From: Bolinopsis microptera
Taxonomy: Eukaryota > Ctenophora > Tentaculata > Lobata > Bolinopsidae
Length of the DNA stretch: 64,000 nt
Reading direction: 5' to 3'
Assembly: GCF_026151205.1 (NCBI RefSeq)
Contig: NC_087081.1
Location: forward strand, 10,169,113 to 10,233,112
Below, piece after piece: positions 1 through 64,000 of this stretch. Numbering within the stretch: the stretch's first letter is position 1; every line of letters begins with the position of its first letter. A program made the translations under genes and the position numbers. The notes below the pieces were generated by a model. The model was not told the origin of the DNA. It saw nothing but the letters and a program-made list of their open reading frames with translations, and made no database searches.

Positions 1-270
1 TTAGTAGGGTGGCACATACCAATAGTGGTTAGTAGGGTGGCACATACCAATAGTGGTTAGTAGGGTGGCACATACCAATAGCGGTTAGTAGGGTGGCACA
101 TACCAAGTGGTTGGTAGGGTGGCACATACCAATAGTGGTTAGTAGGGTGGCACATACCAATAGTGGTTAGTAGGGTGGCACATACCAATAGTGGTTAGTA
201 GGGTGGCACATACCAATAGTGGTTAGTAGGGTGGCACATACCAATAGTGGTTAGTAGGGTGGCACAAAAG
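1..270 (-). repeat. 28-bp minisatellite built from a K2P exon end plus its splice donor
   Basis: About nine to ten tandem copies of a 28-bp unit run from the left edge into the pore-1 exon of K2P-1. Read on the minus strand, each unit is the last 22 nt of that exon (codons for the ATLLTTI part of the pore) followed by the first six intron bases GTATGT. Every copy therefore repeats a usable 5' splice site. Copies are nearly identical; one carries a small deletion near 105-115. The array lies in the intron just after the exon and may continue outside the window. Confidence 0.93.
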
Positions 271-3200
271 TCAAGGGACGACCAGAAATTCCACAAGTTG
301 TTCTCAGTATGACGGTTGTTGATCTGATGGCATCTCGGTCTGTGGAGGTCCGCTAGAGCTCTCCAGTAACTTTCGTTCATACCTGATAGAGGGACAGAGG
401 GAATAATGCAATAATGCAGAGCCACTTTAATGACTGTCAATTGCTTAGTGGGTTTCGAACGTTTTTAAAAGAACTCTTAAATATTTCCTGCACTATTTCC
501 TAGGACTTTATATACCACTGATTTCGCTCACCTTTTATATAGTTCTCACTGTATGATCAAGCTATATAAAAATGTTAGAAACCAATTTCATAAATTGTCT
601 TAGTGCATAACTTTGAAATATGTAGGTATAAATATTCATTCACTTTCTATAGCGATTATGATAGTTCAAGATTAAACCTTTTGATCGGTTCAATAGAGTG
701 TTAGTGATCCGGTTATTCTTTACGTAAATTCGTTTCCCATATTTACAAACTGCTTAAGCGTACAACTAAAACCAACTCATACATGTAGTTATCTGTGTTG
801 TACCAGTAATACTGTTTGTATTTAAATATGCGATCAAATTCAACCAATCCTAACAGAGAAGTTGGTTGTTCAACAAAATAAACCCATAACTTCAATTTAG
901 TGGATAGTCACACCCCCTTATCATCTTCAATCGCTTGATGAAATATAAACAGTATAGGTGTATAAATATGAGTTATACTGTTAGTATTAAGGATATGTGT
1001 TATACCAGTAATACTGTTTGTATTTAAATATGCGATCAAATTCAACCAATCCTAACAGAGAAGTTGGTTGTTCAACAAAATAAACCCATAACTTCAATTT
1101 AGTGGATATTCACACCCCCTTATCATCTTCAATCGCTTGATGAAATATAAACAGTATAGGTGTATAAATATGAGTTATACTGTTAGTATTAAGGATATGT
1201 GTTATACCAGTAATACTGTTTGTATTTAAATATGCGATCAAATTGCACCAATCCTAACAGAGAAGTTGGTTGTTCAACAAAATAAACCCATAACTTCAAT
1301 TTAGTGGATAGTCACACCCCCTTATCATCTTCAATCGTTCGATGAAATATAAACAGTATAGGTGTATAACTATGAGTTATACTGTTAGTATTTACGATCG
1401 CGCGATAATGTTTCAACAAGCCGGATAATGATGATTGTTCCAAAAATATAGATTAATACTTACTTCAATCTGATTCTAAACTCAAATCAATAAATGAAAT
1501 TGCGCAGGTTCCTCAACATTCATAAACGGTTATAAAGAAGAGATGAAATAGAGTCGAAATAATATTTCAATGTTGCCATGAGGTGTCCAGTGTCAAATCC
1601 TATTCATCACAACCCACTAGTTTACTGCCACTTAATATAATATAAGTTTATAACGATGCGATAAAGTCCCTCCACTCTTCATGCTCACTTAACTCAATTT
1701 AATAAATGAAATTGTTCAGATTCCTCAACAATTTACATCGGACAGTCAATCATAAATGGTTATGATGAAGCGATGAAATAGAGTCGATATAATATTTCAA
1801 TATTTTCATGTCGCATCCATCACAACCCACCAGTTTCACTGATTCTTAATATAGTGAGGTGATGAAGTTCCTTCACTTTTTATGCTGAATGGACCAACAA
1901 AAAAAATCCCAACTTTTCTTTGGTTTAAAATAGTCACAGGTACACTCATTCTTATTAACTTAATGAACTTATTAACTTAATGAACTTATTCATTCTTGAA
2001 TGCTGTCTGAAATACTTAAATAGTATTATTATGCAACAAAATCCCCCCATCGCCCCAAACAGTATACAGTGATGCTGACTGCACCAAAAGTACAGATTAA
2101 ACATTTACTACTGTTGAGTTTAGTCGCAACCCCTCTTTTTAATTTACCTATTTTAACTCATTTTAATTTTACCCCTCATTTTAATTTACCTATAATGAAA
2201 TTTCAGGGTCTTATCTGCCGTCTGAATTTGATAGTTTGATGAATTTTTTGCAAGTAGTTATTGATATTTATTTAAAGAATTTTTTGCAGGTTGCTCTAGA
2301 CTAGACATGGTAATTTAAGTTAGTGGTCTGACATCAATCAGTTTAAAATGTAATATATATATAGCATATTGGTCTGTGGACCTCTCCAGTAATTTTAGTT
2401 TATGCCTGATAGACTATATCAGTGATAAAGCTACAAAGGGATAGAAGGGATGATGCAATAATAGTCAGGATCTGTGACTCTGTTGAATGCAAATCAGTTT
2501 GGTTCCGTTCCAATCCTCACAGCGGCGCTGGTTGTCCAAAATATTAATCCTTACCCACACGTATAAAAGTATAAGTGGGCCGTGCGTAATCTGCGTATGT
2601 ATGCCGTGCGTATGTATGCCGTGCGTAAGTCAAACATGATAATCAAATGCGACCATAGTGCCACTTCTGTTCAAAATTTACGTACAAAAATTAAATGATT
2701 TTAGTCAACTACAGTTCATAGTATTTAGTTAAAAGTTTAAGCCATGTTTCGGTTACCAGGTAAATGTTAAATTGTTAATACTTTAATAGATATAAACTGA
2801 CAGGCTAAGGAGGGAACCTTTACTTTGACTATTAGTATTTAGGGAGGGAATCAACCTTTTCGCACGTTACGTTGATAGACAAATCATAGTTCTTAAACTT
2901 AGTGGATCTAAACTGACGCGAAGGTATCCACATAGTCCATACTACCAATACCATAGGTTAAAACATCGTGACTTAAACTTGAAAGTAAAAAATGAACTAC
3001 TAGTCCTATAATAGGGCACTAAAACTCTAAAAGCATATTGAAAGAAAGTTTTACCATGATTATGCCATTTGCGAAAAAAAATGTAACACTCTTGTTTTTC
3101 GCTATTAATTTCCTCTCTTGCTTTGTGCATGATGCCACTAAAACAGCATGCTAGTAAATTTAATTAAAGTGATTTTTGTTCCAACCTTGTCATGAGTTAA

Positions 3201-5264
3201 CTTGTAATATAAACCATGCCAAATCATCAAATTGGCAGCACACAGCATATGATGATTGGTAGAATGTTGGCTGCATGTTGGTTATTGGACAAATTCAGCG
3301 CCTATATTACCTCTGTGCCGGTGATGATATCTTTGACTATGCATCCCTTCAAGAAGATAGCTAAGACTTTCTTTTCTTGTTTCTAGGTGCACTGGTCTGA
3401 AAATACAGGCATTATCTACCAAGAAACATGTACTTATATAGGTATATGGTATATGGTCACCGGTATGTAACTTAAAATCGAGTTTGACTTTCTTTCCGTC
3501 CGCGTCCCCAGAAATAAAATCTAGAAACAAGTAATTATAAGCAGCTATAAGCTAATCTGATCATCATGCCCGATCGCAAGATAGCAGAGACTCGTCAAAA
3601 TGTCCAAGAATTCAAATTTCAATCATTTATTACTTAATAATTTTGACGTCAGTTGTAATCGCCATGAGACTGACAAAACTTCCATGACACACGGGACTGA
3701 AAGATAAGGTTGCCAAATATGTGCAAATATTGCCTACTGGTAATAAATGCGCGGTAACACCATACAGTATTTATGTTTAGATATCGTACTGATAATAAAC
3801 CCACAGTGACTTGCTCTCAATCCGCATGAAAGCCAAACTTGAAGCTCCGACGAATACCATGTTTATCAGCAACAGTAGGATCAGCCTTGAGCTTCGGAAC
3901 TTCAGGTGTTTTACCTTTAATAACTTGTATGATTTGTAAAGTTCGTAGATTCATATACTGGGTCATCGAAAAGTTCGACCGCCCTTGTTTACAGTACACT
4001 ACAATGTATATATTCTGAAAGAGTATCCTAAGAAGCCCAGAGCGTCAAACTTCAGATGTTTTATCTGTGGGTAAAAAATTAAGAAAAACTTGTAAGGAAT
4101 ATATTATTATGCGGGGACATTAAGTTAGTGGAATTAGTAGCTACGACTGGAAGGCAAAATTTACTACCTTAATTCCCAAAAATTTGGGCGACAAAAAATT
4201 TGAGCGGGCCTCTCGCCCAAATTTTTTGCAGACCAAATTAATTGCATAAATCTTTTCCGTCTGCTAAATTTTTTGCTAACCAAACTTTTGGCATTTGGCC
4301 TGTGGCCCTGAAATCTATAGAAAGATGGCTTTTTCTTCATATCCAAGTGAAATAATGTTTGAAATTTTAGTTTTCTAATCTGTCATTCATGGCTTGACCA
4401 AGTAAAAAGGCTTATATTTTAAATGAATAGAAATAACTGGAATAGCTAACAGTTACTAATAAAACAAATGGCTAGAGGTACGGATACCTCAGAGCTAAGC
4501 GTATGTGCCGCTTAGTTTGATAGATCATGATGTAAACCTTCTAATTTTCTTCCAAACCTTTCGACCATCTGGCATCTGGTGAGGCGTCATAATGATAATT
4601 GTATGTGAAAGGGGTATGATAAGATATGCTGAGTGTAAGTAGACTAAACTATCTGATAATTGAGAGAATAAATATCACTATTGTATATCTATCATTTTGT
4701 ACTGTGCCATCATCACTGTATTTTTTAGTAGTTACTGGGCAGATCGTCAATTTCATAATGTGAAACAACTTAGACTACCACCTACATGCTTAAAATTGAA
4801 AGCAAAATGACTGGAATAATAAGGAATAATAATGAACTAAGGCGAATATCTAACTGAAATTTTAGTGGAAAATCGTTCATTTTTCGAGGAATTTGTGCCC
4901 AAATTTTCGGTCGCCCAAATGAGTTCAAATTTTCTGCCCAAATTTTTCGGGCTCAAATAAATTGTGCTCAATATAATGGCACACAAATTTTTGGGAACTA
5001 AGGTATACAGAAATAAGCAATTGCATCTACACTGACTAAGACCGTGGCTATTAATATATAACAAATCATCTACAATTGATACCATGATTCACAGTTTATA
5101 ACTAAGTAGAATAACTAAAGCCAAGAAAATCACAAGTTGAAAAATACCTTGCTCACAAATCCGAAGACTGGTATTCCAATATCACCAGTGCTAAGACTGT
5201 TATCGTGATCGGTAATAAACGATGTATCCTCACCCTCTAGACAACATGTTCGTTTCTCAGACAT
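242..5264 (-). CDS. K2P-1: two-pore-domain potassium channel, 5' part
   Basis: K2P channels are dimeric plasma-membrane potassium leak channels. Three exons are read on the minus strand. Exon 5,148-5,264 starts at an ATG and gives 39 residues ending phase 0. Exon 3,311-3,396 encodes an extracellular-cap-like segment with a YHHRHR end. Exon 242-382 encodes pore helix 1 with LWNFWSSLDFCAT and TTI, and ends inside the first Gly codon of the GYG filter, a conserved K2P intron site. Lengths and phases match K2P-2 downstream: the pore exon is 141 nt in both, and the cap exon has the same phases. The M1 exon expected between 3,400 and 5,147 was not found, so it is either very divergent or lost. The remaining exons lie beyond the left edge. 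Assignment to K2P is firm for the pore exon; linking the ATG exon rests on position and phase. Confidence 0.72.
797..1385. repeat. Three tandem copies of a roughly 200-bp unit
   Basis: Units begin near 797, 1,001 and 1,201 with a shared segment around ACCAGTAATACTG, and end with GAGTTATACTGTTAGTATT. Copies differ at only a few positions, so the duplication is recent. It lies in the K2P-1 intron before the pore-1 exon. No coding potential was seen. Confidence 0.9.
1490..1860. repeat. Diverged tandem duplication of about 210 bp
   Basis: Segments starting near 1,494 and 1,706 share the order AATAAATGAAATTG, a cCTCAACA block, GATGAAATAGAGTCGA and AATATTTCAA, with indels between them. It is an older duplication in the same K2P-1 intron. 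Confidence 0.7.
2369..2462 (-). pseudogene. Decayed copy of the K2P-1 pore-1 exon start and its acceptor
   Basis: This stretch matches 335-425 with substitutions and a small gap: GGTCTGTGGA, CTCTCCAGTAA, CCTGATAGA and GATGCAATAAT recur in the same order. It covers the first part of the pore-1 exon, its 3' splice site and adjoining intron. The reading frame is not kept, so it is a fragmentary duplicate and not an alternative exon. Confidence 0.65.
4165..5005. mobile_element. Inverted-repeat element (MITE-like)
   Basis: The left end begins TACCTTAATTCCCAAAAATT and the right end is its near-perfect reverse complement ending AAGGTA at 5,005. Further inverted CCCAAATTTT blocks lie inside. No transposase frame was seen. 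A TA target-site duplication is possible but short. The superfamily is not assigned. It lies in K2P-1 between the ATG exon and the cap exon. Confidence 0.6.
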
Positions 5265-5924
5265 GGTCACTGGATTCTCAGGCGTAGCGATATTTTGCTT
5301 AATACTTTAAAAAGTGTTCGCTTAAATGTTGGCTAAATTTTTCTCCAATGAGTAACATTTTTGGGTTCATTTTGGGGTTTATGATATAAAGATGAGTATT
5401 AAGGCTCCATATTAATGCTTTGCTGAAAAGGGTCAAGTTTCTTGAAATCTCTAAATCATTGAAGGATAACAGACAACGAAAACGATCGCTTCTCTACTTA
5501 GAAATTCAGAAAACCAATTTGTACGATAAAGCACAACGCATGACCACAGAGAATCATAAACTTAGCTCACAGTGAACATATTAACGTTATTTTCAGGAAG
5601 TTTGTGGGTGTCGTGAATTTTATAGAAAAGTGAAGGCTTTATTACATAATATGGGTGTAGTGACTCATGAACAGTTTGATTATTATTACAATTACAATGC
5701 TTGAATGGTAGGATCCTATGTGATATTAAGTTGTTATATTATTAGTAACTACACTAGGTTTTAATTAGTTCTGTATGAGTTTTCTTAATTAATCATATTC
5801 CCCTTTCATAATGTAAGGTGGATCAAAGAATTTTGACAGGGATTTATATTATATTTTCCTACAGTTTGGTTTGGGGGTGACAATAATTATAGTAGTAGAG
5901 TCTCGTATAACTGGATTGATTTGT
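5265..5924. other. Intergenic spacer between K2P-1 start and the 28-bp satellite
   Basis: AT-rich sequence upstream of the K2P-1 ATG exon. It probably holds that gene's promoter, but no convincing core element could be picked out by eye. No coding signal was seen on either strand. Confidence 0.4.
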
Positions 5925-7810
5925 AGGGCCGAGGGCGAGACTCTCAATTCCTGATTTGTAGGACGAGACTTTCAATTCCTGATCTGTAGGACGATACTCT
6001 CAATTCCTGATCTGTAGGGCGAGACTCTCAATTCCTGATTTGTAGGACGAGACTCTCAATTCCTGATCTGTAGGACGAGATTCTCTATTCCTGATCTGTA
6101 GGACGAGACTCTCAATTCCTGATCTGTAGGGCGAGACTCTCAATTCCTGATCTGTAGGGCGAGACTTTCAATTCCTGATCTGTAGGGCGAGACTCTCAAT
6201 TCCCGATTTGTAAGACGAGACTCTTAATTCCTGATCTGTAGGACGAGACTCTCAATTCCTGATCTGTAGGGCGAGACTCTCAATTCCTGATTTGTAAGAC
6301 GAGACTCTCAATTCCTGATCTGTAGGACGATACTCTCAATTCCTGATCTGTATGGCGAGACTCTCAATTCCTGATCTGTAGAACGAGACTCTTAATTCCT
6401 GATCTGTAGGGCGAGACTCTCAATTCCTGATCTGTAGGACGATCGAGACTCTCAATTCCTGATCTGTTGGACGAGACTCTCAATTCCTGATCTGTAGGGC
6501 GAGACTCTCAATTCCTGATTTGTAAGACGAGACTCTCAATTCCTGATCTGTATGGCGAGACTCTCAATTCCTGATCTGTAGAACGAGACTCTCAATTCCT
6601 GATCTGTAGGGCGAGACTTTCAATTCCTGATCTATAGGGCGAGACTCTCAATTCCTGATCTGTAGGGCGAGACTCTCAATTCCTGATTTGTAAGACGAAG
6701 CTCTCAATTCCTGATCTGTAGGGCGAGACTCTCAATTCCTGATCTGTAGGGCGAGACTTTCAATTCCTGATCTGTAGGGCGAGACTCTCAATTCCCGATT
6801 TGTAAGACGAGACTCTTAATTCCTGATCTGTAGGACGAGACTCTCAATTCCTGATCTGTAGGGCGAGACTCTCAATTCCTGATCTGTAGAACGAGACTCT
6901 CAATTCCTGATCTGTAGGGCGAGACTTTCAATTCCTGATCTGTATGGCGAGACTCTCAATTCCTGATCTGTAGGGCGAGACTTTCAATTCCTGATCTATA
7001 GGGCGAGACTCTCAATTACTGATCTGTAGGGCGAGACTCTCAATTCCTGATCTGTAGGGCGAGACTTTCAATTCCTGATCTGTAGGGCGAGACTCTCAAT
7101 TCCCGATTTGTAAGACGAGACTCTTAATTCCTGATCTGTAGGACGAGACTCTCAATTCCTGATCTGTAGGGCGAGACTCTCAATTCCTGATTTGTAGGAC
7201 GAGACTTTCAATTCCTGATCTGTAGGACGAGACTCTCAATTCCTGATTTGTAGGGCGAGACTCTCAATTCCTGATTTGTAGGACGAGACTTTCAATTCCT
7301 GATCTATAGGGCGAGACTCTCAATTACTGATCTGTAGGGCGAGACTCTCAATTCCTGATTTGTAAGACGAAGCTCTCAATTCCTGATCTGTAGGGCGAGA
7401 CTCTCAATTCCTGATTTGTAAGACGAGACTCTCAATTCATGATCTGTAGGGCGAGACTCTCAATTCCTGATTTGTAGGACGAGACTTTCAATTCCTGATC
7501 TGTAGGACGATACTCTCAATTCCTGATCTGTAGGGCGAGCCGCGAGACTCTCAATTCCTGATTTGTAGGGCGAGACTCTCAATTCCTGATTTGTAGGACG
7601 AGACTCTCAATTCCTGATCTGTAGGATGAGACTCTCAATTCCTGATCTGTAGGACGAGACTCTCAATTCCTGATCTGTAGGTCGAGACTCTCAATTCCTG
7701 ATTTGTAGGCCGAGACTCTCAATTCCTGATCTGTAGGACGAGACTCTCAATTCCTGATCTGTAGGGCGAGACTCTCAATTCCTGATTTGTAGAGCGAGAC
7801 TCTCAATTCG
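5925..7810. repeat. 28-bp minisatellite, about 66 copies
   Basis: Tandem units of the type GAGACTCTCAATTCCTGAT plus CTGTAGGGC run for almost 1.9 kb. Variation is limited to a few sites (TCTGTAGGGC, TTTGTAGGAC, TTTGTAAGAC and similar). Variant types recur in blocks, for example around 6,700-6,790 and 7,040-7,130, showing higher-order duplication. It lies between K2P-1 and the 3' end of K2P-2. No coding role is apparent. Confidence 0.96.
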
Positions 7811-8328
7811 TGGCGGTAATCTGGTACGCTTGCAACAGGTTGCGATTATGAAATAATAGCAAAAATATAACTCGAAATTAGGAATTTTCAGTGTGATTCT
7901 ATTGACATTTTGAGATTTCAGCGCGCAGTTTTTTACGGCCGTGCAATTTTAATACTCGCATTTAATTTTAAACACTCAATGCTAGATACAATTACACAGA
8001 TACAACCCATTTAGGATCTTACTTGAACTGTATTGCTAGATGCAGAATCAGCTTGTACGTATTAGTCAGTAAATAGAACAAAAAATAAATATCTCTGATT
8101 ATGCTAATATTAAAGGAATGGCGAAAATACTCAGCAGAGAAAAATTTAGGAGAATTGACCTATAATATGACTCAATGTAGCACGCTCCGGGTAAGTCCAT
8201 CAGAAATGGACAAGTCGTAGAAGTAAGTCTGACAAAAAATAAATAATAGTCATAACACCAAACTGTGCTCTGAGTCTATCTCCAAAGACATATCGGGTCC
8301 TCTGATTACTCCTTGACCGTGACAGTTC

Positions 8329-8700
8329 AGGCACTCTGCAGTGTCACTAAACCTCTTGTGCCACAGGAAGAAATACTCGATATTCAGGCACTCTACACTG
8401 TAGAGTCTACAGTTTCATTAAACCTGTTGTGCCACAGGAAGAAATACTCGATATTCAAGCACTCTACAGTGTCACTAAACCTCTTGTGCCACAGGAAGAA
8501 ATACTCGATATTCAGGCACTCTACACTGTAGAGTCTACAGTGTCATTAAACCTGCTGTGCCACAGGAAGAAATACTCAATATTCAGGCACTCTACAGTGT
8601 CACTAAACCTCTTGTGCCACAGGAAGAAATACTCGATATTCAGGCACTCTACAGTGTCACTAAACCTCTTGTGCCACAGGAAGAAATACTCGATATTTCG
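8329..8700 (-). repeat. 57-bp repeats derived from the last codons of K2P-2
   Basis: Units of about 57 bp plus a shorter variant carry ACAGGAAGAAATACTCGATA. On the minus strand this is the coding sequence for the final EISSISSCGTRGLVTL residues and stop of K2P-2, repeated downstream of the real stop at 8,649-8,651. Some copies hold an extra 23-bp TGTAGAGTCTACAGT insertion. Several open frames cross the array on both strands only because 57 is a multiple of three; they are not treated as genes. Confidence 0.9.
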
Positions 8701-11700
8701 TCCTCCTCTACGATGGCATTTACTCTTCCTTCCAAATGCAATATCCCACACTCTGCAAGCAATATTCCTCCCTCCGCATGCATTACATCTCCCTGATCCA
8801 TTTCCTCGGTGCCAGTAAAACTGGACCTACTTTGTCTTTTGAGCATGGTACTAAAAGTCTGACTTATCCTCTGAGTCCCACTCACAATGCTGGGTCCTGC
8901 CCCTGAAACCCTCCGTTTCACCTGTTGAGATACTCTCCTGACCCGCTGATAGGTTCCCAATAGGAAGGCAGTTGATCGTAGTTTGCTGGTGGCCCGCCTG
9001 ATAGCCCTGGATGATATTGTGTTATATTGTTAGACAGAGTGTTTAAGTGAGACTATTATCAATGTAAATAACAAAATCTTTATCACCCTAGTGGAAATTA
9101 TGGGCTTTTATCAGGGCGGTCAAAGGTTTCTAATTCCTTTATTCCTTCTAAAGTTCTAAGTGACACTATTGCCTGTTATACTGCGTTATATTTCCTGTTG
9201 TCAACAGACAATCGTTACAAACTGAGAGCTTTCCGGGGAATTTCAATGGCAGCTAAGTCTCATTTTATAAATATCTAACAAAATCTGGTCGATAAAGTTG
9301 CACAAGATCCATTACCATAGTATTGGAGCTATTGGATTTGGACGGAAAGTTACGTCAATTGCAACAGTCTATATTAAGATTTATCAACGATTCAAATTTA
9401 AGCTTTCGACATCATTCACTAATAGACGTTGCCTTTATTGTTATTGATGGACATACCGCCTCACAGCAGTGGCCAGGGATCCTATAAAAAATATTTTATA
9501 TGTCAGACACATTTTACCCGACCAAGATTCTAGCGGGATTCTCTAATTTTACACTTGTACTGGCATTGTCAAATATATAAGTAAGAAGTATCTAAAAATT
9601 GCTCCATATATTGTGCAGAGGAGCAACATGTTTATTCATCAGGTTTAATAATCAAGGATAAGTTTGGGGCTTTCGACCCAAAACAAAAATAAATAAATAA
9701 AACAAACGATAAAAAACCAGCAATTGGTTTTTGTTGGGATAAACCCTCAAGTTTGACAGTTCCAACACCTTACCTCTTATTTTCCAACAGTAGATTTCAG
9801 ATTGAATTTAAATTTTCCGTATCGTGGCATTGCATATAACTACAAGTTACAGCTTTTCGTAAAAATTTGAAATAATTTATCATGAAATATCACAGCACCC
9901 ACAATTCACAACTTACCTCTTATTTTCCAATAGTAGATTTCTGATTGCACTGAACACAACGGTCACCAGGGTCAGACCTGAAATCAATGATTGTAATTAA
10001 TTACTATTATCTTATAAGTACTATCATAAATTCCAATAAAGATATTATTAATATCTATATTATTGTTGTAAAGGAGACTCCTAGTTCACTTTTATTTCCA
10101 GCGTCCTATGAAGTATCAGGAACGTTGCGTTTCGGTAAATGAAGACTTTTATTAGGAGTTATTTGAGCTGTTTGGAAAGGGACCGTTACGCGTTTCGAGG
10201 TAGCACGGTGTAAGGTTTAACTGTTTCACAGTTGTTTTAAAGGGAATGGTTTATTAAAATTTACACATTTGAGTGTAAGATTAGTTGGCTGGCAAACCAA
10301 CTGTCAGTTTGGAGCCGTCCGCTCACTTTTGCACCTGACTTACAGCCACTCAGCCAGGCCTGTGGTAGTGGTACTGCTCGTGGAGTGCTCATTGGCGAGA
10401 CGGCGTAGGGCCGGCGTATCACGTGGTGCAAGCAGATGCGTTGTGCCGTCACGCAGTATGGCGTGACAAGTTCTGAGAGTATACCCAGAGAGCCGGGATT
10501 GCTGAGCTTACTTCTTTGTTGCCTCTTAATCATTTTAAGAGATCAGATTGTCGATATCCAGTTTTACTGAGCACTATCTTCTGTGACTAGACACGTCGAG
10601 TGATCTACATTCACGTCAATCGTTTGGAGCGTTCACTTTGTTATTACTTATCTATTTAATTAATTCTACATTTTAATTTAAAATAAGCGATGATGAATTT
10701 GGAGGAAAAGGGAGATATTAGTTAACTAGTATAACCTGTCCCTACGGCCGGGACTTCACTATCGCAGTTGAAATGCACAAGTATAAACCCGCCTATTATA
10801 ATATTCGAAAACACGCATTACATTTTCGTATCATTTTATTATAAGTGGCCCAAATCTCCGGGTTCCCATAGATCTTTAAAACATTAAACAATTTCATTAG
10901 CAGTAATGTCGGCACCAATGTAATTATGGTCTTACCACCGTGTTTTGGTTCAGCCGAAATAAATTTAACTTTGATGTTTTTACATATTGTTTCTCACTCC
11001 AGCTGAGTCTGGTAGTGTTGAGTATCATGAATATTTTTCTAGCTCTCTTTTTCCATGTTTTTGCTTCACAGGAGATATTGTGGTCTTTTTTATTGAATAT
11101 AACTGTAATACATTGATGTAAAGTTTATTTGAATTTTGAAATAAATTATTACCAATGCTAATTGCTATGAGTTGAATGAACCATGAATCTTAAAGATCAA
11201 GTTGGGCAACCGCAAAGTTCAACATCTTTATTCTTGATGATATTATAGAAAGAAATTAATTCCAATGTTGCGAATATGTCGTCAGGATTGGGTCTTATAA
11301 GAATTCCCATCAAAATTCATTGATCAAAGTCAGTTGTTATTATTCGTCAGAATTATAGACTAATAATATATGTGTTGTACTGACCAATATCATATTTCAC
11401 ATCTAAGTGATTTTATTTGAGGCCCGCTGTAGTGATGGTATAAGGGCGATAATTCTTAGCCTACAACTTCTGCTACAGAGATAGTGACTAATCTCAAATC
11501 TCTAACTAAATTTTAGGAGCAGCTTCTGCTACAGAGATAGAGACAAATCTCATTCTTAAACTTAATTTTAGGAACAATTTCTGCTACAGCTAGATAGTGA
11601 CACATCTCAAATCTCTATAAAATCAAACAGTTGTCGGTTAGAAATCGATGAAAATGCTCAATGTTTCGATTTTATTTACTGAAGTTTAGATTAAGAATGA

Positions 11701-14700
11701 TATTTCAATTTCTTTTCACAATTACAACGAAAGAGCTTTTTTAGCTTTGAATGTTGAGTAAGGCATTTACTTAGCAGTATAAAAGACATTCATATGGCTT
11801 TTAATCTCGCTTTTAGGAATCAGAAATTACGTAAATTTGAAAATAATACGCTTAATGCATTTTAGGGGACTTTTAACTGACAAAAACGAAGAAATTGACT
11901 TTTAGAGTACAGCAATTAGGCCTACCAACACAAGGCTATTTCCTTTCTATTTCCTTTCTATGTTATTTTGAAATAATGCGAAGGAAGTTGGAACAACCTC
12001 TTAAGAGGAACTGCGAATCCTGATGCGGGACAGAGACATATATACAGAGACAGTAGGGGTAATCTGGCATAAAAAGCTCTCAGTTCCGACTTGTTGTAGT
12101 AGAAGTATAGTAACTAAAAAACAAAGCTGAAAAGTTTTTTAAATATCTCAATTCTTTGACTATTACCATAATTTCTTAGATTGATATTACATTTCGATAT
12201 TACAATCCGTTACGAATTTTTTTTAAAGGTATACATTTTGAGGTTATGAATTTGGTATAAGTGGTTGTATAATGTTAATGGGAGTAAGGAAATTTGTAGC
12301 GTTTAAACTTATTTAGAGCGATATTTAAATAATGACATATTTATTTGACATATACTCTCTATGCTATTTATTTAAGGCTCAAAATGTGTAATTGCAATAA
12401 TTAATTGCAAGGTTTGCACGTCCTTCATGCACATGTTGCCTCCAGTTCATAAGGATAGCCACTTATTTTTACTTTACTTTGTTACATTCCTATACAGAAA
12501 ATAAATTTGCAAAACGAAAAATAAAACTGTGCTGAAAAATAGAGTAAAATTAACTAAGAAACAGCTAAAATTGGGTCACTAGATCTTAATAGTTGTACTT
12601 GTAGAATACGCACCGGTAACATCGGTACTTTAACTTATCATTTTCCTCGACCATTTTCTTAGCGAAGTTTAGTGCAGTGATCAATTTAAAACTCAAATCC
12701 CTCGACCAGAGACAATTATTAATTAATCAAGTTTGATTATTATTAAATAGGTAGACAGACACTTTATCACGTGATGTATCGAAACTGCAATAATATTTGT
12801 TTAGCGAAGTTTAGTGCAGTGATCAATTGAAAACTTATATCCCTCGACCAAAGACAATTATTAATTAATCAAGTTTGATTATTATTAAATAGGTAGACAG
12901 ACACTTTATCACGTCGGTAATACGTGCTGAGATTTATTATGATTAAATTAAACTTAAAAGTCGTTAAATTTGTGCCTCTGTACAGGGATTTATAAGTTAC
13001 TTGGAAGCATAACTTGAACTGCCGTTGCAGTTGTGTATTATACTTTGGTTCAATTATCACGATTGCGTTAGCGCCTGCAAACAGACAATCTCAAGCTCGA
13101 TTTGATGAACTTTTCGTTATTAATTCAAAGATCATGGAAAATTCCATTTTATTTCAGATGAACTATTTAGTTCAATCATCAAAATTGCGATTTTCTAACC
13201 TTGATAATGCGACATTATCATTTCTCTCTCTTATAAAGTTGAGAGAGTCTGACGTTAGTTTGGGGACAAGGGCGTACACAATACACATTGCACAATTTCT
13301 GTTCAGTGAATATTATATAAATCGATTTTTTTGCAGCTGAGAAAAAAATGTTATCCTTATTTTAAAGAGCCACATTAAATTGTGTTGGATCGCTGAATGC
13401 TAAACAATTAACAAGTCTGGAATGTAGCATAGCCAGAGTTAACCAACCTGTTCAACTATCTGGCAGACTATTTCAAGATTTTTGTCTGAATTATCTGCCC
13501 CTGATCAGACTAATCTCCTTGGAAGTAGATCTGGCCCTGATATTTCAGACTTATCTTCTTGGAAGTAGATCTGGCCCTAATATATCATACTAATATTCTT
13601 GGAAGTAGATCTGGCCCTGATATATCAGACTAATCTTCTTGGAAGTAAATATCAAATAACTGTTTGCGATATATTGCTGTACCCAAAAGTCTGTTGCGAA
13701 TATACTATACTTCTACATACCACAAATATACTCCTAGATACCACGAACATACCACTCTGATATTATATCTATCCTGAAATGAAATAGTTTCATCAAATTA
13801 TAACCCACGGTAAGATTGGCGCTGTACTAGACTGTTACTGCTGTACTGTCAACAGACTGTTCAATTTTACACGTGTAGTACACGTGCAGTATAACACGTG
13901 CAGTGCAGTGGTAAACGTGGGTTGATGAAGATTGATATATTTGTTGAAGTATCTTATAGCGACCATTAAATTGTAGCTTTTATCGCACCTTTGCTTTATA
14001 CGTGCAGGGTGGCCCAAAAGTGGCCCTGTCTAGCAAAGTCATTATCGGTATCCAATCAATCATGATCAGGTCGTCATCTCCTCAGTATGTTTTGTAACGC
14101 CTAATGAACCTCATTAATACACGCTAACGCCTTACTCTTTATCAGATTGAGTGACAAGATTACTGACTCGTAGCATCTTTTAAAAATGCTCTCCAAACTC
14201 CTATAGTTTTTACTACTATGCCAATCAATATTATTGTTCGGCTCGAAATATCATAATAGACTATATCTATTGTATATACAAAACTCTTACCTGTACATAA
14301 CATATTTGAAGCTTGAAAAACTTTGAAGCCAAGTTGAGCTTCTTATTCCAATAAGAAGCGGAGTTATTTTGATTTTAAAGTCGCGAAAGCGCCAAAAAAG
14401 GGCGTGGTAAATTTCGCAAAACTACACCATAGCCAAAATTTTACCCAAGCCAAATTTGTTTCTGATGGGTCCCCGATGGGTCCCTTGAGCTATTCCAAGT
14501 CTCAAACCCCTTGGCGGAAGTTATATAGACGGGAATGTCTTCAGATCCTTGACTAGTAAGAAGAAGTATCCTTCTAAAATGTACTGACCTACACAGAAAA
14601 TGAGGAGGACTCGAAAGAGAACAAATGCGTTGTGCTCCGTCATGCTGATATCTCCAGTTCCCACGGTAGTCAGCGTCATAAGGTAGAAGTAGGTACAAGC

Positions 14701-17700
14701 CAGGAAACTGTCGTATTCGTTGGTCACGTGCAGCAACTGAGAAATGTACAGCTTCTTTTAAAGATAACTCAGAAATAGATTAAATTATTATATGTATTAT
14801 AGCCATATTATTATTAACTTATTAACGATACAAATTAATCAGAGGTAACTGAGTTTTTATTATTAATATTTTTTTATTTTTTTATTATTATTTTTTTCTG
14901 AGTTACCGTAACTCGGAAAATAAATTCAGTGTCTAAAATGGTATCATGCCGATGTAATCGGTATCTCATTATACTAGTATAGTAAATACTAGTAAATAAA
15001 TACTAGTGAAGTATAAAGCTGTAATGTAAACATAATAGCGAACTCGTTAATTTTTAAATTCTTATTGACAATTCAGCTGATACGCTGGATTATTCTGGTT
15101 CTAGTTACAATATTTCTACAGGACTCTCATTAGCCTAAGATTGGCTAACAACTATTTAAGATAATAAGATTCCCCTGCAGTTCTGATAAGGGGTGTTAAC
15201 TTTCTGTAGCAGATTTGTAACCTTCTTTACTTCCCATTTAGATAATAAATCATTAGTGGCTTGACTGATAGTGATTGTGCGCGAAGAGATGATATCAATT
15301 ATATAAGTAACGTCAACTGCGCATTACCTGTAATAGTGACAATCTGTCAAGTTATAAAAGTATAAACATCCAGTTCCACCTGTTCTTGTGGTCACTTTAT
15401 CTTCATCATCCGCTTAAAATTAAAATTATATCAGCCAATACTAATAGTGTAATAGCTGCAAGTGGGCCACCTTCAGCTTGTCAGTCTGAAGCTATTAACT
15501 TATTATATTAGATGAAGTACCACGGAGTATCACTGAAAGTGAAGGTTCGCAGATAGCTGCAACCTGTCTTGAGCGGTCAGTATACGTTTTGTCACGTGCA
15601 GTGACCTGCGTGACGGATAGCGCAGTTGTGCTGACCGATATAAAGCCGATGAGTGAGAGTTTGAAGATCATTTTTGGAGCTCGTTTCGAGCAGGCGTTTT
15701 AGCCAGAGTCATTTTCGACCTTAATTTTTGATTTAATGAATGGCCAATTTTTCATCGGGAGATTGAAATTGTGGTATTAGGTGGTCCTGAAAGCAAGTCT
15801 GTCTAGAAACTGATTTGAATGATCACATTTACAGTTCCGAAGCTGTAAGGCTGCGTTGCATATTGCAGTGTTTATTGAAATTGACGAATGAAGTGCACTG
15901 AATTGGGAACCTTAATTCTAGCTGTCTCTACATGAGTTTACAAATAAATTCCTATCTTTGTACCTACCCAGCTGAAACCGAGAACAAATGCAGCGAGTAT
16001 TGTGGCGAGGAAGAGAAGGGATGATATCTTGAATTGGGCGTTGGTCACTGCGCTACGCGTTCGGGGAGGAACTGTCTTGGACCGAAACTTCATCAAAACC
16101 TGAAATTTATTTCCCGGTGAACTTGTAGTTGTACAGAAAAATCTGCACAAAAACCTGAAATTTTGGATTCTAGTGAAACTGTACAGAAACATCTGCACAA
16201 AAACCTGAAATTTTGGATGTTAGTGAACTTGTAGTTGTACAGAAACATCACAAAAACCTGAAATTCTGGTAATCTAGGCGCAAAACCTGCTAGATATTTG
16301 AATTTCAGCTACACCAAAGCCGGTCGATAAAAATAGCTTAGTTCTCATAGAGATATGATATTGGGCGGTTTCTTTAACTTTTTCTCCTAAATTTCATATT
16401 CGAAAACATGTTCTTTCTTTTGATAACAATTTGAAAGATGAAACTCACCAAACTTTCAAGCAGATGCCAGATTTAATTATTAATAATAATGGTTACCGTT
16501 AATGGTATGACCACCTTGGCTCTGTAATCTGTCGAAAGACCGGGTATTTTTTTGTGGATAAATCTGCCAAGCAATCTCGCTAAGTGGGCAACATTTTAAT
16601 AAAACTCGTTCAATAAAGACGCCTGGAAGATGTCTAAATGAGTAAATATGATAACTATAATTTTTCAACCTCAGACAACGCCCTAAAGCTAAGTGACCCT
16701 AAGTACCGAACTGCGATAGTTTCAGAAACAGCTTCTTTCACAGAACAATGCTTCTGTGGAATACATAGGCAGCCTATATGTTAGACAGACTGAGAAAATT
16801 TATATTTTCAAAACAGAGAGAGGTGGCGCGGTGTATGCAGAGTATGACAACGCCACCTCTCAGGCGCGCCACCTCTCAGACACCACTCGTAGGTGGGAAA
16901 TCCATTGTAAGTCTGTGGAGTAGTAGCAAGAAGGTATCGTATATCTCTTGAATATTTATTAATGTCAATGATTTTTTTGTAGGGTCCGCACCAATGTAAT
17001 TATGGTTTTACCACCGTGTTTTGGTTCAGCCGAAATAAATTTTATTATGATGTTTACATAATGTTTCTCACTCCAGCTGCAGTCTGGTAGTGGTAGTGGT
17101 AGTGAATATTTTTCTAGCTCTCTTTTACCATGTTTTTGCCTCACAGGAGATATTGTGGTCTTTTCTAAATATAATTGTATAACTCAATATAAACATACAT
17201 GTAAAGTTTATTTGAATTTTGAAATATAAATAATAAAAGTGACTTTAATCTGGATTATTCGCTACATTCTACAACATATCCTCAATATTAGAGCTTTACA
17301 GAGTGCGATCATTAGTTATCACTGTTATTGTAGATGATAATGGTTTTACTCTTCAATTGTTACTGATAGTGATAACAATATTCAATATTGTTATCATTCT
17401 TGATTGAGATGATAATGGTGTAATGACCATCAACCATACAGTCTATCGTTATAGAGTCTGAACAGGTTGCCAAATGGAACGTAACCCTTTTTATGGGTCC
17501 ATTTCTACATAGTCGCTTTAAGATCACATTGGTTCTTTTTTAACAAATTCGTCGACAGATCCCTAAAAGAGCTTTTGGAGCAATACGGACTCAGTCCTCG
17601 ATTCTAGCTAAACCATAGTTGGTCAGTTCGTACAAAAGTCGTAAAAAATTCGTACAGTTCGGCACCTTTTTTCAGTTCGGGATTAGTTCGGGAAAAATTC

Positions 17701-18670
17701 GCCTCATAAATTTTCGAACTTGGATTTAATCGAAAGAACTTAAATTAACTCAGATGTCAGGCCTTTGATAGATAAGTACCTTTTCAAACGACCGGTGCTT
17801 TTAGCGAGGTTAAAATACTCTTTATCTACCAGTACTATTATCAACGAAATCAGATATGAGTCAAGATTTATTGTATGGTTTAAAATCATTAAGAATTTTG
17901 TTCAAAGAAAGCGACCACTAAAAATAATTTTCATTTGACGCAATATCATTCATTTTAATTGGATTTCTTTGCGATATCACTACTAATATATCATAGAGAT
18001 CAGGATTGATGCTACAGCACTCATTTAACGATTGCATTTTATAAACCAGATTTTAAAGTTATTTAATTGAATTGAAAAGCTGTTTCTAAAACAACCGTTC
18101 CATAGGTGCACAGCACATCGAAAAGTAGAAAATTCAGTGCTGAACTTTTATAGATGAACGTGCAATTTAAAAGAGATCGACAACTTTGTAAAGCAGATTA
18201 TAATTACATATAGTATTCCCACTCCCGATACATCTCAACCTGTGAGAGGGTATATTCTTGCCATTAGTTTAACTGCGTCAAACTTACGATGTAGACGCGT
18301 TATTTTCTCCTGCGTGGTGCTTATATATAACGAGAATTACATAACCGAGAATTTTTTAAATTTTATACTCCAAATAGTCGGCATCGGTAATTGTGACTGA
18401 CTTTTATACCACTGTACATCAGGTGATCAGGGGTCGCTCCTATAATGAAATTTACCAAGGCAAGAATGCCTCCCTCCGTGACAAGTAACACTGTTCACTA
18501 CATCTCTAGACTGAACATCACTGAACTTGGAAATGTTTTGGGCTGGGAAAACTATGTGCTCTATATAAATATAATCGCTGCTATTGACTTCTTCCTCGCT
18601 TTATTCGGTGAGTATTATTAACGAACGAATCTAGTATATTATAACCAATATATACTAATAATCTCAATAA

Positions 18671-18709
<39 letters not shown>

Positions 18710-21700
18710 TGTCTAGTGTCTGTCTGTCTGTACTCTGTATAGTGCCCAAATAGTGCCGACAAAACTCTGACGAAGCCAAATGATTAAGGTTTTTCAAATC
18801 GGTCGGTGGTAAGTGGTTTAAAATTCGGTAAAAATTCGTACAGTTCGGCACCTTTTAAAAGTTCGTACAGTGCGTACTGACCAACTATGAGCTAAACGGC
18901 ACGTGTTAAATTTTTATTTTTGTTTATGGTTTGTCCTCTTTAATACCTATTAGTGTCCAGTACCATATATGCTGTAAATAAAATATTCATACATGATTGT
19001 CTAGTGTCTTTAAATTTAGTCGAATATATTTCTCACAGTAGTTTATTATAAACTACTTTGAGAAATACATTCGATTAAATTTAAATACAGTTTAGCTATA
19101 GATCTCAAATTTAAATCAAATATAGCGCTATAGATGGCGCGATAAAGCGCCAACTAGCGCTAGTTATAGATAATTTTTAGTTTGTGCAAGCTAGTGTTAA
19201 AAGCACTTGATCGCGCCATCGCATTTACACGAAAAAAAGAACGAGTAATCGCTCCTATAAACTTTTATAGCTAAACTGTATTTAAATGTTTGAATGGTCC
19301 CTTAAACTATGGTCGCTGTTTAATATCAAACGTGAAGTAATGCTTTAATGGTCAAAATTTGAACTCCCGTTTTGTACCGCAGTGAATTTAGATGGGACTA
19401 TTTATATATAGACGTTCAAACAGCACCAAATCACTTTCACATTTGTCAAGTAAAATTCGAGTTTGAAGCAATCAACCATCATCTTTAAAGTTTTAACTGT
19501 TCAAATAATTTCGCGTACATTAAAGCTTATAAGCATTAGAGTTGTTGGTAACTATAGCTTTTCAATTAATCATATAGTGTGATAGGTCGCGGCAGCATAC
19601 TCACTTCCTAATTAGATTTATTCTTCTACTGTTATGATTAAATAACTGTATAGAATATGAAAACAGTTATCTTGTGATAGAGACAACCACGATTTTGTAA
19701 CATTTAGTCGACTTCACGGTCGTTGGTCATGTGATAGAGGAGCTGTCGCCTGTCATGTAAGCATATAGTTAATAGTTAATAGTACTATGTTTACAGTATG
19801 CACTGCGAAGGGGTATCCTAGGAAGTTTCTTGAACTTTTAACAGGTACCCCTCCTCATTTAACCCTCAATTAAGTTTCCTATCATTCGGCTGAGTCGACC
19901 GAGGAGATCTCATAGATCCAATGTATCCTTAGCTACTCCCTAGACTAGGTGACACTGGGATTCGAACCCTGTCATGATAACGACTATCCACAAAATTGCG
20001 ATTTCACGTGGACAATGGTACTGCAGTGGTAGTTGTCCAATGATCATTTTCATCGGTCGATTATAATATCTAATAATCTAATATTGAATGTTAGATTATT
20101 AGACGGGTATTTGATATCCGATATTAAGTATCAAATATCGGATATCAAACATCAAATTTCGATTATTAAATATCAAATATATTGTCGGCGATTCTACTTG
20201 ACGCAATGATACGTGCATATCCGAAGGTAGTCCATGTTATGGATCATTCACACTATGCGTTAGTCGGATTTTAACCATTTTATACCTGATCCTTCCCTTC
20301 TTTAAGCCATTTTCACATTGACACAGTGTAGAAATAACAAAGCTTTTCCGAACCCCTTTTCCGAACCCCCTCCCTATGATACTGATAGCTTACTTAATAT
20401 TTTGTTATCTGACCCTCAATCTAACAGATCATTCCATCAGTTTTAGCAATAATCTATCGTCTCTAATTTTTCAAAATTATTTTACTACCGACTATACGGT
20501 ATCTGATACCGTATCTAAAAATCAATCAGCACTTCTGAATTTAACTTACTTTCTTGTTCAGAAATATGAAGAAGTGTCTCATTGTCCACGATGTCATTCT
20601 GAAATAAGGTATTTATTAATTCAACGAATATTAACACGACTTTTCGCAAAAAAAGATATAATTTTGAAAGTTTTTTGGCGGGGTCGAATGCTTTTATGGT
20701 CTTTTGGTTGCAGTATAAAGAAATACAAAATTGGCCAAGGAATAAATAATTTAGGTCCCGAAAAATAGACCCAAAAGTGCTGTCAAAATCTCATCATCAG
20801 TTAGAGCTGCCTCGCCTCGCATTCGAACTTTTCCTTTTGGAGGCCTCCTGCTGGGTAACACTATATAAGCTCTCAGACACTGGCTAACTTACCGCGCACG
20901 GCTTAGTTTCTGTGTCTTTTCTGTGGCCGTGTGTTCCGTTTTGTGCCACCCTCTCTGCCGTTCTCGCGTTTGCGCTGATCACCCACTCCTCAGTGGGCTG
21001 TTCATTTGACAGAGTTACTGGCTGGCACTTCCATTATTTTCCCGCAGATGCGATATGCCGTATTCAACGAACATTATAGGTAACGGATATTAGAACCGTT
21101 TATCACGAGTAGGTTGACGACACAAAACTGATTGCCTTCGACAAATTTCACTTAAATTGATGACGCAAAGATGATTCATTTTAGCAAAATCGCTAAAATG
21201 ACAATCTTAACCGTGCCTTAAGCGACCATAATGGTGCCTTAAGAACCGTGCCTTATGTAACCCTTGTGCCTTAACCGTGCCTTAACCGTGCCTTAACTGT
21301 ACTTGAACCGTGCCTTAACCGTGCTTTGCCACACTACCGAATTGCCCATTTTACTGACACCACGGCATCAACTTTAACGTGACTTTTCGCAAAAACCGTA
21401 AAAGATATACAACTGAAACTTTTTTCCCCGCCCCCCCCCCCCCCCCCCCCCCCATGTCAAAATCAAATTAAATCTCCTAGTATCAAACAGGAGATGGAAT
21501 GTTGTTAAGTGTTCCTTTAATCCTTATCTGCGAATCATCTGTCAGAGGTAATATCTGTGGTTCGTAATCTGGGCTAATGGATATAATTATAACCTGTCAG
21601 TATTTGTTCACTTTTAGAGAAAGTCTCACGAAGCTGTCTGAGTGTCTGGGATTCAAACGGAGACAGGTCAGAGGTATTGAATACGCAGTGCTGCACGCCG

Positions 21701-24700
21701 CCGCCGATGATGATCTTCCGGCCGATGATCTAAACGGCGTACAAGGCGTGAACCTGTTTATACGCCGAATGCGCCGTTTCGTAATTTTGGCAAGAATTTT
21801 TTGAACGAAATCCAACATTTCAGACCATATTATTTTCTATATAATTTCTCGTGTTAACATTCAAAACTGTTAAAAATTGCTCTCCACAGGGCATTATTCT
21901 AGAGGAAAATTTAATTTGCGAAATCACGTGACCTCACGTTGATTACGCCATCACCGATTTTAACCACGCCGCTGCCGTTAAAAAAACGGCGGCGTGCAGC
22001 ACTGTGAATACGTAAAGACCACACATTAAATGCAAAATTTAGTGACTTGACAAAATTTTAATGGTATGGCAAGAATGAACAAATTTGCTAGTATAGATAG
22101 CATGGCAAATGTCACAAGTCCATTATAAACTGTCCATTTTAAACAAGTCCATTATATTAAGCTGACACAAGTCCATTATGATTATGAACGAGGTACGGAT
22201 CTGCGTTCTGCAGGCGGCACTGGCCCGCTCTGTCTGTCGCAGGAATCGATTCGCGACCGGGACATGATTTCAGGCCTGACTGGGACCGGGACCGGGACCA
22301 AGAATCCTGAATTAACCGGGACCGGGACCGGGATCATAAATCAGCATTTGACCGGGACCGGGACCGGGATGAAAAATGTGACTTGACCGGGACCGGGACC
22401 GGGATAGCTCAAAATTGCCAATCCCGGTACCGGGATTCCCGGTATCGGGAATTCCGGTCGACTACTGGTTAATTCATGATCATAATTGATTACTCAAACT
22501 TGTTTAGCAATTTTAAACATTGTTTTATTTGGCTCAGAGGATGTTTAAAGATGAAATTCACAATGAATGAAAAGAAAAACTTAAAATCACAGCGAATGAA
22601 ATTATGTAAAAGATCCCGGTCAAAATCCCGGCAAATTTGAGTGATTGACCGGGACCGGGACCGAGACCAAGAATCCCGAATTAACCGGGACCGGGACCGG
22701 GATCATAATTCAGCATTTGACCGGGACCGTGACCGGGATAGCTCAAAATTGCCAATCCCGGTACCGGGTATCCCGGTCGATTCCTGGTCTGTCGCTATAG
22801 AATATGTTCATATTTCGCTTAGGTTTCCTTCACATATTACGTAATCAGCTGAGGGGGAGGGGGGTTTCCAAATGATTACACTAGTGTAATTTTAACACAA
22901 TAGCTGTGTAAAACTGATTACGGAAGGGGTAGGGGGCTTAAAAATTGTCCAAAAAGTGAAGAAATCTATACTTTTAATACGCTCGTATATCTTTAACCTT
23001 GCTACTAAATCACGAGACCTGACCCATTATTCTCTCATAAAGATGTAGTGAATATACGGTCACGAATTGCAGACAGGGTATGAATATTTTCTTGCGAATT
23101 ATGAATATTGTTTTGCGAACAGAGATTATACTACTTTAATATACTTCAACTTGTTGTACGATCTCGTTGTGTGACCAATCACAGACTTATAAATACGGCA
23201 TGTGACTCGGTGACTGGTTCTGACGAACAGAGATTTTAACTATCTTATATGATTTTAACCCAACTCCATTCAGAGATTTTAATATGTATGTGTTATTCTG
23301 ATCACGTGACTTTTAAAGATGCAACCAATCAACTATAACTACTATAGTCACTCGAGAAATTGAGCCTCTCTGGTTTGGCTACCTTAAATTCGAACCTCTC
23401 TATTTCGCACTCATTTATGAGGTTAACCCTCCGTTCACAACAAATCTTACTATATATAAAGCGAGACGATATATATATATATATATATGGATCCGTGCCA
23501 TTTTACTGACACCACGGCATCAACTTTAACGCGAATTTCCGCAAAAACCGTTAAATTTGCGTTAAAATTGATGCCGTGGTGTCAGTAAAATGGCACGATT
23601 AAATATATTTAAAGTCACTATTGTGACGGTACATCACTATTGTGACGGTACATTAGGGCCTGAACGGAACCCCTCGGTTTCAGTTCCTTGTTTAACACTG
23701 CCGTACAGCAAGGACATTCGCCGGGTTCTCCAAGGATGGGCACATAGCTCACTCCACACAATGCTCTGTCAAATGTTGCTTATATACCAAGGATCTACAG
23801 GAAATATTTCCTTGTAAGTTTTAGAGGGCGATCTGTGAACAGACAACTACCTCATTCCCAACTATAGGAACTAGAATTCCTATACTATCCCAACAAGCTA
23901 CACCAAGCATAGTTTCAGATGAGAACAGCCGCGATAATTCAGCAGGCTAGTACTCTTGATTATATATATATATCGTCTCGCTTTTTATATAGTAAGATAT
24001 GTAATAGGTCGGGTATTGAGCCATTTAACTGATTTTACCCAAGAGTTTCGCTATCTCTAAGAAAAGGTCTTGCTATCCGTACCGCGTCGTAACTCCATAT
24101 GGCTGGAGTTATATATAATATTTAAATAATAGAGCTTTAGAGAGTTGTCTTATTTAATGTTTTAATTCGGCCAAAAAGCCAAAAGGGAACAAATATGGGC
24201 CTGGCTACACGCGGGCACCATGCAGAGCGTCCAGGACCCCATCATGCAAAGGTTCGGTCATGAGGGGTACCAACCTGTAAATCCCTTTACTGAATATGGT
24301 ACAGTGCCATGAGGGGTACCAACCTGTAAATCCCTTTACTGAATATGGTACAGTGCCATGAGGGGTACCAACCTGTAAATCCCTTTACTGAATATGATAC
24401 AGTGCCATGTCTACCAACCTGTAAATCCCTTTACTGAATATGGTACAGTGCCATGAGGGGTACCAACCTGTAAATCCCTTTACTGAATATGGTACAGTGC
24501 CATGAGGGGTACCAACCTGTAAATCCCTTTACTGAATATGGTACAGTGCCATGTCTACCAACCTGTACAGTGCCATGTGGGGTACCAACCTGTAAATCCC
24601 TTTACTGAATATGGTAAGGTACAGTGCCATGAGAGGTATTCCCAGAAGTGAGTAGAGGATAGTGAAGTAGCGTCCCATATCTGTTTTCGGGTACATGTTA

Positions 24701-27700
24701 CCGTAGCCTGAGGTTGGTTATCTCGTAAGTAAAGATCCCAAATTTCTGCTCGGCTGGTAATGGAATGGTTGCAAGTTAAGCTTTCTCAATTTTACTTAAT
24801 TGTAGCATGAACAGGTTATGTTATCAAATTCTTGGAATTCTTGTAATTCTGTTTTTTTATTGAATGAAACAATAGAATTTTCAGACTACTAGACGCAAGG
24901 TGTTAAAATCCAACGTGTATAAACTGGAGGTAATGAGAAATTGACTTTACGAATCTAGTACATGTACTCTAGTTCTAAAGGAGGAAGGTATCTCTTTTGT
25001 TCAATTCAATCTATTATCTTTGGTATATTCTGTTCTTGTTATCTTCGAAAGTGAGGCTTGTTGGCAGTTCATCCTCTTAGAGAGGGCTCCAAAGAAGACA
25101 GGTCCCACAGCTGCATCGTCCACCAAGTGTTTGGTAGGCATGTCAGTATCGGAAGCTTTCCGCTTATTCAGGTTCTGATTAGCAGTGTAGGCAGTAGTGC
25201 TACACGCCGCCGCCGTTTTCAAACGGCGTACACGGCGTGAACCTGTTTGTACGCCGAATGCGCCTTTTCGTAATTTTGGCAAGACTTTTTTGAACGAACT
25301 CACAGATATTACGAGCCTCCAGTCAAAATTCAAAACTGTTCAAAATTGCTCGCCACATGACATTATTCTAAAAGGAAAATTTAGTGTGTAATGCACGGAT
25401 ACAGTTAACGCCGTGTAGCAAGAGCTTCAGAGGATCCTGCCCGCTGCAGGTATGCTGAGTGGCAGATGCGACAAGCGCACTTCTTTCAGTGGACATCAAG
25501 ATGGCAGTCTGGAACATCAGAGTTATTCAGAAAACTCTCCCTTTTAACTAGAAACATGTTGATGTCACAGTTTCTAGCCTACTTCTGCTGTAAGAACCTT
25601 CTCACAGCTTAATTACTTACGGTTCTGTGTACTGAGGCACAAAACCTACTCCGTTCTTTACGGAAAGATTCCATCGGTGACAGATACTATAAAGACACGA
25701 AGACTTCGTTTTGCAGGACATGACTACCGTCTACAGGACCAACCTGCTCAACAACTCCTTTTTTGGCAACCATCCTATGGCCAGCGCGGCGTTATCGAGG
25801 ACGACCATATAAGACCTTCCCGAACGTTCTACGTGAAGACACTGGAATGGAACCTTACAAGCTGCGTTTGCTCATGTGTGATAGAGATAAATGGAGAGAA
25901 GCGTTGACACTTGACACGGAACTCGTTCCAGATTTTATCTGGATCGACCCAGGCAGGTAAGCTAGGCAGGCCGACGCGTAAACAGTGACAAATTTGTTAC
26001 CTAAATTGAGAAGCAGTGAATAATTGAGGAGAGTCCGCGTTTGGTTCTGGGTTGACCACCCCCTCTTAATTGTATCTTGGTCACTAATCTCATAGATACC
26101 GATTAACAAGCGTTACAGCCTAATAATATGTCTTATTTCTAATCTAAGTCAATTCTTGCTAGCCCGAGCAACCCCTTCTATTATAGATTCCTTCGAGTGA
26201 GTCTATAATCGAGCAAAGAGGTTTTAGTTTTACGCAGGAAGTGTTATCCTTATCATACATCTTTTTTATTTGTTATTCCTATTTGATAAATTTATCTCCG
26301 TCACTTAACTTGTCTAATTTAGAACTTTACCGTTACTAACTTGTCCGTTACATGACCAGACTTCATATAGTAATACTAAACCCTTGTGACTCCAGTTTCT
26401 ATTTTTCATTCGCGTTAACGCATTTTCAGACAAATCATATTAAGGGATAGAAAATTTGATTAATCTAGCTGGCATACTCATCCAATATCTATACAAGCTG
26501 CGGTATTAAAAATAGCAACATTATTTTTCTGATTTAACAACGATTAATATAAGATATCATATAGCTTTCTGCTTTATATTTTTATAGAATACTTAGAATC
26601 ATGTTGAGGGGAAACAATTTAATTGTTCGGCAATCTTAGCTATCTTGAATCAGACACGTTGCAACTTGCAATCACATTAAGTTATCCGATGAGATACAAC
26701 ATAAATAAATCCATATCTATCTGTTATCGGCGATTTTAGCTATCTTGAATCAGATACGTTGCAATCACATTAAGTTATTTGTTGAGATACAACATAAATA
26801 AATCCATATCTAATTTTAAAATTATCAAGATATTTAAGACCAATTTTCGCTGATAATATTTGCTTCCCGTATGATAAGATGCTCTTGTTAAGCTTATCAG
26901 CACCTATTCGTAGCAGATTAACATAATCGGCAAACCCCCGTGGTATAGTCGCACTACCGACTCTCAAACAGAGGTTCGAATAAAATCCGGGTCGTTCTTT
27001 TCTAGAATGTGAGCTAAGAATTCTGTTGGATCTATATGCATCATTACACATCTCTGTAAATTGCAGTTGACTCAACCGAATGATCGGGAAATTGTAATCA
27101 AGGTTTAAATGAGAAGTTTCCAATTACAGCGACGTTATTTCTAAATATTAATACTGCTGTTTTCTGACGAAGTACTTAAAGACCACTTAAAAATACGAGG
27201 TTTTTAAGCATTTATGACACATTTTTGACACATTTTTGACATATTTTTGATTTTAGGCGTTTCAAAAAGGGGGTTTCTGAGAGCCAGCGATTGATTCTAA
27301 TAGTTTCTGATGGTTTTCAGGGATAGTTCTTGACCCTAAAAAGAAATTTGGGTGAAAGAATTCAGAATTTCAAAAATGGTCTTTAAGCACATTTGTCAGA
27401 AAACGGCAGAATAGTAAGTCGGTATTAAGTATTAACACTATTGTTTTGAACGTACTGGCTCTTTTTTACTAAGTTTGTTGACCTTGATCATGGTCAGTTG
27501 GTCACGACCCCTCACATTACATAGGATTATCGCATTAACTAAGAAATTATTTATTTGCTGTCAATTAAAATAAGGTGCGATAACGATCTGGCTAATTGAA
27601 GTGCTCAGATAAAATAGTTAAAACTAGCAGATAAACTATCGATATAGAATTAAACATAGGTACTGATTGCCATAGTTTGATGATAAAATTCAAATGAAGT

Positions 27701-28561
27701 AGTTTCACGAAATAAGATTATATAACTCACTATAATAATTATAATTATTAATAATAATAAAATCTGACCAATAGTAGTGAGGACTGTAGCGCAGAAATCG
27801 AGCGAGGACCAGAAGTTCCACAGTCGTTTTTGGGTGTTCACATTGTCGATCTTATAACATTGTTTGCTGTGAAGCTCCTTAAGCTTATCCCACTCGTCTT
27901 GCGTGAACGCTGAAATTGTTATAAAATTCATGTAGTTATAAAGTTATTTTACAACTGTACAAATGATTACATTTATTGACAATACGAATTACGAAATGTT
28001 AAGTTTTTTTTGTTAAAATAATCGTAAAATTCATCGTAAAAGAAACCCATAAATGTGACTCACGTCTGTGGTGATAGCTTGTGTTGTCCTTGTTGTCCTC
28101 TTGATGCTTTTCCATGAAATATTCCAGATCGTCTGAAAGGTTCGAGTTGTGGACCTCTACTGTGTATCTGCACAAAGAATTACTAATTACTAATCATAAT
28201 TACTAATTACTCATTAGAATTACTAATTACTAATTAGAATTACTAATTACTAATTAGAATTGCTAATTACTATCAATTAGTGAACATGTTTGAAACTTGG
28301 CTCGACTGGGTACTTGGATAGTAGGGTAAAATAAGTAGCAAAATGATACCGAAACTGAAATCAGTCGCTCGCTTTTCCCGGTCGCTCGCTCGCTTTTCCC
28401 ATTACATTCATTCATTTGCAACAAAATATGAATGATAACCTGTGGTTATTCTCTATTTGTTGAAACCCAAGTGATCCCAGCAAGATGAAGATAATATTGA
28501 CAGCCAACAGGATTACAGATCTCAGGTTGGCTTTTGTGCTCCCATCCCATGCGTCTCCAAC
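8649..28561 (-). CDS. K2P-2: two-pore-domain potassium channel, nearly complete
   Basis: Plasma-membrane potassium leak channel. Minus-strand exons: 28,440-28,561 (M1, NIIFILLGSLGF), 28,064-28,167 (cap), 27,769-27,909 (pore 1, LWNFWSSLDFCAT then TTI), 24,590-24,707 (GYG filter, then LLGIPLMALY of M2), 15,968-16,099 (M3), 14,589-14,736 (pore 2, TTVGTGDI), 9,917-9,977 (M4) and 8,649-9,006 (basic cytoplasmic tail of about 118 residues, stop TAG). All junctions are GT-AG. Phases join except between the M2 and M3 exons, where the nearest acceptor is out of phase; an upstream acceptor at 16,154 inside a repeat restores the frame, or a small exon is missing. The first filter is canonical; the second reads GTG. 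An N-terminal exon upstream of 28,561, like the ATG exon of K2P-1, was not found. The visible part is about 395-412 aa. Confidence 0.87.
9766..9804 (-). pseudogene. Partial copy of the K2P-2 M4 exon end with its donor
   Basis: The stretch around CTTATTTTCCAACAGTAGAT repeats the last part of the M4 exon (9,917-9,960) and its donor, about 150 bp further downstream in the intron, with a few changes. It is too short to code and has no matching acceptor. Confidence 0.7.
10150..10907. other. K2P-2 intron sequence without recognised content
   Basis: A slightly GC-richer patch (10,290-10,510) inside the large intron between the pore-2 and M4 exons. Two overlapping short open frames on opposite strands look like chance. 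No repeat partner for it was seen in the window. Confidence 0.35.
10908..11145. repeat. Dispersed repeat, copy A
   Basis: Matches 16,983-17,226 over about 240 bp, sharing GCACCAATGTAATTATGGT, ACCGTGTTTTGGTTCAGCC and CAGGAGATATTGTGGTCTTT. Clear terminal repeats or target duplications were not found, so the class is unknown. Both copies lie in K2P-2 introns. Confidence 0.85.
11468..11615. repeat. Three tandem copies of a unit of about 55-59 bp
   Basis: Units start with TTCTGCTACAGAGATAG or a variant and end near AATTTTAGGA. Simple intronic tandem duplication, no coding content. Confidence 0.85.
12658..12914. repeat. 143-bp period tandem duplication
   Basis: Two copies, 12,658-12,772 and 12,801-12,914, share TTAGCGAAGTTTAGTGCAGT through GACACTTTATCACGT with few differences. 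Intronic to K2P-2. Confidence 0.9.
13497..13645. repeat. Four tandem copies of a unit of about 41 bp
   Basis: Unit core TTGGAAGTAGATCTGGCCCT followed by GATATATCAGACTAAT. Intronic to K2P-2, between the pore-2 and M4 exons. Confidence 0.9.
16096..16265 (-). repeat. Repeat of about 54 bp carrying copies of the M3 exon acceptor
   Basis: Three to four diverged units adjoin the 5' border of the K2P-2 M3 exon. On the minus strand each unit contains AATTTCAGGTTTT, the same motif that forms the real 3' splice site at 16,099/16,100. The copy at 16,154 gives an alternative acceptor, adds 18 codons without a stop, and fixes the phase mismatch with the M2 exon. Confidence 0.82.
16983..17226. repeat. Dispersed repeat, copy B
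   Basis: Second copy of the 240-bp repeat at 10,908-11,145, with small deletions relative to it. Same orientation, in the K2P-2 intron between the M2 and M3 exons. Confidence 0.85.
18466..18607 (+). CDS. Isolated first exon resembling a GPCR exon 1
   Basis: An ATG opens 47 codons ending in a GTGAGT donor at phase 1. The peptide has a short N-terminus with an NIT glycosylation site and one hydrophobic helix, VLYINIIAAIDFFLALF, then the first base of a Gly codon. The full-length receptor at 32,135 begins the same way: short N-terminus, TM1, donor at phase 1 in the Gly of a TM1 G-N motif. No following exon was found downstream, and the exon lies wholly inside the hAT-like element 17,614-18,889. 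It may be captured, or the remains of a gene broken by insertions. Family assignment rests on form, not on a diagnostic motif. Confidence 0.5.
18672..18708. repeat. (GT)n microsatellite
   Basis: About 18 GT units followed by CTGTCTGT repeats, inside the hAT-like element. Confidence 0.98.
19088..19278. mobile_element. 191-bp MITE with TA target duplication, Tc1/mariner-like
   Basis: Ends are CAGTTTAGCTATA and its reverse complement TATAGCTAAACTG, each preceded or followed by TA. The interior has further inverted blocks (GGCGCGATAAAGCGC). Length, CAGT ends and TA flanks fit a Tc1/mariner-derived MITE. Confidence 0.75.
19300..21340. other. K2P-2 intron stretch, no assigned gene
   Basis: Contains small palindromes (for example ATATCGGATATCAAAC around 20,120-20,160). 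A plus-strand open frame of 130 codons at 20,376-20,768 has no family motif I recognise, and its composition follows the AT-rich background. Near 21,220-21,320 a short CCGTGCCTTAA motif is repeated irregularly. Confidence 0.35.
21343..21400. repeat. Half copy of the palindromic element at 23,494-23,597
   Basis: Shares CCATTTTACTGACACCACGG through the CGCAAAAACCGT block with the complete copy, but the second arm is missing. It is followed by a C homopolymer of about 26 nt at 21,428-21,453. Confidence 0.75.
21686..22004. mobile_element. hAT-type MITE, copy 1
   Basis: Starts CAGTGCTGCACGCCG and ends with the complement CGGCGTGCAGCACTG. It is flanked by a perfect 8-bp duplication TGAATACG (21,678-21,685 and 22,005-22,012). 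Internal sequence is shared with 25,192 and 45,369. Open frames across it (AAGILAKI and so on) are repeat-derived and not genes. Confidence 0.92.
22240..22786. mobile_element. hAT-like element filled with GGGACC repeats
   Basis: Ends CAGGAATCGA and TCGATTCCTG form terminal inverted repeats, flanked by a perfect 8-bp duplication GTCTGTCG (22,232-22,239 and 22,787-22,794). The interior has two related blocks of GACCGGGACCGGGA repeats (22,255-22,460 and 22,645-22,785), each ending near TCCCGGTACCGGG. A 67-codon frame of DRDRD repeats arises from the repeat and is not counted. Confidence 0.88.
22826..22940. mobile_element. Partial copy of the Harbinger-like MITE
   Basis: Shares CACATATTACGTAATC, GTTTCCAAATGATTAC and GTGTAAAACTGATTACG with the full element at 40,544-40,744, in the opposite order. 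The outer terminal repeats are degraded. Confidence 0.75.
23444..24000. mobile_element. Inverted-repeat element with TCTTACTATAT ends
   Basis: The left end ATCTTACTATATATAAAGCG plus AGACGATATATATATA is mirrored on the right by TATATATATATCGTCTCGC plus TATATAGTAAGAT. A weaker trace of the same end occurs at 33,780-33,830. The interior includes a nested palindrome. No transposase was seen; the superfamily is unassigned. Confidence 0.7.
23494..23597. repeat. 104-bp nested palindrome
   Basis: Arms CGTGCCATTTTACTGACACC and its complement flank a centre around AACCGTTAAATTTGCG. It is nearly perfect and inserted inside the element 23,444-24,000; a half copy lies at 21,343. Confidence 0.9.
24252..24635 (-). 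repeat. Array of about 49-bp units made from the K2P-2 M2 exon end plus donor
   Basis: Seven to eight copies, two of them truncated, extend from inside the exon 24,590-24,707 into its downstream intron. On the minus strand the unit is the last 42 nt of the exon (starting at codons for PLMALY and ending TTTACAG) plus intron bases GTTGGTA. Each full copy thus carries the exon end and a 5' splice site. Most copies have lost the four bases that keep the exon frame open, so only the exon copy is a full coding version. Confidence 0.92.
25192..25395. mobile_element. hAT-type MITE, copy 2, truncated
   Basis: Begins CAGTAGTGCTACACGCCG and follows copies 1 and 3 through GAACCTGTTTGTACGCCGAA and ATTCTAAAAGGAAAATTTA, then diverges. 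The second terminal repeat is missing. Confidence 0.8.
25640..25960 (+). pseudogene. LINE reverse-transcriptase C-terminal fragment
   Basis: Translation gives VLYGKIPSVTDTIKTRRLRF followed by AGHDYRLQDQPAQQLLFW and, after a frameshift near 25,790, GRPYKTFPNVLREDTGME and MCDRDKWR. This matches the tail after the RT domain of many animal non-LTR retrotransposons (RRLRFAGH, GRP, DTG, DR..WR). The frame is broken and the rest of the element is absent. It lies antisense in the K2P-2 intron between the pore-1 and M2 exons. Confidence 0.8.
26625..26810. repeat. Tandem duplication of about 95 bp
   Basis: Two copies share CTTAGCTATCTTGAATCAGA or a variant, then ATCACATTAAGTTAT and ATAAATAAATCCATATCTA. 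Intronic to K2P-2. Confidence 0.85.
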
Positions 28562-29683
28562 CTGAAAGTAACTTAAATTCAGTTAAATTCAATTGATCAA
28601 TTATTTTCTAATTTTGGTCTAATTTTGTTAGCAAATGAATAGTCGATAGAGAAGCTACCATCAAGGAGCAAATATTGACGTTGAGATAAAATGTATTTCT
28701 TGAAAATTCTAGAAAGCTAGAAGTCTTGTGCAACAGCCATCCTTGATCCTTTACATCATTTTACCTTTATCCCACCATTGATACCCTCACCAATTCCACT
28801 AATACATTACAAAAGTCTTGTAAGCAATTGAACACAATGCTCCACATCAGACATTACATGTTTATTGTTTAAGTCGTTGCAGACACCTTCCAATCAGGGC
28901 GCTAACTATGCGTAATGCGACCACAAGGTACATTTCTTAAACAAGCTGTGTTTAATATGACCTTCTAAATCAACCTTCATCGAATTTAAACCATCGTATA
29001 ATCACGTTTTAACTTTGCAATTGGGATCGTTCAAATGTAAGCTAGGCTAATAAGGGCGAGGCCGGGAAACGCTTAGTGTAACTTCTGCACAATAGATTAA
29101 TAGTTTACTGTAGCTGAAGGAGTGGGTGGGGTCTAAAACAGCCTGGTTAAGAAAATTTAGCGATAAAACTGTTTCAGATGTTCTGACTTCTGAGTAAGAC
29201 AAGGCTGTAGAGCTGATTACAAATAATAACACGTGATAACAAATGTAACACGTGATTAAAAATAATAACACGTGATAACAAAAAATGATGCGTGACATTA
29301 TAACACCTTACGTGCAGGACTCACTGCTGTAAACTTTGTGTTTGAACTTTGAGCGAGACTTGTAAAAAAGTCCGCCGCTTCAGTTCCCAGCGTCATAAGA
29401 GGTTCACTAGGCCGTAGGAGGGAAAGTGATCATAATTTATAAACTAATAAATTTAAAAATTGATAAAGTGTGTTTCAAAAATAAAGTTGTTAGATGGATG
29501 TAAGTATGTATACCTTACAAGACATATTTATGTTCGACATAATTCCGGTGACCTAAATGATTTGGGAACGAAGATATGGGAATTTTTTCCGAAAACTGCC
29601 ACATCCCGTACCCCAAATCCCGTGGGAGGGAAAGTGATCATGATTTATAAAATGTGGTTTTCAGATGGATGTAAGTATGTACC

Positions 29684-30754
29684 TACCTTACTCGGGAATA
29701 TTATAGCGGGTTAATTTATGACTGGGAAAATTAATAACCGGGAAAAATATGGCGGACTTTCCCAAAACCCGCCAAATTATCCCGGTCATGTATTACTATT
29801 TACCGGTGGCCGACCTTTCAAGTTTTTTTTCAGAGGTCAACAAATTTTCAACCGAAATTTCTGTTTTTGTTACTTGTTAAAGAAGTTATTTCAATTTACA
29901 GTTATTGATATTACTCAGAAATAGAAAAAAAAGACACGTCTATTTTATAAAGGAAAATAAATCTAAGCAATAATAAGTCAAATCTTCATTAAAGCGTATT
30001 CTCATTCTCATTATCGCTAATGTCCCCGCCATTATCATTATTGATATCCCCCTGAGCTGCTGACCATCAAATTCGAAGTTGTATTGTTGTCTTAACAAGA
30101 CTTTCATTTTGTCCGTTAATGGGGCTACTGCTCTGAAGGTCAGCCGGAGCTTAATTTCCTGCCCACCGCTTGGTATTGGGGAACGTCTTGGCTTTGCATC
30201 TTCAACTGCTCCAGTAATCAATCCACCGTGGACCATGAAATAGTGGCACAGTTTACTCACTTCTAGCGGGATGTGGCCACAAGTTACTTTAACGGGAAAA
30301 ACTCCCTCTTTCTTTAGTCTACACACTGCACACGAGAAGCGATCAATCTTTAGAGACATTATTATTATAATATATTATATATTATTATTATTTTCGTTTT
30401 CTTCTATAACATATAAATTGTTTTCTTCTCTACGATTCACTGATTCATGGGCAAGAGAAGTGAGAATCACGGTCCACCCTGAAATCTGATTTCTATAACC
30501 AAATTGTGATTTTTATAACGAAATTATGGTAACAACCGCCAATAAAGTTACAGCCCTCCATCCACTGCTTCAAAAGTCTTCTCTAGCACATATGAGACTT
30601 CAGGTAAAATATGATGATCACCACCCCCTTGGAACCCCATAATCTGAGTCGGCGGGTTTTTTTATGACTGGTAAAATTTTTGACCGGGAAAAATATGGCG
30701 GAATCTTCCAAAACCCACCACTTTATCCCGGTTATAATATTCCCGAGTAAGGTA
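29684..30754. mobile_element. DNA-transposon-like element with CTCGGGAATATTATA ends
   Basis: The left end TACCTTACTCGGGAATATTA recurs inverted at the right end, finishing CCCGAGTAAGGTA. Sub-terminal blocks ACCGGGAAAAATATGGCGGA occur at both ends in direct orientation. Partial upstream copies of the flank (GGATGTAAGTATGTA, GGGAGGGAAAGTGATCAT) occur at 29,410-29,520. The interior contains one minus-strand frame, described separately. Superfamily unknown. Confidence 0.65.
29940..30359 (-). CDS. HIRAN-like ORF inside a transposon-like element
   Basis: An open frame of 139 codons. Residues about 25-70 read CGHIPLEVSKLCHYFMVHGG followed by a spaced GGQEIKLRLTF. This resembles the HIRAN fold segment (GHIP, then a hydrophobic helix and GG-I-G) that occurs in DNA-repair helicases and in many uncharacterised transposon-linked animal proteins. 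A CAVC motif lies near the N-terminus. The C-terminal 40 residues look unrelated. Inside inverted repeats, it is probably the remaining gene, or part of one, of a mobile element. Domain assignment is by eye; if wrong, it is an unclassified transposon ORF. Confidence 0.45.
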   Translation of the reverse strand: MSLKIDRFSCAVCRLKKEGVFPVKVTCGHIPLEVSKLCHYFMVHGGLITGAVEDAKPRRSPIPSGGQEIKLRLTFRAVAPLTDKMKVLLRQQYNFEFDGQQLRGISIMIMAGTLAIMRMRIRFNEDLTYYCLDLFSFIK

Positions 30755-30759
30755 TATAG

Positions 30760-31940
30760 TATATATATACATTGTATAATGTATAGTTCTATTATGTTGG
30801 TCAAGAATTAACGATATTTCCACATGTGATGCAGGAGCTATACAGTAAAAATAAGCATTTTTTTAATTTCACACAGGTCATACTCTTCTCAAAGGGTTAG
30901 TATTTGTCTTTTTGGCAATAATTAAAATTGCTATAATATTTATTGTTTAAGTTATGGTGTCGTCAGCAGATTGGTCGCTCCAGTTCGATATTCCACTTAA
31001 AAAAACTAAAAAACGATTAAAAGGATGCCACTTTTAGTGTTTTGAGGGGTCGAACTGTTAGCAACAATAAAGAATGACTTCGTATGACGATCACTCAAAA
31101 ACAAATTTCTAAAAGTAAATGGTTCAAACAGATTGAGGATATGTTTAATTTGAGATGACGAGATTTAGCTTTATAATATATTATATATGTTGCGAGCAGC
31201 GATATCAAAGAGTCAAAGGAAAACTAAACTAATTCAAAAGCCTTTTGTTCTTACTATTATTATCATGATCAATCAAGCAAAAAGGCGCGACAAAATTTAT
31301 AAATTTTATGTCAATGAAGCATTTTCGCTGCCAATTATTGTCGCTAATGAATGTCACAGTGCACGGTTTATTGCTGGTTAGACTGCTACTTTCCTGTCCA
31401 AACGTGATGAATTATTCAAAAGTATGAAGCCGTCACAGTTAACTACTTGCTAATTTCAATAATTTGCAGAGGAGCAGTTTAAATCAGGCTTTTATTGTAA
31501 TTAATTAGTAATAATTACGCTTTCATCATAATAATTTGTGATAATTATACGCTACTATCCTTTCATAGTAGTAGTGAGCGTGGTGCTGGTTGAGTAACGG
31601 TGAATTGCTTGAACAAAATTTGAATTCTGTTGTTATAGCAATACGCCGGCGAGGGTCAGTAAAAATGCACGTGCAAAACCTTTCAACATCTTAAATCACA
31701 AAGAAAATGACGGTGTAACAATTGAATTTATTCATCTTATTAACTGTACATCAATATTCAACACAAAGTTGTCCATAATCAAGAGAGCGACAGATTAAAA
31801 ATCAGTTATCTTTGACAATACAACGGAAATTAGATGCTAAGTACAGCACAATACTGGTTATATTTCAAATTAGTTTAATTATTAATATTTATACTTTCTC
31901 AGTCGACTGTTTCATTGATGGGGACATTTTGATCATTGCA
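30760..31940. other. Intergenic stretch between K2P-2 and the GPCR
   Basis: AT-rich with no convincing exon on either strand. The missing first exon of K2P-2 could lie here or in 28,562-29,680, but none with a matching phase-0 donor was recognised. The only open frame of note (31,187-31,381, plus) has no family signal. Confidence 0.35.
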
Positions 31941-31949
31941 TAGGCGGGA

Positions 31950-32012
31950 GGGGGGGGGGATGTCATGAGTATTTTTGGAAATTCCAAAAAATACTCATGA
32001 CCCCCCCCCCCC
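31950..32012. repeat. Small palindrome with G and C homopolymer ends
   Basis: Arms ATGTCATGAGTATTTTTGGA and its near complement meet at GGAAATTCC; outside them lie a G run on the left and a C run on the right. TGCAT is present on both outer flanks. It may be a miniature foldback element. Confidence 0.8.
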
Positions 32013-32134
32013 CCTGCATATTTTCGGTTTTTGAAATGATGTCTTGGAACAAATTACCCAGGACTAATCTTTGAAAAATTAATTGTTCGTACTTTAATGA
32101 AAATGAATAATAACAGACACTCCTGCAAAGCAGA

Positions 32135-35100
32135 ATGAACGCTAGTAACATCCCCCTACTGCACATGATGGAAACTACAGAGGATGTAATCCTCAAGATC
32201 CTAGCTTGGATAAACTGCGGAATTTGCTTCCTCGCCATTGTCGGTAAGATGGTGATCCCCACGGACTCGACATAATATTGTTTCTAAAATTTAGAGTACT
32301 CATTTAGTTCTCATTCTGGCTATGGTCTCGTACTCCGCTAGACTGTTCTCACTTACTGAGTAGTTTAGAATGCTTATAAACCCTTTGTCGACCTCGGAGT
32401 TACTGGAGAAATTGGGTAATTTCATTTTCATTGTTGTAATCTTCAACCTGTTATCAATATAAGAATTTTAGAAAGCATTTGGCCATAAAACTAGGATACT
32501 TTCACCATTATCAATGTAAATAATAAAACCACTTATGTTATGTATTTACCAGAATAACTCCTTCTTAAATCCTCAGCAAACTGTGTTGCCCTCCATTTCC
32601 TGTACAACTTGAGACGACAGGGAGGCTCCTTCAAAGCAACAAACTACGTGTTCTTTTGTCTCACTGGTTTTGATCTGATAAGAGGCTGCACTGGATTTGA
32701 GTTCTACTTTGTCTACTTTTACTACGAAGGAGGCGCTGGTTTAGAGGTTATTTACCCAAACTGATTGTGTTTAATTAAATAATTAGTTAGTTAATTGATA
32801 TTTAAGCTTCTAAGTTATGGTAAGTATCGAAGGGAGAGCTTACAGTTTTCTAAGATGGTGAATTAAAAGAGTGAAATGAAATTTTTGAGTATTTAAATCA
32901 ACATTATATATATGAGTAGAAACTATAAAATGAATCATGAATGTAACACAGAATCCTCCCAACAGAACTGGTGTCCGTTCTTCTCCCTCATGGAGTCGTT
33001 ACCAGCAATAACCCTGTCCATAGCCCTGCTCCTCGCCTTCACTAAAGCTATTGTCCTGCTGGCTACTTTTGTTTTTAAACGTTATGTTAACAACAGAAAC
33101 ATCATCATTGCCCTCTTCCTCATCGTCTTTACAAAGGTGAGCTGTTGTTTCAGACATAGTGTTTAAGAGCTCTGTGTAGTTTACTATTGAGGCACTTGTT
33201 ACTAGTTATCGCGGGTTTACTAATTTAGGTGGACGGTAATTGTTCCTATCCTTCGCATGGATCATAACTATTAACTACCTACCAGTCTTAGCTCTAACGT
33301 CCAGGGACAAAAGGATTTCGCGATTATTTTGGCCAAAAATCGCGATACCGCGAATTACATTTCGCGGTATATTAAACTATACATAAAATTTGTCGCAAAT
33401 AATGGGAAAAATCGCAATTCCGTACATGCTGCGATTTCTTTTTGTCCCTGCTAACGTCTGGTAAACTGTAAACTGTAAACTGTAAACTGTTAACTGTTAA
33501 CTGTTAACTGTTAACTGTTAACTGTTAACTGTTAACTGTATAGCAGTAGACGAGACAGATCATACTTGCAACTTACTGACCACAATGCAAGATTTTATAT
33601 TAAAGTATTAAGTTTTCTCTGGTGGCTTAATAATTTTAGATTTTAGATGGTCGTCTTTCGTGTAGGACTGCAAATTCGATTAATTTATAATGATGTTTTT
33701 TTTTATTATCGAAGAGCTAGATTTCACTGTTACATATCATATATATAATATATACAGTAGTATAGAGGAATCGATCCATCTACTATATTATATATCGTCT
33801 ATGCTTTATGTATAGTAAGATAAAATGCTTGCTGTTGTAATTATATTTATTAATACCTTTAGTGCAATCTGTCTCTCTATAATCTATATAGTGCAATCTG
33901 TCCATCTATATCATTCCATTTATTCCATCAATTTCCTTCTGATCATAATCACAAATGTAAGCTGTTCATTCACTACGTAGAGTAAATTACTTCTTGTTTG
34001 CCAGAATATTTTATTAGGGTAGCTTATATGACCATCTAGGGAAGGTTACAGCTTTAAAGGTGTATAAACTGTCGTCAGAGCGAAGTTGAAGATATCGTAT
34101 GAATACAAGCTCCAATAAAGTTAATTCTTATATAAAATTATACATTGTAAATTTTATACATTGTAAATTGTACATTATAAATTGTACATTATAAATTGTA
34201 CATTGTACTTTTTCAGGTTCTTTACACCGGGCTGCGAGTAGTGAAGTGCGGAGTGAAGTTGAATCATTTCACAGTGGAGTGCATGATCAAGGATCACTAC
34301 GAACCTTACCAGGTCAGATACCATCAATATGATCAATCTGCTTTAAATATTTAAATCTTAGTTGTAGTGAACGCTGAACTTAGTCGTACTGAACGTACGT
34401 TCCAATCATTTTGTAGTGAACGTTTGTGAACGTTAGTGAACGTTAGTCAATATTTTGATAATTTTTCCGATAGTTTTTAACTTCCAGACATCCTGATTCG
34501 TGTGCTGATCATATCCCTGAAAAGCCGCGGGTGAACACAAAACCCTACTGAATGTAGGGGGGAATGGAGCTCGAGCCACCTTTTGTTGGCAAGACATCCT
34601 TGGAACCCTTCAGTCTCTCTAACATAATAAACTGGGTGGCAAACCGAGTTCCCCCTGGTTTTAGCAAATTGACATGAGAATGGGTTCTAAACGTTTCTTC
34701 ACATTTGTAACTATTTTGTTACAATTCGACAATGTCTCCTTGGTCCAGCTCAACTTCCCGACATCCTCGGCAAGTAGATCGAACTGGTGGGTTACACAGC
34801 ATGATCCTATGATGTGTTCATAATCAGTTTCGAGTAAGCGTCGTAGAGATTTATTGACATTTGGATTGTCTGTTACAACGTGGCAAATCCTGTCGGCGCC
34901 AATTTCTTCAATTTTGGCTTTTACAATCTCATACTGAGTACTGACCATTCGCAGTTTTCTCAACCCCTGTAGCATTAACCGCGTCATGAAAAATAATGTC
35001 CTGCTTTTGCACGAGGATGAAGTTAACGAGAGGGTGAGAGGATAGATCCTTCCAACCATCAGTTGTTAGGGTACATGGGAATTGCTCAGTGATCAGCCGT

Positions 35101-36337
35101 TTCTGGAAAACGTCCACCTGCCGTCTTAGAGAATCTCGTTCATCTGTCAGCATCTTTGCCGGATAATTGGGCTATGTCCGGCATTTTAATTTCATAATAG
35201 CAATTAACGTTCCTTATGTTCCGAACGTTAAAATCTTTTAGCAAACGCGTTCACAAACTATTTTTAGTGAACGTTCCGTACGTTCACTACAACTAAGATT
35301 TAAATCATTAGTTTGCAATTATTTAGAAGGAAATTGGACATTTCCCAGAATAAAAATGTAACAACATTAGCATACCGATACCTCAGATCTACATATCATT
35401 TTTCCTGAACTACGAGCTGATCCTAATCCTACTGATCCTGGCAACAGTGCTGATAGCTGTCAGTGCTATGAGGTTACAGAGGAGCAGTGCCAGCGCCGGA
35501 ACACAACTGCCACCCCACAGTAAGTTTAAATTAGAGACTGCCCCTATGTCATGGGCAGCTCTTTTTAAGGCAATTATCCCACCCCACCCCCAACTCGATG
35601 CCCTTTTAACTGCTGGCTATAATACATTTTTCTGTAAGCAAGGATTTTGGGATTTTATTTGTTAGAGGCCTTGAAACTGGGGTAACCATGCGCAAACTTG
35701 GTAACCATGCGCAAACTTGGTAACCATGCGCAAACTTGGTAACCATGCGCAAACTTGGTAACGGCTGCATTGTAATTATACAATAATAACAATTATAGTG
35801 ACCCGGAATAGTTTTACAATACCTTCAGGAATCCCAAAACAGTTTTAGAATATATTCGGAATATTTGTTATAAAACCAAGAATAACTTAGAATACCCGGA
35901 ATGTTTTTCATAAAACCAAGAATAACTTAGAATACCCGGAATATTTTTTATAAAACCAAGAATAACTTAGAATACCCGGAATTTTTTCAGAGTCAGACCA
36001 GGACGACATGTTGACGTGTGCTATCTCCATTATGGTGACCTCGATATTCTGCTACTCCATCTACATTGGCTTCCGATTCGTCAACATTCGCAATATTACC
36101 GTCTCCAAATTTGTCTTCTTCAATTACAAATATTTCAAATGTTTTTCGGAGCAGATTCTTTTGAATCTCAATTCTGCAGTTAACCCATTTTTGTATATTT
36201 TGTATAATCGGAGTATCAAAAGAAAGTTGATATTGAATAAGATTTTGAAGGCCAAACATTCAAAAAAATGCAATGCAAATTATTCCAATTCCATAGTGTT
36301 GTCCAGGATAACTTCTTTGAGGGAGCAACAGATCTGA
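32135..36337 (+). CDS. Rhodopsin-like G-protein-coupled receptor, orphan, 341 aa
   Basis: Seven-helix plasma-membrane receptor in six phase-consistent exons: 32,135-32,243 (start, TM1), 32,577-32,746 (TM2), 32,966-33,136 (TM3-TM4), 34,217-34,312 (end of TM4 and second outer loop), 35,387-35,519 (TM5), 35,991-36,337 (TM6-TM7 and tail, stop TGA). Family marks are the TM1 N after the G, an R-rich first inner loop, a Cys at the start of TM3 (NWCPFF) paired with a loop Cys (VECMI), and NPFLYILYN in TM7 for NPxxY, followed by a basic helix 8 (RSIKRKL). DRY at the end of TM3 is missing; the aligned position reads TKA. The start is the first ATG before TM1 and includes an NAS glycosylation site. The third exon's acceptor is the least certain. 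The ligand cannot be told. Introns hold tandem repeats and a hAT relic. Confidence 0.83.
33463..33541. repeat. Short array of GTTAACT/GTAAACT units
   Basis: About eleven units of 7-8 bp alternating AAACTGT and TTAACTGT, in GPCR intron 3. Simple sequence without other content. Confidence 0.95.
34136..34216. repeat. Array abutting the acceptor of GPCR exon 4
   Basis: Five units of about 15 bp of the type TACATTATAAATTG run directly into TTTTTCAG, the 3' splice site of exon 4. The array supplies the branch-point region of this intron. Confidence 0.9.
34350..35306 (-). mobile_element. hAT element relic in GPCR intron 4
   Basis: Left end TTAGTTGTAGTGAACG and right end CGTTCACTACAACTAA are inverted repeats, with further inverted GTGAACGTT blocks inside each end. 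TTTAAATC stands on both sides (34,350-34,357; 35,299-35,306) and may be the 8-bp target duplication, though two extra bases on the right and its palindromic core leave doubt. A broken transposase frame lies inside. The element is shortened to less than 1 kb. Confidence 0.75.
34661..35153 (-). pseudogene. hAT-family transposase fragment (DUF659-like), frameshifted
   Basis: Two overlapping minus-strand frames give first CTLTTDGWKDLSSHPLVNFI with HDAVNATGVEKTA, then ADRICHVVTDNPNVNKSLRR and CCVTHQFDLLAEDVGKL. These are the hallmarks of the DUF659 part of hAT transposases (TDGW, NATG..KTA, VVTDN, C..H..DLL.ED..K). The N-terminal zinc finger and C-terminal dimerisation region are absent and the frame shifts near 34,990, so no active enzyme can be made. 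Confidence 0.85.
35687..35765. repeat. 19-bp tandem repeat
   Basis: Four copies of GGTAACCATGCGCAAACTT in GPCR intron 5. Confidence 0.96.
35820..35990. repeat. Array of about 43-45 bp abutting the acceptor of GPCR exon 6
   Basis: Three to four units with ATAAAACCAAGAATAACTTA and GAATACCCGGAAT. The last unit merges into the T-tract and CAG of the exon 6 acceptor at 35,990, so the splice-site T-tract is itself part of the repeat unit. Confidence 0.9.
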
Positions 36338-36339
36338 AA

Positions 36340-37980
36340 TTATGTTTTACAGTATATTATTTCATGAACCCTTAAAACAGAGGCAGATCTATTTTTAGAT
36401 ATATTTTCATTGTTGCTCAATGTCGCTGATACTCAGATCATCTTATTTATTATCTAAGTTTTTCATGTTATTAATCTCAATCGGTATTATTTTGTGTGCT
36501 TAGCAGAAAAAGAGTTTCATTTTTGAAAACTTCTTAATCTTTGAATTAGAATTCTTTGATTAAGTACTGAAACATTGTAATGGTCGTGGTGGGTAGTGAC
36601 AATTTTGTGGCGACAATTTTGTGGCAACAATTTTGTTTTAAATACCAGTTTAACGATTACATCATCATGCCCTGGGTATCAAACATGTCGATTTTAATTA
36701 CCAAATTTGGGACGAATTTGTTCATTTTCGTCAAATGAATCATACGAGGTAGACTGAGGTATAATATATGGTGACATATTGGTGAACTTGAAGTCAAATT
36801 GACTTTACACAAGCAACAACCATTAAACTGTTCGCAAATTGGAAGGACAGTGCAATGTCTGGCGTATCAAACTGCATTATGTAACTGAATGATGCCATTT
36901 ACAATTGATAATATAATGCTTTTGGACACGAAGGGAAACACACAACGTAAGGCTTGAAATATTCGTAAAACTACATCATTAGAGCCTCAAATTATTTGTT
37001 ATATAGTAGTGTTGAAAGTATTAAGTTCCAATTGAATTTAGAAACAGCATAAATCGCAAAAAACCCTATTTTGTAACTGCAGTACAGGAGACCTGGTAAG
37101 ATGTTTGATGATAACACTCACATTGATTGGCTCAACGCTGAGGACACCACTTAGGACTTAGCTCGGAATACATTGTTGTAACAAGTAACAGAATGACTGA
37201 CCTTTACCGCAGAGACTGGTTTGTAACAAGTAACAGAATGACTGACCTTCACCACAGAGACCGGTCCGATAGAATTGACGACTTTACACCGTTTTCGGAA
37301 ACCATGGGAACCGCTCACTTTGTCCACACGGCATTCTGAGACTCCATCAGGTTGTCGAAGTGTAGTTGGCCATCTTGATCCGTTCATGTTCCCTCTGATA
37401 AGGCAGGGTGTTACTGATAAGGGGTGTTACTGATTAATACCTGTTAAAATTCACGAAATTATTTTTTTTAATTCGAACCAAAAATCCAGTGCTGCCAATC
37501 TGAGTTTCTCTTTGGGAATACATTTGAAAACATTACCTCCAAACATGCTTGTTTGATTACAAATCTTGATTAATGGTTAAAGGTATTAGAAATAATGAAG
37601 GGAGCAGTGATTTTCAGTGCTAAAGAATAAAGATGGGACTGAGCTTGATATCAATAAAAAAAATAAATGACTTTATGAAAATTGGCGTTAAGTTTCAATA
37701 AGGCATGAAGAACTGAGGAAAGTTAGTGGAATTCATCCGATTAGATTTGACTAATAAACTAGCAGCTTGTCAAAGATGAACTAGCATTAATTCATCAAAA
37801 CCCAAGTTAATTACGAATATTGGAAGCTAATTAAGACAAATGGGAGGATGAAATAAGGAGATGTCAGCGTGCCGAACCAAGATAAAAGGTAATTATTACC
37901 AGTAACCCACCAAGTTTCATCATCAATCTACAAGGTATAACATAATTATACTTATCAAAACTACCAGTACCATAACTATG
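36340..37980. other. 3' flank of the GPCR, intergenic
   Basis: No gene recognised. A 44-bp segment with GTAACAAGTAACAGAATGAC is duplicated at about 37,178-37,262. The 78-codon frame on the minus strand there only reflects this duplication. Confidence 0.4.
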
Positions 37981-37982
37981 TA

Positions 37983-38152
37983 CAGTAAAACCCGATTTAC
38001 CGCAAACCCCGATTGACCGCGGCCATCTCCTTTCCCCCAAATAGAGCTTAAAATGCATAATGTAAACAAACAAAACCCCGATTTACCACAAACCCCGATT
38101 TACCGCAGATGTTTCCTTTCCCCAATCTCCGCGGTAAATCGGGGTTTTACTG
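37983..38152. mobile_element. 170-bp MITE with CAGTAAAACCC ends, pogo/Tigger-like
   Basis: Left end CAGTAAAACCCGATTTACCG and right end GGTAAATCGGGGTTTTACTG are inverted, with two extra internal copies of CCCCGATTTACC. CAGTAAAAC ends are typical of pogo-type Tc1/mariner elements. The left flank is TA; the right flank TG may be a mutated TA duplication. Confidence 0.75.
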
Positions 38153-38159
38153 TGCCGTG

Positions 38160-39020
38160 ATACATCATACATTCCGATCAACAAAATATTGTCACGTACG
38201 TGAGTTTACTGACATTGTGTACAATTGAAATGTGTACAAATCATTAATAATAATATTTTTGTTTTGTTTTGTTCAGGGAGTATAAACCACACAGGTCCAG
38301 GATCGAGATCAGAAATACAGGGTGGGTAAATGACATGACCACCCTGTAGACTGTAGAGTGAATACCGTACGATTAGGCAAGGTGCTAGGTTATGGGACAC
38401 ACTTAACTTGAACTACCGCCCTTATACTATCCCTAGAAAACTAGAGAGTCCATAAATCTCCCTAAAGAGATTTGAACAGAGTGTGAACCATTGCCCTCAT
38501 GATCTGTGGATAGAGTTCACAGACATAGTATCTTTTGTGTTGTTGTGATCCTGAATAATGAATATCCTTTGTCCATAAAGACTTAATTATCCTTGAGAAA
38601 TAAGAACAAAGTAAAATAATAAAACAACACTGAATTCAATATCATGAGGAAAATGGCCATGGGAAGGAAAAGAAATCACTCTAAGGAAATGAGTAAAGAG
38701 CTAAGAACTTTAAAAGTCTCAAGATATAACATAATCAGAGGTCTAATTGTATAATTGAGAGTGGATTGCTGCTTGAGTAAACTTGATATAACTGGGAAGT
38801 AAAATAATTCACACTTATTAGGAAAATCAGAGAATTAGCTAAGAATTATAATCGAGTTGAGATGTGGTATGAAAATAACATAATTATGGGGTCTACCGTC
38901 TAAGTGTATACCTCAGCCTACTATCTTACTATGAAAGTGAACTGGGAGTTATTAAGAACTGTCTGAGGGTGAACTGAAAGTGAACTGGTTCTAGAAGGGC
39001 TAATTATAATAGAAAGAAAT
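38160..39020. other. Intergenic, nothing recognised
   Basis: AT-rich sequence without coding signal, repeat partner or inverted ends that I could identify. Confidence 0.35.
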
Positions 39021-39028
39021 TATTTTGA

Positions 39029-39297
39029 AATCCGATACATCCGGATCCCGATGGCACCATGGCGGCACTGTCACGGCGCTATGGTGGCACTCTCGTGACA
39101 CTATGGGGGCACTCTAATGGTGGCATAGTGCCCACTTGTGAAAACATAATGAAGGTAAAATAATGATTGTCTTAGGCTTTTAAACGAACATGATTAAAAG
39201 TGGACACTATACCACCAGTGCCGCGACAGAGCCGCCAGAGTACCGCGACAGTGCCGCCATGGTGCCATCGGGATCCGGAATCCGGAATCCCGATATA
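39029..39297. mobile_element. MITE-like palindrome with CCGGATCCCGATGGCACC arms
   Basis: Left arm GGATCCCGATGGCACCATGG plus CGGCACTGTC; the right arm is its complement ending ATCGGGATCCGG. Inner copies of GTGGCACT repeats fill the centre. No frame for a transposase. Confidence 0.75.
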
Positions 39298-40543
39298 TGA
39301 CATCGAAATCATTATTAAAGTTTCAACACTATCCAGGCTACAACAAGCTAAATACACATAATAACAACGATGAGAAGAATTAACCAATCTCTGTGTACTA
39401 ATTATTATTAACCAATTAACGATGACGTGAAAGAACCTATCTAATATAGTCAATCGTCGCAAATAAACATTGGAAGAAGTAGAACTATAAATTTTATTCT
39501 TTGTTTTACTTAATCAACATAATATACTGTAATATCAATATGTGAAACTACAAGGATAACAAGTAAAATCACATCGTCAACGGTGCTTATGTGTGTCGTA
39601 ATCTTTATCAGAATCTTCAAATTTACACGTCATAATGATTCACTATAAAACAATGTATTTTCGTGGGCAATAATTTTCGCAGATTTTTGAGTCTAAAAAA
39701 ATCGCGAAAATAAATTCACCACGAAAGTTAATGGTTCCACAGTATGCACTTAATCAAATAATAAATCTTTGATAAGATGAAAGTAAACTGCGTGAAGCCC
39801 ATGCCCTAAAAACCAAACGCTTGGATTAATTGTTAATGCAGAAGCTCTGAGGAAAGTAAATTATACCGTATGTTTCCCATAACTGGCCCAGGATGGAGTT
39901 TCAAGACGCTGCAGGTATGTTAGTGTCATTGTGGTGAGCGGCCGTTACTTTAATGGTTCTCATGACTAAGTGTAGTATTATACATATATATGTGAACATT
40001 GTTGCAGCTAATCTGTAAATGGTTGTAACGATATGCCAGGTCTAACATATTTATATGTAACGTACCATGACACCTATTATTATACATGTTATATGTTATA
40101 GGCCTCTTCCGTGTCAAGGGTAGATTTGAGGGCTGAATGACGGGTGTTATATGGGAGGGGTGGCGAGGGGTGAGGTGGTGACGGGTTGTGAGGGTTGGTG
40201 AGGGGTGGTAAGGGGTCTCCTCTGCAGAATAGATATCATCAACTTTATTAACAGGTATTATGCCGCAGGTTAAATTTTAGAATTAAGTATTGAACACCTT
40301 ATTACTTTATTAGTATAATCGTCCCTATAACTATAACATATAAGTGCAATACACATAGTAATTTAAATAGTTATAAATATAATCTATCACTAACATAATT
40401 TCATATATTATAATATATACTATGCAATATGCATGAATCATGTGCAATGTGCATAATTAGATCATTATATAACGAATCTTTTATCTATATTCTACGACCT
40501 ACGTCGTGGTTGCATTTCTAATTTCGTCGTGCATTACGCATAA

Positions 40544-40744
40544 GGGGTCGTTCACATATTAGGTACGTAATCAATTATTGGCAATTTTTACCCCCCCCCC
40601 CCCCCCCCCCCTCCGTAATCAGTTTTACACATAGCTATTGTGTAAAACAATAGCTATGTGTAAAAACAAATGATTACTAGCGTAATCATTTGGAAACCCC
40701 CCCCCCCCCCCCCTCGGCTGATTACGTAATATGTGAACGACCCC
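40544..40744. mobile_element. 201-bp PIF/Harbinger-like MITE with TAA target duplication
   Basis: Terminal repeats GGGGTCGTTCACATATTA and TAATATGTGAACGACCCC are flanked by TAA on both sides, a 3-bp duplication usual for PIF/Harbinger. The centre is a palindrome (ACACATAGCTATTGTG), and two C runs of about 20 nt interrupt the arms. A partial copy lies at 22,826. Confidence 0.82.
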
Positions 40745-40749
40745 TAAGA

Positions 40750-41965
40750 ACTTTGTGAACGCTGTCCAATACATAATACACAATAGCCGCAGCCGGTTTC
40801 ATTTTGTTCAAACGTCGTCGCCGACCAGCAACCACTAAAACAACGGCGGACAAAACTGTTGTTATAATAATTAAAAGTACGCAAATTCAAAATTAGAAGA
40901 ATACGTTCGCAGTTCAATTTGGAATTGGGTAAAAAAAGTGGAGGTGTAGCCATGGGAATCCAAAAGTTTAAAAAATCACGGCAAAATGGTCAATCTGGCC
41001 ACACTTTCCCCCTATTCTAACCATTTAAACTTTTAAACTTAAACTTTTTCTGAAAATTGCAACAGTATTTAAAACTAACAGTGCAGTAACTAATTAGATG
41101 GCTAGTTATATAGCTTTGTTCAACCAGATAATAAATATGAATTTGATAACTACCTGCATTTTCGTTTTACCAACGAATCTAAGTTGTAATTTTAATTTGC
41201 ATAATATTAAAAGTTTTTGGAAAATCCGGAGGGGGTGGTTTTGAAATATCGGACAATAAACCCGGACAATGGTGAATGAGAGGTCAGAAAAGCTAAGTAG
41301 ATGTTAAGATGGCCCCTCATATATTTCCAGCATACCTCAATAGCTCAAAGATGCAAGTTACTCACATGACAAAAGAGCCAACATTCGTAATTGAGCGCGC
41401 AAATTGGCATTTGCAACGATTCAAAGCCTCACTTGACCATGTCGCGGTATAATATCACAATCCGTAGGAGTAGAAAACAGATTACAGGCTTATTTGCATG
41501 ATTACCGTCCCATTGTTCTCAGAGTAGCGCTAATAGCTCCCAAATTGGGTACAGGCTCCAAGCAGATCGGCAGCGTGGCTGAAATATTCTGTCGCTCAAC
41601 ACCGGTTAGGCCATAATTATGGTAATTGAATGTAAGATTGTCGAAATTTGTGAACCATTTTCAAACTTCCTTGCGTTCTGCCTGCAACTGATGAGCCTAA
41701 CATTTTCCGTGGTGTCAGGACTAGCGTGTCACAAAATTAAAAAACTGGATTTTGATCAAGCGCTTCTTTACTATTCTTTATTATTATAACTGTTAAAGTT
41801 ATACTACCCCCTATTTAATTTGCAGTTGCGGTACTTTAAATTATGATATTTGGATGCGGCAACTGCAACGTTACGATATTCAAATGGGGAGCTTGTGTCA
41901 ATGTACCAAGCGAACTGTTATTGACATTGAGTGAACTTAGCGCTGTTCACAATTCAAGACGCTAC
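40750..41965. other. Intergenic, nothing recognised
   Basis: No exon-like frame, RNA gene or repeat partner was identified on either strand. Confidence 0.35.
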
Positions 41966-41969
41966 CCAG

Positions 41970-42330
41970 AGTGTAATTATAACGGTGTGATTGAGGTGTG
42001 ATTATAACGGTGTGATTGAGGTGTAATTATAACAATGTGATTGAGGTGTAATTATAACGATGTGATTGAGGTGTAATTATAACGGTGTGATTGAGGTGTG
42101 ATTGTGGTGTAATTATAACGGTGTGATTGAGGTGTGATTATAACGGTGTGATTGAGGTGTAATTATAACGATGTGATTGAGGTGTAATTATAACGGTGTG
42201 ATTGAGGTGTGATTGTGGTGTAATTATAACGGTGTGATTGAGGTGTGATTATAACGGTGTGATTGAGGTGTAATTATAACGGTGTGATTGAGGTGTAATT
42301 ATAACGGTGTGATTGAGGTGTGATTGTGGT
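41970..42330. repeat. 25-bp minisatellite of GGTGTGATTGAGGTGTAATTA type
   Basis: About 14 units, with ordered variants in which TGATTGTGGTGTAATT replaces the standard segment every fourth or fifth unit, showing a higher-order period. Located downstream of the CatSper4-like gene. Confidence 0.95.
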
Positions 42331-43172
42331 CTGTGGAGGCCCAAAAACGAGTCTATACGGATAGGAAATGCGAGTTTTTCATCACAGTATATAATATATG
42401 GTCAATTGGTCATTAAAGTACAATTACAAAGTACGATAACTTTTGTATGAAAATCGGAAACAACTTCTTTGCAAAGTAACCATGACAGTAATTTAAATGT
42501 GAATGTCATGGAAAGCTAAATCTAAATAAACAATCTAAATAAATAATCTAAATAGATAATCTTCGTGTTTATAATTTAAATGTAATGTTTACAATGTAAA
42601 TTTAATAATTATAAGCTAAATTCCAGGCCGCATGGGCCATGGTGCACGAGAAATACTGATAAGAGAGTCATCATTTTCTCAAATTAAAAGCGGATCTCTT
42701 CTATATAAATGTATATCCTAGCTTGATTGAAACACAAGTAGGCTATCGACGAACCTATACGTCCAAATTCACAGACAATTTGTCCTACTAGCAAGTGTCT
42801 GATCTTACTAGAGAAATGTAACCTTATTTTTATCAAAAATACAAGTTTCCGAAGTATGATGTTAATCTGAATTTGGCTTAGAGAAGATTGCCCGTGCAAA
42901 GCTGTGTCCTCAATTTTATTGATTGTCTTGAGAGGAATTCTTGAAAACGTGATCTGAATGAAATGAGGGGTGAAAGATGAGGGGTGAGAGATGAGTATTC
43001 GCATTGATGTGATAATTATGGTAACATGACATAAATTACATTTCGCATGTCATCTTCTATCTGACAGATTAACAATTAGTTGCGTAAAAACGGGTTATAC
43101 AAGATTTTAGCGAGGAAGATTTCCGCGCCTTACATCTAAGTTAACATACATAGTTCTCTCACGTGCCTAAAA

Positions 43173-46100
43173 TTAAATCCCAGGCCCAAGAAAGGAAGTA
43201 GGAACTAAACCTGCCGTACTAGCAACCTCTTCTTTGTCCCCCTCTGCAACCTCTTCTATATTTCTGACAATAGAAGCAATACTTGCTCTTCTCATCTGCG
43301 AGGCGGTCTTAAGGATTTCCTCCTCCGTATCTACGTCTAGCTGACTATTTGTAGAACCTGAGACGTAATTAACTTATTAAGTAATTAGCTTATTAAGTAA
43401 TTAACTCATTTATTAAATTATCAGATGTTATCCTTTCAAGATATTTCCGTAACGGAAACCTTTTTAGCACTTAAATCTTTTCTTAAAAATGTTAAAAATG
43501 TTAAAAATATTAATTATTCTAATCAACTATCTAATCTTGGATAAATAAAGGTGTTACTAGCAATGTAAGTAATGTTTTACCAGCAATATAAGAAAGGTGT
43601 TTAAACCGGCAATATACGAAAGGTTTTATCAGCAATATAATAAAGGTGTTACCGGCAATATAAGGAAGGTGTTACCGGTAATATAAAAAAGGTGTTACCG
43701 GCAATATAAGAAAGGTGCTACCGGCAATATAAGAAAGGAGTTACCGGCAATATAAGAAAGGTGATGCTCCAGAAGGGTGTCAGAGGTGATACTGGATTGT
43801 CTGGCTGGGTTGTAAATACCAGAAATTTTTCTCTCCTTATCCGCTTCCACCTGAGAGAGCACAGCTAAATAACGCACTGTTAATTAAAGAACTCATATTA
43901 AGGTAACTGATAGATTCATTTTTCTCGGCTCCATTCTCCAATCATCTAGTCTAGTGGATGTTTATTGTTTAAGGGGGCAGGGGGGGGGGGGGGGGCTTTA
44001 TGAAAATTCTCTCGAAATTGACTTAATAGTTGTTTTTGATAGAGGAGTGATATCTATCAGCTATTTTTGTTCCTAGCCGAAATTATTGCCGGTCAAAGGT
44101 CAGCGCATATGTGTAATTGTATTGCGGGAGCGATTTTAAATCGCGTGCCTTGAAAATCGAGTCTAAAAATCTATCATCTCCTACATTTTTTGAGCAATTG
44201 CCTTGAAATTATCAGGGTATGTTCTAAGGACCATAATATACTTGAGATTCTGTTCTATCAGAATTTTAAGATAAGCCTTATTCGATTTTTTAAATCTTGG
44301 AGTACCTCGTTTTTTGACGATTTTTTCAGGTCAAAGATTTTCACAATTGAATAAAAAACAGAATCATCTAAATGGCCCTTAGAATATATCCTGAAAATTT
44401 CAAGGTGATTGCTCAAAAAATGTAGGAGAAGATAGATTTTTAGACTCGATTTTCAGGGCGCGCGATTGAATATCGCTCGCGCAATACAATTACACATTTA
44501 AGCGATGACCTTTGACCGGCAATAATTTCGGCTAGGAACAATATTTTGTTAGTGGAACCAAAAGCAGCAGATGAATATCACTCCCCTCGACCCCTCTATC
44601 AGAAACAACTATAAAATCAATTTCTAGAGAAATTTCATAAAGACCCCCTGCCCCCTTAAACATGTTCGGTTCCGAACGGCGAACGTTCGTTTCTCGATCA
44701 CAATCAAATATCAATCGATAACACGAATCCTAATAACCACTACTCTTGCACTGAACGGATGCGACAGACGACAGTTGGGGTGACCGATAACTGTACCAAA
44801 TTTGACCTAGTTCCCACACAGTTAACAGGGCGCCTAATCAGCTTAATTGGGTTCCCAATCAGCCTAAATCTCAAAACGACGACTGAAAACGTGATCATTA
44901 CAGCTGCACCCAAATACGACATCTGGACCCAAATTTGTTTAGATCAGACTATACAATTCATTACCTAAATTAATTTCTTTAATTATTTAATTGTTTCTAC
45001 TTCTTTCTTTGTTAACTTTAATAACTTTAACTGAAACTCTACCTGCCACTTTAGTTTCCGCTCTGGAACATCGCTAGGTCCCTTCACTTTGGAACGGAGC
45101 CAATCCACACCACGAACAAACTCAGTCATGTTCCCGGATTTGCCTGAATTGAAAATAATCATTAATCTATTAATGAATTATAGCATCCATAACACGTTTG
45201 GATGCTGTCAAATACACTTCTATTGATTGGTCAGCGTCGACAGTAAGCCTTCCTTTCGGTGGCTTTCACAACGCGTCCCCATTTCTCCAACTCTTGCTGC
45301 TGGAGAGACTCCCAAATTATATACCATAAACATTTATTAAACATAGATATCGACAACAGACTCCGAGACAGTGCTGGACGCCACCGCTGTTGATTTTCCG
45401 GCCACGCCGCCGCCGTTTTCAAACGGCGTACACAGCGTGAACCTGTATATACACCGAATGCGCCGTTTCGTAATTTTTGCAAGGATTGTTTGAACGAAAT
45501 CCAACATTTCAGACCATATTATTTTCTATATAATTTCAACACGAGTGGATACTGCAGCAGGCATCACTAATATCGATATTTTCCCGTCGATCTACAAATG
45601 TCTAAGAAATACGTCCCGCTATAACCACGTCACATGACATGGAGGAACGCACACGCGACTTCTAAAATTAAAAACTGTTAAAAATTGCTCTCCACAGTCC
45701 ACATGGCATTATTCTAGAGGGAAATTTAATCTGCGAAATCACGTGACCTCACGCCGATTACGCCGCCGACGATTTTAACCACGCCACCGCCGTTTTGAAA
45801 AAATACGGCGGCGTGTAGTGTAGCACTGCTCCGAGAGTCTTGAAGTTCTGTTACCACCGCCCCTGGTGCAATCCTGCCGGGTTAACAACGGAGAGACAGG
45901 GACTTCCAGGGGAGATCATGGCCTTATATGTTGCCTCTGACTTCTGCTGTCTCTGATTTAACTAAGAGACAATTTAACTAATTTCCATTCTAATTCCATA
46001 TTTCATTAAAATTTCATCGAAGCATACTTATAAAAAATATCGTTCGAAAAACATATGAAAGTTATCACCAGAAAAGTTGTTAGTTTTCTTGTTCATGGTG

Positions 46101-49100
46101 ATCAGGTCACTGAGTACGTCTCCCTTCCTGTCCCTCCTATCCAACTCTTCAATCAGAGATTGTCTTCTCTCCCGCAACGCCTGTACTCGATTTGTCTTAC
46201 TGGAAATTTAGAAGACTTAACAGCACTCGGTGTAATTCTGTAAAACAAGTATGTATTCTGTGCACTTATATTCTGGGTAGCTTGAGTGCACTATAACACG
46301 GGTACCATCTCTAATATTTAATTTAAAGTTGCAAAGCATTTACTATTCACTTCCTTGGATACAGAAACTTTTATAGTAACCTGTCCTTTCTAAGATTGGC
46401 GGTGGATTGTTTAGTGACTCTAGGTAGATCTGCATACACGTTAGCCATCACCGGGATCCCCTCCTCCTCATCACTCTCCTCGTCATCTGAATCCACCTCA
46501 ACATTCGGTATAGCTTGGTTGGGAGTGGGGTACCCCAGTCCCGTATCTTTGGTTGCTCTCTCCTTCCCTTTACTGATCACGTGGCTTGTAACAAGGTTCA
46601 GGTCAGTTTCCTCGTCTTCTTCCCCGTCTGAGTCGTCCATTTCTACCAATGGTTTTAGTGGCACGTATCCTGCAGGTGTTGTTGGAATAATTTTTATTTA
46701 GGAATCGTTCACATATTATCTTATTGTTGTTATTCACAACAAATTTTATTGTTTATAAAAAACCTGGATTCTGTGAGCTAGAGAGAGTGCTCTTTCTTTT
46801 GATCCGTTTGGGTGGGTCTGGTGCACTGTCTCCAGTCATTATCACTGAGGCTCTAGTTAGCAGATTAGCCTGAAAAGAAGCGGATTTAAATATATTACAG
46901 TACTTATCTATAACCGTGTGAATGTTACTTCAATAAAAAAATATATGCGTGACTCTTCTCCACTTAGAGGATTTTTTACTATTTATCATTTGAACAGCAG
47001 TAAACCCATAAATTACTGGGTTTATATATATAGCTCCCCGTGCGGAAATCAGACGCCTTTAAGTTTTTATCTTTTCTTCCGTGAAAGCTACGCGAATACG
47101 AAGATTTTTCCAGAAGCTGCTGCGAAGCTTCGATCCAGTTGAGACAATATACGTATAGCTGGTGAAAACATAGACTTTTAGAACGTTTTAATTGTTTTTC
47201 AGATCTTCCTCCGATATGATAGTGACTCGGTTTAACTAGTGCCGTTAATATAATTCTAAATGTCCGCACAAACTAATATAAAAGTATATAAACTTCGTAA
47301 TAAACAAGAATTGTACTTGTATCTTGTACCATTAATTCTTTCGAGTGAAAAGTGTGACTGGAAAAAGTGCAACATATTTACATTATACTATGTTTTTAAT
47401 AAATGAGTGGGTTTCGTGCACGGTAAAAATTGACGATTTAATTTGACCAATGTAGCGCCGCGCACATCGACAAGAAATGAATCCAGAAAATTGCGGAAAA
47501 TAACTTTGCGAAGGAGGAACTTCACTGCAATTAATTAACACATGGCTAGCGTCGCGCGCAGTATAACAGACGCTTCCAATACATATAATTATAGTATTTC
47601 TGCCTTAATAGAGCACTAAGTTATTTTACCATGATATGATGTTTTTATTTTACGTTATGCAACTTTAGGTAATGTCTTGATGAGTTAGCACTTAGCAGGG
47701 TCTTCATTTCATCTTAAGTGTATTCGATCTTATTTATTTAAACAGGCAGATTTTGTTGCTCGATTTTCATAGCTTCAGCATTTGCTTCATTATATCATCA
47801 TGTATTTAATTAATAGTGATCTTAAACTCTTTCAAAAATTTATCAATTACCCGACTCAAGCATATTGATTGATGTACGTCAAAGTTAGACCAGGCAATTG
47901 ATCAGAAAATGTGTGGTTACAAAGCTGGTTATCCAATTAAAGTTACAAACACGGCTTACTAATATTGAAGTTCGTCCCTTATCCGGTGGTGGTTTCCTCT
48001 TCTCCTGCTCCTCCAGTAATTTCTTAGCTTTAGTTGTCTGTACAGATGGGACATACGCGTCAGCGCACGGGACTGTAAAGACGTCTTCATCTTCTACCAC
48101 TGAGTTCCACTCCCAGACTTCTTTGGAAATCTGCCAGATTTAATGGTCTGTTTTATTCTACACGGCAAAAGATAGGTTGTATTAGTGTTGATGTGGCAGT
48201 TTTCGACAATATCCAAGTTTCTCAGCCGTTTTGATAAACGTAACAAGACAATAAAAAGGTTGCTGAATGTTGTGGGTGCCTATACTATCGGAGCTTTCGA
48301 TTACTAAATCGTGGATTCTTTTAAATGAATGTCTGTTAGGAAACGTTTAACAAATATATGTGAAAATAGATTGACTTCTACCTTCAACAGTTCTTCTTTT
48401 AAAAACACAAGCTCAGCATAATTATCCTCAAATGCAGTGACGAGAATGATGTAATTTTGAACTTTTAGAGGGTTTAAAGCCGGTAGATTCGGAACTTCAA
48501 CTGGCTTTTGGTGCTTCCAGAACTTTTTGTGGATAACGTCCCGGAGATCATAGGTTGATAGCTCTCCGTGATCATCTGGAAGCAAGATATCAAATATATT
48601 TTTAACAATTCGAATTACATGTAATGCATATAAAACAAGACTTCCACGATTAAGTTTTCTGATCCGCTCCTTAAACGCATCTAGAATGAGGTCAACCTTT
48701 TTCCAACAACAGCTTTTGAACAGAGAAAAGAATAAGGAAACTACAGTTAATAAGTTTACACTTTACAGGTCAAATTATTGCCATGGTTATCACCATGGTA
48801 ACCTTGCCTTGGTTTCCCTTTTCCTCGTGCATCTGCTGTAAATCAAGCTCATCCTGCTCAGCAATCGCGCTCTCCTGTGAACAAGGTTTTACTGTACTCT
48901 AGAAAGTATGGTAACCGTCAATAAGTTTTCAAGTTCGACTGACCATAAATCCTAGATGAAATTCAGATGATCTATAGTCACCATAAAAAGTAAAACTTTG
49001 TAAATTATCCGTCAGGAATTGAGAGGCTCACCAAGTTTGTGACAACAACAGCAACCACTAAATTAATGAGAATGAAGGCTCCGATCAGAATGAAGATAAC

Positions 49101-52100
49101 AAAGTAGATGGTTGCCAAGGGAAACTGGTTATCCTGAAACAGATATGATAAATGAGGTGACAGGTCTAACAGATTAATTCTAAAATTTGAGCCTAGCCTA
49201 TTGCCTATTGGTCAGATTGAAGGAATACTGCCATAAAATACCAGTCAACAGCACTATATCTCGATTTCAACTTTTAAATGACTCACCCTGAGCGTGTTAA
49301 AGATCTCTACCCAGCCGTCGAGAGTAATACAGATAAACAGGGTGAACATTGCTGTTTTAGTCAGTTAAGGAATAATAAAACGCTTTCTGCTTTAATCTGT
49401 TTGTGGTTAATTTTTATTGCAGTTTTGCTCAAATTTTATGCAAGAGGTATAAAAACGGTCCCGAAAAGAAACCACTGGTTTATCGTTTACGAGAGTTCGA
49501 GATTCGCGTTTTAATAATAGTCGTAAGAATTACGCGGTAAAAGCCGCGCATTTATGTTATGGTGACTCAATATCGACGCCAAAGTTTTCATATAATAAAC
49601 CTGTTTGGCTTTCGCGCCAGCCACTTTATGTCTACTCTCTATTCTTATTTTATCCAAACTTAAGGGGGGGGGGGGGGGGTTCACCCTGATTTTTTTGTGA
49701 AACTTAGTTTCGAGATAGTAGTTGACCAACAAACTAGGACCGGTGACCGAACTTTTGAGGGGGTCCCGGACCCCAACCGCCAAACGGTGCCTGCGGGGCA
49801 GCCACGCCCATATTTGATCCAAATGAGGCCCAATTTAGCCAAATACCCTGAACATGCCCAAAACCCAGATTTTAGGTGCTTTACTTGTAGCTAGTGGTCC
49901 CCTGAACTCGTATATGAATTTTCATCAAGATTGGACAAAAAATGACTGAGTTATGAGCCAAAAACCATATGACCATATTTGGGCATACGCACCAAATTTG
50001 ATCGATTTTGGCCCATAAATTGGTCAAATATCAATATTTTTGAATGAAACCAACTTTATATGGAAGATAAGCCTATACTACAGATTCTCTATGATTATCA
50101 GCTCAATATCTACCTAACTGTGGATTCTGAGTTCAAATAGTTGCAAAAAATGAACAAAATCGCCCATATCTCAGTTCGCGATATTTGCAAAACTGACTTC
50201 GCTCAAAACAATAGAACTCAATAGGGTTTTAATATTTTTTCATGAAATTTTCAGAATCAACGTAGAATCGCCTCATGACCTTAAGTTTTGTATTAGAATT
50301 TTGAGTTAGGCCTTTAAAAAAATTTGGCGGCCAAATTCTGAAAAATGCCCGGCAAATTTCAGAATTTGGCCGCCAAATTTTTTTAAAGGCCTAACTCAAA
50401 ATTCTAATACAAAACTTAAGGTCATGAGGCGATTCTACGTTGATTCTGAAAATTTCATGAAAATATATTGAAACCCTATTGAGTTCTATTGTTTTGAGCG
50501 AAGTCAGTTTTGCAAATATCGCGAACTGAGATATGGGCGATTTTGTTCATTTTTTGCAACTATTTGAACTCAGAATCCACAGTTAGGTAGATATTGAGCT
50601 GATAATCATAGAGAATCTGTAGTATAGGCTTATCTTCCATATAAAGTTGGTTTCATTCAAAAATATTGATATTTGACCAATTTATGGGCCATAATCGATC
50701 AAATTTGGTGCGTATGCCCAAATATGGTCATATGGTTTTTGGCTCATAACTCAGTCATTTTTTGTCCAATCTTGATGAAAATTCATATACGAGTTCAGGG
50801 GACCACTAGCTACAAGTAGAGCACCTAAAATCTGGGTTTTGGGCATGTTCAGGGTATTTGGCTAAATTGGGCCTAATTTGGACCAAATATGGGCGTGGCT
50901 GCCCCGCGGGCACCGTTTGGCGGTTGGGGTCCGGGACCCCCTCAAAAGTTCGGTCAGCGGTCCTAGTTTGTTGGTCAACTGCTATCTCGAAACCAAGTTT
51001 CACAAAAAATTCAGGGTGAACCCCCAGCCTTAAGACGCATTTTATCAAAAGGATACCAGTTTCTAGACTCCCAAAATAATGAGGACTATCAGCAGCAAAT
51101 AAGCTGACTCCTATCACAGCAAACACGAACATGAAGATTACCAAAAGCAAAATGATGTTGGCCATATCTGAAGATAAGAAGATTTAAGATGGGATACCGT
51201 AGTGTTTATTTCAGCCTACCGTAGTGTTTATTTCAGCCTAGCATCACACAAATCTTTTTTTACCAAAAAAAAAACTTACTTATAACAAGAGTTTCACTTA
51301 ACATAAAGTATTGGACTAAAGAAAAGTAAGTAAACTTCTAATAAGATGATAAATCAATAGTTTCGCATAATATTATAGTAAATAATGTAATTAAATTAAA
51401 CCTGGTAAGGACTGTATAATCGTCTGCACAACTAGCTGTAACGGTCTCAGTGCACTGATACTGCAAATTTGAAATTGGTGTAAGATCCTGATTATGTATT
51501 CCTTGATTAAGTATGATGATGGTAAACCCCTTAGAATGAATGAAGAATGGTGCAGTAGCAAGTTGTTGGGTTCTCTGCTAGAAAGTAGGAAAGATGTCAC
51601 CAGAAGAATCATGTTAGCCAATGTAGCATTCCAGAACTTCAAGAAGGTCTGGTGCCAGAGTAAGATCCCCCTACAGAAGAAGCTGAAGGTCTATGAGGCC
51701 CAAGTAGTATCTATCCTCATGTATAACTCTAGTTGCTGGGGAATGCCTAAATCGTACTGGGACAAACTAGATGCATGTCACCGTAACCACCTCAGAAAGA
51801 TCATGAATGTCAGCTGGCCACGCAGTATGATGTCCAAAGATATCCTCTACAAACAGAGTAACTCTATCCCCCTATGTCTGAGCGTGCTGAGTTATCTAGG
51901 TGGAAGATGCTAGGACACATACTGAGGAGCGATGAAAGATCACCAGCTCAAGCTGCGCTGTGTTTTGCTGTCGAGATGTGTAGTGAAGTTGGTAGACTCG
52001 GGGCTCACAGACGTAACCTCTTGCACCACCTGAAGGTTGACCTCTGGAAGCGCTTCATCTTGCTGGAGTCGTATGATGATATTCTCCATTTGAGAGAACT

Positions 52101-54729
52101 TGCTAGTGACCGTGGTTATTGGAGTAAATTGTTTAACTTTATACTTGAGTACAAGTCAATTTGATTATTCTAAATTCTAAATTATTTTAGGATTGTTGAC
52201 ATTTGTAAGATTGACATGTTTGATAATAATAATTGATTAAGTATCCTGATAAAGTATTCTTTGATTGAATTAATGACCCTCGATTTGCATACTATCGTTA
52301 ATAAATCAATAATTCAACTTAATAACCTTAGTTGGACGGATCATATTACGTTTAGTAGTCCAATCAAGTAGTTAATTAAATGTTTAACTTAAATAAATAA
52401 TTAATTACCTGCGGAGACTCCTGAAAGCACGGAGTACTCTGAGGATTCTCAGGATTCTGCTGTTACTGATGAAAGTTAGACTTGGTCCAATGAGAGATGA
52501 CGCCACAATTATAAAATCAAATATATTCCACCCCACCTGAGGGCAGGTTTATTGTCAACAATAGACAAAAATATATTCTTTGCACCCCATGGCCCATATA
52601 TATGCAGACTTGGAGGAATTTATTAATTACACAGTAAATCACCAGATGATATTATGCACAAACCTTCCAGTAGGTAAAGAATTTATTAATTACACAGTAA
52701 ATCACCACTTCGAGATGGCAGGGCCTACTCTCGAAGTGATAATAATAATTAAATGTTTCGCAGTAATAATGATATTACGTTGAACGTGTAATGTAAATAT
52801 AGTGTGGATATATGCGAATATATATTCTAATAACTAGTAAATCACCAGATGATATTATTTACAAACCTTCCAGTAGGTAAAGAACCCACCGTACCACTTC
52901 AGAAGAACTTCACATATAAATATGGTGAGAATGAGCTGATCCAGTGCCGAAAACAGGTAACCAAACTTCTGCTCCTGAGAAGCAGCTTTGTGTTTGTCAC
53001 GTGCTATGAAATTTGTCACGTGCTATGAAATTTGTCACGTGCTATGAAATTTGCCACGTATTACTATATTTGCCACGTGATATTATTATTTTTATCACGT
53101 GCTATCATATTAACAATTGTCACATGTTATTATCATACTGGGAACGGTTGTGGATGATCGGCATTGTGTAAAAGAACATGAAAATACCTAATCAAACATA
53201 TTATGTACGACTGGTGATGTTTGCCAAATATTTGCCTATTTCACGTTGTCATATCCTCCACATTTTTTTAAACAGTGATTATAGTTTAGTGAAAAACTCA
53301 ACTGAACTGAAATTTACCACTGATACAGACAGACTAAGGTCTAAGTGACTAACCATTTCTTTGTCAGTTTGCAGGGCAATGAAGACGGAGTTGATCACGA
53401 TGGTACTAAGGATGAACGTTCGGAACGCTGTGCATTCGATGAAATCTGAAGTACGTTATACTAAGTTCTGACATAAATCAGTACCTGGAAAATTCATTTT
53501 AACGATTTAGACCTCTGCTATATGATTATATTATACAAACTGTGTTTTAAGAATAAAAAACATAATCACCGCTAACGAAGTTGTTTTTGGTTATCTGTTG
53601 TTTGTCCTCCTCATCATAGTCGATTATAGAGCTGAACAATTAGATGTCATTAACAGTTAAAACCGTTATTATATGAAGTAGGAAATAAGTCAAATCTGTA
53701 GAGCTAAAAAACTAGCAGTATGAGCCGAAATACGAAAATAGATATAATACGAATGTATCCAAATTAAACAATTTATAATTAAACAAGACCAATTACGCAG
53801 CACCGCATACTTTATGTCGGCGTGAGAGTTCTGAGGGGTGTCGTTGTTATCGTCCTTCAAGTTAAGTTTGAGCTTGTTCCTCATCACGTCCTTCATGTCC
53901 TTCTTAGCGAATAGTTTGTCGTGGAGCTGTTCACCCCACATGGACAATCTTCCTCCTCCATCTCTCTCGCCTGGATAAAATATTTCATTGTGGTTCAGAG
54001 AAATTCTTGTCTGGTAGTGTTCATGGTGTTTTAATATTTCTTATTCATACTCCTTAGTTATTGCTAGAATACGCAGGTGACAAACGCTGTGGTTTAAAAC
54101 TAGAAGAAAATATTTCAAAACGGTTAACTATAATTATCACTTCGAGATGGCCAGGCCTACTCTCATGCTGTCTATATGTGATGATTAACTCTGAAAAACT
54201 AGGGACAACTGGGGAATGATCCCAGAACCTCGAGATTTCGCGTCTCTTGCTCTACCAATTGAGCTACTGACCCTGATTCCCAAAGCGAAATCACCACTCA
54301 TATACAGCACAATTTCATGCTTTATATAGTGTGGATACATGCGAATATATATTCTAAATAACTGGTTAACTATAACTTTTAACACTACTATATAATATTA
54401 TAAAAAATGATTTAAGGAGATTCTCTAAAGATGAAATTTTATTACTTACGGGTAGTAGCATTAGAAGTAGCATTACTTACGGATAGTAGTATTAGAAGTA
54501 GCATTACTTACGGGTAGTTGCATTAGAAATAGCATTACTTACGGGTAGTTGCATTAGAAATAGCATTACTTACGGATAGTAGCATTAGAAGTAGCATTAC
54601 TTACGGGTAGTTCTATTAGAAGCAGCATTACTTACGGGTAGTTGCATTAGAAGTAGCATTACCAAATATGCCCGCATTGTTAGCTGTTAGTCGTCTCATT
54701 TTGCCGCCCCAACCTTTAGATACATCCCC
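43173..54729 (-). CDS. CATSPER4: CatSper4-like sperm cation channel subunit with a very long C-terminal tail
   Basis: CatSper channels carry calcium into the sperm flagellum; four pore subunits form the tetramer. Nineteen minus-strand exons join in phase: 54,663-54,729; 53,811-53,970; 53,570-53,631; 53,354-53,445 (S1); 52,867-52,974 (S2, CEVLLKW); 52,409-52,536 (S3 GWNIFDFIIV and S4 RILRILRVLRAFRSLR); 51,402-51,460; 51,057-51,167 (S5, DMANIILLLV); 49,287-49,351 (pore, TLFICITLDGW); 49,032-49,133 (S6, FILIGAFILINL); 48,808-48,874; 48,382-48,575; 47,960-48,130; 46,764-46,869; 46,381-46,669; 46,069-46,199; 45,043-45,143; 43,745-43,850; 43,173-43,357. The order S2-S6 and the post-S6 helix fit CatSper4 best. 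From the first ATG in exon 1 the protein is about 757 aa, against roughly 470 in mammals. If exon 15 is read through, a stop at 46,371 gives about 586 aa. The tail is acidic, then coiled-coil-like, and ends with an RRAS phosphorylation-type site. A further 5' exon may exist. Confidence 0.88.
43550..43765 (-). repeat. 23-bp array built from the end of CatSper4-like exon 18 plus donor
   Basis: About nine units of TTACCGGCAATATAAGAAAGG plus TG. On the minus strand each is the last 19 nt of exon 18 (codons for HLSYIA) plus GTAA of the donor. Copies follow the exon in the intron, so exon end and splice site are repeated over 200 bp. Older copies toward 43,550 are more diverged. Confidence 0.92.
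43973..44655. mobile_element. Long foldback element bounded by TTAA, copy II
   Basis: A near-perfect palindrome of 683 bp centred near 44,314, flanked by TTAA at 43,969-43,972 and 44,656-44,659. Ends are GGGGGCAGGGGG and complement. Arms contain AAATTATTGCCGGTCAAAGG and its complement. No coding frame of note. It lies in a CatSper4-like intron. Confidence 0.92.
45369..45828. mobile_element. hAT-type MITE, copy 3
   Basis: Starts CAGTGCTGGACGCC and ends GGCGTGTAGTGTAGCACTG. Flanked by a perfect 8-bp duplication CTCCGAGA (45,361-45,368; 45,829-45,836). It shares GAACCTGTATATAC and CATTATTCTAGAGG blocks with copy 1 but has about 140 bp extra in the middle. Located in a CatSper4-like intron. Confidence 0.92.
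47327..47596. repeat. 270-bp dispersed repeat, copy A
   Basis: Matches 60,875-61,148 closely, sharing AAATGAGTGGGTTTCGTGCA (one base differs), GAATCCAGAAAATTGCGGAA and ACACATGGCTAGCGTCGCGC. No terminal repeats were identified. It lies in a CatSper4-like intron. Confidence 0.88.
49674..51029. mobile_element. Long foldback element bounded by TTAA, copy I
   Basis: A 1,356-bp, almost perfect palindrome centred near 50,351, flanked by TTAA at 49,670-49,673 and 51,030-51,033. The right end, read inward, is GGCTGGGGGTTCACCCTGA; in the left arm the G run has expanded to about 16. It occupies the CatSper4-like intron between the S5 and pore exons and stops 24 bp short of the S5 exon's donor. Frames with DPNRQTVPAGQPRPYL occur in both arms and reflect the repeat, not a gene. 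Confidence 0.95.
51494..52164 (+). pseudogene. LINE reverse-transcriptase 3' fragment, frameshifted
   Basis: The first frame reads KLLGSLLESRKDVTRRIMLA, KKLKVYEAQVVSILMYNSSC and WDKLDACHRNHLRKIMNVSW, the thumb and connection after the RT catalytic core of non-LTR retrotransposons. After a frameshift near 51,890 the second frame continues RWKMLGHILRSDERSPAQAA. The catalytic YADD region is missing. A short AATAATAATTG tail follows at about 52,222. It lies antisense in the CatSper4-like intron between exons 6 and 7. Confidence 0.88.
52993..53110. repeat. 20-bp TTTGTCACGTGCTATGAAA array
   Basis: Five to six units, the later ones diverged, begin about 19 bp upstream of the CatSper4-like S2 exon. 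Each contains CACGTG, an E-box-type palindrome; a regulatory role is not implied by the sequence alone. Confidence 0.9.
54202..54273 (-). tRNA. tRNA-like sequence, probably a pseudogene or SINE head
   Basis: Seventy-two nt fold into a full cloverleaf: acceptor GGGTCAG with TTGTCCC (one mismatch), D arm GCTC/GAGC, anticodon stem AGAGA/TCTCG, T stem CTGGG/CCCAG. The A box TAGCTCAATTGG is perfect. The anticodon would be CGA, but base 33 is G in place of the invariant T, the T loop ATCATTC departs from TTCRANY, and there is no long variable arm as in tRNA-Ser. Flanking sequence is partly shared with 52,705-52,835, suggesting an insertion into a repeat. Confidence 0.5.
54437..54662 (-). repeat. 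31-bp array starting at the donor of CatSper4-like exon 1
   Basis: Seven units begin precisely at the exon/intron border (54,662/54,663). On the minus strand each unit holds CCCGTAAGTAATGC, a stronger donor-like motif than the real donor GGTAATG of the exon. Copies vary only in a few bases. Confidence 0.92.
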
Positions 54730-56752
54730 CTGAAGAGAAAAACTTGATGTATTTATTTATCTATCACAACTGAACATACATTTATTGTTAATTGCTTTAT
54801 TTATTTATCTAAGATTAGGTCTCATTTTAAAAACTGTTTACATGATGGGGACATTTATCTTATGTTTTAGCTGTTTAGCTGTCACATTCCTGCACCCTTT
54901 TATAATTTAGATACAACAAGCTTAATTAATTCACACCATCTAATTTATTAATTATATTTATGTCGAGTGAAAATATTTGAAATTCTTATGAGGTTTTATC
55001 AGAATTAACTTGTGAGTCAAGGTGATTTCCCCCAGTGCTAAGCGAACTTTTTTCTGCAGCAGGAGCTGAAAATGTGAACAAACTTTACTAAATAGATAAA
55101 ACTTATTTTTTTAAATAAAACTGATACAACATTCATTTTGCCATTTTTTTCCCCGACAAAAATCAAAATCTTCTATAAAAGCACACATTATCATTCTTGG
55201 TAAAATACATATATTGTTACTGAGGCACTCACTTAAAAATCCACTCTTATTGGACGAATTTGAGTCAAATCTCTTCAAATTTAGTGCTGATGGAGTGGAA
55301 CGAGGTGAACCTGTTGAATTCGTGGGACAAGTTAATAAAGTTATAAAGATAGTTGAAACTAAAGGGGTTAAAGTAAAGTAGAATTATTCTCATTCGTTCG
55401 AATAACACATCTTAATATAAAATATCAAGTTATTTAATGTTTCATTATTCCACAACATTGTGGGCTCACTTTGGGGGCTTTTCTTCTGTCCCAGGGGTCC
55501 AGAAAGATTTAGAGAAAGAGAATCACCTAAATCCATTTCCTATCCTGTTGAAATGCAATAATTATATTTAAGTACTTATGATTAATGATTATCGATTTTA
55601 AGACGATGCTCCATCACCCTATTCAAGTCCAGAATGTTAGAAAATACCTCAAAGTTTGGAATGTTAACTCCAAGACGACAATACCGACCAGATGGGATAA
55701 TCCTGAAGAGTTACTTCCAACACTACCACCAGGACCACACGCATCAAATAATAGTGGTCTGTGTTTAAATGCTATAGAACATAATATGGGATTAGTAAGG
55801 GTATTTTCATATTATGTGAGCGATCCTGGGGGATGGGGGGAGGGGGGCGGGAGGACTCATACGTCATGACGTATGACAGTTTTATTCTAGTACAGATAAT
55901 GTGCATGGTTTCTCTATTTTTAGATATTGAACCAAGTTAGGTCCCTGATGCCGCACTTTCATAATTTGGTCGAGATAATCCGCCTTCTAAATTCACTATT
56001 TAAACAGTTTTAAATTTTAATTATTCAAACTAAATACACTTTTTGTAGACCCGAACTTTTATCCAACACAACGGCTACAAATGGCTTACAGAGGGGGAAA
56101 GGGGTCTACAGATTCGAGCCCCTGCAAATCAATCTGTTGGTTTGGACCGGCAGGAGGAGTTGAAGTCTTGCTACTGTTTGGTGCTGTAGAGGAGCTATGG
56201 TCTATGGAAGATCAAGCATGCTGAATTGTGCGAACTGAGAGGCGAGAGCCCTCTTTCTTTCCTTAGGGTTTTTGTGTGTGCTGCGGATTGTTTTAACATG
56301 AAATATAATTCCGTTAATTATTTATTATTGTTTAATTGTTTTTCCAGTTTTTGATGGCATTTATTTTGACGGCACTTATTTTGACGGCACTTGTTTTGAA
56401 TACATTTATTTGTCCATGATAACGACCCCATTATATAATAGAGTACTAGCTACTATAACATACAACTGTAACCCATGTTAACGACTATGTGTACTGTAAA
56501 ATCAGATCTTTTCACGGGCATCAGGTTTTGCGGATTCTTAAATTGGACCATTTTTGCAGCATCAATTTTCGTGAATTCAAATGATTCAATGGAGAAATTA
56601 ATTAAAAGCAATTAATTTTATGGTACAAATTTCCGCAGATTTATGGGTCCTAACTCCTAGTCCTAATGAATCGTGAAAATAAGTTTCCTGCAAAAATTAA
56701 TTAAAATAAAACAGTAACAGTCTTTAAAAACTTTAAAAATTCGGGTGTCCAT
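54730..56752. other. Spacer between the CatSper4-like gene and the P450 gene
   Basis: Probably contains the CatSper4-like 5' untranslated exon and promoter, which I could not place. Two plus-strand frames (about 55,230-55,380 and 55,585-55,869) have protein-like composition but no recognised domain and no clear splice sites. A GGGG-rich run lies at 55,833-55,853. Confidence 0.35.
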
Positions 56753-58252
56753 TCATCTCTGAAAAACCTTCACATTTACTCCATCCATTGGCCTTGTTGT
56801 CACGTCTCCAATCATCACAAGATGTTTTTCCTCTGGGTTCATGTTCACAACAATAAAATTCCTCAAAACATTGGCCAAAATTACTTTCATCTCCAAAATG
56901 GCAAAGTTTTTTGCTATGCAGCTTCTGGGGCCTGTTGAGAAAGGCATGTAGGTATAAGGTCGAATGTTTTTGATGGAAGCCGGTGAAAATCGTTCTGGAT
57001 CAAAAATTTCAGGATCTTTCCAGTATCTTTTATCAACGTGTAGTTTGTGGCGGAGAACCAAGAACTGGGTCCCCTTTGGAAAATAAACTTCATTTATAGT
57101 TGCTTCTGTCTTGCACTGTCTTGCAGTTCCTAAACGCCCTCCTTTGAGCCTCATACTCTCTTTGATTATCATTTCTATGTAAACCAACTTCTGGACATCT
57201 TCGAAGCTAATTTGGTCGTTGTGCCCAAAAACATCGTCAACCTCAGCTTTGGCCTTTTTGTAAACATGAGGGTCCATTGATATGAACCAGAGAGCGCAAG
57301 CCATAATGGTGGATGTTGGCTCCACGCCAGCCACCAGTAAAACATTGTAGTCGTCGATCACGTCCTCCATAGTCAGCTCATCCGAACAAGTATTTGCTCG
57401 TATTATGTAGGATAGGAGGTTTTCTTTTCCAACAGCTTTCTCCCTTATTTTCTCTAAATATTCCCTGTTTAATTTTCGCATGGGTATAACTGCATGTTTA
57501 AAATTACGTTTCTCAGCTAATCTCGACCATGGAATCCTTAAAGACATTGGATTTTTGATACTCAATCTCATGATGTCAAAAAATGCTCGCATCATCTTTA
57601 ATGCTGCTTCTCCGTGCTCTTTTATCATATCCTCACTCCAATTAAATCCACACAGTGAGATGGCCTCAAAAGTGGTCTTGCGGAGTAATTCCGAGATCTC
57701 AAAGGCCTGGCCACATTCAGCTTTTGTTTTCAGTACTTCTATTAACCTGTCAGAAACGTTGTTCATTCCGCCCATGGTTGTTCGAAGAAAGGATTTGGTA
57801 AATGCTGTGTCCATGATTCTCCGTTTCGCCGCCCAAACATCAGTCCCTGGGTCTATCACAAGTCCATAGTTTCCAAACATCCGTACCCCTGCACACCAAC
57901 CGGTTCTTTTTCGCAATGTTTCCCGTTTCTGAAATGCTTTTCTGTCGGTGAGAAGTTTCGGTATTATATTTAGATCCAGAGTCAAGACCAAGTCAACAGT
58001 GAAAAGTGCAAAAACCACTGTTTCTGCATCTAACTCGTTGTGACATTCACCAAGTATTTGCGGAATATTTTTTGTTGGAAACTGCTTTACTTTCATCCTT
58101 AAATTGGGAAGGTGACCCATAAACCACTTCAATGATATCGGTATTGGGAAAGAGGCAAAGTGTCGATATTGTCGTCGTTTCCAGAAGAGGTACAAGTTAA
58201 GTGCAATGTAGCTAGAGAGAAGCAGGACGGACAGTTTTACAAGGAGGAACAT
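56753..58252 (-). CDS. Cytochrome P450, CYP46-like, intronless
   Basis: A single exon encodes 499 aa, a normal length for a microsomal P450; these haem enzymes hydroxylate lipids, sterols or foreign compounds on the endoplasmic reticulum. Residues 2-23 form the N-terminal membrane anchor, followed by WKRRQYR and a Pro-rich hinge. The C-helix W140AAKR is present, ExxR is E365-SM-R368, PERF is 419-422, and the haem loop is FSTGPRSCIA with Cys445. The I-helix reads A308-GVEPTS, so the usual acid-alcohol pair ET is EP, and the Gly after the haem Cys region is Ala. Resemblance around WAAKRRIMDTAFTKS and the haem loop suggests the CYP46 (cholesterol 24-hydroxylase) side of the family. The start is the first Met before the anchor. 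The lack of introns beside intron-rich neighbours suggests origin by retrotransposition or intron loss. Confidence 0.93.
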   Translation of the reverse strand: MFLLVKLSVLLLSSYIALNLYLFWKRRQYRHFASFPIPISLKWFMGHLPNLRMKVKQFPTKNIPQILGECHNELDAETVVFALFTVDLVLTLDLNIIPKLLTDRKAFQKRETLRKRTGWCAGVRMFGNYGLVIDPGTDVWAAKRRIMDTAFTKSFLRTTMGGMNNVSDRLIEVLKTKAECGQAFEISELLRKTTFEAISLCGFNWSEDMIKEHGEAALKMMRAFFDIMRLSIKNPMSLRIPWSRLAEKRNFKHAVIPMRKLNREYLEKIREKAVGKENLLSYIIRANTCSDELTMEDVIDDYNVLLVAGVEPTSTIMACALWFISMDPHVYKKAKAEVDDVFGHNDQISFEDVQKLVYIEMIIKESMRLKGGRLGTARQCKTEATINEVYFPKGTQFLVLRHKLHVDKRYWKDPEIFDPERFSPASIKNIRPYTYMPFSTGPRSCIAKNFAILEMKVILANVLRNFIVVNMNPEEKHLVMIGDVTTRPMDGVNVKVFQR

Positions 58253-58281
58253 CTAGATACTTGTGTGCCTGGTGGTTGAAT

Positions 58282-58294
58282 TTGCTATATAAAA
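58282..58294 (-). promoter_or_regulatory. Possible TATA box of the P450 gene
   Basis: The minus strand reads TTTTATATAGC about 35 nt upstream of the ATG. Its position would give a very short leader, so it may equally be chance in AT-rich DNA. Confidence 0.2.
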
Positions 58295-58950
58295 CAACGG
58301 GAGGAGTTAGAAATATGTAAGGAAATATCTTAAATTTAAAAGGAGTTCAAAGCTCGACAGATACCTATCAATAACATGTCACCAGGGCCGGGGTAGTGAT
58401 TGATATTTTAAAAATGTGAACATGGTTTACGTTAATTGCAAAGCTTAGGGACAGACTGGGTAATGTTCATCACAAGGTTCACGCTCAAAACATTAAAACT
58501 GAGAAGTTTGATTCAAAATGACAATCATATTATCAAGGTGTGTTATCATAACAAACAAAATATAATATGCTACATAATATTACAGTCTGAAAATATAAGG
58601 ATATTTAAGCAATGAAATAATCATGAATGTTTGACTCTAAACATGATAAAAATATATTATAGTATATTATTATGACTAATGTGCTCACAGACCCCATGAT
58701 TTTTTCATTACAATTCCTCAATTCGATTATCCTTCTATCGTATTACAGTCTTGCAGTATTACACAGTATACATAAATTGAAATGAATGGTGCGGACTGAG
58801 AGACAGATTATTTGTTACTGAAGATTACCGATAACACTCATTAGTCTCCCTTGCAGCTTTTAGTTTTATATTTATAAAGTTTTGCATTTCATGGAGGCAG
58901 TATTTCGGTGATCATAGCTTCGTGATATCGGTCGGCAGATCTACTGTTAA

Positions 58951-59538
58951 GGCCAGAGGGGGGGGGGGGTAAAATTGGTTTTTACAGTTTTCACATATTT
59001 GATTAGAGCTGCTGGAGACGAACAAGAAGAAAAAAACCGGACCGAAATCTGACGTTGCGTTTTTAAGATATCGCGCGCCAAATATTGAGGTTTACATGTA
59101 ATTACATGTAAAACTTAAACTTAAACTGTAAAAAGTTAAAAGTCCCTTAGTTGAGAATACTGGCCACACCCAGGAGCTGAAAAGTTTTCGAAAAATTGTC
59201 GAATTTGGGGTAAAGTTAACCTCATATTTCGAGAACAGAGGCAAATATCAAAATTTTGTACAATAGAATTGTGGGTGACAGCCCGAGGAAAAACTGTGCC
59301 AAGTTTCAGCTTCTGGGTGTGGCCAGTATTCTCAACTAAGGGACTTTTAACTTTTTACAGTTTAAGTTTAAGTTTTACATGTAATTACATGTAAACCTCA
59401 ATATTTGGCGCGCGATATCTTAAAAACGCAACGTCAGATTTCGGTCCAGTTTTTTTCTTCTTGTTTGTCTCCAGCAGCTCTGATCAAATATGTGAAAACT
59501 GGAAAAACCAATTTTACCCCCCCCCCCCCCCTCTGGCC
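58951..59538. mobile_element. Long foldback element bounded by TTAA, copy III
   Basis: A 588-bp near-perfect palindrome centred near 59,244, flanked by TTAA at 58,947-58,950 and 59,539-59,542. Ends are GGCCAGAGGGGG and complement. Arms contain GATATCGCGCGCCAAATATT and its complement. It lies between the P450 gene and its pseudogene fragment. Confidence 0.95.
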
Positions 59539-59682
59539 TTAACAATAAAAACGGGTAACACGTCCAGAAAGAGAGACTCCTCATTCTATAAACAGGCAGT
59601 GAAACTAACGGGCTGCGATGGATGGGGATTTGCCATCCCATAGCAACTGTTACATGGCTCCATGTTAATTTAAAACTCCGTG

Positions 59683-60164
59683 AGTATTTGCGGAATATGT
59701 TATGTTGGAAACTGCTTTACTTTCATCCTTAAATTGAGAAGGTGACCCATAAACCACTTCAATGATATCGGTATTGGGAAAGAGGCAAAGTGTCGATATT
59801 GTCGTCGTTTCCAGAAGAGGTACAAGTTAATAATAATAAATAAATACAACATTTATAAACCGCCTTATAGCTAAATCATATAACTCGATATAATTTAATC
59901 CTGGAGATAAACTCCAGTGCTTTCTAAAGCGGCTCTTACATTAACTGAGCTTAGTTTAATTGTAAATTAGACATGACAAGTTCATTTTACCTATGTAAAT
60001 CCAAAATCAATCAAATGCTAGAGAAAAGAAGTATGTTTTAAGTTTGGTCTTCAAAGTATGTTTTAAGCTGATCTTATGTCGTATGGCAAGGAATTAAATA
60101 CTTTAACTGCACAGTGACTAAAAGTGCAATGTAGCTAGTGAGAAGCAGGACGGACAGTTTTACA
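59683..60164 (-). pseudogene. P450 N-terminal pseudogene fragment, interrupted
   Basis: 59,683-59,830 is nearly identical to 58,052-58,199 of the P450 gene (region around residues 18-67), and 60,120-60,164 continues with the segment for the membrane anchor. An insertion of about 290 bp separates the parts. The rest of the gene is absent, so it is a partial duplication. The few differences from the intact gene indicate a young copy. Confidence 0.92.
59831..60119. mobile_element. Insertion of about 290 bp, possibly a SINE
   Basis: It splits the P450 pseudogene. Its left end is an AATAATAAATAAATAC stretch that, on the minus strand, would be an AT-rich SINE tail. ATGTTTTAAG is repeated twice inside. 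No tRNA-like head was recognised. Confidence 0.5.
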
Positions 60165-60576
60165 TGGACTAAACTTCATGGACACAGATCAGATCACGAA
60201 ACTTAATCAAACAATTAACAATAAATTTACCATAATATGATCGATACTTTTTTGTAAAAGGGAAAGAAGATTTGCTGACACAAAAAGGATCGATATAGAT
60301 TATTATTAACAATATAAACGTTGATTTTCAATGATCTTATTAATCAGGTGATCGGATCGCGTACATGATTGATGAGGCAATCTACAAGTACAAACAAGAC
60401 AATAACTGTACACATCTTGTCCAAAGATACACTTAATCAGCGAGGATTAATTGGTGAGGTGATCCATGAATTTGACTGACCTAATGAGCTAGAGCTCGGA
60501 TACTCGGGTAGATATAAAGTTCACATAGCAACTCTGTACATATAAGATAGTTAGCTATACTGTAGCTCTACATAGT

Positions 60577-62490
60577 TGACTTAATAATTGGTTGCGGGTG
60601 AAAAAATCAGTCAAAACTGTAAAATTTCGGTCCTGGAAACTTCAATTTCAAAAACCGAAAATAGGACATAGATTTTGCAATATGATTTTGTAATTTCATT
60701 CAGTATTTTGACTCCCAGTACCTCAATTTGGTTTCATACCATAGTACCATCATCAATTAACTGACTAATTGGTTTCTGGGCAAAAATTTCATCCAATCTG
60801 TCGAATTTGTGTTCAAACAAGAATTTCGCCGCGGTTAAACCACGCACGATCAATTTTCCCGGCCATACGATGTACTTGTACCATTAATTATTTTGAGTGA
60901 TTAAAGTGTGACTGGAACAAAAGTGCAACATATTTACATATTATATTATGTTTTTTATAAATGAGTGGGATTCGTGCATGGTAAAAATTGAACATTTATT
61001 TGACCAATGTAGCGCCACGCATCAACAATAAATGAATCCAGAAAATTGCGGAAAATAACTTTGCGAAGGAGGAACTTCACTGTAATTAATTTACACATGG
61101 CTAGCGTCGCGCGCAGCATATCAGACGCTTCCTATACACATAATTATAGGGGAGTGGTCTATATTGCGAAGGAGCAGACTTTTGTCGTCAACGTAGGACC
61201 GTCGGGCCACCTCATATATCCAAACCCGATTACTTATTCCCTACGATCTTTTTGCCTTCGGCAAGAGCAGGGAAAAAAATTTCATATTTAAAAATGGGAC
61301 AGGATTTTGAAAAATACAACTTTTCGTTTTGTTAAACTTTCTGCTGTGGGCTTCCTCCGACCGAAATCAAACTTCCAGCGACTCAATCGTGTCATTTGGC
61401 ATCTATAGTTCAAGACTTAATAATTGGTTGCAGGTGACAAAATCTGTAAAAACTGTAAAATTTCGGTCCTTGAAATTTCATCTTCAAAACTGAAAATGGG
61501 ACAGAGATTGGGACAATATGATTTTGCAATTTTATTCGGTATTTTGACTCCCAGTACCTCAATTTGGTTTCATATCATCATCAATTAACTGACTAATTGG
61601 TTTCTCGGCAAAAATTTCATCCAATCTGCAAAATTTGTGTTCAGAAAATTTCATATTTGAAAATGGGACAGGATTTTGAAAATACAACTTTTCGTTTTGT
61701 TAAATTTTCTGCTGTGTGCTTCCTCTGACCGAAATCAAACTCCCAGCAACTCAATCGTGTCATTTGGCATCTATAGTTGACTTACTAATTGGTTGCAGGT
61801 GAATAAATCTGTAAAAACTGTAAAATTTCGGACCTGGAAATTTCATCTTCAAAATCCGAAAATGGGACAGAGATTGGGACAATATGATTTTGCAATTTTG
61901 TTTGGGATTTTGACTCCCTTTACCTTAATTTGGTTTCATATCGTCATCAATTATTTATTTCTGGGCAAAAATGTCATCCAATCTGTCGAATTTGTGTTCA
62001 AAAAATTTCATATTTGAAAATGAGACAGGATTTAGAAAATACAACTTTTCGTTTTGTTGTAACACTCCTACCGTGGGCTTCCTCCGACCGAAATCAAACT
62101 TCCAGCAACTCAAATTGAGTTACTCAATCGTGTCACTCGGCATCTATAGTTGACTTACTAATTGGTTGCAGGTGAATAAATCTGTAAAAACTGTAAAATT
62201 TCGGTCCTGGAAATTTCATCTTCAAAATCCGAAAATGGGACAGAGATTGGGACAATATGTTTTTGCAATTTTGTTTGGGATTTTGACTCCCTTCACCGCA
62301 ATTTGGTTTCATATCATCATCAATTATTTATTTCTGGGCAAAAATGTCATTCAATCTGTCGAATTTGTGTTCAAAAAATTTCATATTTGAAAATGGGACA
62401 GGATTTAGAAAATACAAATTTTTGTTTTGTTAAGCTTTCTACCGCGAAATCAAACTTCCAGCAACTCAATCGTGTCATTTTGCATTTATA
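60577..62490 (+). repeat. Tandem repeat of about 370 bp, four units plus one outlying
   Basis: Units start near 60,577, 61,410, 61,782 and 62,151 with TAATTGGTTGC(A/G)GGTGA and run through ACTGTAAAATTTCGGTCCT and TTCATATTTGAAAATGGGAC. A further partial unit lies at 63,510-63,665. Unit 1 is interrupted by about 460 bp (60,816-61,273). Repeated short frames (MQVNKSVKTVKFR) are shared by units and contain no known domain. Confidence 0.92.
60875..61148. repeat. 270-bp dispersed repeat, copy B
   Basis: Second copy of the repeat at 47,327-47,596, lying inside the 460-bp insertion that splits the first 370-bp unit. Confidence 0.88.
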
Positions 62491-62810
62491 AGTAAAACAA
62501 AATTTTTAAGTAAAACAAAATTTAAATTTTATTGCCATTACAATGAATAATGATATCATAATAAATATAGGTAGACATCCGATAATAAACTTGTTACATC
62601 CAGTACAACCCAAGATGTCAGCCGACGCGACTTACAAAAATAAAGAAAGCTAGCATGTTATGTTCATTGTTCATAGTTGATAGTTTTTCTAACGAGCATG
62701 CTTAGCACTTAGGCTGTACGGAAATAGCTTTAATTCTACGTCATATTAAAAACTTTACATCATTTTTGAGATACAAAAATAAATTTTAAAATAAATAACT
62801 CTTTTGCTGC

Positions 62811-62918
62811 TTAGGCGCGGCACCGCGCTTGACCCACATGCTATACAGTGTGTAGCAACACATCGCTGAAAACAGAAGCTGAATGAGCTATAACATATAA
62901 GCGGTGCGCCGCGCCTAA
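62811..62918. mobile_element. 108-bp GC-rich MITE
   Basis: Ends TTAGGCGCGGCACCGC and GCGGTGCGCCGCGCCTAA are inverted repeats in otherwise AT-rich DNA. Related GCCGCGCC motifs appear at 63,220-63,235 and 63,318-63,332. Confidence 0.75.
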
Positions 62919-63153
62919 ACCTAAAACCATAAACTTTAAATATTGTCAAGATATTAAACGAGTTTTGCAAAATAATATAGCATGCTGACTTCGTAGGATA
63001 TTACAATCATACCAGTGCCAGTTCCAAATGTGAGTCGCTTAAACCAAAAGCAGTTGGCAAAAGGAGCCAGTTGCCTGCAAGAGCTTTACTAGCACCCGAT
63101 TTACCACTTTTGGAGCACAAACTCAAACCTAAAATGTAAAACCGGCCAAGCAC

Positions 63154-63330
63154 AAAAATATGTTATCGCCACGATTGGGTGGATTGATTCCCAGAATATT
63201 TGTAGCGCGATGCGTTACTGTGCCGCGCCGCGCACTCAATAAGGCTTCTCACAAATATGTTATCGCCACGATTGGGTGGATTGATTCCCAGAATATTTGT
63301 AGCGAGATGCGCTACTGTGCCGCGCCGAGC
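63154..63330. repeat. Two tandem copies of about 101-bp period
   Basis: AAATATGTTATCGCCACGAT through TACTGTGCCGCGCCG occurs twice with three or four differences. An open frame across both is a by-product. Confidence 0.93.
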
Positions 63331-63854
63331 TGCCATGAATTGACATCGTCAATTAACAGAATATTTATCAGCACGCGGCACTAATAATATATGAAGTTCA
63401 TTATCGAATTTTAGATATGCCCTGGATCGTTTAACACATATATAAAAGGTTATTAAAGAATAATTAATGTTTGGTTCGTATAAATCGATATTAATCAATT
63501 ATTTAAAATTGACTTACCAATTGGTTGCAGGTGAAAAAAATCTGTAAAAACTGTAAAATTTCGGTCCTTGAAATTTCATCTTCAAAAACTGAAAATAGGA
63601 CAGAGATTGGGACAATATTATATATGATTTTGCCATTTTGTTCGGGATTCTAACTCCAGGTACCTCATGAATTTAACTATAAATCTATAAATAAAAACTA
63701 TAAATCTTTTCGTACTACATGCAAGCGCAAGGGCTTTGGTTTTAGTAACCATGACCAATAATGGATAGCGGTATTTTGAAGTCTAATATTTAAAATATTC
63801 AAAAATATTTACAATTTTATTTTTGTAGGAGCCTCACACAGGAGGGGCAAAGTG

Positions 63855-64000
63855 CAAAGAAATTGCTGCTAACTGCTGCTAGCTGCTAGCTGCTCACTGC
63901 TGCTCACTGCTACTAACTGCTGCTCACTACTGCTCACTGCTGCTCACTGCTGCTCACTGTTGCTCACTGCTGCTCACTGCTGCTCACTGCTGCTATGGGC
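63855..64000. repeat. 10-bp TGCTGCTCAC array at the right edge
   Basis: About twelve units with occasional TAACTGC variants; may continue past the window. Confidence 0.95.

Follow-up and report, generated by a model that had tools for sequence, protein, structure and literature searches.

Minisatellites that span exon-intron boundaries are already known in humans. According to the accessible part of the report, segmentally duplicated human genes carry variable internal tandem repeats, with units of ~30 bp present four times on average, and some of these lie at exon-intron boundaries (PMC2812944). They occur in recently duplicated genes and are presented there as novel introns in primate-specific paralogues. 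In fission yeast, the introns of SPOG_01682 and SOCG_00815 are described as built of 24-nt tandem repeats (PMC3629103); the portion of that account available to us presents them as gained introns, two cases only, whose units contain the proto-splice sequence AGGC. Where intron gain by duplication has been described, in the sources as far as they were accessible, a splice site lies within the duplicated stretch or is crossed by it; in the potato RdRp case, an intron-exon boundary is crossed. Among ctenophores, the Hormiphora genome contains 14 Mb (13%) of tandem repeats detected by TRF, and the accessible sections of its description mention no association of these repeats with junctions (PMC8527503).

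Here, we describe minisatellites at splice donors found in a 64,000-nt stretch of DNA (the window) and in the genome to which it belongs. As far as those sources allow comparison, the arrays resemble the human repeats in spanning an exon-intron boundary, the fission yeast introns in placing several tandem exon-derived units within an intron, and the intron-gain duplications in the kind of segment that is copied. They differ from the human cases in that the introns are shared between paralogues, copy numbers reach ~52 and the arrays sit in conserved gene families of what is probably a ctenophore; they differ from the intron-gain cases in that an old donor has been copied many times and no new intron was seen. 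The overall tandem-repeat load of the genome is similar to that given for Hormiphora. In a partial survey of the literature, with subscription papers mostly outside it, we saw no report of minisatellites at ctenophore splice donors, or of such arrays on the present scale.

The assembly searched comprises 264.65 Mb, with 13 large contigs among 232, and fits the ctenophore Bolinopsis microptera, for which 265 Mb and 13 chromosomes are published, with 346 scaffolds listed in the accompanying table (PMC11797021). Every listed family match from our profile searches was placed on the large contigs, C1-C13.

Arrays at exon ends in the window

The preliminary description had proposed that in the K2P-1 pore exon, the K2P-2 M2 exon and exon 18 of a CatSper4-like gene, the repeat unit consists of the end of the exon and the start of the intron. 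This is what we find in all three (Table 1). The K2P-1 donor is backed by the next exon, which lies outside the window, in L002; since that exon starts with GGTATGG, the donor G/GTATGT, which splits the first glycine codon of GYG, is the right one. In the CatSper4-like gene, the first donor of exon 18 keeps the frame into exon 19 and on to the stop codon. Given unit lengths of 23 and 28 nt, the reading frame of the following exon in CatSper and K2P-1 is kept solely by the first donor or by a donor 3n copies further along. The donor in K2P-2 is less certain, and its next exon was not found. An array said to begin exactly at a donor does so, its left edge lying 0 nt from the donor of exon 1 of the CatSper4-like gene. 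One of the 18 introns of this gene is donor-straddled (0.26 expected), and that one is the case originally picked out.

Table 1. Features in and beside the window's arrays (positions in the window; a slash marks the junction)
Feature	Position	Strand	Details
K2P-1 minisatellite	1-266, plus 26 nt beyond the left window edge	-	28-nt unit, 10.5 copies; ~25 nt of exon in first copy
K2P-1 P1 exon	242-464	-	Frame open as far as 464; last residues ...LLTTIG; phase-1 intron within the first Gly of GYG
Stop-end array	8326-8697	-	57/71-nt sub-units; copies last ~49 nt of open frame including TAG at 8651-8649
K2P-2 M2 exon array	24259-24622	-	~49-nt unit; donor ACAG/GTTGGT at 24590/24589
K2P-2 exon after P1 intron	24590-24707	-	(G)YGNMYPKTDMGRYFTILYSLLGIPLMALYLTIFSKGIYR; Ion_trans_2 match
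K2P P1 exon, taken as same gene as the 24590-24707 M2 exon	27769-27943	-	Open frame from 27943; donor without array
Array beside acceptor-like CAG of open frame	35857-35989	+	40-nt unit; AG not copied
CatSper4-like exon 19 and stop codon	43173-43357	-	In frame with exon 18 via first donor
CatSper4-like exon 18 donor minisatellite	43547-43763	-	23-nt unit, 9.3 copies; 19 nt of exon
CatSper4-like exon 18 (19 modelled)	43745-43850	-	Last 19 nt within the array
CatSper4-like exon 1 array	54441-54662	-	31-nt unit with GTAAGT, 7.2 copies; starts exactly at donor
CatSper4-like exon 1 of model	54663-54729	-	Upstream exon or UTR possible

Two further claims concerned other kinds of gene end. The stop-codon end of a gene was thought to have been copied; the TAG end of an open frame, a putative last exon, is indeed repeated. 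The supposed copying of a 3' splice site was not confirmed: the nearest candidate found, the 40-nt array, reaches the acceptor-like CAG at the start of what looks like a GPCR reading frame, and its units carry TTTTTCAT or similar rather than CAG.

In the K2P family, an intron splitting the Gly of GYG, with its acceptor, is present in 12 of 13 K2P genes, and an array at this donor in two of the 13, a duplicated pair. Copy number differs between paralogues, with 10.5 copies in K2P-1 and 11.5 in L001. Beyond the core cases, a like anatomy is seen in another K2P pair and in an ADAM/disintegrin gene; the M2 exons of the K2P genes L011 and L012 have a donor-straddling 67-nt unit, in 23 and 7 copies, respectively. 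No acceptor beyond the array was found for the M2 exons of K2P-2, L011 and L012.

Frequency of arrays at splice junctions

The occurrence of arrays was assessed in 265 introns modelled in unrelated kinesin, myosin, chaperonin and dynein genes, made up of a first sample of 162 and a second, pre-specified sample of 103. Donors were predicted by profile-guided spliced alignment (spliced Viterbi). The aligner and test were the same in both samples, with gapped fragments added to the profiles somewhat better in the second. Excluded before the main counts were junctions adjoining exons of <20 nt and two loci, L014 and L034, that are near-identical paralogues; prior to removal of these two loci, 13 of 362 junctions lay inside arrays (9/184 donors and 4/178 acceptors), a set that includes one acceptor (L020, 9497) absent from the later counts. 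Tandem arrays make up 12.9% of the window; the figures are 14.7% for the kinesin and myosin pieces, 10.8% for the K2P pieces and 15.7% for the 265 intron models. The junction arrays are minisatellites as usually defined (head-to-tail units of 10-100 nt in at least two copies), with units of 20-67 nt in 2-53 copies in the clear cases.

Arrays straddle the donor in 10 of the 265 introns, with up to ~52 copies, against 3.8 expected under uniform placement (P ~0.003); acceptors are straddled in four, against the same expectation of 3.8, and thus show no excess. The first sample contributes nine donor cases (2.70 expected). In the pre-specified sample the donor excess is absent (1 versus 1.13 expected), so the true excess may be smaller than stated. 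When only arrays reaching 10 nt or more into the exon are counted, 6 cases are left against 2.32 expected (P 0.02). The straddling units are coding exon ends joined to GTAAG-type intron starts in six clear cases of the nine in the first sample, and also in L058 and L011/L012, and eight of nine straddled donors did not move when the models were refitted without splice-site weights (L058 left out). The earlier proposal that arrays are enriched at junctions therefore stands in part: they recur in unrelated genes, and donors are probably, though not securely, preferred to a moderate degree (~2.6- to 3-fold relative to uniform placement), while acceptors are at expectation.

Array coverage falls close to junctions: it is 22-26% more than 200 nt inside introns, 7.4% over the 10 intron nt next to the donor and 2.7% over the final 30 nt of the exon. 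Interior arrays do not appear to be hidden old copies of junctions: GTRAGT is found in 2 of 74 interior units in the sense direction and 1 of 74 antisense, compared with 5 of 14 straddling units.

The copied donors are almost all intact, with GT kept in 144 of 145 intronic copies (12 arrays, up to five mismatches allowed). Preferential conservation of GT was considered and rejected, as the first Fisher test (P 3e-5) owed its result to L022 columns that vary downstream of +6 and to a wrong donor offset in L011/L012; by column, GT positions are no less variable than others (1/24 versus 23/216, P 0.48). The retention of GT counts against the copies being harmful decoys and fits their being harmless, young or in use.

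The donor cases of both intron samples, as well as K2P-1 and CatSper, have a separate acceptor on the far side of the array. In every case with an identified next exon, then, the array lengthens an intron and does not create one. The L022 intron is 1818 nt long, of which the array takes up 1720 and other sequence the remaining 98.

Explanations for the donor arrays

We consider it likely, with a probability of about 0.72, that the donor arrays are ordinary minisatellites that grew in a genome rich in repeats and are tolerated where they span a donor. In introns that are ~15% tandem repeat, a short tandem duplication would start a minisatellite, and slippage or unequal exchange, with which the homogeneous units agree, would enlarge it. 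Only the first donor copy would need to be spliced, and because this copy suffices, a duplication over the exon end and intron start would not alter the protein. The exon ends in the copies would turn into intron, and an old intron would enlarge by repeats of its own donor. Similar tolerance would account for the copied stop-codon end. We suggest that arrays are borne more easily at donors than at acceptors, since the donor transcribed first is at the same time the right one. Against this reading stand the second sample, the low array coverage near junctions and the ordinary pairing of the donor word in the directly analysed DNA.

Alternatively, 5' splice sites might be duplicated preferentially by some local process coupled to transcription or splicing, such as R-loop or stalled-polymerase breakage at exon-intron boundaries, which we regard as possible but doubtful. 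The difference between donors and acceptors in the combined sample speaks for it, as do left array edges, which peak 3-20 nt inside the donor (9 versus 4.0, P 0.017). The second sample speaks against it, and right array edges are likewise concentrated 3-20 nt upstream of acceptors (12 versus 4.0, P 0.0004), so the clustering is not confined to donors. Such a process is also favoured by genome-wide counts of the donor word AGGTAAGT, which occurs in 1648 pairs against 38-812 for eight control words. Use of the reversed donor word as the only control (1648 versus 38) is misleading, because match counts are overdispersed; three further words and their reverses, and an acceptor word with its reverse, served as controls as well. 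In its fullest form, in which donor-directed duplication tied to transcription or U1 binding seeds minisatellites at ~4% of introns (10/265), introns grow from their 5' ends and, by extrapolation, thousands of intact decoy donors are left for the spliceosome to ignore, the idea is rather unlikely.

Chance is a similarly doubtful account: a genome dense in minisatellites would drop some arrays on junctions, and the striking ones would be picked out. Uniform placement alone yields the expected numbers given above for both kinds of junction, and the second sample does not depart from them. The donor word is also unexceptional in the subset of DNA analysed directly, where it forms just two pairs, a number that 8.6% of the 560 permuted words tested match or exceed. 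Chance fits less well with the combined donor P value and with the genome-wide word pairs, which exceed all eight controls. It is further opposed by a by-eye tally, among the matches listed (about 100 per word), of 12 donor-word loci in the first 20.6 Mb of C1 and about 62-63 control loci in 337 Mb, a per-locus excess of approximately threefold in a partial hand count. Ten of the control loci come from a single dispersed repeat family, and three or more of the donor loci are simple arrays rich in GTAAG rather than clear exon ends.

Survivorship, in which exon-anchored arrays persist without preferential birth, is unlikely. Junction arrays would accumulate because deletions removing the whole array would also strike the exon, and the clustering of array edges near both intron ends agrees with this. 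Junction arrays should then be older, yet their median identity is 94% (n 13) compared with 92.5% for interior arrays (n 34). Donors and acceptors should also be symmetrical, whereas 10 and 4 are seen, a difference that is not significant alone.

Finally, that new introns are here caught in progress by tandem duplication of AGGT-containing exon segments (the Rogers/Hellsten model), as had been proposed, is highly improbable: the units do hold an exon end and GT, as the model requires, and cases are published from fission yeast, potato, Drosophila and humans, in sources accessible in part (PMC3629103, PMC4974935, PMC2891723, PMC2812944), but the K2P-1 position is shared across nearly all its paralogues, array-straddled introns share position and phase with another gene about as often as introns overall (5/14 versus 85/265), and acceptors, where found, are separate and downstream.

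Implications for intron growth and splice site choice

If ~1 intron in 25 starts with a minisatellite of its own exon end, introns have a source of growth that is both simple and readable: the protein still holds the first, original copy in place, so that age and direction can be read. With 6 to 51 near-identical spare donors each, these natural genes also offer a ready test of whether 5' splice site choice falls on the donor that is made first, the strongest or the nearest. The donor excess, if confirmed, would indicate a splice-linked source of DNA duplication.

Copied splice junctions in the window and in the K2P family

By TRF, with a score of 50 or more and a unit of 7 nt or longer, tandem arrays make up 12.9% of the window; the share is 14.7% in the kinesin/myosin pieces fetched and 10.8% in those with K2P potassium channel genes. 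The assembly measures 264.65 Mb, and the listed family matches all lie on its contigs C1-C13; excerpts of two papers give Bolinopsis microptera 13 chromosomes (PMC10232365) and, in a table, 265 Mb (PMC11797021), and a third puts tandem repeats at 13% of the Hormiphora genome (PMC8527503, excerpt).

The preliminary description had claimed that minisatellites in the window are seeded at exon-intron junctions and copy splice sites. The P1 donor (5' splice site) of K2P-1 is indeed copied: the exon ends in ...LLTTIG, a 28-nt unit is repeated across the donor (10.5 copies, of which 26 nt lie left of the window), and the following exon begins with GGTATGGAAACATG, restoring the GYG pore motif in phase 1. 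The arrays at exon 18 and intron 1 of the CatSper4-like gene and the array repeating the end of an open frame were also found as described, and a copied 3' splice site (acceptor) was not confirmed. In K2P-2, a 49-nt unit does cross the putative M2 donor ACAG/GTTGGT (slash, junction), and this donor is less sure: the following exon was looked for and not found, and the M2 exon of the related K2P-1 stops 10 nt earlier. The CatSper4-like gene was modelled with 19 exons and contains an ion-transport domain; its exon 11/12 junction is out of frame, exons 1-11 being open in one frame and 12-19 in another, to the stop. CatSper4 is the top single-domain channel among the matches listed (60 of 142 solved-structure matches), with multi-domain calcium and sodium channels scoring higher. 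Elsewhere in the window, a match to DUF659, a domain of hAT-like transposase genes, probably marks a transposon remnant.

Features located in the window (bare positions) and elsewhere in the genome
Feature	Position	Strand	Unit (nt)	Copies	Remark
Tandem array	5932-7809		28	67	not tied to a gene
Tandem array	8326-8697				copies end of open frame, stop included
DUF659 match	34664-35065 (within 34661-35171)	-
CatSper4-like exon 18 end	43745		23		array begins 19 nt inside exon
CatSper4-like intron 1			31		array starts exactly at donor
CatSper4-like exon 5 repeat	52620-52900	-			exon end, donor and ~40 nt of intron recur, altered, ~200 nt downstream in intron; dispersed, not tandem
Cytochrome P450	56753-58252	-			499-aa single open frame
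Tandem array	61274-62440		373	3.2	not tied to a gene
K2P gene L004	C8:16157507-16160572		41	28.7	array 37 nt downstream of P1 exon; usual split-Gly junction not obvious
Disintegrin match, best	C1:14124313-14124435	-			columns 30-71
Donor-word array	C1:14124772-14125043	-
Insertion	L014:1241-2172				932 bp, intron 3

Of the thirteen K2P P1 exons found in the genome, 11 lie outside the window, and these were fetched. An array crosses the P1 donor in only two of the 13 genes, K2P-1 and its relative L001, whose flanks are ~94-96% identical and whose arrays hold 10.5 and 11.5 copies; flank identity and copy numbers would most simply reflect a single event older than the gene duplication. Twelve of the 13 genes yielded the P1 intron together with its acceptor (L004 did not), counting the K2P-2 exons near 27.8 and 24.7 kb as one gene. 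A second K2P pair, outside the cases of the preliminary description, has a 67-nt unit crossing the M2 donor, in 23 copies in L011 and 7 in L012.

Arrays at the junctions of sampled introns

The first intron sample consisted of 31 pieces with kinesin and myosin genes, modelled by profile-guided spliced alignment; once L014 and L034 (near-identical paralogues) and junctions bordering exons <20 nt had been left out, it comprised 162 introns and 70 intronic arrays. The expectation places each array uniformly within its intron, with an overhang of up to one unit. Nine arrays straddled donors where 2.70 were expected (P 0.001), and acceptors showed no excess (3 observed, P 0.52). Six of the nine donor cases are clear, including a 35-nt unit x25 (exon end ...DWVFQG) and a 33-nt unit x~52 (...NTSLSELG), the remaining three being short overlaps or overlaps of low complexity. 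When the model was refitted with splice-site weights removed, 8/9 straddled donors, and 56/66 donors in those genes, stayed where they were.

For the second sample (103 introns and 19 arrays in 20 pieces carrying chaperonin and dynein genes), the test was fixed before fetching. Donors and acceptors each gave 1 case vs 1.13 expected, with little power, so the donor excess was not seen again. Combined (265 introns, 89 arrays), donors give 10 vs 3.8 (P 0.003) and acceptors 4 vs 3.8 (P 0.54); with an exon overlap of at least 10 nt required, donors give 6 vs 2.32 (P 0.02) and acceptors 2. Donor-straddled introns make up 3.8% (10/265; 95% interval 1.8-6.8%).

Across the same 265 introns, left array edges lie 3-20 nt inside the intron in 9 cases vs 4.0 expected, and right edges 3-20 nt before the acceptor in 12 vs 4.0; the latter may be pyrimidine tracts of low complexity that were scored as arrays. 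Array coverage is 7.4% in the first 10 nt past donors vs 22% beyond 200 nt into introns, as expected if exons exclude arrays.

The L014 insertion, whose site is empty in the intron of the paralogue L013, has inverted ends (GGCAACTTGTACGAACACC...), is flanked on either side by TGTGTCTT and holds 11-nt tandem arrays near each end. Its appearance is that of a DNA transposon carrying its own minisatellites, with a target duplication of 8 bp.

Donor words across the genome

Genome-wide, pairs of a word 12-42 nt apart, in counts dominated by long arrays, numbered 1648 for the donor word AGGTAAGT and 38 for its reverse. The controls gave 812 and 745 reversed (GTGAAGAT), 307 and 221 (GGATAGTA) and 168 and 98 (GGTTGAAA), and the acceptor-like TTTTCAGG gave 480 and 120. 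In the DNA analysed here, AGGTAAGT is about as abundant as the compared words (16 vs 17, 13 and 21) and pairs only twice; 8.6% of 560 permuted words pair as often or more, so this DNA by itself shows nothing special. Only 5/273 modelled donors are exactly AGGTAAGT. A hand tally among the matches listed, using three control words only and a donor part covering most of one chromosome, placed the donor word at 12 loci within the first 20.6 Mb of C1. The control words had 62 loci over 337 Mb, which predicts 3.8 for the donor part (P 0.0006; merging two equal-unit loci makes it 0.002).

One donor-word array on C1 has a unit read as EEGEECDCGTEE/GTAAGT, in which EEGEECDCGTEE presumably begins an ADAM disintegrin domain. 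Searching the genome for disintegrin domains gave three matches, the best on the strand of the array and ~340 nt downstream of it, with the intervening columns unplaced.

Nature and origin of the arrays

The junction arrays behave like ordinary minisatellites. Identity is similar in straddling arrays (94%) and in those inside introns (92.5%), and the donor GT is kept in 144 of the 145 intronic copies found, with no sign in these of special retention or purging. The array makes up most of the intron in several cases (1720/1818 nt in piece L022, 393/599 nt in L029) and a small part in others (57/1851 nt in L025). The suggestion that such arrays mark new introns was not borne out: straddled introns do not look younger than others, 5/14 sharing position and phase with another gene vs 85/265 overall.

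Introns made by tandem duplication are described in excerpts on fission yeast (PMC3629103), Drosophila (PMC2891723) and potato (PMC4974935). An excerpt on human segmental duplications describes minisatellites at exon-intron boundaries (PMC2812944); the literature matches listed include no report of splice-junction minisatellites in ctenophores, nor of comparable numbers of copied donors. In the best-supported account of the arrays, a tandem duplication would span the edge between coding and non-coding sequence, would be invisible to the protein if the spliceosome uses the first donor, as we infer it does, and the array would then grow.
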